From Perkinsus olseni (Eukaryota > Perkinsozoa > Perkinsida > Perkinsidae), in contig JABANP010000068.1 of assembly GCA_013115135.1 (NCBI GenBank), forward strand, positions 1-64,000: a DNA stretch of 64,000 nt. Reading direction: 5' to 3'. Below, piece after piece: positions 1 to 64,000 of this stretch. A program made the translations under genes and the position numbers. The notes under the pieces were generated by a model. The model ran no database searches. It was not told the DNA's origin and saw only the letters and a list, made by a program, of their open reading frames with translations. Within the stretch, counting starts at the first letter, position 1, and every line of letters starts with the position of its first letter.

Positions 1-1540
1 TCCGATCATGCAACGCCAAACAACACGGAGCATGTCAATCCAGAAACTAATGAACAGCATGCTCACACCACGGGCGGTTTAATCGGGCCTAAATACTCCT
101 CGGGGTGCAACTTTGGCCTGACAGAATCAGTCGGGATCGGGTCCGTACTAAGAAATCTTCTCACCGGAAATTCTCGGGCAAAGGCATCATGGCCGGGGTC
201 AAGGCGGGAAGGCCTTCAGCGATCTCGACTCTGAAATTATCACAAATAACTGTTATCTGTCACGCTTCCCGAAAATACCTGCAACGGCGCATCTGGTCCG
301 CAAGCTGAGCGCAAGTCCGTACTGCTTGGTCGAACAACCTATCGTGAAGTAGCCAGTGGCCACTGATGGTCGGAGAAAACCGGCTTAGTACTCGTCTCGA
401 CACTGGTCGTAATACTGCTTATTTACGTGGTAGCACTTGAACTCCCCTTGGTAACTACCGTTTAAATCAGGCCTCGGCCGCTTAGTCGACTTACGAGACT
501 TCCCGTTCCCATTTAGATCTCTTCTCGTCGTGAATCCAATCCTTACGCTCGTGAAGGAATGTAGCAAATCTGACGAGCAACACGATGGAGACCTTCGACA
601 AAAAGGATATTCACAGTGGTCCTTCAAGGAAACCCCACTGAATGGCTACGGACGTTCAGAAAGCCCAGTAATCTCGACCGCGAGAAAAGCGGTGTCTAAG
701 ATCGTCTTGCTCGGAGCACAGTGTAGTCCTCGGTGCTTTTACTCAAACAGGGGCATTCCTTTGACGGTAGAGGACACACGTATGCCCAGACGAAAACCTC
801 GAGTGCGCTGTGAGTGAACGGAATAAAACGTATCCTGCAAGGTCCCGGTGATACTACCCCATCCATACAAACTCGCTTATAGTGGCGAAGAGGAGGAACT
901 TCTGCCAGAAGGTTTGACGGTAGATCTTCTTGCCAATCCAGCTGGCAGCCGCAGCGGGGCCTCGGTACACTGGAAGGCTCGCTAGCCGTGTAGAGGAGAA
1001 CATGAGCTTAGAGGGAAAGGACTAGGTCGGGCTCGGCGGAGAGAACGAATAACGAGTCGCGTCGCAGCGCTCATGCGAATTCTCGGGGATCCAGATCGCT
1101 GAACGGACCGCTTTTCCATCCGAAACAGAGAGATACATGATGGTAGGTTATTCCCTGTTCAACAACTAGCTAATTTTGAGACTCCGAAAGATTCAGCATT
1201 TGATTCTAACGCGTGAAATGCGATTCAAGATTCTAATTTCTTCTCTGTCCAGCGAGCCGTTGAGAATTTTTCAAGTTGTAGCCAGAAAGCAAGATCTCGG
1301 CACGTCACAGCATTGGCGAAATGAATTGGTTTGAGAACCTTTTTGGTTTTAAAGAAGCCACGTAAGCCTCCCTCTCCGTAACAGCGCCCCTCCCGTTCGA
1401 GCTTGGCAGTCCTCACCATGGCAGGCACTGCGTTACGCGAAGCCGCTTCTTTGAGCGTCGATTGCAGGATGGCGTGGTCCTGTTGGAATCTAAGGTTAAT
1501 GGCCGGTAACACCGCGTGTCACCACCCAGTGGAAGTGTTG
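1..1540. other. No recognised gene
   Basis: Only short open frames on both strands, none resembling a known family and none with a convincing chain of GT-AG exons. The N-terminal exon(s) of the gene that starts being recognisable near 1548 may lie here. I see no tRNA, repeat array or simple-sequence tract. Confidence 0.5.
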
Positions 1541-1547
1541 TCATCAG

Positions 1548-3002
1548 GGAATTTCATGTCGGTCGATTCACCACACCTACGCTCGAGAGCCCTCCGGGCT
1601 GAGTATGCGGCTAAGCTCCAGGCCAACAAGAAGAACAGTAGGGCGGGCGGCCTTGCTTGCGAGTCTGTGGGTTGTAACGTTCGGGTGTGGGTTGTAACGT
1701 TCGGGCCGCTGTAGGTGAACTTTGAGATCTGGTGGTTTCTCGCTCACCAATATGGTAGCGGACGTCAGAGACCTCCACAGGGACCCGGCCGATCGGGGCG
1801 CGGTGTTCCAAGTAGCGAGCCAATTCAACTGCTTGGAGATGCCGGACATGAACTTGACGCCAGAGGTCGGTGGAGCTGGTCACAGGAGCTTGAGGGAATT
1901 TCACCTAACAGTATCCAGGACGGTATCACCAACTACATAACAGACCCTACCCAGGGTCCCGCTTGTGCCATGGAGTGCGCTCCGGGAACGCTCTACAGGA
2001 ACTATTTTGTAGGCAACCTGCCGACCATGAAACAAACTCGAGGAGCATTGGTTATCAGGTTGATGTGAATGCCGATGGAACTTTAAATGAGGGCGGTGGG
2101 GATGACTCTTTTGAGTGAGTTTCGGCTTGTCTTGCCACCTCTATGATATGTCGGCAGGCCTGGGCAGCGTGCTGATCGCCAACTCGACTGTCTGGCGTAC
2201 GTCGGCAAGGCCCTTCACAATGACAAGGAGAACTATTGGCATCTAAAGAACGGGTAAATCAGGAAAATAATTTGCCCTTTGTGAGTAGGGAAGCATCAGT
2301 TACGTTTTACCGAGTGAGCCTACTTCCCTAAGTCGATTATCACAGCGCCTCCAGTCTCTCTCCTGAGGAGAGTATTGATGAGCCTCAGAGGACAGCTGGC
2401 TGTGGGGGTACAGTGGGACACCGAGGTGAGAACGTCTGTGCTCTTTCATTCATGATTGGCAGGCTTCCTCTGGACCTCCTTTGATGGTCAGGTATCTTCG
2501 GTTGACTCAGGCGAGCAGCGGGTCTGCCAGGTTTACTGTGCAGCAGTGCCTGTAGCCTATGCTCCCGGCACCACCACAGACCAGTGGGAACCTTTCGCTA
2601 GGCTGGTATGCTACATGGCAATTACTCGCTACAGTTATTCAACGTGTGTCGACAGGTCCTGAGGGGATGTTATGAGAGCACTCTGTTGGTTGCTGCCTTG
2701 AGGGCCATTGAGCGGGGCGCGCGGGAGAAGGTGTTTCTCACGCTTGTTGGAGGTGGCGTCTTCGGGAATGATGAACAGTAAGTAGATCCATTCGCTTTGG
2801 GATGCGCTGCTTCTGGCGTCTCTAGAAATCCTCCTTCTCATTCAGATGGATAGTGGACGCTATATGGGAGTCCATCACAAGCCTAGAGTCGAAGTTCAAC
2901 CGTTGCCTTCCCATTGACATCATCATTGTACATCACAGTAGAGTGAGGCCAGCCTTTGAAGGTCTTGCTCGCCGCGCAGCTGATCGTCCTGCTGCCACCT
3001 AG
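1548..3002 (+). CDS. Uncharacterised conserved protein, paralogue A (macrodomain-like C-terminal motif)
   Basis: First of two tandem paralogues. Exons joined by short GT-AG introns give a protein with a start VGRFTTPTL, a core VFQVASQFNCLEMPDM, a block NYITDPTQGPACAMECAPG then LYRNYF, a YW..KNG block, VGVQWDTE, QVYCAAVPVAY, a WEPFARLV segment and a C-terminal VFLTLVGGGVFGND followed by WIVDAI, ending at TAG 3000-3002. I know this arrangement from uncharacterised proteins of bacteria and microbial eukaryotes; no function is established to my knowledge. The LTLVGGGVFGN segment recalls glycine-rich loops of macrodomain/PARG-like folds, which is only an inference. The reading frame breaks near 1588, within about 2355-2370 and at 2383. 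Two of these look like single extra bases. The true N-terminus was not found. It is either a recent pseudogene or a real gene with sequence errors. Confidence 0.6.
1666..1705. repeat. Perfect 20-bp tandem duplication
   Basis: The unit tgtgggttgtaacgttcggg occurs twice head to tail (1666-1685 and 1686-1705), inside the 5' part of paralogue A between its first recognisable exon and the VADVRDLH exon. Paralogue B has no counterpart, so it is probably a recent duplication, possibly inside an intron. Confidence 0.9.
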
Positions 3003-3553
3003 CTGTGGTACTGACTGTTTAGCAAATATTGTTTCCTTCGATTCTTCGAGAGACTCCGCGTTAGTCTCTCAACTTTCGGGTACTCTGGAGGGGATCAGGA
3101 CGTCTCAAGTTGGAATTCAGGGAAATCCGCGGCTCGAACCCTGCTGGCCGCCTTCTGACCGTCCCACGCTCTTGTAGCGATTGCAGGTCGTGTCGCTCTA
3201 CTTCGATCGCTTGGGAAGATGTATAGGGATGCTGCACGGGAAAAGTCTATTTGCTCACCTCACTCATTGTGTGAATCAGGTAGAGTATTTTCACCGTAGA
3301 TGGCGGCTTCTCGCCTTCTAGTCATGCTGTTCGCTTCCAGTGTTTCCTGCAGTGACGACCGGGTCGATGGCCGGCATCTTGGGGCTGGCTCAACATGGTT
3401 CGAGGACACGTTCGGCTTCTCGGAGAGGGCCGGGTACGCAAGGGCTGTCGCCTTCGTCGTGGCATCGGCCTCTCCCTCAGGGGATCCAACATGCATGCGA
3501 CGGTCCATCGCAACGTAGAGCTGCACAAACGTTCAGACGGCGTTCTCGAGTTG

Positions 3554-5015
3554 ATGTCGAAGCCTCTCGGGAAGTGGGCTGTTGCACTGTCCTTGCTGTT
3601 AGCGACCATTGGTGCCTCGTGCCTCTTCAGGCGCTTCGAAGTGGGGAGGTTCGACACTCCTTCGCTGGCTGAGTTGCGATCGGCTACCAGTAAGAATCGG
3701 CCTCCGGAAATTCCTGGTAGTCTACTGTTCATCGACTGTGAAGGCAGAGGGCGTGGTTGTTCAGGAGTGAGGCCCCCACACAAGGAGATTACCATTCAGA
3801 ACATCGTGGCTGATGTGAGGGAGCTTCACAGGGACCCCGCTAATGACGGCGCGGTGTTCCAAGTGGCGAGCCAGTTCAACTGCCTGGAGATGCCGGACAT
3901 GAACACAACGCCTGAGGTGGGTTCCGCAAGCAGACGTCGATGAGTTGATGGATGCGACGACAGGAGGGCATCACTAACTACATCCACGACCATACCCAAG
4001 GGCCAGCCTGTGCTTTGGAGTGTGCGCCCGGTACGCTCTTCAGGAACTACTTCGTAAGGTTGTGCTTGGGCGAGTCGTTGGTTAGCATCCCCTCGTCCTC
4101 AGGTTAAGGTGATGAGTAATGGGACAGCTGGGGAGATCGATGCCTCTGATGTTGATACATCGGGAGCGGGGTAATTTGCTTTGAAAGATAGGTTGTCTAT
4201 GTGTCTCTGTTGGTAGGTTGGGACAGTACGATAAGAAACAGCTGGACGGCCTTCAGGGGCTCGGCGAAGCGCTTGATAATCGCAGGAATCGCTACTGGAC
4301 GATGAAGAACGGGTGAGCGCCCTCGGCTGGAGGCATCTACCTGGGCACTCATTTCTCTCCGAGGTACGCAACTCCGTCTCGGAGGGGGTCGTTGGCGGAC
4401 TTGAAAAAGCGGCTGGAGGGCATGTCGAAGTCGACGATTGGATGAGCTTACCACCAAGATCGCCGTGGGGGTCCAGAAGGACACGCAGGTAATGGCGTCC
4501 TTCTTTCTTATCCTGGGTGAGTGGTTGGCTAGGTATCCTCGGTGTCTGACAGAGTACAGAAGGTGACTCAAGTGTACTGTTCGGCCTTGCCTGTGGGATA
4601 CTTCCCCAATAACAGCCCGAGTGACTGGGAGCCGTTGGCCAGAATGGTGAGGACACTGTCGGTTGTACTGAGCGCACTTCTACCTCATGGCAGGTATTAA
4701 ATAGTCTCTACGAGTCGACTCTACTAGTGGCTGAGAGGGAGGCGCAGAGGAGAGGTCGTACGAAGGTGTTCCTGACGCATGTCGGTGGAGGAGTGTTCGG
4801 CAATGATCAGAAGTAAGGGTCATCAGCGGCGACCGTGCAGGTAACTTTCATGATCAGGTGGATCGTGGATGCGATCGAGAAGGCTGTTTGGTCGGTGTTC
4901 CTCCGAGGCAACTCGGGCAAGCTTGGACGTCTACATCGTCAACTACAATTCCGTACCGCGGATCTACGAGGAGCTCGTTGAAAGGCTGATACCGTCACTT
5001 CGAGCCCCGTTTTAG
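3554..5015 (+). CDS. Uncharacterised conserved protein, paralogue B (macrodomain-like C-terminal motif)
   Basis: Second tandem paralogue, same strand, about 550 bp after A. Order of blocks: a possible ATG at 3554 (MSKPLGKW), FEVGRFDTPSLAELRSA, IVADVRELHRDP, VFQVASQFNCLEMPDM, ITNYIHDHTQGPACALECAP, LFRNYF, YW.MKNG, NGYATPS, VGVQKDTQ, VTQVYCSALPVGYFP, DWEPLARM, VFLTHVGGGVFGNDQ, WIVDAI, and a C-terminal LDVYIVNYNSV segment ending at TAG 5013-5015. Exon-intron structure matches A: an intron follows TPE, one follows NYF and one splits GND[E/Q]-W. Two one-base frame breaks (about 4440 and 4919) interrupt otherwise conserved sequence. The hydrophobic stretch after MSKPLGKW may be intron read-through rather than a signal peptide. 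Function unknown. Confidence 0.65.
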
Positions 5016-5256
5016 ATGAAGCAGAGGTGGAGCAGATTTTTGTTATCTCGCGAGCGGCTACCGTCGCGGTTTTCCGAAATCGTCGAGACCTACGTCACTC
5101 GCTTTTTTTGAACTCGAATCACCCTTCGACGCTCAACCGGTCCGCTAGTTTTTCTCAGTCTTAAAGACGAATTCATTTTTTAGCCCGGTAACTTTTACAG
5201 CGGCTTTTCATCGATTCTTCCTGAGTGTTGCGACGACAGTTCTTGTCAATGGTTCT

Positions 5257-6380
5257 GTGGATGTTGACGAGTGGCGCTTCCCTATTCCTCTCATCATGCT
5301 ATCGCCACCCTCTTCCCGGGGGCTGCTAACACTAACTCGCCCGTCTCTCTGCACGACTACGGCTGAGAAATTTCTTCTATACACCCCACCGCCCTCCTTA
5401 GCGTCCGACGCGAGTAGCAGCTCTTCTGAACGGGTGAGAGACGCGGAGGTCGAGTTGGCGTCCACTCCTTCATCCGTCCGTGTATCGTTAACTACATCGC
5501 TTCATAGTGCGCTAAACTCGGCGCGTCGTCAGGCAACGTCTCGACCGAGGCCCTCAACTTCATCGCCGTCGACTGTTTTCCTCGGGGGCTACTGGGAGGA
5601 TACCCTCGGTCGGGGAGAGTCTCAACTTATGGAGCAATACGCGAGGGAAGGCCTTGCAGGAGAGCTACGATCACGTCGGACGATCGCTGCTCAGTAGAAT
5701 ATCGGAAGTGTACCATCTTTCAGTTCATGCAGCGTCCGGAAGCTTTCCCTCAGCACCTAGCAGCTCTCCATCCCCTGGGTGAGCGGCATCAGGGGGTTCC
5801 GCGTGACAGTGGTGGTGGTAGTAGTTACGAGTGTACGAGAGGAGAGGGAGAGGTCAGGCTATCCACAGGAGGGGTTGAAGGCTGACCGAGAGTGCCTCAC
5901 TCTGCAGTTTAGAGTGGTCTTTGCTGTCGCGTCCAACCGTACTGGCAAGGGTAGGTGCTGTATAGGGGCGATTTACGTGATTTTATGGTATCAGATTGCA
6001 GTCACGTTAGAGTGGCCTCCACCAAGCAGACCTGCTTGCAGGAGTTCTATCAGCTCATTACTACCGCTGCCAAAATGAAGTGAGCAAGAATCAGCACAAG
6101 AATGCGATAGCGGTTGGGTAGGTTGAAGCACCGGCAGATGGTCGAGGATCCTATAATAAGATGGGTACTACGAGAAAGGGAGGAGAACCTCGTCATTATA
6201 CCCTTAGAGGCATTAGCGCCAGGGGAGGCCCTCCTCAGTAACGCTCACCAGCGCTTAACCCTGTCGTATTGCATGGAATCAGGGGCACCGCCATTCAAGG
6301 TCTTGGCGCCACAAAGGGCGAAGCATTGGACTAATCTAATTAGAGAGTCCATGTCCTCTGGCCGCCCGCCTTCGTTATGA
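5257..6380 (+). CDS. Unrecognised protein, probably several exons
   Basis: An open frame from ATG 5257 gives a Ser/Thr/Pro-rich start (PPSSRGLLTLTRPS) and a helical stretch ending near LMEQYAREGLAGE. A neighbouring frame continues ALQESYDHVGRSLLSRIS and then SVHAASGSFPSAPSSSPSPG before a possible GT donor, so another one-base break is likely near 5650. Further exons at about 6018-6078 and 6121-6380 (KHRQMVEDPIIRWVLRERE, VIIPLEALAPGEALLSN, ending RPPSL) are linked by a short GT-AG intron. The helical piece could belong to a SNARE-type or golgin-like protein, but that is a weak impression. It could be two genes. It ends 89 bp before importin alpha on the same strand. Confidence 0.35.
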
Positions 6381-6468
6381 CCAGCCACTGCTGTTTCCGA
6401 TGGTCGTGGCTCTGTTGTATTGTCGGTCGGGAACAGCTTTGCAGCGTGTGACTTCCCTACTGCTCTCA

Positions 6469-8973
6469 ATGACTGGTATCTCGGACTCCTTCGAGTCGAG
6501 GATAGCTGCGCGCCGTAGGAACTTCAAGAAGGCCTCTGGTGACGCTAGTGACATGCGCCGTCGCAGGGAGGTGGACTAACTGGGGAGCACTGGACTGGGT
6601 CAGAGTTGCACGTCTGCTGCTTCAGGACGCCACCGTGCAGATCCGGAAGAAGGAGAAAGAGGACCAACTAGTCCGTCGCCGTAGACTGGAAGGCATCGAG
6701 GCTGGGGAGGCGGCTGAGTCAACTTTTAAGACGCCTAGCAAGCCGACGACTCAACCCTGCTTCAAGGAGGAAGGTAGCAGCAGCTGCCTCAGTCGGCTTT
6801 CGTTGAGCTGACTAGGGGTGGAGCCTAGATCATGCGTACTTGTTCAGACATCCCGGCCCTGACCAAGGCTCTCAGTTCGTCCGATGAGGCGGCGGTGATG
6901 GAGGCCTTGGTGTCCTTCAGGAAGCTCTTGAGCAAGGAGGATCGTCCTCCGATTCAGAATGTTATTGACGCTGGAGTGGGTGCTTCACAGCCGACGCTTG
7001 GCCTACCCGGTACCCCGGCCCAGGTGCTGCCACGCTTTAAGGAGCTGCTGGACCATCCTATGTCGCCCAAGATGCAGTTCGAGGCAGCATGGGCTCTGAC
7101 CAATATTGCTAGTGGCAACCACGACCAGACCCGCACCGTCGTCGAGCTCGGTGGGTCCATCGAGACGTTTGCCCGGGTCGCCGGTAGGAAGTACCTCAGG
7201 TGCCGTCGAGTCGTTCCGGAAGCTGCTGTCGTCGGACAGCGCCGATCTGCAGGAGCAGTCCATATGGGCTGTCGCCAACATCGCTGGTGATGGGCCAGGT
7301 GAAACCTCTGTATCTGCTCGAATATCATTAAGAAGCGTCATAGTAGCAGGTATCAGAGACCAGTGCCTGAGGCTGGGCATTCTGCAGCCGTTATTGGACG
7401 TTATACGCGCTGGTCAGACCATCGGTCTGGTCAGGCTCGGCACTTGGGCGCTGAGCAACTTCTGCAGAGGCAAGCCGGTGAGGCGAGGGGCGTATGGCCT
7501 ACCCATGGGTGAGCGGTTTCGGTGTGTAGGCGCCTCCTCTGGAGACGATATCGCCAGCACTTGCCACGTTGGCCATGGTGAGTGGGAATCCCCCGTCAGG
7601 GTTTACGAACTCTAAACGTCTTTGCAGGTCCTTGGGCTCGATGACAGGGAGGCTCTGACGGATGCGTTGTGGGCGGTATCGTACCTGTGCGATGGGCCCA
7701 GTGAGAGGATAGAAGCTGTTCTGATAAGCGGAGCGATACCTCGTATTGTGCAGCTGTTGGGACATGAAAACCCCTCGGTGAGGGATGTGCATGCGTGCAA
7801 GGCGTGTCATACCATAACTCTCGGTACTCGTAGGTGCACACACCAGCATTACGCGCTATAGGAAACGTAGTGACCGGAGAGGCTCATCAGACAGCTGCGG
7901 CGGTAGAGTCCAACTCGGGCAGAGTGGGAGCCACTGCCCCTATCATCAGGTTGATGCGGGACTCATACCCGCCCTCAAGCCACTCCTACGCAGCACCAGG
8001 AAAATGGTAAGCTAGCACTGATGGCAGCCGCTGTCCGACGGTCAGCTGTGCAGGTACGGAAGGAGGCTGTTTGGACGCTCAGCAACATCTGCGCCGATCG
8101 AGACGTACAGATTCAAAAGGTCAGCAAATTTGGCGAGTGGACTTTGCTCAGTGGTTGGGCTGTTTTGGGTAGGTGATTGAAAGCGGCCTTCTGGCTGATG
8201 TGTTCGAGATGATACTCGGCGCGAAGGAGCACGAAGTTCGCCGAGAGGCAGTCTGGGTGGTGTGCAACCTTTGTACGGGCGGCACACCGGCACAGGTCCG
8301 CCATGTTGTTGATCACTGCAACGCCATCTCGGCCATCTGTAAGGCTGGCGGCGAGCTGGTGGTCGGCGGTAGCTGAAGCGTGGGTAGGTACGGTGCTGAA
8401 TGTGAAGGACTCTAAGATGGTACAAGTCGCATTAGAGGCCATCGAGGGTATCCTGAAAGTGGGATGCGAAGTACAGGAGAAGACGGGGGAGAGTATGAAT
8501 CGTTACTTGGAGTAAGGATAGCTATGGGCTCAGCAGAAAGCGGCTCAATGCAGCTCTGGACGAAACCTCTCGTGAGGGTCCATGCGACTCTCCTACCGGA
8601 CCATCCGCTCGGCATGTCCTGCTTTTTTGCCCTTGGAACCCGGCATTTAACCTCACCTCTCGTTTCCCAACCCGTACTCCCGACCGCGCCATTTCGATCA
8701 CTATCGTCGTCAGGCTACTGGAGGAGTGTGGCGGCCTGACTAAGATAGAGGAGTTGCAGCAGGACAGCAGTAAAGACGTCTACGAACGGGCCGTCAGGAT
8801 CCTCGAGGGGTACCATAGCAAGCCGACGTTACGTCGGATGTTCGCTTTCTGTTATACTTAGTTATTGTGAGCTGGAGGACGAGAATGAGGGGGGCCTTGG
8901 GGGCAACACCATGGCCACCGATGGCCTGGATACGCTCCACCAGCAGCAGCCACCTCGCTTCGCCTTTGCATGA
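6469..8973 (+). CDS. Importin subunit alpha (karyopherin alpha)
   Basis: Nuclear import adaptor that binds classical NLS cargo with its armadillo repeats and importin beta with its IBB domain. From ATG 6469 the first exon reads FESRIAARRRNFKKAS then MRRRRE, a basic IBB domain; an intron leads to VQIRKKEKEDQLVRRRR. The ARM repeats follow: FEAAWALTNIASGNHDQT, QSIWAVANIAGDGP, LGTWALSNFCRGKP, DALWAVSYLCDGPSERI, PALRAIGNVVTGE, EAVWTLSNICADRD and EAVWVVCNLCTGG, each with the conserved W..SN or W..NI ridge that lines the NLS groove. About eight to ten short introns are needed. The likely last exon follows an intron beginning GTACCATAG and encodes the acidic tail ELEDENEGG to FAFA, stopping at TGA 8971-8973. 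Around 8320-8400 the exon boundary is uncertain. Confidence 0.93.
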
Positions 8974-9043
8974 ACCATCATTCATTAATTCATCAACTAC
9001 TCGCTGGACGTCTCGATACCTTTTCACCTGAGCTACTCCAGGT

Positions 9044-10256
9044 TGGCATTGCGTTGTTGTTGCCGTACCGTCAGAGTGGTGTGTGAGGTTGGGTTCTTCA
9101 TGGCCACGGATTGCAGATTGAAGGGCATCCTAGCGGACCAGCAAAATGCATGGTGGGTACTTGTCGGCACAGCAGTCTACGCCGTCCTATCGGTAATAGA
9201 GGGTGATTCACGAAGGTGTGGATGCGTTCTGCGACCCATGTCTTATTGTTGGACGAAGTCGTTGGAACACGAAGAATTTCCTTTCAAACTTACATGAATT
9301 TCGGTAGGGTGTAGGGACAAACTTCTTGGAGGGCCTGTGTGGTGTTCAGATGGTGGTTATTTCCGCCCCTTTGGCGGTGACTCTGGCGGTTCCGATGATG
9401 ATTGGAGCGTTGTAGGGTCGTGTTCGAGTTGCCGGTGGCTTTTATCCTATGGCCACAGGTACGGATGCAGTTATCTGGGAGTGGAACCCCTTATTCCTGC
9501 TCACACTCTGCTGTTTCCCGGTCTTCAACCGGCGCCCGAGGAAGATTCTGCCTCGCGCGGAGAGGACCACGAGCCTTCTGAGCTCGACACGGTGCCGCGA
9601 CCAGAAGGTCCGTAGTGGATATTGCTGCTGCGACCTGGGAGTTTGCAGTGCACATTCGCAGTCACCCCGAGGAACCCCTCGGAGTCGGGTTCCGGAGCGA
9701 AAATGGGGTCGTCAGGGACGACGAAGGCTAGTTCAAAGGAAGAGGCTCCATTGGAGACGCCTGACGCTACTCCCCTGAAGTGGGTGACTACTGTAGGGGC
9801 AATGCTGGGATCTCTGTGTGCAGACTGGCGCTGCCCGCACCGCTCACTATGACCCCTCAGCGTTTGGCCGCTGATGGCTGCCGGCCTAGCGATGAGGAAG
9901 AGCATGAACAGGAGCAGGCTGGAGAGGCGGCGGAGAGGCATAGCTCGCCAGGACCACAGTAGTTGCTATCGGGAGCGCGAGATTTGTAGGGTGACGACAG
10001 GTCGATTCCGGTGGCTTTGCGGGATGCCCTGGCCTTTAAGGGAGATGAAGCCATGCGGTTTAGAGTGAAGGGTGATGAGGATTACTGAGCGGCTATCGGC
10101 GAGACAGGTTTCAGGCACGTTCTTGCATGTGGAATATCCTCAGGCGGAGGACGACATGTCGGACGACTTTGCCGAACATGTGGCGGCTTCTCGTGAAGGA
10201 AGCGTTGAGGCCTCGGTGAGAGGATCTCGGTTCGACACTGTGAAAATTTTCTTATA
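9044..10256 (+). CDS. Unrecognised membrane protein (may be two genes)
   Basis: Exons near 9044-9090 (VGIALLLPYRQSGV), 9117-9190 (LKGILADQQNAWWVLVGTAV) and 9352-9410 (MVVISAPLAVTLAVPMMIGA) would give two or three membrane segments. The next exon (about 9462-9610) reads YGCSYLGVEPLIPAHTLLF and then becomes acidic and Pro/Glu-rich. After another intron come a WEFAVHIRSHPEEPLGVGF stretch, a Glu-rich segment (DEEEHEQEQAGEAAERHSS) and a last open stretch (FLHVEYPQAEDDMSDDF) ending near 10256. No family was recognised, and the link between the membrane part and the later acidic part is uncertain. Confidence 0.3.
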
Positions 10257-10553
10257 AGCATTTACATACGAATTTTCAATTACAAGGTTTATACCCGGCA
10301 ATATGTTGAAATAAGATAACAGATTTTTGCACAATTATGAAGGTCGGTAGAGTAGGTGCTGAGTGGTTTTGAGGAGGCATCGATTACTGGGGCTGCGGAC
10401 AGCAGCGACTCTCGAGAGGCTGCAGCGGGAAGGAGGCGATTCCGGAGGCGGCGGAGTATAAGTGATGCTGATCTCACGTGAGCGTGCTGTGGTTGTGGTG
10501 ATGCTTCCACGTTGGTCTGTTGGAGGTACACTGCGTACTTAGCTGAGCTCGCC

Positions 10554-11251
10554 ATGGAGCAAGAGGGAGCGTCGGTCGATTCTGGTATGTCACCAGGGGT
10601 TGATGCAGCGGAGGATGCGTAGGAGGGCGGTGCCTCTCTCTTCACCTTGAGTCTCGTGACGGTCGTCTTCGGGCCCCTTTTTTCAGGTTGTCTCCGAAGA
10701 GCGATTTAGCTGCCGTCGATGCTGTTCAGTCACTTTGCAGGTGAGCAGGACACTAAACGGCATTCTGATTCGGGGGCTCTGAGGACTCATTTCGTTCGCT
10801 CGCTGGGTGATGTGATCAGGAGCAGTTCAGGTGAAGAGGGTCCGCGGGACGGGCAGCCTGTTGAGCAAGCCACTGTAACTGCACCAGATCGGAAGCTGAA
10901 CCCAAACGCTCCTGAGTTCATACCGCAGTACATGAATCGCCCATGGCTGTCAATGGCGATGCCTCCGCCACCGGGAATCGGCCATCGGAGGACAGGTTGG
11001 GCTCGGTCGGGCTGCTTCGGGATCTTCACGGGGCTTCCCGCCTGGTGGGGTCTGTTATACATCGGCGGTCAAGTATTCCTGACATCCTTGCTCCGCGCAA
11101 TCGTACCGGTCTTAGGTGGAGGTTGGGGTCCTCGAGAATACCGATGATTGTAGCGGGAGTCAGTTCTCTGGTAGGAGGCGGAGGAGCTATCAGGGCGAAT
11201 CGCTGTCCTACAGCCCCCTCCAGGTACCATACGATAGGGGTCAGTCGGTGA
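10554..11251 (+). CDS. PAM2-motif protein, probable poly(A)-binding protein partner
   Basis: From ATG 10554 the first exon encodes MEQEGASVDSG and an acidic start; introns near 10618-10685 and 10741-10783 link to an exon reading HFVRSLGDVIRSSSGEEG and then KLNPNAPEFIPQYMN at about 10890-10935. That sequence fits the PAM2 consensus (xLNPxAxEFxP) bound by the MLLE domain of cytoplasmic poly(A)-binding protein, as in ataxin-2, PAIP and LARP proteins. Beyond it the reading frame is unclear: one frame runs on hydrophobic, another gives MAVNGDASATGNRPSED to RSSIPDILAPRNRTG and stops at about 11251. No further domain was recognised. A role in mRNA fate is inferred only from the motif. Confidence 0.55.
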
Positions 11252-11793
11252 CACTATTAGTTGTCGTTGTTCAATTGCTATCCATAGCATCATCATCGTC
11301 TTCCTGCATACCATTCACAGTCGCTGAAGTACAATTATGCCTTCGTTATCACAGTCACCATATCCTCGTACGAGCTGTCCTGTAGCCAGCCGATTCCTGT
11401 GCTGGCGTAGGCGGGGTGTGATATCAATTCACTTGCATGCACCATAGAGAAGAGAGGCTTGCGTTATCCGGGAGGTACGGGGACTGGAAGCCCAATTCTC
11501 CTCAATGAAGGTAGCCCACTGATGAGCGCTCTTCGATAGTTTTTGGTGAATGTCTATTGACGGGGAGAGCGAGCCTAGTGTCACGCGTCCGTTGACGGGC
11601 GGCACCGATCAGGTAAGATTCCCGTGCAGATCTCAGCCCTGCTGGTCTTTGGCGGCGTGTAGGCATGTGAATGCAGTAGTTGCTTCGTCGTAACTCCCTG
11701 TTGCAACAGTCTCTCTACCCTCAGGGTCATCGGAGCAGCTCGTACCCTCTACTATGTGGGTCGGTTCCAGGACGACGGACAGTCTATGAGAAC

Positions 11794-12520
11794 ATGCCGT
11801 TCGCGCTGCGAATGGTTGTAGGCATTGCAGCTGGCGCTATGGGGATGAATGGGTGAGGCCTTCTTGTCTGTGGGTGTACTGGCATCTGCTGCCCTCAGGA
11901 TAACCCTCCTGTTCTCGGAGGGGCATGGTTATACGACTCACGTTTTAGGAGTCTACATGACCGCTATGTCGGTCATCATCACGACCGCTGAGTTCCTGCC
12001 TTTTGCAGTGGACACGCTGGTCCCGGTAAGCCTTGACAGCCCTAGTGCCGGCCTTTTGTTGGAAGATAGCGGACCGCTGCTCGTAGCTCTCCAGTGACGG
12101 TCCAGATTAGCGACGTCTCTCGTGTCACGATGGCGGTTTCCCGCTCAGTGGATGCCGTTCCTGAGGCACTACGGTTCGCGTGCGGTGGTCTACTTGCTGG
12201 CAGCATTCCTGTGCATGGGGGAGGAGATGGGCCTAACAGGTACCCCTTCCCGCACTCGCTCGTTTCGGTGAAACACTCTTCCCCCCGGGAAGTTCCCGGG
12301 GGGGGGGTGCTTGAGCGCTATCCGCGGGTTAATTATTGGTGAGTTCTTCACAGGTAGATGTGCCGGAGTCCTGATGTTCATCGGCTCAGCGGCTTCATTT
12401 GCCTTCCATCGGTTCTATCCTGGGGCCCTGGACCACGCCCTTCGGCCGGGCAACAGGGTTGCAGTAGTAGAGGATGATAGTGTGGCTATGGGCTTGATAG
12501 GAGAGAACCCATGCGCCTGA
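11794..12520 (+). CDS. Small multi-pass membrane protein, COPI-associated/TVP15-like
   Basis: From ATG 11794 the exons give four hydrophobic segments: FALRMVVGIAAGAMGMNG, then after a 46-nt intron THVLGVYMTAMSVIITTAEF, then WMPFLRHYGSRAVVYLLAAF, then SAIRGLIIGEFFTGRCAGV with LMFIGSAASFAF, and a short polar tail ending at 12520. The order (an acidic residue after TM2, a FL..YGSRAVVYLL helix, a last TM pair) resembles COPI-associated/TVP15-type Golgi membrane proteins, and the length suits. The match is by eye and moderate. The third intron carries a strong GC hairpin (12281-12303). Confidence 0.45.
12281..12303. repeat. Perfect inverted repeat inside an intron
   Basis: CCCCCCGGGAA, a single G, then TTCCCGGGGGG: 11-base arms with one spacer base, followed by further G residues. 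It lies in the intron between the third and fourth membrane segments of the COPI-associated-like gene and would form a very stable stem in the pre-mRNA. Confidence 0.9.
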
Positions 12521-12919
12521 GGGGGCAATGTATTTATCGATTTTTTGTAACGATTCACTCTGATCGGGTTTGTTGTTGAGTTGAGCGTGCCGCCCTGGTC
12601 TGACCAGCCTGTGCGTCTGTCCTACGTAGCGGCTAGTGGGGTACGTATTTTCCTCACCATGTTGCACTATTAGTGGACCGCCCTGGGCTACTGTTGTCTT
12701 AGTGATAGTGAAGGCTTCACCCGCCCGAGTGTGATGAAGTCGCCTTGGACACTTTTCGCGCATGGTGCATGACGACGTCTCGATTACTCTACGGCAGTGT
12801 AGCTGAGCTAGGTAGTAATGATTTGAATTCAGCGTGACTCTTGTCCGTACGTCGGAAGCTTCTGTCTGGTAGTCTTATCACAGCTCTTCCATATAGACTA
12901 TCGTGTACCCTCATTATAA

Positions 12920-13837
12920 ATGACTGGCTCCCCCGGCAGGAAACCGAGAGCTATGGCTGGCCGCTACCCAAGGTAAGGCGAAGATGGGTCGGCTGGCGTT
13001 ACTCGTGTCTTGAAGGTTTGAGCTTCGCGATGACCATAAGGCGGAGCTGAAGGAGGCCTTTCGATGTCTTTGATAACGATGGTACTGGCACGATTGATGT
13101 CAGGGACCTGCGCGTGGGAGGAAGTTTGCTGTGTCAGCTGCGTTGGCAGTGATGATTTCAGGTTGCCTTGCGAGCCTTGGGGTTCGAACCTGAGAAGGAC
13201 GAGCTGAAGCGTCTGGTTGGTGGGGCTTGGGGAGTCGCTGAGGGGCTGAGGCAGAAGCTCACTGCCCTTTAGGGAAGCACACGAGGCATCCGGTGCCGAG
13301 GCCCGCTACTGTGGGCGAAGAGTCGACGACTGGTGATAAGGAGCCTGAGAAGCCTCAATCCCGGCACCAACAGCAGAGGGATCCCTCGGCGCAGGCGACC
13401 CCGCAAGATGCTGAGGAGAGTAAGCCTCAGGAGGGGGAAGGGGAGGAGGCGACCGTGCCGGAGCCTACCAGTAAGTCCAGCTCCGATTTGGTGGACGAGT
13501 GGTATGTTTATTGCCGAGGCACACTGGACTTCCATGAGTTCCTCGAGATTATGTTGGAGAAAATGACCGAGAAGGATTCCAAAGATGAGGTGGAGAAGGC
13601 CTATGAGATGTTCCGAGGAGAGTCTGGGAAGGTGTCCTATGATGACCTCAAGGCGGTGGCGGAGGAGCTTGGTAGGATCTGCCGCGGGTGGGCTAGGGAT
13701 CGGGTGGCTTAGGTGACCGCATAGCGGAGGAGGAGCTGCGGGAGATGGTGACAGAGGCGGATCTGGATGGAGATGGGCTGATCAGCGAGGAGGAGTTCAT
13801 CAGAATCATTCTCAAACCCGGTAGTGGACCATTATGA
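12920..13837 (+). CDS. Centrin-like EF-hand protein with a long acidic insert
   Basis: Calcium-binding protein of the centrin/caltractin type, which acts at basal bodies. ATG 12920 opens a basic N-terminus (MTGSPGRKPRAMAGR), as in centrins. EF1 reads ELKEAF[D]VFDNDGTGTID with a canonical loop. EF2 starts LRALGFEPEKDELKRLV, is interrupted by about 70 residues rich in Q, P, E and S (about 13265-13500), and resumes at RGTLDFHEFLEIM. EF3 (AYEMFRGESGKVSYDDL) has lost the usual acidic loop start. EF4 (DLDGDGLISEEEFIRIILK) is canonical. So two calcium sites, 1 and 4, look usable. Four exons joined by GT-AG introns. A one-base excess at about 13059-13061 breaks the frame between EAF and DVF and is probably a sequence error. 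The C-terminus is KPGSGPL. Confidence 0.85.
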
Positions 13838-13999
13838 GCATGAAGGGGCACTGAAGTGTTGGCAACGACCCTTTGGTTGCGTTAATAATGTTATACCAAT
13901 CGGCAAGGGGAGTAGCTAGTCGAAGCTTCGTGGTTTCCGCTGGTTCGCGGGTCTCGGAAGACGAGAGGGAAGGCGGGGTCAGCCTTTTCGGAATTTCCA

Positions 14000-14556
14000 A
14001 TGACAAATGCGGCAGTCAGGCAGTGGTTGGCGTCCGATGGGGACGATGAGGAGGAGGAGCAGGGCACCGAATTGGTGACTATCGAGGGCATCATCGACCG
14101 GGCCGCCAGAGGGTAGCTTCGGGAAAACAGCAGGCGCATGGGTACCCCTCATGCGCAGGCTGAGGCGTTGGTACGAGGAGGATGAGGGAGGGAAGGTCAG
14201 GGCCTCACTCGAAGGGATCTGGACGACTTCCTTGAATTACATAAAGCGCCAAATTGTGCTAGGCAAGATGATTGCTCTACCAACATTAGGTGCTGTGGGG
14301 GAGGGGTCAGGCGTTCGGGCCAGGGGAGATGTCAGGCACCCTCTTCACGAGGGAGGGAGTCCCCTGCATCGCCTTCGCTGAGCAGCTCATCCTCGACTAT
14401 GGTCTCACTTACCAGCCGGGAGAGAGCTACTGTCTCGGACTGGTAGTGAGAGGGGCTGTCAGGGTCGTACGAGAGAAATGGGGAAAGCCCGGTGATGACA
14501 AAAGGCATTCCAATAGACCCAGTATTGTACCGGTTGCCCGGGCAGCTGTGGTATGA
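14000..14556 (+). CDS. CCDC81-type HU-domain protein
   Basis: From ATG 14000 an acidic start (LASDGDDEEEEQG) is spliced over a 46-nt intron to WYEEDEGGKVRASLEGIWTT, then SLNYIKRQIVLGKMIALPTL. A neighbouring frame continues GPGEMSGTLFTREGVPCIAF and AEQLILDYGLTYQPG. An aromatic start, a long helix, GK.(I/V).(I/L)P.LG and a later P.(I/F).(F/L)...(L/F)...YGL match the HU-CCDC81 domain, found in eukaryotic centrosomal or ciliary proteins. The two frames join if one G of the GGGGG run at about 14296-14301 is extra. The real 3' end may lie in a further exon. Confidence 0.6.
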
Positions 14557-14585
14557 TGCAAAATAAAATCTTTAGTAAACTGATG
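14548..14585. repeat. Dispersed direct repeat, copy 1
   Basis: Shares gtggtatgat, then aaaatctttagtaa and ctga with copy 2, about 110 bp downstream. It lies across the 3' end of the HU-domain gene and contains AATAAA, so it may be part of a 3' processing region. Confidence 0.75.
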
Positions 14586-14657
14586 GGTTGAGCATGCCGG
14601 TCTGTGATGATATAAGGAGTGAGGGCCTTATCTGTACCCGATCTGCTGTCCAGAGCC

Positions 14658-14692
14658 GTGGTATGATTAATGAAAATCTTTAGTAATCTGAG
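14658..14692. repeat. Dispersed direct repeat, copy 2
   Basis: Second copy of the element at 14548, with the same gtggtatgat...aaaatctttagtaa..ctga order and a slightly different middle. It sits between the HU-domain gene and the start of the dynein gene region. Confidence 0.75.
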
Positions 14693-14699
14693 ACGAGCG

Positions 14700-15799
14700 C
14701 CGTAGGGAAGGCCATTGAGCGGCTATACGCCCGCGCCTAGTGTTGAACAGATTACTTTCTGTATTAGGTTGGCCCAGCGACCCGTATAGCGTTCGGTGTT
14801 GTGGCGGAGCTCAGCGGTCGAAAGGGTTGGGATACCGTGACAGCGGCCATGGCGGAAGAGGGGTTGAAGCGTGAGCTACTATGCTATGGCCGATGGGAGT
14901 CCACTGCCTTCTTTGCAGCGCGGTCGGGCAGGTATATTCCGCGAAGCAGCTGAAGCGATGTCGATGTACCGTACTGATGTGACTTTGGTGATGGAGAGTA
15001 TTGGCACAGTAGTCTGCCGGAATAAGGTCGTTGGGTGGGACATGCGGGGGAGGGCTGCTCTGGATGAGCAGGCCAGCTGGTAGGTTCCAACCTTTCGTTG
15101 AGTATGGCGCGGAGAGTGCTCGGGGAGGTAGGGGGCCCGTCGGGTTTTATTGGCGATGTGGTGGCTCCCTAGGTTCTGCGTTGAGGTCTCCGATTACACT
15201 AAAGGGCCTGGAACGTTATCACCGGGCTAGACAGAGGTCTGCACGGGGTCTGGAATTGGAAGATGGAAAGGTGGGGAGTCTGCGGCTTGATGGAGCCGCT
15301 CGTCACTTCCACGTGATTGTAGGGAATCGCCTCCCATGGTGGAGCTGGTGGATTGTATTCCGGTGTGATATCACCAAGTAGTGGCAAGGTACGAAAGGTA
15401 TGGTATGAGCATGCGTACGGTCGTAGGTAAAGCAGTGATTCCAGCGCTTGACCTGCGTAGGAGCTTCCGGGCTCGAAGATATACCAACCCGCAAGGCGCG
15501 TCGACTCAGAGGAGTCATCGCACAGAGTAGGGTGGGATGCTGTCAGCGGGAGGATCGTTTGAGTTGGTATCAGGTTCTCGGACATAGTTGACTTGTCGTC
15601 TCGGACACCGGGTGCTCCATCGACGCAAGTTGAAGGCCACAGCATGGACTCCTCTATTGTCGCTAGAATTGGCAGCAACTACACCCCTTTATCGAGGCGC
15701 ATGTAGGAGGAGGGCAGGGCGAGACTGACAGTACTTCACAGCATAGGGTCGCGAGGCCGGCCCGATCCGGTGAAGGCCTGGCTTGGATCCCTGGGGCGG
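14700..15799 (+). other. Undetermined coding stretch upstream of the dynein gene
   Basis: Open pieces such as VVAELSGRKGWDTVTAAMAE with GLKRELLCYGRWESTAFFAA (about 14795-14925) and the ORF 15031-15381 alternate with possible introns. They could be the extreme N-terminal exons of the dynein heavy chain or a separate small gene. I could not connect them with confidence. Confidence 0.25.
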
Positions 15800-18700
15800 C
15801 ATCTATGCTGGGGCAAAGGTTCATGCCGCTGGACGCGCCGTCTATGGATTCCGGTGGAGAGGGGCGGCTGGCTCGTCAGAGACGACCGTTGGTGAGTGTC
15901 TGGGGGCACCCATGACAGGTAATACGCAGGCAGGTATTCAGCAGCCGAAAGCTGTGGAGGGCAATGAAGGACCTTGGGCACAGTGAGGAGAGCCTGCTGG
16001 AAAACTTCAATAGGTAGTACGGCTCCTAGGCTCCTAGTGGGAGCCTTCTGCTCAGGTATGATAGCTATATTCACTCTGCTGCCCTCGAGGCCTGTATCTC
16101 GCCTGTGGACGCTGGGCTGCTCGGTCGTATTGACTTGAAGATTTGTAACGGCTCTTGGTACGGGTTGGTGGGTGAGCATGAGCGAGAGAGCGTCAATAGC
16201 GCCCTCGGAGAGGTGCTGAGGGGGCATGGGAGTGTTGGTATCTATGCTGGTGTGCAGTTGCGGGCCGACGTCATGGCGCAGTACGAAGAGGCTGTGCGTC
16301 GGGCCATAGTGGATTACCTCCTTATGGACCTGCGTATGAGGGAGAGGTGTAGGGTCAGCTTCGTTCCTGTGGTGAGTGGAGATGCTGTCCATGGCGAGCT
16401 CGATAATCGTGCACCCCTCAGGTACGCCCTGCTTGGGGAACGAAGACATACTATGGGGTTGAGGGCACGGTTGGAGGACCGCCTGCTGAGTGGGAAGTGT
16501 CTGTTGCTGGGGGCGTAGGGCAGGCCTGCTGTGATGGTGGGGGACGAGGTCTTCGGCTCAGGTTAGACTCTATGCAAAGCCCTCTGCGCAGTCTTCACGT
16601 TCCCTTCGCCGCCCTGCTGAGCCTCCAAAGGCTGTGGGCCGAGTCTTATGCTGCGGTGACTCTCAGTGATTTAGCAGGTGATGATGAGACCAGGCGATCG
16701 TAGAGTATCGTTTTTGATCGCAGGAAAGGAGCCGCTCCGTGTGGAGACATTCTTGGACTATCAGAGTTCGAGGCGGGACGAGGGTCGCCGAGTACTGGAG
16801 GACGCATGGATGAGCGCAGTGATTGACATCATATCACACGACCGGGCGCTGATGGAATTACTCGAAGGATCGAACGACGAAACGAAGAGGAGGAAGCTGG
16901 GGGTGCTCACGGCCGTACTATCGTCTCACGTTAGACGGTAAGCTCCCTTCGTCTCGGTGCATGGGGATAGGATGGCTCCACTCAGGTTGGTGGAGGCATC
17001 AGCTGAGGAGTATATCAAATACGTGATGCAACATACCTCGCCACTGTGCAATGGAGTGCCGGTGGTGACGCCCGAACGCGCGGCCTGGGAGCTGCATGCG
17101 CGCCAAAGGGACCTCTGTGGCACCGTGGGGTAATAGGGCGCCATTGTCTTCAATCGCAGAGGGTCTCTCGTGCAGAGGGCCGCTGCCGATTCCACGGGCA
17201 TTCCTGGAGTTGAGGCTGATCGCGGAGGGCAGCGCCATCGCTTTCACAACAGAGCTTGACAAAGTGCCGAGAAGGCTGGCGAAGGTGCTCTCTAGTATGG
17301 TCTCCGCTGTGAGGGGCTTGCAGAGGCCTGATGGGAAGCTGCCAATAAAACCGAAGGAGTCCTCAGAGGCGGACTCGGAGGGCGAGAGTACCAACGACCA
17401 GAGCGAAGGTGGGGTCGAGGGACACCGTGCAGTGCGTGACGGCCGATAGAATGAGTAGATGCGCCGATGGTCGAGGAAGTCGGCGAGTTGTGGTATGTTG
17501 ACGAGGAGGAGCCACTAATCATTAAGGGCATGAGAGCCGATCGAAGAGTCCGTGACAGTGTGCGCTGAGAATGCCGAGGGTATCGCGAGGCTTTATGAAG
17601 GGTGAGTGAGCAGAAGGCAGCATTGGTAACGCGCTTCGACCTAAGATACGTTGATCTTCTGACGGAAGAGGACCGGGCTCCTGAGTTCATGGCGAGGGTT
17701 TTGGACACCAATGATCGCGGAGCTTTCGCGAGGAAGGTGGAGTCTGGGGTGAAAGTCTGTCCCTGGTAAGCTTTGCGTTAGATACGGGACCTGACCAGTC
17801 TCGAGGCATCCTTGCTCGACCACTGCCCATCCGTCTTGGACCTTCAGCTCTTCCGTATAGACTCGAGGAGGTTGCATGATTCCTTGGTAGCTGCGGCACG
17901 AGCCGGGAAGGAGGCTATGAGGGAGGCAGTAGTAGAGAGGAACAAGGAGCGCTGCATTCATGTACTTAAGAGGCTGGAGGAGTTGGCGGTGAAGTTGAGG
18001 AAGCCGGCCAGTACCGAGGCTCAGCTTGCTGCATTAGAGCGTACGTTGGTAGGGCTGAAGGAGGAGGGGTTGGAGGCTATGTTTGAGGAATTCCAAGAGT
18101 GCCTGAGATGGCAAGATGCACTCTTCGACCTGGACCTAATTGTGGGCCCCGAGGAGCTGTCGTTGGTGTATGAGACTGCAGTCTGGCTCCGCAAGATCGA
18201 GCGGCTTTGCAGCGAGCGAGAGGATGGGCTTCTGAAGGAGCGCGAGACCTTGGAGGAGAAGTTCAGCGCAACGAGGAGGAAATTCGAGGCTCAGTTGGAG
18301 GGAGTGTGTAATGCCGTTGACCGAGTTAAGGAGCTTGGTACTCCTGCGATTGGCGGAGGAGAATCTCGGGCGTGTTGCCGCGGCTAGGGAGAAAGTAGAT
18401 GGGGCTGTGCAGGAGGCTGCTAGAGTGAATGAAAAGGAAGTGGATCTTGGGTTGCCTGTGAGCCCTTTTGAAAAGCTAAAACAAGTGAGACTCTAGTACA
18501 GCGGCATTGGTCCCTCCTATGTGGGCAATTTGGCAGGCGGTGGCTGGGCTGGAGGCGTGCGAGAAGCTGTGGGGGTTGGCATTTGAGTTCAACAGGGATC
18601 ATCAACAGTGGACCCGAGGGCCACTGTTTTACCAAGAGCCGAAGCTCATCGACGAGGCTTCATCGCGGATGCTCAACTTGGCCAGCCAACTTGAAGAGCT

Positions 18701-21700
18701 CTTCGCTGAGGATACCCCTCCCCGTGGGGTCGTTGCAGCGATGAAGTCGCAGCTGCAGGAGTTCAGGGAGAGCTTGCCTCTGATTCGGGTTGGGGTCCAT
18801 CTCGAAGGTACCCCTATCCAGGTCAGTGGTCTCAGGTCCTCTGCTGGAAAGGACTTGTCGCGAGGCACTGGGAGGAGATATCGGACGTCGTGGGCTTCCA
18901 CATGGAACCAGACCCGACATTTACCTTATGTAGGATACTCGATATGGATGTGGGGAAGCATGTGAGAGGATAAGGCTAGCCGCTAGCCTTTATAGATCGA
19001 TATTTGTGGACTATCGGTTCAGGTGTCTGCTCTCATGGCCATCGGTGAACGTGCTGCTGTAGAGTCGAGAATAGCGGAAGCGCTGAAGGAGTTGAAAGGA
19101 CTAGCTGCTGAGCTCACTCTGAAGGCGACCAGATTCGGCTGGACTTCTCTCTTTGTGAGTTCTGATTTCGGCTGTAGTCTTCAAGTCGTCTGCTCTGTCC
19201 GGGCGAAGTATGTCCTGAGTCGTTCATTCCAAGGTCTTGTCTCCGGACTCCGTCCGAGCTGTGAGAGGTGCCTTAGCGGACCACCTACTGCGGCTGGACG
19301 GCGAAATAGTGAAGGTGGCTGGGGCTACTGAGGTCCCCGGGCTTTCGGAACTAAGAGGTCGTCGTGAGCGGACCCTGGCAGCGGGTGTTATCATTGATAT
19401 GTGGGAGGAGACCGAGAGGGAGTGGAAGGCGCTGCGCTATGTCCTGGACGGCAAAGGACCTGATGCTGGGCTTCCTGGGTTCGAGGAGGAGCGCTTCCAG
19501 TGTTTCGATGAGGTAAGAAGCTAATGAGGTGGAGCATTGTGCGGACCCTCTTGGGAGTGTTCTGTGAAGCTTACAGATCACCAGATTCGGGTTTGAGTGA
19601 ACTGTGAAGTATGGGTCTTTCAGCAGTTGAGCACTCGCGTAGAAATTGCTTTCTGATTCGCTGTTGCATGCTACGCCAAATACGGGGATACTCGCGGTAG
19701 TGTGGACTATGGGTAGGTAGATGAGCGTTGGAGAGAGCTGATGATGAGAGTCCACGACTCACCTCTGACGGTAGAGGATCTACTGAAGAGCGGCGACACT
19801 GTTGCTGATGAGCTCAGGAATGTATCTAGGAAGCTCGAGTTGGTAGGGCTCGGAGTGTTCTCCGTGTGTGGATGTGTGTTTGGCAGTTGTCTCCAGCATT
19901 TGGAGGAGTACATGGAGGCCAAGCGTCATCAGTGCCCACGCCTGTTCTTCCTATATGGGGACTCCGAAATGCTCGGCTGGCTGGGTAGTCGATCGGAGGA
20001 CCCCACTATGGGTCAGCATGCTTGGAAGCTCTTCGGTGGAGCTGAGCGCCTCTGGGTTGACGAGGGTCGGGTACGCGGCATGGAAGCGGCAGGAGGATCT
20101 AAGTTGGAGTTCGAGGAGCGTGTGGAAGATACTGGGGATGTGGCCGATTTCGTAGGATGCTTGCAGAACGCTATGCAGTCTTCGCTACGCTCGGCGGTAC
20201 TGCGGGTTTGCCGAGGGAAGGCTGTTGCCCAACTCGGTGAGGATATCCCCGGAGAACCTCTTCAAGTCGTGGAGTGCTCGAGTGAGATCAATTGGGCAGC
20301 ACACATCGAAGGGCTATTGCGGGCTGAGGAGCTGGGAGGTCTGAAGGGATTACTGTGGACGGCTGGCTGAGGCCCTCGACACTGTAGTGGCTTCGATCCG
20401 GAACGGCACTGCATCCGCGCCAGGGCTGCAGAGGCGCCTGGAGTCGCTAGCCATGATGACCGTGCATCATCATGATGTTGCTGAGAGACTGTGTAGTGCA
20501 GGAGAGGGGCGGGTCTTCTTCTGGCAGTCGCAACTGAAGTACAGCATTGATGAGCAAGGCAAGGTGTGGGTGGAGACACTGGGGTTCAGGCAGCTGTACT
20601 GTTATGAGTACTTCGGAGAACGCGGGAGGATGGTCATGACGCCGACAACACTTAGAGGGTATCACAACATGTTTCTCTCGCTGCGATCTATTCATGGGAC
20701 CATGCTGGGTGGCGGGTCGGGGTCAGGGAAGGGCGCTTTGGTGAGGGGCCTCTCTCGAGCATTAGGGCGGCCATTGTTGGAGCTTGTCTGTAGTGAGCAG
20801 ATGAGTTTCAGCCTCATCGAAAGGGTCCTCAAGGGTATGGCGGGTGGTGGCGCCCTTTGCCTGGTGAGAGATGCAGATAAACTCACTGGGGAGGTAGGCG
20901 GGTCGAAGGCTCTGAGAGAAATGATCGGATCTCTCGCAGGTACTGTCAGGGCTGTTCGACACGCTGCATAGGATATGCTCAGCGGTGAGCTGCGGCGAGT
21001 CCGAGCTGATCAGCAGTGGAAGGAGCCTCCCTCTGATGACAACTTTCGGCTACTTTCTGACAGTGAGTGACCAGCGCAGCTTCGCTCAGTGGCGGAGAAG
21101 ACGTGCCACCTTCTACGACCGTTGTCGAGGGTAGAGCCTGATATGCAGACCGTAGCGGAAATAGGGTTGAGAATGGCTGGTTACTCGCGGCCATGGGAAC
21201 TGAGCAGGAGGCTATCGATAGTACTGCGTGCCACTGAGCACTTGATGGGCTCAGCCGGGGAAGGGAGCTGCTGTGTGGCTCTCCTGAAGAGGATATTGGA
21301 GAGGCTCCCATCGCAGGAAAAAGCTTCCATGGGATTGCAGGGAGAGGTAGTCCGCGCTCTGGAGGATGTCCTGGTGCCGAGGTTGCGTAATGCTGGTGAC
21401 GCTGAGCTTGTGAAGAGCCTCGCCAGGGAGCTCCTCGCTGGCAGCCCGGTTGAGTGCTCCGCAGTAGTGGCCGAACCGGACGTCTCACAGCATAGCTTTA
21501 ATTCTAAGGCGGTGGAGCTCTCGGATATGTTGGCGAACGGTAGGGGGGCCCTCGTAACGGGTCCGCCATGTAGCGGCAAGAGTACGATGATCGCTGCCGC
21601 AGCTGCTGCTTCGAGTGGCCTATCCTCCAGTGCTGTCTTCACGGTCTGTGCCGGGGCCTACTGTGCTCAGGAGATTCTTGGTAGCTCCGTCTGGGGCAGT

Positions 21701-24700
21701 GGTTTGGTCACCTCCCTGCTGCGAGATCATGATGAAGGCCCCGTGTGGATCGTGCTGGACGGGTGCCCAGAGTCTGCGGTTGAGAGCCTCGTCGTGTTGC
21801 TCGATAATGGGAGCCTCATCCTCCAGTCGGGCGATCGAATCAGAGTCAACCCCGGTGCACGGGTCGTATTCGAAGTGCCGGACCTAGGGCTCCTCTCGCC
21901 GGCGCTGGTGGGGAGGTGTGCTATGGTAGCTCTAGGCGATGAGCTCACCTGGGCTATGGTCTTGGATGGGTGGTGTCCTGAAGGAGGGGATACTGACGTT
22001 GTGGTCGAGGTTCGGGAGGGTGTGAGACGCTTCGTGCTAGGGTTGGAGGCAGCGCAGTCAGCAGAGAATGGAGGCATGCTAGACGCAATTCCTTTGCGTC
22101 TTGTTGCCAAGAACAGCTGCAAGCTAGCGTGGTCTCTTTTGGCCGAGGCGAGAAGGTAAATCAGTAGGACTTACCAAGTCAATGAAGCTGGTTCTGTGGC
22201 TCAGTTCAACATCGAATGACGCAGCAGATCAACAGAGGAGCAAGATGCCCCTGGAGGGTTGTGTACAGCGAACCGTCATGTGAGTGGGGACGATGGAAGG
22301 ACTATGACCTGCCTCCCGCCGGGGCCGTCAGGTACGCTGTACTGTGGAGTGTGTGCAGCTTTTTGGGCAGCGCTCTCGAGGACTGGCATCGTGTGGAACA
22401 GGTGAGCGCTGCGGGTCGGACAACCGGTAGTTCGTCTCAGGTTATTCGAAATATTGCTGCAGGGGGACGGTCTGGGTGCTGAGCGGCCCAATTGCCACTT
22501 GGAAATGCCTTCTGAGGGGTAAATGCGGTCAGAGGCTGGTTTTCTGTGTAGAGAAACGGCTCAGGTCGCTCTTTGATTACATCCCCGCGATGGATGCCTC
22601 CGGCTGGTTGGCTTGCCGCTCGCAACTGAATGGTGGATGCAGGCTGCTGCTGCTCCCAACGGCTCCACAGGCTGGAGTCTTGGCGCTGTTGCCTCGCCTT
22701 GCTGCCTCGAGTCGAGCGAATGTGCGTAGTACTGCGAGGCCCTCGAGGGTGCGGCAAATCTGCCATCATCAGTAGCCTCGCGGAGGGGGCATATGAGAGC
22801 CGCTACCGAGACAGGTAAATCACCGCAGTCGGCCGGAGTATCATCTGAGGGAGGGATCCTAGGTTGATGATAATGACCACAGCTGCGACAGGCTCGAATG
22901 ATATACAGAAATGGCTTGGGGACGGATTGGTGAAGCGCACCCGAGGTGGCGCCGCGCCTTCCCGAGGGGAACGTGGATTGGCCGCGAGCAGATACTTTCG
23001 GCTCGGCTGGTGGGGAGGGCACAATGGTGGTGATAGAGGATTTGCATTTGGCTAAGCAGGTGGAGGGAGTGCAGCCTGCGGTGGAGTTCCTGAGGGGGGT
23101 GAGTGATGGAAATCGCCCTTGAGCGACTGGCTGATGCAGGCTATGATGACTCGAGGATGGTTGGATCGATCAGCGTGGCGCAGGGTCAGGGTTGAGGGTA
23201 ACGTTCACTGGGTCGTAAGTATGACCTCGCCACTGGACGGCGGGTGTGCTGGCCTGTCCCAGAGCTTCGGGCCTCATAGTAGGCTCCTGCAGGACGCCAT
23301 CACGGTAGTAATGCTGAGAACACGAGCGTTCTGCCGCTGAATGAAGTCAGTTGCTTCGTTTCTGAGTAGTCCCATTTAGATCGGCCTCCCAAGCGTATCC
23401 GATGCAAGCATGGAAGCCATCTACAGTGAAGTGATATCTCGCGTTTTATCGAGGAGTAGCGTCGCCTCTTGCCCTTTGGCTTCGCCACCCGTCCCTGAGT
23501 CAACCGCCACCCTAAGAGGTTCCACTGGGCTGGAACGTGTCTCTAACGTCATTAAAGTGTACGGCTGGATAGGAGAGAGGGACTGATTTTCGATTTTGCA
23601 GGTATCGGGCGCAGACCGACCTGCTCAGCACGAGTATGTGGCGATATGAGCTTGGTCGCATCCTCGAGGCCTGCTCGCTTGGGGAGGGTCAGGCGTTGAT
23701 CCGCGATATACGGGATGATATCCTCTGTCGTGCGGACGGGCCCACCGACGCCCTTGAGGGCCTCTTGCCGGAGCAAGAAACTATCACGGCTGTCGTGGAT
23801 GGAGAATTGGAAACATTCGGCTCTGCCACTGAGCTCCTGGACCGCCTCAGAGAGAAGCTGGCTGGCACCGCGATGAGTTCCTTTGCCTTGTGGCCCGACA
23901 TGGTGCGGTATGAGTATCGACTCGCTGCCCACACTTTCCCTTGACAGGTCAGGACGATCGCTCGTTTGAGCTCTGTGTGCTCACGAGAGCTAATGGCCAC
24001 GTTATACTGCTGGGCGAGCAGCCTGGCAGCGTTGGCAAGGCTGTTGGCGTCCGGCTTGCCTGCTTCCTTGCAGGAGTGCAGCTACGGGAGTTGGACGCCT
24101 CCGATCAGGCTGAGAATGTGGGCTTAGAAGGAGCAGTAGCCGGGGTGGGCTGGAGGGGGTTCATCGACTCAGAAAGTATCTATCCCTCAGTGCTCGACCG
24201 GGGTGGTAGTGCTGATACGGAACTCGAACGCCCTCACCGATGAGGGCCTTGCAGAGCATCTCGCGCCTGATGAGCAAGGTGAGTGAGGTCTATCAGACAC
24301 GGTGGCTCCGGGTTCTGTAGGGCCGAATGAATCGGTCGACGGGCAACGATCATGGCGCACAGGGCGAGGCTAGGTGGGTCGACCCTGTAACAGAGAGATC
24401 CGATTGAAACCTGTATAGAACGGGCAGCGTCCACGTCGTGCTGTGCGTGGAGGCGGCCGAATCTGGTCCGTTGGAAGCGTGGGCGCGGAGGTTTCCTGAG
24501 ATACTGAAGACCTGTGTGAGGCTGAGGTACTGAACTCTTGCGAGGCGGATACAGTCGAGAATCACCGCTGCTCCTAGGCAAAAGTCGTGGACTGAGGACG
24601 TCCGCCGTATTGTGATAAGGGCAAAGCTTGAAGCGGCCGCTGGGCAGTTCGATGAGCTCAATGTAAACGACCTCATCAGGAGTCACAGTCGCGCATTTGC

Positions 24701-27700
24701 CATTCGCTTGGCCATGTTTAGATGGGCAAGATGATTGAGGCCTTCTTGGCCGTGGCTGAAGACGATCGGCATTTGATGACGTTATTGGAATGCTTCAGTC
24801 GCCTCTTCCAGAGGAGGAAGGACACTCTCGAGGAGGTGTGGTTGAGCCTCTGCCGCCCCGCTCCTCGAGCTCAGTGTGCAGATGCTCGCGGGCGCCCGTG
24901 ACTGTTGCGATCGGCTTGAATGTATCGTACAATGGATCGAAGGGACGAGGGAGCTTTTCGCCGGTGGGCTCCAGCCACACGCACTCGGCCTACTGACGGA
25001 CAGAATCCACGCTGTCGAGGGGGTGAGGCTCGCGCATGACGCCGCTCCGAGCAGACGTCTGACATGCCGACTTATCAGAGTGTTGATACCGCCGTGGCAG
25101 CTGATGCTGCGGAGAACGCGAGGCCCAGTCTTGAGGCAGCAGAGGCTGGGCGAACCTCATCTGAGGATGCACTTGCTGGTCCCCGCGAGGAGGGTTGGAC
25201 AGGGCCAATAGGCTGAGCGAGGTGCTCATCGTTGCCGGGTGGAACAAGAGAGTCCTTGTTGGCTATTGCTCCAGGCCCTCGAGTCCGCCCGTACCGCTGT
25301 GTGGGAGCCTTACCGCTCTTTCGCCGAGGCCAACCTGGTGTCTCTGGCTGGCGATGCGCTACTCTACTGCATTGCTCCTGACCTCTCTCGATGGGGATGG
25401 GGCTGCGAGTCGTGTCGATGGCGTGGAATCTTGCAAGGCCATAATGGAGAGGCTTGGTATACCATACGACCAGGACTACTCACTGGCGAGGTTCACGTCA
25501 AGGGAGGTAGGCGAGGCTGCCGCTGTGGAGGCGACGAGGAGATTCTCAGATCTATGAACTGCGGAGGGACAACCCGCTGTATAGCGGGCTCCTCCTGGCT
25601 GCCGTAGTAGAATACATGGTGAAGACTGGGACTGAACGGGTACTCATTGCGGAGCTACACGGCCGAGCAAGGCCGTCTTGCTGTGGGGGAGACTCTGTTG
25701 TTGTGAGGGGCGAGAGCCTTCCTGAGATCAGCATGAGAAGGAGTCTGAATCAGGTGGTCTCCGCTACCTCTCGGGACCTTCAGGCGACTTTGAAGCAAGG
25801 AGTGGCCTCTGGAGCCGACATACTGGTAACGAACGTTGGTAGGCAAACTTGAGGCATGAAGGTTGCCGCAGCCTGTCGATATAATCAGGAGAGAGAGTCG
25901 GCTCTGTAGTACAGGAGCTACGATCCTTGTCCACACTTGCTGAGGAGGGCGGGGACGGTACAACTGCGTCGAGGTAGGACTAACATGAGCCCCCTACAGC
26001 ACGTCCGGCTCGTGGTCAGCGAGCAGCTCTACTTCATAACGCTGAAGGGTATCGTCCTGCCGTGGCCTCTTTCCTCAGGGTCTACATCGTCATAAATCGA
26101 TCATCGCGTCCTGTCGATGTGGCTGGCTGTGTGGGCGATGGACTCTCCGCGGTCGACTTCTCGCTCGACAATGCTGCCATCTGTAGTTGGCTGCTGCATG
26201 CGGTAATATCATGGCCGTGCTGCTTCACCACCACCGAATGCCGTATCCCTCACCGTAGCATGTCCATTGTGTGTGAACAGTCCTCTGCACGGAAGAATAG
26301 GAGGAGCCATGACGCTCACGCAGGTCGTGGAGCAGAGTGCGCAGCCGCGAAGCGAGAAACCCGGGGCGGAGAGAGCTGCTAGCGCGTCCAGGCTGACTGA
26401 GCTGCGAGGAGCTTTGTCGCGTATGGTACTCGCCAGTGACGAGACTCTTTATGACGATGAGGAAACGGTGAATAGCATATGTAAGGAATGGGTATTGCAA
26501 AGCCTTCAGTCATGAAGAGGCTCTGATGTCCTCACTGAGCTCTTGCTGCAGGCGAGATATGCGAAGAGATAACGCAAGCTCAGCAGCAGCTGGCGGAAGA
26601 ATCTGTGGTTGAAGCAGAAGCGACTGTCAGATCGTATGAGAGGTACATCCAGAGAGACTTGCTGTTCTGTTACGCATCCGATCAGCTTTGTGGTTGTTCA
26701 GCTGTCTATGCTCGGATTAGGTACGAGTGGCTGGTGCGAGGCCTGGCTGCAGTTTATGGAGTAGTTCGCTTGATGCCCAAGCTAAGCGCCGACTATTGGT
26801 AGTGTAGGTGGTCACCCTTCTATGGGTCGCGTAGCTCTCGGCGGCGTCAGGATTCCGCCCGGTACCTTCGTCGCCTGGTGTAAGGAGGGATTAGGGGGCC
26901 GAGCGGGAGCTCCGAATGACGATGGCGCCAATGCCGAGCAGCTGAAGCTTTGCATTGGCCACATCTTGCGGATGCTCTTCCTCGCATGCGACGAAGTGAG
27001 GTCCTCATTCTAGTGGGCTGAGATGATAGTGGTCTTGTGGCATCGGTATGGTAGCTGCATTTCAGCGTGACCATCTCGTACTCGCTCTGGCGATTGCTCT
27101 GGCACTGGAATCGCTAAGCGGGCCTCAGCCAAATGTCTATCATCAGTGTTTAAAGTTCATATGCGGCGAGAGTACAGGAGCCTGCGGGGACTCGAGTAAG
27201 CTGTTGCGAGCTGATCTCGGATCCACCGGCCGGCAGACCTGCGTGGACTCTCATCTTGTTTGTAACAATCCTACCTGTCGGCTGTGTTAGGCGAGGGCCT
27301 CCCTGAGGACTTGCAAGAGCATAGCGAATGGCTATCGGGAGCGATATGGCGCAATTTCAAACACCTGTGAGACTGGCTTAGGTCTTTGTCGAGTCATGGT
27401 GAATGTGGGCTGAATCTCTTCTCAGCGAACAGCTGGGGGGTCCCTTTCTGAACATCACGGCAAACTTGTCGAAGGACCCAGCGCGATGGGGCCGTGTGAG
27501 ATCCTCTGGCTGCGACTGGCCTTGCCAGCTCAGTGACGTCGAGAAGGCAGTGGTCTTGCTGGCATTGGACAGTGACTGCCTCGTGAGATAGTCCCCATCA
27601 GTGGACGCCAGCTGATGAAATCCGCCCCTCAGGGTACGCATTTGCAATCCCTCGTCTCAAAGGGAATGGGACCTGGCTCTGCCATTCACCAGAAGAGACC

Positions 27701-29973
27701 CGCTGTTGCAGCTGACTAGGTTACCTCCTAGGGTATATCCGATAATTGTGATCCATGGAACCGCAGCTCGACTGCAGTACAGCATGGATATAGCCCTGAG
27801 GATATTGGTAGGCCGTACCAATACTACTGGCAGCCAGTGGAGGAATCGTATCAGGATATCCCAGCTGAGAGAGTGATGGAGGTCATGTCGTTGGCCTGCA
27901 TTGAGGAGTCGCGGCTCGAGGGTGTCGTCACCGAGGCCGCAAGGTGGGGATTCGTGACGGACTTCGTTCGGTGTCTCGGCTCTGTGGGCGTATCTTCCGC
28001 GCCGGAGCAGCGAATGTTCGACATTTTCAGCTCCGGCCGTGTAGTCTTCCTGCGGGACGCGTATTACGGAGTGGAAGCGTTGCTGACGCTCTGTGAGACC
28101 CTGCAGGAGCTCAGCAGCGGTGTAGAGTCGAGAATCGCTGAGGGCTTCCGCATCATCCTGACTATTGACGATACGTCAGCGCTTCCAGACCAGGTAAAGG
28201 CCAGATCGGCCGAACTGGCGATTTCCCACCCTGAGAGGAGATGACACAGGTACTGGAACATAGCGTCAGAGTCTCGCTGGCAAATGGCTGGATTACCGAT
28301 GCAGTGGGAGAGTGCCTGTAGGGTATGGGTGAAACTTCTTTTACAGAGAGACATAGCTAGACTCCCGACCGCTGTTTTGACTTGGTCACCGCAGGTCAAC
28401 TCGAGAGGCCTCCAGTGGTTCTCGGCGACGGGAACTCGACCGCCTCGTTGACTTCCATTTGGCTGCAACTGATCCTGGGATGAACGCCGTGGCTAGGTAC
28501 CGCCCTCGTCTCCCGTCATGGCCTCGTCATTAGCGAGAAGAACTCATGTCTGCGCCTCAGATATCGCCACCCGCTGACAGAAGCAGATCTACGAGTAGCC
28601 GGGGAATTGCTCCTATCGACTGGGCCGAGCACAGAGACTGAGATACGCCAGATGGACTATCTCATCAAGGACATTGTCTACGGCAGCGGGGATTGGATGC
28701 CTGCCGACGAGGATGACTGTGAGCTTCGGTCGTATCTATTCCCCGTTGTACGCCTTCCATAGCCCTCGGCTCCTCGTATAAGGCAGCGTCGGTCCTAGCG
28801 CGGGACTCTATAGCTGCTGGAGTGGAGCATGAGTGAGACTGGCAAGTACGTAGGATGGAGGAGCGTCTTGGCTGTTATGTAGGTCACCCGGCGCTCGAAG
28901 CTCATCCCCGAATGTGAGGAGACGCTGGGGGAAGCGGGAGGGTACCAGGCTGTGGAGTCGAAGTGGTTGAGACCAGTTCCGTTGATTCTCATTGTAGGAA
29001 AGAGGCTTGCAACCCTTTTGGGTATCGACAAGCGACGGATAGTCGACCCTCATACGCAGAAGCTCACAGCTGGGACCCGACCTCCCTGCTTTGGCGGAGG
29101 GTCTGAGGCGCGGCTATCCTGAACGCCGGTGGGTGTCATATTGACGTTGGTGAGACTCACGGCCGAGAGACAGTGCAGGTTGGATGGCAGTATTTTGGAT
29201 CATATCCTGCATGCTGAATGCGACGACTTCGATTGTACCTTGGCGGAGATCTCCAGTGGACAACCGAGGCTGGACAGAGGAACAAAGGTCTCTTCCAAAT
29301 CCGTCTTTTGAGCGCACAGGAAAGATTCCTCCGACAGTGGTAGTACTTGGTTCAGCCTAGCATCATGCTCATTCTGCCGTCCAGGATCGAGTCCGGGACC
29401 ACCCAGGGAGTGGCCCTTTGGGCCTCCTCTCACGACCGGGTCGGCTCCTGATCGCTCTGCTCGCAGCGGCCAGGTGTGACGTAGGCCAAGGGGAGTTGGT
29501 GTGGAGGTTGAGTGCAGCATCTGCGGACACCTCCCCTACTTCGGCGGAAGGTCATACCTGCGGACTCATCGTGAGTGCCCTCCAGCGATGGCTGATGAGT
29601 GTTTTTTTCACGGTTCCTCTCACTATTAGATTAGTGGCTTGCATGTGGTGAAAGGCCATCGGGGTTACCACAGTAGAGCGACGGGGAGCATGGACTCGCT
29701 AGATGAAGCAGCGTACCGGCTGCCTCCCATGCTACTGCGCCCAACAACGCGGCCACCTAGAAGCACCTCTCCGAGCACAGAGGAAGGCATTTACTGCACT
29801 GCGATAGTCTCGAGGAATCTCGGGTCGATTGGAGTGGCCAGTCGCCGCTGGTGGCAGCTGGTTCTCTCAGGCACCTCATAGACGTCGAGCTAGCAGTTGA
29901 GGACGGCGAAACGAGGATTCCGCTCCCTCCGATGGGTGCCTTCATCCTCCTCGTCAACCCCATGATCTCCTAA
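15800..29973 (+). CDS. Divergent dynein heavy chain (possibly DNHD1-like)
   Basis: About 14 kb, dozens of short exons. Tail: QYEEAVRRAIVDYLLMDLRM (about 16280-16345) and a coiled region 17812-18340. Linker: SLPLIRV, HWEEISDVVGFHMEPDPTF, LEEYMEAKRHQCPRLFFLYG. AAA1 (20.4-21 kb): FFWQSQLKYSIDE, YCYEYFGERGRMVMTP, P-loop GGGSGSGKGA, then GGGALCLVRDADK where other dyneins have GAW.CFDEFNR. AAA2 (21.1-22.2 kb): P-loop GPPCSGKST, WIVLDG. AAA3 (22.2-23.3 kb): P-loop RGPRGCGKSAI, MVVIEDLHLAKQVEG, WLMQAMMTRGWLD. AAA4 (23.6-24.3 kb): GHVILLGEQPGSVGKA, NALTDEGLAEHLAPDEQ. Stalk about 24.3-25.2 kb. AAA5-AAA6: DLQATLKQGVASGADILV, RLTELRGALSRMVLASDETL, FQRDHLVLALAIAL. C-terminal region: YLIKDIVYGSGDWMPADEDD, LLSRPGRLLIALLAAARCD, LPPMLLRPTT. 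Domain order is complete, but AAA1 lacks the catalytic Asp-Glu and AAA4 has a distorted P-loop. Start and some exon joins are uncertain; the stop is TAA 29971-29973. Confidence 0.88.
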
Positions 29974-30043
29974 TTCCCATGTGACATGTGCCATGTCGTC
30001 TCCTAATTGCCATCTTTCGTTGCGGTTGAGTTCTCCTAGTGTT

Positions 30044-30433
30044 ATGACTCGAAGGGATGGGACAGGTGGTACATTTTTGATCATCACTATGAGACCGCAA
30101 CGGCCGCCGCCACCACCACCGCCGAACCATCGAACAGAAATCGCTTTGCTGGTCGACAAGGCAATTTCTGTATTGCAAAGTAGGCCGGACTGGGGTCGTT
30201 CTGCATGGATCATCATCGCTCGGCTGGGGATGGATGTGGTCGTTCCAGTGACGATATCGGCCTTGGCTCGGGAGCGGGACATCCTGGATGAGGAATGGCG
30301 GAGATTAGGGGAGACTCAGGAGCACGGGGGACTCTCTGCCGTCCACGCTCACACCATACCAACAGAACCCTCCGCTGAGACTGACCACGTACCCTCTATT
30401 GAAGATGGGGCTGTAGGGCTTCGATGCTCGTGA
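30044..30433 (+). CDS. Unrecognised small protein with a proline run
   Basis: Single open frame of 129 codons from ATG 30044 to the stop at 30431-30433: MTRRDGTGGTFLIITMRP, a run QRPPPPPPPNHRTE, then an amphipathic stretch (IALLVDKAISVLQSR, WGRSAWIIIARLGMDVVVP) and a polar tail. It lies between the dynein and AP2 genes on the same strand. It might instead be an N-terminal exon of the AP2 gene, because that gene has no good ATG of its own; I could not find a splice that keeps frame. No family recognised. Confidence 0.35.
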   Translation: MTRRDGTGGTFLIITMRPQRPPPPPPPNHRTEIALLVDKAISVLQSRPDWGRSAWIIIARLGMDVVVPVTISALARERDILDEEWRRLGETQEHGGLSAVHAHTIPTEPSAETDHVPSIEDGAVGLRCS

Positions 30434-30465
30434 CTGCGAGGTGTATGGCTATGGTTTAGGTTAGC

Positions 30466-32131
30466 GTGTCGGACCTCTTGCCACCTGCACCCCAGGGGAA
30501 TGACCCTGTGTCAGCAGCAGCCGCTGTCGCTGCTATAGACTTCGACTCGCACGCTGCAATCTCCCCTATGAAAGCAGTAGCGGCAGCGGCGGCAGCTCAA
30601 CAGCTTTCTTCTCGCGGGCGTGGGGGCCGCAGGTCTAGTGGGATACCTGGCGTTAGCTGGCATTCTCAGACAGGTAAGGGCATCGGTGTCGCTGTCTTAC
30701 TCAGGATCCCGCGTTGTAGGTCGCTGGGTTGCGCGCTGGACCGGTGACGACAAGAAGGAGCACTCGAAGGGGTTCTCAGCCAAGCGACACGGTGATGCCA
30801 AGGCCCTTCAGATGGCAGTCGGTAAGTGCAGAGTGGGAAGCTACTACTGCTCCTCAGAAGTGCTTGCTTAGCCACCAGAAGAGCAATGCACGTTCGAGCC
30901 TCGGACCATTCTTCACCAATCGGTGAGGATGCCGCCATGACCCCGCCCTCTGAGGGGTCGGAAGCGAACGAGGAGCCTGCCGCTAAGAGGAGTCGTGACG
31001 AAGGGCAGCTATGTACTTACTCCTGTGGTCCCTTAGTGGTCACGCCTCCTCCTCAGACGAGACAATATCGGCCCTAGCTCAGCTGGCAAGTGACCCCGTT
31101 CTCGGGCATCCAGGCCCGCCAGAACGGTTAACGACGGTGGAGGATTGCCTCGCCTTGTGTGACCTCGGCACTGTAATACACCACTTGGTTCCTCAGCGCC
31201 GGAATGACAATCTTATGCTGTTAACAGTTGGGGTCGCATCCTCTCACACCTGAAGCCGAACGAGAGGTCGCCGAGGCCGTGCTACCTCCCCTCCCTTCTG
31301 GGGCCCATGCCAGTACGGACCGACCCAGCGGAGTGAGTCTCGCGTTGACGGTGTGGTATTGCCCAACGGGCCTGCGCTGCTCAGGTACAAGGCGTGACCT
31401 GGCATCCGCTGAACCGCACGTGGGCTACACGGTGGCGGGAGTCCGAGGGTCAGCAGCGGAGCAAGAGCTTTGCGGTGTCCAAGTATGGAGACGATGGAGC
31501 CTTCAGACTCGCTATCAGACTGCGGAAGGTAAGCCGATGTTGACGCATGCGTTCAAAGGCGACTGCTTTTCCCGCCAGTATTTAAAGCGTGACAAATCGA
31601 TGCTGCTGGTTTGTCCTAAGCTACAATGTCTTTCTTCAGCTCCTCGAAGATTTGGGCTTCGTCTCGCCGCACCTCGGTCGACCGTCAGAGCGGGGCACTC
31701 CTCCGCCGGTGGCGTCTCTCCCGAGCACCGAGGCGTGGATACCTAGTGCCATGCCTGTGGTGGCCGAGGAGCAGGCCTCGGACCACGCGGCGGCGATGCC
31801 ACACCGTGGACCCGGTGCTAAGATGAGAAGTGGCGTCCCCGGCGTGACTTGGAACGAGACCTATCAAATGTGGGTTGCGAGGTGGCGTGAGGAGCCTAAG
31901 GGTAGGCTGGCTGTCTGTTCTTCCGAGGAGCCCGTGAGTTTTTATCCCGCAGGTCGAGAGAACAGTCGGACATTCTCGGTGAAGCAGTATGGAGCGCATG
32001 AGGCCTTGCAAATGGCAATTGATTATAGACGAATGATGGAGGACGTCGGAAGGGTGTGTCTCCCGAGAGGAGCCACATCTTCGGCGGCCGCCACGATGGC
32101 ACATCACGCCGAAACTGCAGAAGACGATTAA
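30466..32131 (+). CDS. Transcription factor with three AP2 domains
   Basis: DNA-binding regulator of the AP2/ERF class that is widespread in alveolates. Domain 1 (about 30638-30813): SSGIPGVSWHSQTG, intron, GRWVARWTGDDKKEHSKGFS, then AKRHGDAKALQMAV. Domain 2 (about 31330-31525): RPSG, intron, VQGVTWHPLNRTWATRWRES, SKSFAVSKYGDDGAFRLAIR. Domain 3 (about 31822-32038): RSGVPGVTWNETYQMWVARW, intron, RTFSVKQYGAHEALQMAI. Each has the G(I/V).GV.W start, the RW strand and the (Y/H)G...A(L/F).(L/M)AI helix, and each is interrupted by an intron within or just after the first strands, which suggests internal duplication. Linkers are acidic or low-complexity (EANEEPAAKRSRDE; an Ala-rich run near the start). 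The first recognised codon is GTG at 30466, so the true start lies in an unseen upstream exon. Stop TAA 32129-32131. Confidence 0.85.
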
Positions 32132-32238
32132 TGAACAATATCATTATCTTGCCTGAGCCGTACGAGCTTCGTCGGTCTTGCGTTTGAAAGGTTGGGGACG
32201 GAGTAGGGTGTAGCATCAGCCCACTGTTGTGCCTTGTT

Positions 32239-33038
32239 ATGTCACGACTGAAAGCGAATCCTCGGATAAAGAGTAGGCCGGCGGATGATAGAACTCAGCG
32301 CCACTACGGCTCCGCGTCACAGATGATCCGGTCGTGAATCACTTGGTCAACGCGGCACCGTTCTACGACGATACGCTAGTCCCAGATTTTGCAGTAGAGA
32401 ACAACACAGCGATACTCTACACAACGTAGGCCTTTGTGTTTCCCATCTCGTCGTTAAGGACTGCCATTCTAGGTTGGGGACCTACCGCCGAAAGCGAGAC
32501 GAGCTGCCGAAGCGCGTCCGTGATCTGAGCCGAGTGAAGCCACCGTACCGTGTGAATGTCTTATTGTGTTTGGTAGCAGCATCGGACGCCACGCCTACGT
32601 TGTTGTCATCCCTCCTCCATCAGGTTGATATCCCTGCTGCAGAGGCCGGGGAGTGCTTAGAGGCTCTGAATCTCATTGCCGCCAACACTGGTCTCTCCCT
32701 GCTTCTCGCCTGGTCTAGCGTGGAGGCCTCGCGTTATGTCCAAACCTTGTATAAATATCAAGGTGCTCTCCTCGGCATCGAGCGCTCCTGCGTTACGATC
32801 AATTCAATGGTATTTAGGCAAAGAAGCATCCATCATCCGAGGGGTGCATCGCGTGGCTGCCGACGACTTCATGGGTCGAGCAAGAGAGGCTCTGACTGCC
32901 GTTCGTGGATCTGCAACCAGGACTGACGTTGAGAATCTTTACAAACGCTTTGGGTACTGTGACTGCGAAGAGATCAGCAGTGTTGATGCTCTCTCAGGAC
33001 TTTCGCTGGTATCGTATCAGCAACCAAAGGAGAAGTGA
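32239..33038 (+). CDS. ERCC1/Rad10 homologue, non-catalytic subunit of the XPF endonuclease
   Basis: ERCC1 pairs with XPF to cut the 5' side of lesions in nucleotide excision repair. A possible ATG at 32239 starts MSRLKANPRIKSRPADD; the conserved part begins DDPVVNHLVNAAPFYDD, TLVPDFAVENNTAILYTT (like NPVL..IRNVPWEF...PDFVVG...LFLSLRYH), continues after an intron with TYRRKRDELPKRVRDLSR and PYRVNVLLCLVAASDATPT, and has the hallmark LLLAWSSVEASRYVQTLYKY (compare LILAWSPEEAGRYLE.YK.YE). A 57-nt intron then leads to KEASIIRGVHRVAADDF and SATRTDVENLYKRF, the start of the helix-hairpin-helix region (compare S.NKTD...LL..FGSL). The C-terminal HhH looks short. The frame near 32300 is uncertain. At roughly 260 residues it is near the usual size. 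Confidence 0.75.
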
Positions 33039-33261
33039 TGCAAATACACGGAATAGGAGAGTCCAAGGCCCAAGTATTAGAACGCTGTTTCAACGAGAAA
33101 TTTTGACAACCATTTGACCATATTCTGAGGCCTTGAGTTCTTCGTCGTGTTGTGACGGTGCGGTCACTTGCTCGGTTCGAATCGATTACTCGGGCGAGCG
33201 CGTGTATGATTGCTGATGTTCTCAAGCGTATTGCTGTTTTGATCTTTGCGGCTTGCTTACA

Positions 33262-34983
33262 ATGGCTTCTTCTCCGCATTCGTCATCTTCGCGAAGGTCG
33301 TCGTTCATCAGTCACCAGTTGACTCCTAGTGACCTGTCCGTAAAGGCAACGCAGGCTTCAGGCGAGAGCTCGGATCTACCTACCGAGGATGGTTTGAAAT
33401 GCAGCAACGCGGCGAGAGCGGCGGAGGCAGAGGCTACATTTGGCATGCCTACAGCATCTCACAACGGCTTTGGTCTAGACGATTCTGAATCGGCGTTTGG
33501 TGGATACCATGATAGCGTATTTAGCGATCTGAACATGCGGGTGTCTATGAAGAACTCTTTCTTGAACATTGATGAGCCCAGCGCTGGTGGTCTTGACGAC
33601 TTGGCAATGCCAGAGCTTATCCGAGGGCAGACAGCACCTGGTATATTTCCCTCGGGCAGGCGCGCCATCGACTCGCAGTTACCTACTAATGGCTCAGAAG
33701 TGCCTTTGATTGGTTTATCGTGGGCTCCGGTGATGCATTCCGTCCCGGAAGAGCCTAGTAGTTGTGACAATATTCTGGCGTCACACGGTGGTTCTCTCAC
33801 AGATGCTCACTCTAACCCTGACAGTTGTGAGTCTCACGAGTTAGCTGCCACCATATCAGCAGCCTTGGGATTGGAAAACAGCAGAGACTCTGACGTTGCT
33901 TCTATTTTGGGCGCTGCTGCTGCAGCAAGAGGTGACCAGCCAGGTGAAGACATGGACTCTTTGAGATTGCAGAACCAAATCCTGACTAATGCTCTCTTCT
34001 CTATTGCTGCGGCTAGTGAGAGGCATCAGCAACAACATGGTGGTGGTGGTTTTCATGCTACTGACGGTACTGGAGTAGCGGATGGTAGCTCTTTAGCGCC
34101 GACTCATTCTCTGTGCCAGAGTAGTAATCCTCCGGGGATTATCTCTGTACCGGCCAGTGGCGGTAAAGACCAAGTTCGGACGAGCGGTTCTGCATCATTA
34201 CTACCGCAGATGGGAGTGTCGGTTGGTCCGCCCCCTCCGCCAGAAGAGGGTGATGATGATCCCAACAACACGACTGTTATGCTGAGGAATATACCCAACA
34301 AATTTGACACTCGCTCATTGATCGAGCAGGTGCATCTCATGGGTTTCGAGAATACCTTTGATTTCTTCTATCTGCCGATCGACTTCAGAAACAAGTGCAA
34401 CGTTGGCTATGCCTTCTTGAACTTTCGCCAACACTCGAAAGCTCTTGAATTTAAGAGGGCTTTCACGAATTACAGATTGCCAGCCCAGAACTCTCATAAG
34501 ATCTGTCAAGTGTGCTGGGCGCGCGTGCAGGGTTTTGACAAGAACGTCGAGCATTACAGGAATTCTCCTATTGCTGAAGAGTATAGGCCGTTGATTGCCG
34601 ATGCTCAGGGCCGATGGATACCTTTCCCGAAGCCCGACCCCCATGTAGAGGAGATCATCCGCTCCCGTTTAGAACAGGAGGAGACGGCAAGAGCATCGGG
34701 TGGTAATAAGAAGGGCCATGGTTCGGCATCATCTAAGGGTAAGGAGAGCCATAAGATATTCATCGGCGGCTTGGGGCGTAGTACTACCAGTAGCGTTCTC
34801 CGAGACCACTTCTCAAAGTTCGGTGTGGTCAAGGATGCTTCAGTGGTGATGGATCGGACTTCTGGTAAGAGCAGAGGCTTTGGTTTTTGCCTCTTCGACC
34901 ATGACGTCCCCAAGTCTGTTTTTGAGACGTCCCATGAGATTGATGGTGTGCCTGTGGCGGTGAAATACTATTCGTCTAATTGA
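33262..34983 (+). CDS. Mei2-like RNA-binding protein (Mei2-type RRM plus canonical RRM)
   Basis: Single uninterrupted frame of 573 codons from ATG 33262 to TGA 34981-34983, the longest intact ORF in the window. Residues 1-330 are Ser/Gly/Ala-rich and disordered. Residues about 336-425 are a Mei2 C-terminal type RRM: TTVMLRNIPNKFDTRSLIEQ, FDFFYLPIDFRNKCNVGYAF, LNFR, then SHKICQVCWARVQG; the YLP.DF...CN.GYAF signature is diagnostic. Residues about 498-572 form a classical RRM: HKIFIGGLGRSTTSSVLRDH (RNP2-like IFIGGL) and KSRGFGFCLF (RNP1). In fission yeast and plants Mei2 proteins act in meiosis and RNA regulation; here the role is unknown. It has no intron, unlike nearly all neighbours. Flanks show no clear spliced-leader relic or poly(A) tract. 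Confidence 0.93.
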   Translation: MASSPHSSSSRRSSFISHQLTPSDLSVKATQASGESSDLPTEDGLKCSNAARAAEAEATFGMPTASHNGFGLDDSESAFGGYHDSVFSDLNMRVSMKNSFLNIDEPSAGGLDDLAMPELIRGQTAPGIFPSGRRAIDSQLPTNGSEVPLIGLSWAPVMHSVPEEPSSCDNILASHGGSLTDAHSNPDSCESHELAATISAALGLENSRDSDVASILGAAAAARGDQPGEDMDSLRLQNQILTNALFSIAAASERHQQQHGGGGFHATDGTGVADGSSLAPTHSLCQSSNPPGIISVPASGGKDQVRTSGSASLLPQMGVSVGPPPPPEEGDDDPNNTTVMLRNIPNKFDTRSLIEQVHLMGFENTFDFFYLPIDFRNKCNVGYAFLNFRQHSKALEFKRAFTNYRLPAQNSHKICQVCWARVQGFDKNVEHYRNSPIAEEYRPLIADAQGRWIPFPKPDPHVEEIIRSRLEQEETARASGGNKKGHGSASSKGKESHKIFIGGLGRSTTSSVLRDHFSKFGVVKDASVVMDRTSGKSRGFGFCLFDHDVPKSVFETSHEIDGVPVAVKYYSSN

Positions 34984-35746
34984 AGGCGATTGTACTTTTA
35001 TTGGCGATACTTCCTATGTCTTGGTCGCCTCACCCTTTCACCATTATGTCTGCTATTATGATGCTCAGGGTCTCTCTTCTCAACAGACTCTGATGCCCCG
35101 TAAGCTGTTGTCTTGAGGTTTGTTATGGTGCTGACCATATGTCGTCATCGCCATCATCAACAGCAATCTTACCGGTGCTACCCTGCACTCTGTTAATCGT
35201 GTACATTTTGATGAAGCAGATTCGGTTCTCTTGCCTACTATTCTGCTTCTAGTCCTTGTCGTCGTTTTCGTCGTCGTGATGGGGATAGTCGTGGTATCTT
35301 GCGTACTGCAGCTGTTGTTCACTATGGCACTTAGGTATTCTTCGCGGTCCAACTATATTGTTACTATTGTTGTTACCATATACGGCCTCGTCCTTCCCAC
35401 TCGACTTTCTCGGCTCAGTCGTCACCATCGCCATTATTAGCATCACCACCTAACAATTCTTGGCGAGTTTTCTGTACAGAGACTTTCAGTAGACATGGGT
35501 GCCAGACCAGGGCGTCGATGTCACTGCTGTCACTTCCGCGCAACTGTCCCAGTATTGTGGCTGAACTCTGTGGGAGTAATAATACCCGATCACTGCCATT
35601 GATTCGTATCATCATCATCATAACCATCATCACTATAACACTACCTAACCTTCGAGTCTTGCGTTGTCACCTGGCTTCACAGGGACCGGGCGGAGCGGCG
35701 TAGTACGCACTGGCTCTTCATCTCTCGTGCAGCCTCTATAATTACC
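34984..35746. other. Intergenic spacer rich in CAT/GTC-type simple repeats
   Basis: Contains short imperfect runs such as cgtcgtttcgtcgtcgtga near 35260 and atcatcatcatcataaccat near 35609, alternating on both strands with T-rich sequence. The open frames here are repetitive (poly-Thr/Thr-Arg or Ile/Val) and not believable as proteins. It presumably carries the 3' end of the Mei2-like gene and the 5' region of IFT81. Confidence 0.6.
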
Positions 35747-38700
35747 ATGTCCATAGCAGCAGGGCTTCGAGAGATCGTCGATCGGCTTAACGCCCCTCCT
35801 CTGCAGATGGGATTCTCATCACTAGTACAGTTCGATGAGCTGCCGCCGTAATAGTGATACCGTTATCGCCTCGTCTCACTGCGATAAGCCTCGTGAGTAG
35901 GTTCAGCCTCCTATCAATAGTCAACAGGATCCTCACGATACTCGATCCTAAGCATAATGTACTATCAGGCGTTACTGGCGATGGTAACACTGAGTGCCTC
36001 GTTGGTTCCGTGCTCTGCTGGTTTTAGAGTGGTTGTCCCTCGCGTTGTAGTTGCAGCTCTGGCAGGCTGACCAAGTGACGGCTGCGTCCTGATTCAGGTC
36101 GACATGGAGAATGAGCGCGTGGAGGCTACCTACCAGCGTATGGTTGAATTCGTCACCATTCTTGGTTACCCCAGTGATCACAGCCAGTAGGAGACTCTCG
36201 TGGTTGTCGCTCGTGTAGTGATAGGGTGTCAGGGCCTTCAAAGAGTGCTTTGTTAATGGTGACAAGAGAGTGCTGCATCCTTTACTATACTGGCTGTTGG
36301 TCAACCTGCCTGCTCTGAAGGAAAGAGCACATTTAGCGAGGTAACGGCTGTGATAGTGTCAGGGGTCGTGCCATGGGTTCGCCCTCATCGAATCTCCTGT
36401 GGCACAGATTCCTTGTCAATCTTGAAGTTCCTCAAGACTTCATGCAGGACGACAATGTCGCGGAGATGTACGGAAAGTACAAAGAGCTCCAATCAACGTT
36501 CAAGGTGAGCACGACTGGCGAGGAAAATATACCAGAGCATCCATGAACGGCATCAGGCCACACACTCGGCGCTGCAGCAGCAACGGGAAACGGCTACGAT
36601 GCCCAACGAGCTGAAGCGGGACATACAGCAGTTGAGTGTGGAGAAGGATCAGTTGATGATGAAGATAAAAAGTCTCCGCTCTGTCACTCGAAGAGGTGCA
36701 TCATTGCCCATGCTTTCAGCGTTCAAACAAAGGACAGCCGGTGACGCTGATTTCGGCACAATTCTTGACGTCACCTCTAAGCTGCGACATGAGCAAGAGG
36801 CAGAGGTGATAGTATGATGGGTGCACTCCTTCGACTTACGTGTGTTCCCACTTCAGGCACAACTGGCTGATGCGTACAAGCAACAGCGGCGACAGTTGGA
36901 GCGAGTAGAGCATCTGCATCAAACAGCTAGTCAGAGGCTCCAAGCGATGCGCCAGGCGAGAGCGGACGCTGAGGAGAAGCCACAGAGGATGCTCGAGGCA
37001 CTAACAGCAGCAGTAGCCTAGCTCTGCGAAGATGTAGAATAGGTCATACGCGCTGAGGTGGAGAATAATGGTGCCCGACTAGAACAAATGACAGCGGCTC
37101 ATGACGTGCTATGCCGAGAGCTTGACGCTGCCGAGAAGCAACTGAACGTGCCTAATGTGATAGTACGATGGCCTCTGCGTGATGCAACTTAGCTAGATCA
37201 GATCGACGAGGCAACACTGCTGGACGCGGAAGAGAAGCTGGCTGACCTCCATGAGGAGGTTGAGTCGATGGAGAGCAGCCTCAAGAGCCAGCTGCAAGTA
37301 CAAATGCCTTCGTAGGGAGAGATCATCGGGCCGTCTCCTTGCCAGGCGCAGGCTGCACTCGATAGTAAGGGTGGAGGACTGCAGGTGGGGTGCTCATGAT
37401 ACGGGGAACTCTGGGGCCTCGCACGCCCTATATAGGTGTACAGGCATCAAGCACAGCTACTAGCCAAGAAACACGAGGCGTTGTCAAAGAAGGTTGAGGC
37501 AATCGAGACAGAGAGAAACTCAGCTGCGTTCGAGTTGGAGCAGCTCGAGGCGGATTACGAGCAGCGGATGGGGCATCGGTGAGGCGGGGCCCAGTAGGAG
37601 GTTGAACGCTAGAGCGATTGAGGTACCTTCGTCGGGAGGACTTCAAGGATTATGCTGCTACACTGAGAGATAAAACGAAGAAGTTCAAGCTGGCTAAGAG
37701 CGAAGTGCAGAGCTTGAGGTCAGAGGGCGTCTATCCTCAAGAGGACCGAACAGCTACTGAAGGAAAGGTGAATCTCGTTGGCAGGGTTATGGTCCGCCAT
37801 TCCTTGGCCACTGCAGACTGGCGGAAGCTCAGCAGGGTCTGCGGGAAGTCGAGGAAAAGTTCGGGAGTTGTTGGTCATGACGATCTCGAATCACGCCTGA
37901 TGGAGGTAACCAACACCGACTCCTCGACGTTGATGATCGAAGCAGGCCTCGGAGGCGAAGTCAGCCGCAGATGCCAGAAAAAGGCTCTCAAATGGAGGAG
38001 CTGTCCGAGGTGGTGACGAAGATCAACTTCATGCTGCGAGAGAAGAAAAACGAGCTGGCGCCCAGGATCAAGGCGGGCACGTGAGCGGCGAGAACGTGGG
38101 TAGGTTCACGTGCAGGTACTGAGGGCGAAGAGGGAAGAACTAGCAGAAGCTGAGGGGGTGTATCTCACGAAGAGGACAGAGTACTCTGCATGAACCGCGG
38201 CCCGTCCTTTGTGCGACTAATCAGATACGAGGCGGTGGAAGCAGATTTGAACAGGGAAGTGATGCAACGTCGGAGCGTGACGGACAAGTTGCTTGAGGAG
38301 ACAGAATCCTTGCAGAGCCGAGCAGATGAGATTGAACTCAAAATCATAGCGTAAGTCGTTGCTCGGTGAGTCTCAGTTCTTTCTTGGCTTGTCTCGGACG
38401 CAGGACGGAATCGTTGGTCGAGCGAGGAGAGCGAGAATGCCAGTGCCTCGACGGTCGAAGTAGATTCTCCGATGAACACCCGACTCTTAGCGCAGCTTAT
38501 ACGGCCAAGATCCGGGAGCTTGAGAAAGTAGAACCCTCACTGCGTCAGGCATCAGCTCGTCGGTGGACTCTGTGGCTCTCAGACCTGCCAAGCTCTGAAG
38601 CTGCAGCAGAAGGATGTGTCAAACTCGTTCGATTGGAGAGTGCATCAGAAACAATTATTCGAGCGTTTGAATCGTCTTCTCGAGGTCCACTCAAACACGC

Positions 38701-38840
38701 ATATGTTAGTTGAATGTTGATGCCGGGTTCAGGTGAAACTGCGATCGTTGGCATCGGAAAGCGCTGATGGCGAGGCGAGCCTGGGGCGTGTCGAGCACTT
38801 AGCGAAAGGGGTCAACCGACTCGTAATAGAAAGTAACTAG
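35747..38840 (+). CDS. IFT81: Intraflagellar transport protein IFT81
   Basis: IFT-B core protein whose N-terminal calponin-homology-like domain helps bind tubulin cargo. ATG 35747 gives AAGLREIVDRLNAPPLQMGF, then exons LLSIVNRILTILDPKHN, VEATYQRMVEFVTILGYP, and FKECFVNGDKRVLHPLLYWL: the N-terminal domain, block by block like animal IFT81. Coiled coil follows: FLVNLEVPQDFMQDDNVAEM, ELKRDIQQLSVEKDQLMMKI, YRHQAQLLAKKHEALSKKVE, RREDFKDYAATLRDKTKKFK, ILKRTEQLLKE, MEELSEVVTKINFMLREKKN, FSDEHPTLSAAYTAKIRELE and WRVHQKQLFERLNRLLEVHS. Stop TAG 38838-38840. Many very short introns, including 31 nt (36505-36535), 30 nt (37013-37042) and 36 nt (37157-37192). Three one-base excesses break the frame at GGG 37725-37727, GGG 37863-37865 and AAAAA 37978-37982. 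A further break near 38520-38590 is likely. Confidence 0.92.
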
Positions 38841-39830
38841 TGCCAACATGCTTGAAAGCCATGCCGAATTTTAAGGCATCTCCAATCTTTTCTCATGTAA
38901 CAGCCGATGTGTTGTGTTAAGGTTGCATGAATGCTACACAGCAAGGACATGTAGATGCGGTTCGAGCACAGGAATACCGTGCAGCAGCACGCCAGAAAGA
39001 TATTTTTCTCAAACTCTCCACGATGCGCTTATTTGCGGAGCACATGTTGTGCTCCGCATTAAGACTACACACAATGTTGCTGCTGAGGCTGGTACCTCAA
39101 ACAAGCCAGGAAAGACAGGGTTGTGTTCTGAACACAGTGTGAGACAGAAGGACCGTGAGGTGACGACTCTAGCTCGAACTATATTGAAAAGCACATGTGC
39201 TCCATAATGCAAATTCAAACAATCGGTGTGAGTGTTCCACTCGTTTGGCTTGAAAGTCCAGTGACCAGGGAGGCTCCTTCCCACACCTCAACACCTCATC
39301 ACACGGAAAACAGGCTCACAGGCAAACTCGACAGGGCCCTCGGTGAAAGCAACGCTGAATTCAGAACACGGAATGGTATAAATGATGAAGTCGGCCCTTC
39401 AAGTGATGGGGTGGGACGGACGTAACCAACAACGGTCGCAGCAACGCGCGGTCTCAGGAGACATGAGCATGCTGACTCTGTTCTTGCTACAGCCGTCACA
39501 CACAGCCTGAATAACGAATGACAAAATCCCTGCGAAGATAACGCGGATTGGACCGCCAGACGGCGCGTATTAGACCTCCTTACGTTGCCACAGCTGTAGC
39601 AGTTGTGCCGTGAGAGCAACCGATGAGCCTCGGATTTCAGCACGGAATTCCACAGGAAGTCCGACCCGCAACACGAGCAGGACGCACTGGCGGACTGGGG
39701 CTTCCACGAGGGTGTTCGACCCCGGTGTTTCGGATCCGTTGTCGCAAGGGCAGCGACTTGCTTCACAGCCTGAGAGTGAGAACCCTCTCAACTGGTGGTC
39801 AGGCCGACTGTAAGACTGTAAGCGCTGTGC
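38841..39830. other. Intergenic region, no recognised gene
   Basis: About 1 kb between the convergent IFT81 (+) and lipase (-) genes. Open frames on both strands are short and unlike known proteins. It contains a 10-bp inverted repeat (39035-39057). It would hold the 3' UTRs of both neighbours. Confidence 0.5.
39035..39057. repeat. Perfect 10-bp inverted repeat (hairpin)
   Basis: Arms gcggagcaca (39035-39044) and tgtgctccgc (39048-39057) with a 3-base loop, in the spacer between convergent genes. A stable stem-loop is possible in transcripts of either strand; there is no T run to suggest a terminator of the Pol III type. Confidence 0.85.
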
Positions 39831-42749
39831 TCATTCCTTGAAGGCTCCATGCACACGCCGATGAACAGTAATTGTCAAAAAGACTACCATGTAATATGAC
39901 CGGCCGAAATGGTCATGCAGCATCCCTGGCTGCAGTTGAACTTCTTGCAGCCCCGACCAATCTCTCGGAACATAGGAGCAATGATTGCATCCATCACGAC
40001 GGTAAATATGAATGACCTTGCCGGGTACTCGGAGCTCACTGGCATGATGGTAGGGCTCGACTTGGCTGACGTCGGGAGGGACATCGTGTATGCTCGACAG
40101 ACCCTCAACGGCGTCGTCTAACATCAGGGAGGCGAAAGCATTCCATCGGGTGCCCCATGGTCCTCACCTAAGACTTGCGCTTCAGCCCGGGCAGCGGCCC
40201 ATCTCCATGGCCGACCCACCGCTGCTGTGACCCCCGAGAAGAACGAGGACACGGTTTCCGACCATGCCCGACTAGTGTTTGACTGCGGACTTAGATCGGG
40301 ATAATCGACCTCGGCCTGCTGCGCCCCAGCACTGTCCATGCCATCGCCCTATACCAACACTCGGACCGGCGGGCATGGCCAAACTGACTCACGGTCCTTG
40401 TGTCATCACCACTGGCTGTGTGAGCATGGTCGCGGCGTCTCTTCAGCTGCGCAAGTCTTTTGATGTCCCGCAAGGCCGCGGCATCTTCGGAGAGGTACTG
40501 CCTTGTCCGCATGATGCTGGTGGGTTCAGCGAGCCTCTCAATCAGCTTCCTTGCGTTATGTACTGATGCCCTCGGGACCATATCGTCCCGATTGACGACG
40601 GAGGTCACCCCGAGCCGCTCTGCCGCGGCGGCAAGTGTATCATCCATACACGCCGGGGACCCAAATCCAACACATCTGAGACGAAGCCTCGAAGACCAGC
40701 AGTGGTGACACCACAGACTCACGTGAGCGTTTCACAGTCGGCCATGATGTCCTGCCGCAGTATGACACAGGCAAGCGAGGCTATGCCGGCGCCAAGGGAG
40801 TGGCCGGTGAGGGATATCCGAAAACCTTCAGAGTGCAAGCGAGCGAGGCAGCTGCCAACCTCTTTCACGAGGTGCTGCGCTGCCGCCAGCATCCCTGAAC
40901 GAAGCGCAATGACGATGTACTGAAGCTTCTCGTCTTGAGATACCCATATGGCAGTGACCCATGGTGCCATCAGATAAGTATAGAGTCCCTTGAAAGGCGT
41001 TGAGGTCTGTTATCGAGTCCCCGATGGTCGTCGTTCCGGGGAGGATAAGCACAGCCCTCTTCGGAGCACCGGGAGTATCTCTACAAGCCAGATAAAAAGT
41101 GTGGCCGAACTCCCTATACCGAGCATAGTGGGGTTCCGCCAGGACCAGAGTCCATCCCTGAAGGAGGAACCCTGACGTTGTGAATCGAAGCCATCACGGT
41201 GACGACCTGAAGCCTTAGAAGCCTCTGAGCGTCGACTGGGGTGGACTCAGCGGGTATGTGAACAGCCAGGCTGCACATGAGCTCCACCTCCGCCAGGCTC
41301 GCCTTGGAAGGCATCGGCAGGCCTACCACGAGGACATCTATCGGAGAGGTCACCCCTCCCTCACCCTGATGGCACGTGGCCTCCAGGCTCGGATCGTTCC
41401 CTCGAGCACCGTAGTCCTCCCCCATCAGGTAGTATCTGCTCCCAATCCACCTGTACGCAAGAGACGCGTTGAGATCAGCACTCCACATGGCAGCGGCAAC
41501 ATCAGCTGTGTTGGCCGTCCATCTCGAGCGGATGCCAGCACTGCTGGTGAGCTTGGAAAGCATACCGATCGCCTCCAGGATGTCGCTGCCGTAGATGCAC
41601 AGAGGACCGTAGCGGAAGAGGTAGTACGCTCCCGAAATGTACCTAGAGGGGCGACGCTGCGACCAGTGCATGGAAGGACAGTCCCCACTTGGCGAAGGCA
41701 CCCATAGGGAGGACTGACGAGGCAGCCCTAAGGGCTTGGAGGAAATTACCACCGAGCCTATACACCATGGCCACACTGCTCTCAGGGGATGACTTGTAGG
41801 CCGATAGCCGGCCGGCAAGGTACCTGACAGCGCCATTCAGTGAACGACCGGAAGCCTGGCGGATGCGTACAGTTGTATTCTCTCTTGCCGAGTCTTGACG
41901 CGGTCCAGGAGCAGGTCCTTGGCAGCTTCACTCAGGCAAGCGTAGCACAACGTCCCATCGAGCTTATGGAGGCCCTTCCGGACCTCCTCTCTCGTGCCCG
42001 GGTCGACGGTCTGAAGGTAACGGAAACAGAGAGCAGCAGCGTCTGATATCGGCTTACATCTCGTCCTAGCTCAGCCTGACGATCGTCATCATCAGCAGTC
42101 TCACGCGCCTCCGAACCATCTTCCTGTTGCTGCTGCAGTCGCTGTACGTCCTCGAGAGTAGTCCACTCAGCGTCAATCGACAGACCTGCCCACGGACCTC
42201 CACCTGTAAACCGCGACGGCTGCCTTGACTGGGCAGCTCACGATTAGCGCGCATGACGCTATCTTGGAGATCAGCTGGGGTGAGAGGCACCTCGGCAGCA
42301 GCTTCAGCCAAGCACGCCTTGCAGAACTGATGACCGCACATGGGGCACACCCTCGGTCTAAAAGAACCCTGCAATCATTCAAACGAGTATCTCGTATCGG
42401 AGTGACCTGTTAGTGAAGCTGAACTCGACGGTGCATTTCCAGCAGCTCGGTGGTGCCTGCGGCCCCTCCCCCGCCACTTTGTCACTCCGTATGGCCTCTC
42501 CCAGAGCCCTCTCTTGTGGGAGGTGCAGCTTCAGTCTTCGACCGTCGTAATGACAGGACACTAGCCAGGCTGGCCACCCATCCGCGGGCGCTGCGGTTCG
42601 ATACCACTCGGCGATTCCACCGCCATCTCCTCGTCCTCCTGCTCTAGGTCAATGACGGGAACGCTGTCAGCAGCCCTCTCCACCCTTCCCTCCTGTGGCG
42701 GACCAAAAGCTGAGGGGCTCTCCGATAAAGTAGAGTCCCCGATGGGCAA
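39831..42749 (-). CDS. FYVE-finger class-3 lipase (diacylglycerol-lipase type)
   Basis: Reading the minus strand: an acidic start (VIDLEQEDEEMAVESPSG), then CWKCTVEFSFTNR, intron, VCPMCGHQFCKACLAEAA, and later TLCYACLSEAAKDLL. These four Cys pairs have FYVE-like order and spacing, with the last pair delayed by an insert and without the usual RHHC basic patch. A hydrophobic region follows (LPMGAFAKWGLSFHALVAAS, ISGAYYLFRYGPLCIYGSDI). The lipase core reads LVLAEPHYARYREFGHTFYL, AVLILPGTTTIGDSITDLNA, GHCHMGMLAAAQHLVKEVG, then the nucleophile elbow SLTGHSLGAGIASLACVIL (Ser codon near 40800), CVGFGSPACMDD and TSVVNRDDMVPRASV (Asp and region before His). A C-terminal VPGKVIHIYRRDG ... MLHDHFGRSYYM carries a likely catalytic His. 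Stop at 39831-39833. The 5' start is uncertain because the first exon opens on TTG at 42749. Family members hydrolyse diacylglycerol or triglyceride at membranes; a PI3P-targeted role is inferred from the finger. Confidence 0.8.
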
Positions 42750-43141
42750 TCTGCATTGAAGACCGCTGAGGGAACCACTGCGAGCTCCCGTCTCACCTCA
42801 GCACGGGCGGCGGTGGCGTGCTCCCTCCCGTATCAGAAGGGTGTCTGGTACCAGTAATGCTCCCCAACATTCCTACCAACCCCCTTGTACTATCGCCTGC
42901 TATGAGCCTTAATACCGAGTAGCGGACACTGGCGGGTCCTCGAGAGACAAGGAGCGCCAAAACGTCTCAACTGCTACAGAGAATGCCTCGACCCTGCTGC
43001 GATGGCATCCCTCCCATCATCCTTGATAACTAGAGTTCAACGCAAGTCAACTAGTACACGACTGTGAAGGATTATGGCAGGGCTGTAAGGGTGGCATGCA
43101 AGCAGCAATGGTACATGGCAGGGTTCAGCTCATCGAGACAG
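42750..43141. other. Spacer, possible 5' exon of the lipase gene
   Basis: No believable ORF. A splice acceptor ending CAATGCAG on the minus strand just above 42749 suggests that an upstream lipase exon lies here, but I could not choose one. Confidence 0.3.
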
Positions 43142-44321
43142 TCAAGAGGGCTCCTCCCGGGCGGACGGGGGAACTTCCTTTGTCCCTTTTGTTTCCCCAC
43201 TTCGTCGTGCCGCCCAAGCCGCGATGTGCTCCCACGGGTCATCAGGCATTCTCGCCAAGAGATCCGTAACCATGGACTGAGAAAAGTCATTCGCAGCACG
43301 CTCTCTCTCCCTAGAAGGGCGTACTTCCATCTCTTGCTGGAAGCGATGCTCTTGTACGTAGTTGGCTGTCGCTGCCACCACCCCATGAGTTCCAATAGCG
43401 CTTCGGGCATCGAAAGATTCGTCGAAAGTGTTCTCATACTCGACCTCCATATCATCGCCTTCACTTCCGCTTCGCATAGTCACCTGCAGAAAGCAATGTC
43501 CTCTAACACGGGGACACCAAGCGCCGTGACAGGTGCTGCTTTCCAATCACTGCCTTGTGAAATATCGGGGTACGAGCAAAAGTCGCACAACGCAAAAAGA
43601 GAAAAAATATCTGACCGGCCATTCGGAAGATCGACGTGACGGATTCCAATCCGATTACGTTGCTCGCGGCGTGTCACAGCCAATGGCTTCAGGAGACCCT
43701 CCCCACTCGGCCACTAACACCTTCACCCAGAATGTGCGTTCTACCTTGGCAACGCCCTTAGCTGTTGGAGGTATAACCAACGTCCCCTCCATCACTGGGG
43801 CGAAGATCTCCAGCTTGACTCGAGAAGGGGCATCTTCTATCAAGGCCGTACTAGTAGAACAGCACGGAACGTATCTTGCGCACAGCGAAGATTCCTCCCG
43901 GACTCGCACCTAGTTGATTTTCTACTACCTGCTCCTCCGTACGGGGACATCTACGTCCGTGATACGTATGAAAGATCCCTCAGGGGCCGAGAGTAGGTCC
44001 GAGAATTTCAGACGGGTCTTGACACTTATCGACGACCCGAGAGCTGCCTGTTGCTGCTCAGCAGCGGTTCCAGCGGGCCCCTCATCCTTCGGCCGCGATG
44101 GTTCGGAGGATTTGCTATCTTTGGTCATTGCGGGAAGCAAGCGACGGACTCAACACTAAGTCGAGAGCACTATACCGTACAGAGGAGATAACCTGGTACT
44201 GCGGATCCAAACCGAGCTGAAGCGCCTCCTTCCCCTCCTTCTCAGACAAAGGCCTTCCCTGACAGAATCGAAGCCTGGAACTGGACTTCCGAGTGACCAA
44301 CGCGACTCTGCTCATCGACAA
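43142..44321 (-). CDS. Unrecognised protein
   Basis: Start ATG at 44319-44321 (MSMSRVALVTRKSSSR, then GRPLSEKEGKEALQLGLDPQ). An intron leads to SSEPSRPKDEGPAGTAAEQQ, KFSDLLSAPEGSFIRITDVD; another to LCARYVPCCSTSTALIEDAP, EIFAPVMEGTLVIPPTAKG and VERTFWVKVLVAEWGGSPEA; the last exon (43142-43500) is acidic then Arg/Glu-rich, with a closing SQSMVTDLLARMPDDPWEHI. The beta-strand-like middle is followed by a helical tail whose MP.DPWE. ending recalls DPY-30/radial-spoke type docking helices, but this is only a hint. It lies just downstream of the FCP1-like gene on the same strand. Confidence 0.45.
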
Positions 44322-44354
44322 GAGACGTTATTTTTACGAATAGTGAGTTAAATG

Positions 44355-46978
44355 TCATCCCTGGCCTTGATCGTCTGAGTCACCCCCTTCCAGTGCCGCC
44401 AATAGGTCGTCCTCGTCGACAGTTAGGCCTCCTACGAACCCTTCCTCACTGCTGCTGTCCACAGTTGCCTCCGCAGCTGACACAGCGTCTGTGGTGGCTA
44501 GGAGGTCGTTGGGCTTGTGCCGAGGGCTCATATCGCCGTCACTATCATGGGGGTCTTTAGCGTACAGTTGTGGTGCTTGCCAGTGGACTCGCATGGGGGT
44601 CGACTCCATCACGCTCAGCTTGAACGGCCCGAACTGAGGAAGAATCCAAGCTCATCCCATTGCCCTTCACCGATTCACCGTCACTTTGGGTCGTTGCCAA
44701 GTAGCCAAGGCATGTAAAAGATACCACACATGGACGACTGGGACGCCCATGGCCATCGCCTGCTGAGCCTTCCTGGTCTCCAGATTGCTCGCTATGAGAA
44801 CGTCTATCGGCGGACCTGAGGCACCAGATCAGTGTCCGTCTACAGTCCGGTTGGGGCCTACTAGACGATCCGTTGGCTGCGACAGAGCCTATATCCGACA
44901 CAACGGTAGCCCCCAGTCTATGCAACAGCCGTATCACTGGATGCTGGGAAGGATCCCAATAGTTGCTAGGCACCAGTCCGGATAGCGCGACTCGAAGACC
45001 CTAAAGGAGATGCCGTTACGCCTTGAAGGGGTTGCACCCTCACCTCCAGCGTCTGCTCCTCGAATGGCCGGTATAATTGGACGAACATCCAACTTGTCCG
45101 CATCCAGATCGTCGCCAACACTGAGGGCAACGCCTTTCGAAAGGAGCATATCTTAGGTTGAAGCATGTACCTGGTAGCGAGCTGCGCCGCTGCGTAGGTC
45201 CGGGCATGGATATTTCTGAGCATCTCCGTCACATAATGCAGCTGCTTATCCGACTCCGCCATCTCGAGCCACTTCCGGTCCCTAAAAAGCCCCAATGACC
45301 TCCTCTAAGGGCAAGAACCGTTGTATACCGTGGCGGTGCTCCTTCCTCAGGAGGCGTCGGAGCTGCCGAACTACTGGCGTCAGCTGGATGATGATACTCA
45401 GCCAATGGGGCCATCGCCCGCTTGCCGGAGCCCGCTGCGATGATCGCGTTCAACTGACCTGCTCGACAAGGGATAGGTACGGGATTGACGGGAGAGCCAT
45501 CATCACCTTCGAGAGAGACTCGGAGCCTCTCCGAGTCCGGGAAGAAAACATACGGAGTGACTTTGATGAGGCTGTGTTCGTTGTCCTTGGGCTCCCATAC
45601 ATCATCACGGTCATCGACTATCACAGCTAAGCGATGGTTCGACGGGAATATCTTCGACAGGGTCTGGGAGATCAGCAACGTCACCGGAAGCAGAGGTAAT
45701 GACTATCACCTTGCACGTGAGAGTAGATTGTGTAACACGGGCGATCAACCGAGGGGGCGCTGAGAACAGCAGTACGCTGACCACCGGTAGCCACCGCTAC
45801 TCGCCTACAGCCAAAATATCGGCAGGTGGGATCCAGCGCCTTCAGTAGTCGTACGGCATACTCTCGAGTGCCGTGGGTGTATAGGTAAAGCTCATAGAGG
45901 GGGTGGATGTCCTCGAGGAAGGTGTAACTACACAGCAGCAGCCTGGGGCTGGGATGATGAACCCCACCCTATTACAATCCAGGCCTGAGCTTGAGGTAGC
46001 AGCACGTGGCTGTTTTGGAGCCGCTTCCGATGAAGAACTGGTAGACCTGGCGAGGCTCGAGAGACTCACCACAGACGCCCGAAGGTACAGCTCCTCACCT
46101 TGCCCTCATCAAGCCTGCCGCTGTCCTTATTCGGAGCTAGGTTATAGCACGTCACATCTGATGAAGCACGATGCGAGCAGGAACTAGGCCGCAGTACACC
46201 ACCGACCAGGAAATAGGAGATCCACCCTCTTATTAGTAACGTGAAGGATGGTATGGTCGATGTCAAGAACAGCTACGAGCCTCCTGGAGGCAGCTAATGT
46301 ACGTATAGTAGAAGATTCTAGGGAAGCAGCGAGGGCCTGATGAGAGTGGCACAGGGGATCCGAACGAGACAGAGCAGCACTTATCCTACAGCAGACACTC
46401 TGATACCGTCATCGGCGCTGAGGAACTCCGTCGCATAGTAGCCGCCCCTCTGGAGAGCCTCACGGCGCTCTGACAGCAGGACCAGTCTACGAGGATTCGA
46501 CGGCTGGAGTTACTACCCTCATCACTGTCAACAGACTCTTCTCCGACGTCCAGGCAATCGCCTTCGTCGGAGAGGTCATCCTCGTCCATCGACAGGGGGT
46601 CATCCTTCCAGGCGTTGACCCCTGACCCTGCGCTGTGGGCTGGCCCAGATGAGCCTCCCTCTCCAAGCTTGGCTCTGTCGACGATAGCACAGCAATTGGC
46701 ACACATCCCTTGCCAGACGAGATCATGAGGGCACTGAAGAGGGGCAGCTGCTGCCCACAAACGACCCTCAATATGACCATCACTACCTCCTCCGGCTCCA
46801 CCCTTATCGCCTGCCGCTTCGAAGGCGAACTTCCTTCTAGTTTGTCCATCAGGCCCATACCAACTTTCCGCTTACTCCCCCCGTCTTTCGATGGCAATGG
46901 CGGTGGCATAATGCCTTCCCCACCATCGTCCTTAGCTGGCATACCGCTGGATGATGAAGATGAGGAGGAGGACATCAA
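44355..46978 (-). CDS. FCP1-type RNA polymerase II CTD phosphatase
   Basis: Removes phosphates from the Ser-Pro sites of the Pol II C-terminal domain. From the minus strand ATG at 46976-46978 a Ser-rich start leads to CPHDLVWQGMCANCCAIVDR (the N-terminal FCP1 module C.H.....G.C..C). The HAD/FCPH catalytic motif RLVAVLDIDHTILHVTNKRV is near 46230-46275, with DxDxT = DIDHT. Then come ELYLYTHGTREYAVRLLKAL with DPTCRYFG (compare YTMGTR.YA....LDP), LSKIFPSNHRLAVIVDDRDD with VWEPKDNEHSLIKVTPYVFF, a helical AESDKQLHYVTEMLRNIHAR, DVRPIIPAIRG and a BRCT start (HPVIRLLHRLGATVVSDIG). The C-terminus is acidic (VDEDDLLAALEGGDSDDQG), as in FCP1, where it binds TFIIF. Multiple introns; the frame between the N-terminal low-complexity part and the Cys module is uncertain. 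Confidence 0.88.
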
Positions 46979-47232
46979 GGGAAGGTCACTCTGGTGATGG
47001 TGGCATCAACACTGCCAACAGAGCACACGCTACCACCCACCAGCCAAGCCGGCTCACGCCATTCGGACTACTCCAGGCATCAACTTGATAATGAAACGAT
47101 ATGAATTGAAGCTGAAACTGTAGTCTGGCCGTGCCCAGGCGGAATCAAGGGGCAGTGGCGTCAGACTTCACATGAAATTAATAGTTCACAAAAGCAATAG
47201 TGTCCTATGCAAAATTAAGCACCCTCGTCCAG
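46979..47232. other. Short intergenic spacer
   Basis: About 250 bp between the FCP1-like gene and the end of the mitochondrial carrier gene, both on the minus strand. AT-richer than its surroundings; no ORF or RNA gene seen. It should hold the promoter of the phosphatase gene. Confidence 0.5.
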
Positions 47233-48556
47233 CTACCGCGGGCTGATCTCCACCCCCAACACTTCTTGCCGTACCAGCTCGTAAACGTAGAAGTTGATAC
47301 CAACCGCCGGTATCACTTTAATTAGCTCGGGGATCTTGAAAAGAGAATTTACAGAAAGGAAGCTCACCACACTCTCCCCTTTACTACCAGTCCCCGATAC
47401 AGGCCTCGGATCGACTCCGATTTGACGATCTCCCTAGCTACTGCCAAAAAACTGGGCGCCGCGACCCCCACGCACATCTGCTGCCGCCGACGGATGAGGT
47501 CAAGGGGGAATATAATCATTGAAGCCGTAGAGCCTAGAGGAATATCTCCTCACAGCACAGCGGATGAAAAGATACTACCCGCCATCGCACCGCACAGAAG
47601 GCTCGACAGCCAAGTGCCCCTCTGCTTGTCCGACGAGTTGAAGGAGCTCATGCCTAGCACTTGCCGGAATATCCATTTCTCCATCTCAATCGCCTTAACC
47701 TATACGACCATAAATCAGCACCGTCGGCCAATGGCAGTATTACCTGTAGTGTCTCGTATATGGCAAAGTTGAGCGCTATGTTTAGGCCTTGGCACCATAT
47801 GGTCACTCCTAGTCCTTTGAATAGAGAGCTCAGGCCTTCTGTCCGTGCGATTTCGCGAAGGGTTGGTATGATACCCCAATTCCGTATAGTGTCATTCGTA
47901 GCCAATCGGGTTCGGACCAAATCTAGCGGATACGTGACAACCTAGAGAGAAGTACGGCGCTCTCAATTGTCAAACTAATCTCTCGAGATTTGGTGAAAAG
48001 TTGGTATGAGGATGCGTGGTAGCCCATCTTACGTTAGCAGCACATCCCCCCACAAACCCGGCAAGGAATCTGCAGGATATCCCCGGATCCGTGGGAGTGG
48101 ACCAGTACGGCCGCATCAAGATTTTGGCCTTTTCATAGACGTAATAGTTTGATTGCACCATAAGGGAAACTTGTGTATCACCGACACCAAGTTGCCTGAG
48201 AGTTGAACGCAGGTATCTCAGGTCGATCCGTGCTGGATACGAATCAGGTCGTTGCACGGCACCTCCCACCGCTACTACCTCGCCACATACTAGCAACTCC
48301 CTCTTTCTCTAATATATTCTTCATCGTTCTATATATCGAGTCGTGTGGAGTGTACAGTCTTGGAGGCTCCCATTGAACTCACCTAAGGCTTCAATCACAA
48401 GATTCTTCCAACAAGGTTCCCTACCTGGTAGAGGATAGTCAGCCTGGACAGTGGAGCTGTCGCCGTCTTGGCCGTGGCACTACCACAGGACCCCCCTAGG
48501 AGGCTCGCCCATACCTTGTAGTCCGGCTGCGCGCTACTGGTGCCAGTGTTCGACAT
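47233..48556 (-). CDS. Mitochondrial carrier family (SLC25) transporter
   Basis: Inner-membrane six-helix solute carrier. ATG at 48554-48556: MSNTGTSSAQPDYKVWASLL, GGSCGSATAKTATAPLSRLT, ILYQV, the first repeat with signature P(L)SRL (usual PLERLK). Then KNILEKEGVASMWRG, YYVYEKAKILMRPYW and FLAGFVGGCAANV; after an intron VVTYPLDLVRTRLA (second PxDxVR signature) with IARTEGLSSLFKGLGVTIWC and GLNIALNFAIYETLQV; the third repeat LLCGAMAGSI ... FPLDLIRRRQQM, IVKSESIRGLYRGLVV and IKVIPAVGINFYVYELVRQE. Stop TAG 47233-47235. KTATAPLSRL and the third PLDLIRRRQQ signature resemble the CoA/nucleotide carrier branch (SLC25A16/A42/A24-like). Substrate is not assignable by eye. Confidence 0.88.
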
Positions 48557-48849
48557 TGATACCCTAGGGACAGTCGCGGGAAGAATATCGCTTGTCAACA
48601 AAAATCTTGCGTTCTTACATTTCCTCAACGCACGACAGCGCACATTGAATTGAGCGGGCAGACATCTTCCACAAGCGAATCTTTCTCCGCGAATGACGTC
48701 GGCTTCGACTTCCCGTATCGAGGAGTCTCTTCCTTTCACGGACACTCGGTCGCGGGTGCTGGGGGTAGGACTTCCCCTGTAGGAAGTGTGGAGGTGGTGT
48801 ATCTTAGGTTGAAGACAGGACTTTAGGGACATTCAACGCTGGGGGACGA

Positions 48850-49984
48850 CGATCCAGTAGTACCTTCAAAGGCCGCAACCCTCAGGGCGAGTAAGATCAG
48901 CTGCGTGCCGCATAGGGACCCACAGGAGCAGCAGATACGACAGCAGCGAGCAGGCCCTTCCCGAGCACCATGAGTGCTTCCCCTACACGGTGAAGGGTCA
49001 GCATATTCTACACTCCAGCTGCCAGGAAACCAGGGGGCCCGCCGAGCACCATCGCAAGGCCGGTGCCTTGCCCCGGAACATCAACGGTAGGTGCGGGTGC
49101 CCTAGGGACGAGCTGATTACGACGACGGCATCGGGTATCAATGTCGTTCCGCACCCTTTTGGAAAGGGAGTCCTAGGCACCGGTTTGGGGTTTAACCCGA
49201 TTTCCCATGCTCTTGCTCGGTGTCTGGCATCTGGGCCGCTCTTAACTGTTACCTTGCAAGTCACACTGAGTTACTGACGGCAGCGCTTCCTACGAATTGT
49301 TCATTGCTCACTATTCGCTGTCCATCGCGGAATCACCACAGGCACTCGAATCACTGAGCCTTGGCCATATTGGTTTCTCTCCAGGTGACTGCACCATCAA
49401 GGATGATCTGAATATGTGGTACTACGGACACAATAGGAATTTCTATGGTGGCCATGTTGGCTCTTTCAATACAAAACTGTACCACCCAGAGGACATGCGA
49501 CAGTAGACGTTAGCCGTTGTTCGAGATGGCTCCTGTCTTTTTGTTTTTAACCCAACCGGCATCCCCTGTTCACCAAGCAGTTGTTAATCGAATTCTGTAT
49601 CAATGCATTCCTCATCTCTCCCGGTAGTGGACAGTTCAAAAGGCGCGCAGCCGAGCCGTCTGGCGGCCGGGGCGATGAAGGCTAGTGCATCGGTAGCTGA
49701 TATTGGTAAGGAGCATAGTGGAGGACCACAGCAATGTTGTCTGGGAAAGAGTAGGACAGCTGTGCCGCCAGCTTTCGTATGGAGCCAGTGGAAAACCAGG
49801 TGTATCTGCTCGAGAACTTGGTCTAGACTTCCTGCGGGCTCTCACTGAACAAAGCGGCCCTACGAGAGGCTTGGGGAGAACGAGGTGAGAAGGGCGGTTC
49901 TGTCTCCTCCAGTTCATCACTCCGGGTCGAAGCGGCGTACTTTCAGCGAATGCCGCGGAATGATCGAGCTCACTCACTGTAGAG
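48850..49984 (+). other. Unassigned region with short open frames
   Basis: Open pieces at 48990-49277 (CGCPRDELITTTASGINVVP, HPFGKGVLGTGLGFNPISHA), 49297-49506 (KDDLNMWYYGHNRNFYGGHV) and 49603-49888 (SSSLPVVDSSKGAQPSRLAA; another frame gives NVVWERVGQLCRQLSYGASG) have amino-acid composition unlike random sequence but match nothing I know. They could be one multi-exon gene upstream of PACRG, or long 5' exons of PACRG itself. Confidence 0.25.
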
Positions 49985-50987
49985 ATGGAGAATACGCTCT
50001 GGGCGTTCAGATTCACATCGTGGGGTCCTGGTCCGCCGAAAGCGGGCAGTACTCGCTGGCGACGGGATCTCAGATTGGAGAAGAAGTCCAGAATTTTCGA
50101 GTCGAGCGGGCATCCTGCAACGCAGTTCAAGAAGATGTACGAGCGAGGGGATCTCCCCGTTATGATCAAGCATGGTGAGCCGGAAAGTCGTTAGTGGTTG
50201 AGTGAAATTTTCTTACGATAAGCCTTCTGCCGGAGTCGAACCGACGACCTCCCGGCTTACTAAGCGGGTGCTCTACCAACTAAGCTAAGAAGGCTTGTTA
50301 TTCGCTTATTCGTACCGTATCAGGTGCCAGGAGCTATCTAGAATGGAAAGTGCCAATATCTAAGCTCGACTATCAGCATTTCCTGCCCGTGTTCGTCGAT
50401 GGTATGAGGGAGAAGAGTGAACCGTAAGCTGTAGGACCAGCTCACAGCAAATAGCAGTTTATTTTAGATACCGCTTTGTAGCTCGGGAGGGTTCCCTCAC
50501 GCTCCTCCGAGAAGGAAACGAGGCCAAGATATTATCAGCAGTCCCACAGCTAGTAGCCCCACTCAAGCAGGCCTTGAACACGAGGGACCCGGATACTGTG
50601 GTGAGCCTCTGAGCGTATGAGTTAGATCACGGTTCTCCTACGTTTGAAACCAGGTAAACACCCTGCACGTGTTACAGCTGCTGGCTAAAACATCCCCATT
50701 GGTCGGTGAGTCCTTAGTGCCCTATTATCGGCATCTCCTGCCGATTCTGAATATATTCAAGGCCAAGAAGCGGAATACGCGGGACTTGATGGACTATGCT
50801 CAACGGAAACAGGATTGGAGAAATCTAGGTCCGACCGACATTGTCTTGTCTCAAGCTCTGCGCTAAGACTCTGCCGACAGGTACTCTCATCGAAGAGACA
50901 TTGAACGTGCTGGAGTCCACTGGAGGCGAGGATGCGTTCGTGAATATCAAGTACATGGTGCCCACATACGAGAGCTGTGTCTATTGA
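49985..50987 (+). CDS. PACRG: PACRG (parkin co-regulated gene protein), axonemal inner-junction protein
   Basis: PACRG bridges A and B tubules at the doublet inner junction of cilia. From ATG 49985: [14 protein letters not shown], then [19 protein letters not shown] (compare FRKFYERGDFP), intron 50175-50323, [20 protein letters not shown] with FVDGMREK, intron, [36 protein letters not shown], intron, [40 protein letters not shown], intron, [35 protein letters not shown], stop TGA 50985-50987. The C-terminal [12 protein letters not shown] is nearly invariant in the family. Length close to 230 residues fits. The N-terminal start is the first in-frame ATG and might be extended by an upstream exon. 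The first listed intron hosts an antisense tRNA gene. Confidence 0.93.
50221..50294 (-). tRNA. tRNA-Thr (anticodon AGT), inside a PACRG intron
   Basis: Minus strand. The acceptor GCCTTCT pairs fully with AGAAGGC; the D arm is GCTTAGTTGGTAGAGC; the anticodon loop TTAGTAA contains AGT; the T arm is GTCGG-TTCGACT-CCGGC; the variable loop is AGGTC. The 5' anticodon arm is CCCGC but the 3' arm reads GCCGGG, one C too many (50254-50255 on the plus strand), giving a bulge or a sequence error. The discriminator base is T and there is no encoded CCA. A and B box promoters are intact, so Pol III transcription would run against PACRG. Confidence 0.93.
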
Positions 50988-51275
50988 ATTCGAATGAGAA
51001 CCATGAAACGTCCCGACAAAACTTGTTGTTCTTTTGATGTGCAACTCGGGGATGGCTTGTGTTAGTCTTTTTTGGCGGAGTGGGGTTCGACCGTTTTTTC
51101 CTAATGAAACGTCTTTGCCTAATCATAATAATTATCGATGACGTACTCACTCGTAACAGTGGAAAGGGCTGTACAAGTGAACGCACGAACTCTCCCGTGG
51201 ACTTCACAACACAACATGACTAGATCCTCGATAGCTATGAAACTCACTCGGTATCTTGACACTACCGCTGGAATC
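50988..51275. other. Spacer between convergent PACRG and Rpt2 genes
   Basis: About 290 bp holding both 3' UTRs. AT-richer, with no ORF, tRNA or repeat that I can support. Confidence 0.5.
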
Positions 51276-53337
<2,062 letters not shown>

Positions 53338-53715
53338 GCTTAGAGCAACTCAAATAAAGGATGGGAAAGTAAAGGGTGAAAAAACCTAAGCCGAGCAGGA
53401 TATCGCTCCGCGCAAGCTCCCGAACACAACCCTTCAATGCTGGTGAAACGCCGTTCTAGACCGGCAAATTGATCGTGTCCACCTCCGCACGTCAGTCGGA
53501 GAAAAAGGAGGTTCAAGCAGCGAAGCAGTCCTCTTGGGAGAATAAAAATGATACTGACCTCGTGGGGTCGCCAGAAACATAGCGACGGGTCGGCCCCTAT
53601 TGCTTTGCTATGTTACAACACTCTCTGTGATCGAAAATAACAGGACAGATACGACAGGGCCACATTAAATAAAGGGCTTGAACATTTACGTAGTGAGGAT
53701 GAGAAGGGGCCTTGA
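53338..53715. other. Spacer between Rpt2 and a membrane-protein gene
   Basis: Should carry the Rpt2 promoter (minus strand). A-rich pieces near 53390 and 53500; no ORF, tRNA or repeat seen. Confidence 0.5.
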
Positions 53716-55124
53716 CTATACTATCTCCATAACAGGGTCATATCTGTCGACAAGCCCTCCAGCAGCGGTGCTCTGACTCGACCCTCCCGAGCTCTCGCGT
53801 CTACTCCCATTGCTACCCGGATACCTATCCGCCTCATCTACGTAACTGCAAAGCAGACCACAGTCAGCTAGACGTTGCCACAGTAAGAAGAGGCTCACCT
53901 ATTGAAGGTCATGGTGCCCATACTCACACTGGCCAGGCTTCGGCTCGTTTTGAATCTAGCCTGAGAGTGAATGAGCTCTCGGCTCCGGACCTGAAATCAT
54001 GCACCAAGCGAATTGAAGAAGACTTAGTCGTCCGCCTACCTCCGAGAGCATCTCCTCCTGATGAGCGCGAAGCATCTTCGGCCACCACCTCCAAATGTAG
54101 GTCTGAGAAAGCGGACTACTGATAGTCACAGCGAACGCCCATCCTCACCTGGAAAAATAACACCAACACGAAGAGCACGAGGGCGATTATCGAATGCTTC
54201 AAACCGTATAAAAGGGCTCCTGAAAGGAAAACAACGGTAGCCGAGTGAATGGCAGTGGAAATTCGAGCACAAGCTTACGCGCCGCAACCCAAGCCGCAAA
54301 TGAGGCTCGTGGCGCTCGTGACGAACCAAAAGGCCGGCTCGCGGAAGAACATCCAGTAGCGACCCGACTTCAGATCCGCAACGAACCGGGGAAGCATAGG
54401 ATAAGGAATCTAAGGCGATGACTGAGCCGGAGGCGGTGGTGGACGGGTAACGACTACCTTATTGAATGCTAGACTACGAGCGTAGGATGCCGTAACACTA
54501 CAGAGGGCAGACAGCCCCGAAAGGCTCATAAAAGTGACGTACATGGGAGCAACAACCATAGCATAACCTTCTGAACGCTCCAGCCAATCGACTGACGGAA
54601 CCTGAGCAGCAACATGAACTTCACCTTCACCCACCGTTACATTACCATAAGCCCCGCGAAGGCGACTCCCATGAAGAGAGCGCTAGCTATTGCCAGCTGC
54701 TCAGAGTCATGGAGGAGCCTTTCTGACACCCACAATTGGGCCGGGCGCTGCGGAATACAGTCGTTGGCGAGCTCTATAACTTGCATCCAGCTCCTATAGA
54801 GTCACATCGTGAGGACACGCTGTGGTACCATCTGCCTTACCCAAAGCTGAAATCATCAAGGTTAGGACTGACCCTCGTTATAGCCGATTGAGTTGCTAAT
54901 AGAACCGACCTTCGCCTGAGAGAGAGGCCTTGAATTCACTTGCGGGCAAGGCAGCAGTACCGTCCTAAAGTCTTGTCCTGCTCAGAGTCGGCTGCTATCG
55001 AGTCCCCTGACCCGCCGCTCTCGAGGCCCCTATTGCCCGCTTCTCCCGTGTTCTCGATCGGGGGAGTGGGAGGGGTCCCGGTCCGTCGGGGAGGCGCCAG
55101 TCGTGGCTTCGACGGCAGTGACAT
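53716..55124 (-). CDS. Unrecognised four-TM membrane protein
   Basis: Minus strand ATG at 55122-55124. A Pro/Gly/Ser-rich cytosolic-looking start (SLPSKPRLAPPRRTGTPPTP) is followed by several exons: SWMQVIELANDCIPQRPAQL, then DSEQLAIASALFMGVAFAGL (TM1), WLERSEGY with AMVVAPMYVTFMSLSGLSAL (TM2), FVADLKSGRYWMFFREPAFW and FVTSATSLICGLGCGA (TM3), LLYGLKHSIIALVLFVLVLF (TM4), then YIWRWWPKMLRAHQEEMLSE, a basic linker and a Ser-rich tail ending DRYDPVMEIV. Stop at 53716-53718. Six or seven short introns give clean frames. No family recognised. The topology (a soluble N-terminus, two TM pairs and a charged C-terminus) is what can be said. Confidence 0.6.
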
Positions 55125-55389
55125 TAAAAACTCTACCGCAACCGGCTGATCCTGAGCGGGGCCTCTCGATAGTGGAAGTAAAGTAGCGCATCCAGTTCCT
55201 TCTCACAAGAGACCTCAGTACTAGGCCCATTATGAGCGATACCCTAGCTTATCCCAGGACCGTACACCTACGCACGGCGCTCACGACGCAGCTGGTAAGC
55301 CGGGTCAAATCACGCTTCACCCCCCAATCAGTAAGCGCCAAATCTCACTATTAACTCTTCACTCGCCCCCGGCGAGAACAAGAGTTACA

Positions 55390-55470
55390 GTCACCGGGGA
55401 TAGATCCGGGGACCTTCAGATTACCCATGTCATAATAATCTCGCTCTGGCGCGCGCTAAAGCAAATCAAT
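55390..55470 (-). pseudogene. tRNA-like remnant (weak)
   Basis: The minus strand contains TAGCGCGCGCCAGAGCGAGA, reminiscent of a D arm, a 6-bp stem AGATTA/TAATCT, the string GTAATCTGAAGGTC as in elongator tRNA-Met, and a T-arm-like CCCCGG-ATCTAT-CCCCGG. The T loop lacks TTC, the loop between the stem arms is 12 nt and no acceptor partner is present, so it is not a functional tRNA as read. It could be a decayed tRNA copy or chance. Confidence 0.25.
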
Positions 55471-55551
55471 AGCTTAGATACATGTCTGCCACACAGAGCA
55501 GCGACCTCTAGCATCTCCCGCAGTTGATTAAAAGCTTTCTATCTTACTAAA

Positions 55552-56238
55552 ATGGTTCGCATGGCAGCTGATGTGTCCCAGGACTGGAACCCCGTGGTTC
55601 TCAGCAAGGGCCGGCCGAAGAACCCCGCCAGCAGGACTGCTGTGAACGACGCCAGGAGGTGCCACCAACTACCCTACTCGTGCGTCGGGTAGTAACAGTC
55701 TCTCGCCTCAGGACCGGTCAAGGCGTTGAAGTGACGGCCAAGTGGCGCGGTGGACAGAACATGAGCACCAAGGAGGGACTTCCTGCCAACGCCGCCAAGC
55801 TTGATCAGGACAACGCTGTAAGAGAGTTGGGCGATTTACGGTAGGCCTCTTCTCAAATTCGAGAATGTTACCAGAATTGAATGCGACTTCTCTTGAAATT
55901 TAAGCGAGGCAGTCTATTGAGCGCCCGGTTAAATTCCGTGGGAATAATCTCATCGCTGAGCTTGTAGGTGTACAAGCATGCCCACGTCAGTACGGAGTTC
56001 CGACACGCCCTGCAGCAAGCCAGGCTCGCCAAGAAGATGAGCCAGGCTGACCTAGCCAAGGCCATCAACGAGAAGCCTAGCGTCATTAATGAGTACGAGT
56101 ATCGTCCTTCGTAGCACTGGAATGCAACTTTTTTCTCCAGGTACGAGTCCGGTAAGGCAATCCCCTAACGGTGCCGTCGTGAGCAAGCTCAACAGGATTC
56201 TCGGCAGCCGCCTCCCCAGAGCTAAGGCGTCCAACTAA
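55552..56238 (+). CDS. MBF1: Multiprotein bridging factor 1 (MBF1/EDF1)
   Basis: Conserved coactivator and ribosome-collision factor. ATG 55552: VSQDWNPVVLSKGRPKNPAS, then RTAVNDAR; intron; GVEVTAKWRGGQNMSTKEGL, PANAAKLDQDNA; an intron of about 150 nt; VYKHAHVSTEFRHALQQARL, AKKMSQADLAKAINEKPSVI with NEYE (start of the Cro/C1 helix-turn-helix); a short intron; SGKAIP, then in the next frame NGAVVSKLNRILGSRLPRAK with ASN and TAA 56236-56238. The frame change is at ATCCCCTAACGG (56161-56172). Removing one C of CCCC restores the invariant GKAIPN, so it is almost certainly a one-base insertion. Promoter and 5' UTR lie in the spacer after 55125, which holds nothing else but a weak tRNA-like remnant. 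Confidence 0.95.
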
Positions 56239-56472
56239 ACTCAGTTCTAGGTGGTCTGTTAAGCGGAGATGACCTCCTTGTGGGTCCCGGCTCCAAACTG
56301 TACAGTTTCTATCATTATTGAGAAGCAATAAATAACGCTTACGAAGGCTCCCAACATTCACCTCTAAAGGCACCTTTGTACGCTCTTCTCTGATATCCCC
56401 CGCTCTTGCGTTGCTGCACAGTACCACCGTTAATAGTCATACCAGCTCACCACGGCAGTTGCATGAGGTTTG

Positions 56473-57239
56473 ATGGCGAGTAAAGAGTCAGCGGGTCCTT
56501 ACCTGCCCGTCTTTATCGAACCTCCTAGCCCCGAGGGCACCATCGCAACCGAAGCTCCCAGGCCCAAGGGCATCACCGTTCGAGAGCTCCTGGTGATCCA
56601 CCATACTGCCAGGTGAGCACTGAGGCCCCCTCTGACTGCTGTGATGGTAGTAGTAGGTTTATGAGGATCCACGGCGATCAAGCGGAGATAGCCTGTCGGC
56701 TGAACCCCGCGATGGAAGCCTACGTCCCCTTCCTCTCGCCCGAGCATCCCTATTATGCTTACTACTCGTACTGCTGTAATTCGATACCAGCGTTGAGACC
56801 ACAGGCGTAGGTACGTTAAGAGGTACAACTTGACGCTCAGCAAGGCCCTCGACGCCACGCCCGCGTACGAGTGTCTGCTGCCACCTGGATGGAAGGAACG
56901 AGATGCACAGCTGTGAGTCCTCCAGCCCAGCCGCGTCTGAGCAATCCCTCTCCCAGGGAGGAGTACCTTTCCGCTGTGCCTGGCGCGTCGACCCTCAACC
57001 AGCCATCGAAAGCGGCGAGGTACCGCCGGACACCGATAAGCGCATTAGGATGGTCTTCTGGCAGGTCAGAACAGAGTCCGTCCGAACCCGGCTCAGTGAG
57101 CATGAGCCTCACCTCGAGGAGCGCCGGGGATACGACTAGATTGCAGTTGCCTCGCGATTCCTCGCTCGCTGTAGCATTTAGCAGCCAGGACTTGGACGAT
57201 GAGGGAAAGATGAGCAACGACGGCGGGATGGTATCTTAG
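56473..57239 (+). CDS. SURP-domain protein (SWAP/SF3A1-type splicing factor)
   Basis: ATG 56473: MASKESAGPYLPVFIEPPSP with TIATEAPRPKGITVRELL; an intron splits the SURP domain, which reads LLVIHHTARFMRIHGDQAEI, NPAMEAYVPFLSPEHPYYAY, YSYC. The pattern hxxTAxFxxxxGxxxExxL...FLxPxxPYHxYYxxx is the Suppressor-of-white-apricot/PRP21 module found in constitutive and alternative splicing factors. Further exons give RYNLTLSKALDATPAYECLL, PPGWKERDAQL and a Ser/Arg-containing tail (SSGRSEQSPSEPGSVSMSLT) ending at TAG 57237-57239. At about 220 residues it is shorter than SF3A1 or SFSWAP, so it is either a minimal homologue or has unseen exons. The closest relative cannot be named. Confidence 0.7.
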
Positions 57240-57412
57240 GTCGAACCCCGGCCGAAATGGAACGACATTGATGCTAACTCGCCCATTTCGTATCAATTAG
57301 CAGCTTCCTGTCTCACTACCAGCGTTGAGTTAATAGGATGATGGGTCGTCTTATTGCGGCCCCCGCAGCTCGGGATTAACACCAGCCAACTCTAACAAAT
57401 CTTCCATCGAAA

Positions 57413-59860
57413 TCATGAAACGTCAACAGCATCAGAAACGTCAATTCGCAAGTCAATGAGGAAGAGGCCGGCGGCCACCGTCTCGCTCACGACCGGCATG
57501 CCCATCTGCAGCTGCAAGACCATCCCGACTTCCGAGTGGCTTCGACCGTTCCCTGCCCGCGGCGTCCCCACCTCTGCCTTGCTCAGCTCTCGCAGCGTCT
57601 CGAGAGGGAGTGCTTCCAGATTCTTGACACCAGAGCTGAGCAGCGCTCCGAGAACTTGCCGACAGCCGGCCTTGTCGAGATGGACCAAACCTCCTAGCAG
57701 CGTCCTAGGCAGCACGCCCGTCGCCATAGCAACAGCATGAGCTGCAATTGCGAGTGTTTCGCCGCGTGCACGAGTCGACCTATGATTCCTCACGACCTCC
57801 ATAACGCTGCTCACCAGCCCCTTCCAAAGTGGGACAGCACGGTGAGCCAAATCCAGCCGTACGAGGGCATTGAGGCAAGTGTCCAAATTGCTGTATCGAA
57901 TTACCCCAGCTGACGCGCTCCCAATTCGCCTGACCCAGGAGGTCCATCAGCGCTTTCTGCGGTATGAAGTCCAGAAGCGCCAGAGCATTGAGCAACGCCG
58001 TCAATGGCCTCGCGTCGCCGCTCACCGGGGCCATCTTCGACACTAGCAACGGCACGGCAGCACTGGCGAAGTCGATTGCCTTGCCGTGGTTGCATCTTGC
58101 CAGGCCCAGAAGGAACATAGCCAGCTGACCGCTCGACAACCCTTCCTTCATCAGTCTGGGCTCGCCTTGCAGCATCTCCACCACCGTCGAAAGGAACTCC
58201 TCGGCTCTGGATCTCTGGCTGTCTGTGGGCCGCCCTTCCGTCAGGTAAGAGGCGATGTCTGGTGAGAGCATAGCGATGAGCTGAGTGTGCTTGGTGAGCG
58301 CTCCCATGCGACTCGAGAGCGTTCCAATCACCACCGATTCAAGGAACTCCCAATCATAGTACCCAACCTTGGCCATGGCATGGAGCCCGTAGACAGCATC
58401 TTTAGCAGACTTACTTCCGGCACTCGGCCAAGCGTTTCGACCCACTCGAACACAGTACGCGCCATCGAGAGAGGCATCTCGAGGTCGGCGAAGGCGCCCC
58501 AGACCAAACAGATGGCTTGACCGTCGAACTCGGCGGCTCGAGCCGATACCATGGCTGCCAGGCGGAGCCACGAACTCCACCGAGGGCCGACCGCCAGCCT
58601 TGACAATACCGTGACAGAAAAGAGAAACGTCCTGCGGTGTCCAGCTGGCGATATCGGTAGACTGTCCCTCCGCCCAGAGGAGGACGGCCTCTACAAAATC
58701 TGCATCGGTGAAGTTCAACTTAACCATGGCATTGAGTGACTGTGTCGCCACTCGACTCAGACTGGAACCATCTGTCCGACGAAGAAGTTCCGTAACCCGC
58801 TTGCTGAGCCTCTTCAGGACAGCTCTGTCATTAATTTTGAGGCGCGCGAAGGCATTCAAGACTATCGCGCAATCAACTCCGGTAAAGTCTGCAGATTTGG
58901 CCATGATATTCGGCACCAGGAATCGCAGGACAGCATCGCCCTCCCTGATGCCTGCTTTAGCATATGCGTTGCACAGCATGGCGAGGCCCTGAGGCGTGAA
59001 GTCCTCGGACACTTCGACACTCCTTCGAGCAAGCTCGGCCATCAGTTGGCGGGTCTCTGGGCTACTCCTCAGCCTTAGCCAGGGCCCCAGCGGCCATAGC
59101 ACAGTCCTGTGCGTTACCATACGACATACCTCCAGAATTTCGACTGGCTGCTAACAAGCGCCCCATGCTACTGCCGCCACCGTTCCTGAGACGGTACAGT
59201 AGATCCCCCTTCGGGTGGGCCTTTCTCTTACTTGGCGACCGCGTGAAGACACCTGGCCACATCTCTAGCGTCTATGGCCCGACTGCCCTCTGAAGCCCTT
59301 CCGACCATCATCTTCATGGCGACAGCTGATAGGACCTCCTTCCTCACGGGAGTCCTCTACACCGGGTAGAGCCGAGAGGATGTTCGCAGTGAGACCCAGG
59401 TGGGTTGGGGTCTGAACCACACCAATCACGCGTGCCTCACCACGGCCCCGCGCCCGCTGTGGGGCATCTATGGGAAGACGAATCATTCCGAACTGTTGTC
59501 TCACCAGAACAGATCTCACGTCCCCCTTGCCTCTTGGGTTATTACCATTTCATCCAATCGGTCTCGAAGCTCCGCTACAGCCGCACTCCAAAAGTTTTCT
59601 TTCCCTCGACACCCTCCCCCAGCAGCACCCAGCTTATTAAGAGTGAAAACCAAGTCATCTGTACGGAGACGTCGGAGATGCTCTAGCAGCGTATCCAGCT
59701 TCTGGGCCCCGCGGCCCAGCCTGCGATAGGCCGACTCCAATACCGAAATAGTGGAAGCCGACCCTGCCATTCGGAGGTAACGAGCAAGCTTCAAGCTATC
59801 ATCGTGCACGCCAGCAATACTAGTATTGAGCACGAGGCAACCCAAAACCCTTGGTGGCAT
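57413..59860 (-). CDS. Helical-repeat protein of the HPR/OPR type, probable organellar RNA factor
   Basis: Minus strand, possible ATG at 59858-59860: SLKLARYLRMAGSASTISVL, LDTLLEHLRRLRTDDLVFTL, AAVAELRDRLDEM; exons follow: VRKEVLSAVAMKMMVGRASE, DARDVARCLHAVAK, NAQDCAMAAGALAKAEE, then SPETRQLMAELARRSVEVSE, FTPQGLAMLCNAYAKAGIRE, FTGVDCAIVLNAFARLKIND, VATQSLNAMVKLNFTDADFV, WTPQDVSLFCHGIVKAGGRP, SAKDAVYGLHAMAKVGYYDW, SSGQLAMFLLGLARCNHGKA and PLTALLNALALLDFIPQKAL. Tandem helix pairs of about 37 residues with a (D/P)....(L/M)..A.A+.. pattern match the heptatricopeptide (HPR) and octotricopeptide families, which in apicomplexans act in mitochondrial rRNA handling. No RAP domain was seen. The frame breaks by one base at 59064 (GAG-T-AGC) and at two places around 58400-58570. 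The C-terminal part (57413-57886) is in another frame. Confidence 0.7.
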
Positions 59861-59927
59861 GAGGACAGTTAACAATTCAAACTTCCAATCTCCTATGAGG
59901 TCATTTTCTGTCTAATCGGCAGCATCC

Positions 59928-60811
59928 TCAGCTTCCTGCCCTAGCATGCCTCCCACCGAGATACCTGTCCAGAATGGTCTTAATTGCTGTGGAAGCTGAT
60001 GGCTTCAGTGAGGTGAGCTTTAGCAACACGAGGCAACGAGATGCAGAGAGGCTGTAGACAGGACTACCTGTCTCTTCCAATGCTCTTCGAGAGTCCTGAG
60101 CCGCAATGCTCTCCATGTGCCCAACTTTTCGTCTATCAACCTTCAGCTTCCGCCGGGCTACTGGATGAGAAGCTTCCGCCGAGGCAGTTTCCGCGGAGTC
60201 TTCTGCATCCGCGTCGTATCGACTTTCGGTAGATTCCTCCGCGCCATGTTCAAGAGACTCCCCGGTGTCGCTGCCATCCGGGTAGACGAGCACTCCGACT
60301 TTGTCGTACTTCTCATACTTGTCGACCCACTCCTGAGCAGGAACTCGTTTGCAGCAGACAGTTGAGTTCCGAGGCTGGGCACAGATATAAACACGTGAAC
60401 CTCCATCACACCTGCAGAGCCTGCCAATTTTCATCTCCGAATCCTTCGGTGCTTCTCGAGTTTTCGATGTCCTCAGGCTTGAAGCTCATCAGGGCAAAAG
60501 CTCTTGTGGCGTCCTTGCCCGCAAATAGGTGGTATCTACCACCGGGGCCATAGAGGTCTCGTCGGTCTGCACAGAAGAACTACTGTTCGGGTTTCAATTA
60601 TTAAACATAACGCAACTTCATCTGAAGCTTCGCGCACTATTGTAATCTATCTGAACTCGAGATGGTCATATCATCCGAACTTACGTGTTACATCGTATAC
60701 TATCCCCTTCAGTGCGACATACACTTCCCCGGTGGTTTCGCCGTCATACATGGACAGAAGCTGTGGACCGAAGACCTTGCTGGCATCGGGAACTTCGTGA
60801 GCTCGCTTCAT
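59928..60811 (-). CDS. Cytochrome-b5-like heme/steroid-binding protein (MAPR family)
   Basis: Minus strand ATG at 60809-60811: MKRAHEVPDASKVFGPQLLS with MYDGETTGEVYVALKGIVYD and VTRKF; intron; LYGPGGRYHLFAGKDATRAF, ALMSFKPEDIENSRS; intron; QEWVDKYEKYDKVGVLVYPD. The order YDG....iyvAl.G.VyDVT..., YGPGG.Y..FAG+DA+RAfA and W..KY..y..VG.L is the signature of PGRMC/neudesin/DAP1 proteins, which bind heme through a Tyr. Unlike PGRMC1 no N-terminal membrane anchor is visible, so it is closer to the soluble neudesin/Dap1 form, unless an upstream exon adds one. An acidic tail (EHGAEESTESRYDADAEDSA) and a Leu-rich end follow. Stop at 59928-59930. Confidence 0.8.
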
Positions 60812-60871
60812 GCGAGTTGAACTGAATACACGAGGTAAATCTTGCGCACGCAACGACGTAGAGAAATGATA

Positions 60872-60920
60872 TAACAGCTGCGGGATTCGAACCCGCGCCC
60901 TTTCGGACCAGCGCCTGAAG

Positions 60921-60951
<31 letters not shown>
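60872..60951 (-). tRNA. tRNA-Leu (anticodon CAG)
   Basis: Minus strand: acceptor GACAGTT with 3' partner AGCTGTT (G-U pairs allowed), D arm TGGCCGAGTGGTCTAAGGC, anticodon stem CCAGC/GCTGG with loop TTCAGGC (anticodon CAG), a long type-II variable arm (TCCGAAAGGGC), T arm GCGGG-TTCGAAT-CCCGC and discriminator A. No intron and no encoded CCA. It sits about 60 bp upstream of the MAPR gene start on the same strand. Confidence 0.95.
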
Positions 60952-61176
60952 GATGAAATTTCACGTGGTCCATTTTGTTGTGTGCATGCGTGTGAGCGGA
61001 TCTTCTCGCATACGAATCGAGTCGACCTCCTTTGGCCCCCTGGGCGACCGAAACTGTGTTCCAAGCTTCGGAATGAAGCAAAGTGATACATCCTCGACAC
61101 CAGCTCTTGTATCCCCTGTGCCCAGATTCGGTTCACTGCGGTAGCTCAACACAGGGTAGCGCTGAGAACTTATGAA

Positions 61177-64000
61177 TTATTGCATGCCTAATGGCTCCAG
61201 CATTACTGGAGATTTGTGTCCTATATCAATAGGCATTGTAGATCGCAATGTGGCAATAGTTGAAGCAAGGGAGCGAGACCCTCCTTGAGCGGTGCTCTTG
61301 GTGGAATGCTTCTGACTATGTTTGCTCCTTAAGGCAAGTAAACGACGGATATCTCCTTCCACCTCAGCGACCTTCTCCCGCGAGGCCTCCAGCTCCTCAT
61401 GTAATCGCGATACCTGGCAGGGACGAGGCTGTACAAACTGCACCGTCCGCTACGACTAACTTCCTGTTCCGACTCCCGAAGCTTCGCCCGATGCTCAGCA
61501 ATCTCGAGATCCCGGCTCCTGGACGGTACAACTGCGAACGACCTCCTGTCCGATACCTCTGCCTCACTTCAGACTTTCTGCTATATACTGCTGAGGCCTA
61601 GAAGCTTCTCCTAGCCTCTTTGCGGAAGCCGCCAGTTCATCTCGCAGCGCCTCTGCTTCTCTGTGCCTGAAGTCAACGAATCAATCGTGCATGGCGCCAT
61701 GTTGGCAAACATCGTGAAGCCACTCGATCTCATTAGAAGCAACACCGAGATTGGAGGAGTGGCAGAATTCATCACGCTTCTTCGTATTTCCGCTTGTAGG
61801 TTGCCAGCTCCGCGGTGAGGTCCTGCAAGCGCCTGGTCAAGAGGAGATTCTCTTTGACCCTTCGGCGAGACGTCACAGGAATCGAGCCCAGAACTTCCGA
61901 TATCACGGCGTCGTTTCCTCCCGTGTCTCCGCTTGGAGTGCCTGCCGACTACAGCGTGCCCTTCACTGCGATCGCGCCATGCTCACACGAGGACTCCAGC
62001 GAGATGGCCGCCTGCACCGCCATGGTCATATCTTCTTCCATCTTCTCGTAGGCGCCGAGCCGCTCTTTCAGCACCGCCATCTCCCCACGCACCGAACTCA
62101 GCTCCTCTGCCCCGGACGCTCGTCTCTCGTCTAGCTCTGTCCGCAGTAACTACGAGGATGCCGATACGCTACCGATACGATAAATTCACTCACTTCCACT
62201 TTCCCTCGTAGAACCTTGCACTCCTGCTGCAGTTCCTCCACCACGGCCCCTCGGTCCTCAGCAAGATTGGTCGCACGATCTGTCTCAAACCTCTAACAAG
62301 GACAGAAACGGCCCATGAACTCTCCTAGTGGTAGCACTGCCAAGTGTTATCGATACATGCATACGGTAGTACTGACACATGGTACACTGTAGTACAGCAA
62401 TAGCGGGCTAGTAATGATGGTGAGACCAGCTGTACCACGAACAAGCATGCATATGAACGAGGAATGCTACACCGGCTCACCTGTAGTTGCAGCATGCCCT
62501 GCGCCTCGACCAGGTCTCGCTGTAGGGCCGCGGCAGAACGGGAATGAGCAACCTATGCGATGCTCACAGGCCCTAGGGAGAGGGACCTTACCTTGAGCTC
62601 ATCACAGGTAGCCTCCAACTCCTCCGTTCTACGGAGAGCCTGCAGCCGAGCCGCCTCAGCCATGTCCAACTGAGCCTGCCGAGCGAGCACCGACCCTGCC
62701 ACCTTCACAGTGAGATTAGCCTCACTCGAAGACCATCGATTTCTCGAGAGTGCAGCTCGACGAGGCCCTGCTTCATAGCGACGACCTGAAAAGAGCTCCC
62801 CTGGACCCGAACTACAGAAGCCCGGCACGGTCACACTTCTGCTTGCTGCTTCTCAGTCAGACGCCGGATCTCGGTATCCACTTTCCTCTGCGCCTCGGCC
62901 ACCATTGTAGAGTTGTCTCTGAAGGGGCTCCGTACTGGGTCCACGTACAGCCTCCTGAGACCAACCTCTCCATAGCAGCCGCCAGCTCCTTCTTCTTTGC
63001 CTTAACCACACTCAGCTTGGTCTCCAACGCCTCCACGTCCCTGAGTAACAACCCAAGGTAACAAAGACCAACCAAGCGAACACCAGCCGTGCCTATCCTT
63101 CCTCTCGCATTCCATCTCCAAATGCTTCACTTGCCGCTCCATCGCGTCCCGGTCTCGGCGGGCCAAGTCTCGCTCCGCCTACAATAACGAGTCCATCCAC
63201 TCATTCAAGTTGTATGAACGTGGCGGCACGGCTCCTTGCCCACGGAAATCTCCGACGATTTACTCACGCGCAAACCGACACGATCTTCCTCTGTAGGGAA
63301 GATATGCACCGACCTGCGCCTGCGACAATGCCTCAGCCTGTGAGCTCATCTCCGCCGCCAGTTTATGTAAACTCGCCGCCGAGGTTGAAGAGGTCTCCCG
63401 AGCCTCCTGAACCCGTTCTGTGTCGACCCTGCTGTGACGGCACGCTCCCAACCTCGAGTTCCTTCGTGAGCCTTCTAACGTCGTCGTTCAGGGCTTTGTA
63501 CCGCATACCGTGACCCTCCAGCTCAGCACACCTCTCCTCAGACAGTCTGAGCGACTCCGTCAAGGTCTGCACTCGGGACTGTAGCGAGCTGAGGGTCGTC
63601 TCTGAGGACGGCAGGGGTGAGCGACATACACGTGCAACGACAGTTTACCAGAATCCATCTTGTATTCCTGCAACTGTCGTTGAGCTTCCGCTTCCATGCG
63701 CTGAGCCCTCTCCCCAACAGCTCGCTCCTTACCCAGCTCCTCTACTAGCGAGTCCCGCTCAGCCTCAAGACGCCTCACCTGCCCGACCGACGTTCCAGCG
63801 TCACGCGCCACGAAAATATCACCTCAGCGGTCTTCATAGCCAGGCCTCGTTGCAGGTCCTGTAGAGCCGGCATCTCGCAATGCCAGCTCAGCCCTACATC
63901 GTCAAAGTACTGATATCACACCAACCCCCCGGAGCCCCACCTGACCACTTCCTCCGAGTACCCGTGGAATGCCGGTGGAGACTTGGCCCTTCTCACTGTG
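61177..64000 (-). CDS. CEP90/PIBF1-like centriolar coiled-coil protein, 5' end beyond the window
   Basis: Coiled-coil protein of basal-body distal appendages and centriolar satellites. Many short exons on the minus strand: PALQDLQRGLAMKTAEV, RRLEAERDSLVEELGKERAV, QTLTESLRLSEERCAELEGH, AERDLARRDRDAMERQVKHL with EMECER, ALETKLSVVKAKKKELAAAM, AARLQALRRTEELEATCDEL. The diagnostic C-terminal part is LSSVRGEMAVLKERLGAYEK with MEEDMTMAVQAAISLE (compare L..YEK.E.ELD..I), GSIPVTSRRRVKENLLLTRR with LQDLTAELATYKR (compare [20 protein letters not shown]), EALRDELAASAKRLGEASRP with QQYIAESLK (compare QQPYRYLIES) and LHEELEASREKVAEVEGDIR with LLALRSKHSQKHS (compare [20 protein letters not shown]). Stop at 61177-61179. 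The series of matches in the same order makes the family call fairly firm; the first exons are outside the window. Confidence 0.78.

What the first reader, a model, noticed from the sequence alone, without database searches (positions are those of the whole stretch)
1588..59064. Recurrent single extra bases break the frame of conserved genes and also one tRNA
In at least eight conserved genes, deleting one base restores family-conserved sequence. Sites: paralogue A 1588 and 2383; paralogue B about 4440 and 4919; centrin-like 13059-13061; HU protein about 14296-14301; IFT81 37725-37727, 37863-37865 and 37978-37982; Rpt2 about 52822-52826; MBF1 CCCC near 56162-56165; helical-repeat protein 59064. 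Most extra bases lengthen a homopolymer (CCCC, GGGGG, AAAAA, TTT). No consistent codon precedes the shift. Perkinsus mitochondrial genes are known to use programmed +1/+2 frameshifts, so recoding deserves a thought, but here the tRNA-Thr gene also carries one extra C (50254-50255) in its anticodon stem. Translation cannot explain that, so insertion errors of the read technology or assembly are the best reading. A few breaks (paralogue A about 2355-2370, helical-repeat protein about 58400) look like deletions or double changes.
Basis: partly seen in the sequence, partly recalled or inferred. Interest (0 to 1): 0.75.

Follow-up and report, generated by a model that had tools for sequence, protein, structure and literature searches.

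The report
Extra bases from imperfect genome assembly
Essential genes in this stretch of a Perkinsus (shellfish parasite) genome look broken by stray extra letters, but intact versions of the same genes and of the same tRNA elsewhere indicate that these are almost certainly sequencing or assembly errors, not a new way of reading genes.

Summary
The frame changes are real in this sequence file but almost certainly not in the organism. The window is DNA of a Perkinsus close to P. olseni. Frame-aware alignment to P. olseni protein models finds 19 frame changes in one long model (centrin-like, HU, dynein-like; 4088 residues placed) and 3 in IFT81. PDB relatives support one each in Rpt2 and MBF1. 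21 of these 24 are of the one-extra-base class; contexts are mixed. The HU site is an intron; the paralogue sites are unresolved; the helical-repeat protein was not tested.

Two internal controls point to error. The tRNA-Thr extra base is absent from all 52 other copies matched in the assembly. A dynein gene held twice, at 95-96% DNA identity, has 9 frame changes in one copy and 0 in the other; substitutions between the copies fall 9/2/226 on codon positions 1/2/3, so both encode a constrained protein. Mitochondrial-Perkinsus-type and Euplotes-type frameshifting were tested and not met. The insertion-heavy profile resembles PacBio reads (PMC7671305). Which technology made this assembly is not known here; no reads, RNA-seq or peptides could be examined.

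The parts
12920..29961 (+). Gene region matching one P. olseni model, P0001/FOL46_007748 (centrin-like EF-hand, HU-like, dynein-heavy-chain-like parts), with 77 introns called (median 49 bases) and 19 frame changes
   Evidence: 3664 of 4088 placed residues identical; 15 '+1', 1 '-2', 1 '-1', 2 '+2'
13059..13062 (+). Frame change in the centrin-like part (one-extra-base class)
14290..14335 (+).
16509..29414 (+). 18 further frame changes, placed at 16509, 17539, 18343, 19905, 20344, 21096, 22462, 22713, 23972, 24248, 25181, 25365, 27663, 29051, 29255, 29295, 29395, 29414; the last five lie within 364 bases
36047..38705 (+). IFT81 gene; the apparent in-frame stops seen in a plain translation lie in introns
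   Evidence: 591 of 614 residues identical to P. olseni FOZ62_010227 (P0031)
37726..37979 (+). Three frame changes in IFT81 (37726/37729, 37863, 37979), all one-extra-base class
   Evidence: same three sites with P. olseni, P. chesapeaki and P. marinus references
50220..50295 (-). tRNA-Thr (anticodon agt) with one extra C in the anticodon stem (50254-50255)
52823..52826 (-). Frame change in Rpt2 (26S proteasome ATPase subunit), one-extra-base class
   Evidence: 8amz_I, E 5e-38
56162..56166 (+). Frame change in MBF1 (CCCCT followed by AA; an in-frame TAA follows CCC), one-extra-base class
   Evidence: (7nrd_Sh, E 1.4e-12)

Best explanation
The extra bases are residual single-base insertion errors of the reads or of the consensus in this assembly. 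The genes in the organism are intact. A stray base, often next to or within a short run, was kept in the consensus at places. The density differs between contigs and along them, probably with read depth (inferred; depth was not available). Shown: the frame changes, their bias towards one extra base, and their absence from second copies and from close relatives' protein models. Inferred: the technology (PacBio-like) and the role of depth.
For: (1) tRNA-Thr: the extra base is in the window copy only; 51 of 52 other copies are one base shorter and 1 is two shorter; translation cannot explain it. (2) Dynein pair, C535 (L075) against C520 (L076): 9 frame changes against 0 with P0040, 8 against 0 with P0035; in aligned coding DNA 8 extra stretches in C535 (seven of one base, one of two) against 0 in C520 (one-sided sign test 0.004); substitutions 9/2/226 by codon position, so the broken-looking copy is not a decayed pseudogene. 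(3) IFT81 is 96% identical to P. olseni (591 of 614) and continuous in three Perkinsus models. (4) Of 24 changes in four genes 21 are one-extra-base class (two-sided binomial 2.8e-4). (5) 0 internal stops in 4642 placed codons, which fits few substitution errors and living genes. (6) 13 of 18 '+1' sites lie near a run of 3 or more, against 35% of placed codon positions (the extra base itself lengthens runs, so this is biased upward). (7) PacBio raw reads: insertions about 8%, deletions 3%, substitutions 1-2% (PMC7671305, abstract and passages). PacBio and canu v1.9 were used for four Perkinsus taxa (PMC9550989, passages), but it is not known that this assembly is one of them.
Against: The error density is not uniform. 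At the window's rate about 5 extra bases would be expected in the other 52 tRNA-Thr copies and none was seen, and C520 has none. This needs locally poor consensus, which could not be checked. PacBio consensus normally removes most random insertions (recalled). 5 of 18 '+1' sites have no run of 3. The P. olseni, P. chesapeaki and P. marinus references are gene models; their DNA was not seen. The aligner penalises stops, so the zero-stop count is not free of it.
Confidence: 0.94

Rival explanations
1. Programmed or context-free +1 ribosomal frameshifting in the nuclear genes of this Perkinsus.
For: Strong bias to one extra base (21 of 24); the genus uses +1/+2 frameshifts in its mitochondria (PMC9550989, section 7); the MBF1 site contains CCCCT at a proline and is followed by an in-frame TAA.
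Against: Same gene, same genome: 9 against 0. None of the 42 in-frame AGGY sites in the placed codons is at a frame change, and 40 of 42 align to Arg in the reference. At 18 '+1' sites no stop stands in the four old-frame triplets from the placed site. IFT81 is continuous in three Perkinsus models. A tRNA gene is affected too.
Confidence: 0.03
2. Real insertions: the affected copies are decaying pseudogenes or one bad allele.
For: The genome holds diverged second copies of at least one gene, so redundancy exists.
Against: Substitutions between the dynein copies fall 9/2/226 by codon position. 0 stops in 4642 placed codons and high protein identity in the window genes. IFT81 has no second copy found in the assembly. 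Decay would also give deletions and nonsense changes.
Confidence: 0.02
3. The frame changes are unrecognised short introns.
For: True for the HU site; possible for paralogues A and B near 2364 and 4430.
Against: At the '+1' sites both sides align without room for an intron; introns called here are 39-325 bases.
Confidence: 0.01

Closest known systems
Residual insertion errors in long-read (PacBio CLR) assemblies
   Same: Insertion-dominated single-base changes, often in short runs, breaking frames of conserved genes and RNA genes alike; absent from second copies (error profile PMC7671305).
   Different: Technology and read depth of this assembly are unknown here; density varies more than a uniform error rate would give.
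Perkinsus mitochondrial frameshifts (AGGY, TMGGY, CCCCT; PMC9550989)
   Same: Same genus; +1 direction; the MBF1 site happens to contain CCCCT.
   Different: Not at Gly/Pro motifs: AGGY is read as ordinary Arg in 40 of 42 cases with no shift; not shared between relatives or copies; the mitochondrial sites are conserved across four species (section 7).
Euplotes nuclear frameshifting at internal stop codons (PMC10235951)
   Same: Many nuclear genes, mostly +1.
   Different: In Euplotes the shift is at a stop codon (abstract); here 1 of 20 sites (MBF1) has one at the shift.

Membership tests
Long-read assembly insertion error | Extra bases absent from other copies of the same sequence in the same genome | tested here: met
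   tRNA-Thr 0 of 52 other matched copies; dynein copy C520 0 frame changes against 9 in C535
Long-read assembly insertion error | Affects non-coding RNA genes and introns as well as coding sequence | tested here: met
   tRNA-Thr; 13 extra stretches in non-coding DNA of C535 against 5 in C520, though natural indels are mixed in
Long-read assembly insertion error | Insertions outnumber deletions; substitutions rare | tested here: met
   21 of 24 frame changes one-extra-base class; 0 internal stops in 4642 placed codons
Long-read assembly insertion error | Extra bases missing from accurate short reads | not testable with these tools
   no reads held
Perkinsus mitochondrial-type frameshift code | Shift at AGGY/TMGGY (Gly) or CCCCT (Pro) | tested here: not met
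   0 of 42 in-frame AGGY and 0 of 1 in-frame CCCCT in the long model and IFT81 are at a frame change; TMGGY not counted; MBF1 contains CCCCT
Perkinsus mitochondrial-type frameshift code | Sites conserved between species | tested here: not met
   IFT81 models of P. olseni, P. chesapeaki and P. marinus are continuous across the three sites; their DNA was not seen
Euplotes-type frameshifting | Stop codon at the shift site | tested here: not met
   0 of 18 '+1' sites in the long model and IFT81; Rpt2 no, MBF1 yes
Programmed frameshifting in general | Peptides or ribosome footprints across the site | not testable with these tools
   no proteomic or ribosome-profiling data held

The most novel reading that the evidence does not exclude
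This Perkinsus tolerates +1 insertions anywhere in nuclear mRNAs through an unusually permissive frame-keeping system, so that frame-breaking insertions drift in one gene copy and not in another, as neutral drift of frameshift sites has been argued for Euplotes; the tRNA-Thr with an enlarged anticodon stem would be a variant tRNA taking part.
Probability: 0.02. Interest if true: 0.95.

Novelty: not a real feature. Interest (0 to 1): 0.08.

Why it matters
If taken at face value these sites would suggest a nuclear non-triplet code in Perkinsus, which would be a major claim given the real frameshifts of its mitochondria. The controls here show why that claim should not be made from this assembly. 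Gene models, intron counts and pseudogene calls from such contigs should be treated with care.

Tried and rejected
Considered and rejected: mitochondrial-type code, Euplotes-type shift, pseudogene decay, and unrecognised introns (true for HU only). Dead ends: an SSU rRNA search of the genome did not complete. A scan of 20 dynein loci used mainly P0036, a reference that behaved as a chimera; its many weak calls were set aside as noise after seeing them. A second scan of 14 of the 22 dynein loci (L053-L074) with other references gave 10 distinct strong calls (10 or more similar residues of 15 on both sides) in 6 of 12 contigs: seven '+1', two '-2', one '+2'; references there are distant (most alignments 36-62% identical), so these are only suggestive. 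C520 (72% identical) had none in that scan. One weak point in it against a simple picture: C168, a 261 kb contig, shows one '+1', one '+2' and one '-2'. Paralogue A/B comparison stayed undecided. No allelic copy of the IFT81 region was found.

Full report
Origin. The best protein match of a 362-residue open frame is P. olseni FOL46_007748, 90% identical. IFT81 aligns to P. olseni FOZ62_010227 with 591 of 614 residues identical, against 501 of 686 placed residues for P. chesapeaki and 530 of 699 for P. marinus. So the source is P. olseni or a very close Perkinsus; the isolate could not be named.

Observation. P0001 is a 4097-residue P. olseni model that joins centrin-like, HU and dynein-like parts. 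It places 4088 residues, 3664 identical, with 77 introns (median 49 bases) and 19 frame changes: 15 '+1', one '-2', one '-1', two '+2'. The count is the same at frameshift penalties 8 and 12 and loses one '+1' at 18. IFT81 has three '+1' changes with each of three Perkinsus references. Rpt2 and MBF1 have one each, supported by PDB relatives aligned to the two pieces. Together 21 of 24 are in the one-extra-base class (binomial p 2.8e-4). Paralogues A and B are undecided; the helical-repeat protein was not tested.

Control 1, tRNA. The window's tRNA-Thr has an extra C in the anticodon stem. The genome search returned 52 other copies in 29 contigs. 51 are one base shorter than the window copy over the same span and one is two bases shorter. 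In the alignments read (19 loci and their neighbours) the missing base is that C; the copy that is two shorter also lacks another base. Only 40 of 63 first-look candidates were scored, so the count is a lower bound. At the window's rate about 5 extra bases would be expected in those 52 copies and none was found, so the error density is uneven.

Control 2, a gene held twice. Contigs C535 (31 kb) and C520 (32 kb) hold the same dynein heavy chain gene at 95.1-96.0% DNA identity. With the Amoebophrya reference P0040, C535 shows 9 frame changes (eight '+1', one '+2') in 2131 placed residues and C520 none in 2149; with P0035, 8 and 0. In aligned coding DNA C535 has 8 extra stretches (seven of one base, one of two) and C520 none; in non-coding DNA 13 and 5. 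Substitutions fall 9, 2 and 226 on codon positions 1, 2 and 3. Both copies therefore encode a strongly conserved protein, and the frame breaks in one of them are neither shared recoding signals nor signs of decay.

Context. The 18 '+1' sites of the long model and IFT81 begin with varied triplets and none has a stop within the four old-frame triplets shown. 42 in-frame AGGY sites exist in the placed codons; none is at a frame change and 40 align to Arg. The MBF1 site is the one exception that resembles both known codes: it contains CCCCT and an in-frame TAA. 13 of 18 sites lie near a run of at least 3, against 35% of placed codon positions, a comparison biased upward because the extra base itself lengthens runs. 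No stop codon is placed in 4642 codons, with the caveat that the aligner penalises stops.

Genome-wide hint. With distant dynein references, 10 distinct strong frame changes were called in 6 of 12 further contigs (seven '+1', two '-2', one '+2'). This suggests that the problem is not confined to C645, but the references are too distant for firm counts.

Mechanism. The most likely cause is residual insertion error in a long-read consensus. PacBio raw reads carry about 8% insertions, 3% deletions and 1-2% substitutions (PMC7671305, abstract and passages). PacBio RSII/Sequel with canu v1.9 was used for four Perkinsus taxa (PMC9550989, passages). That this assembly is one of those, and that depth explains the uneven density, is inference. 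I searched for reports of nuclear programmed frameshifting in Perkinsus and saw in those listings only mitochondrial cases by title or abstract; these searches cover an open-access library and do not prove absence.

Verdict. Not a biological feature, confidence 0.94.

Noticed in passing
L075 (C535:13500-22499) and L076 (C520:13500-22499): Two copies of a dynein heavy chain gene at about 95% DNA identity; third codon positions differ at 226 sites in 6267 coding bases (about 10.8% of third positions), more than the aligned non-coding bases (130 of 2374, 5.5%). Haplotypes or duplicates; the low intron divergence is unexplained.
   Followed up: partly
12920-29961: The P. olseni model FOL46_007748 joins centrin-like, HU-like and dynein-like parts in one 4097-residue protein and the window is colinear with it; this may be a true fusion or a gene-prediction merger.
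   Followed up: no
33217-34983: A 588-residue open frame with RRM_2 and RRM_1 matches (Mei2-like), the longest open frame listed in the window.
   Followed up: no
31586-32131 and 32327-32926: AP2-domain match (33.1 bits, just under the Pfam cut-off of 33.3) and an Ercc1/Rad10 match.
   Followed up: no
contigs C14, C431, C778, C823: Short-spaced arrays of near-identical tRNA genes (about 166-183 bases apart on C778, 181 on C14), with many tRNA-Thr copies.
   Followed up: no
1740-2885 and 3791-4897: Tandem paralogues A and B of unknown family; both change frame at the matching place (about 2364 and 4430), possibly a shared short intron.
   Followed up: partly
29051-29414: Five of the 19 frame changes of the long gene lie within 364 bases, as a locally poor consensus would give.
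   Followed up: no
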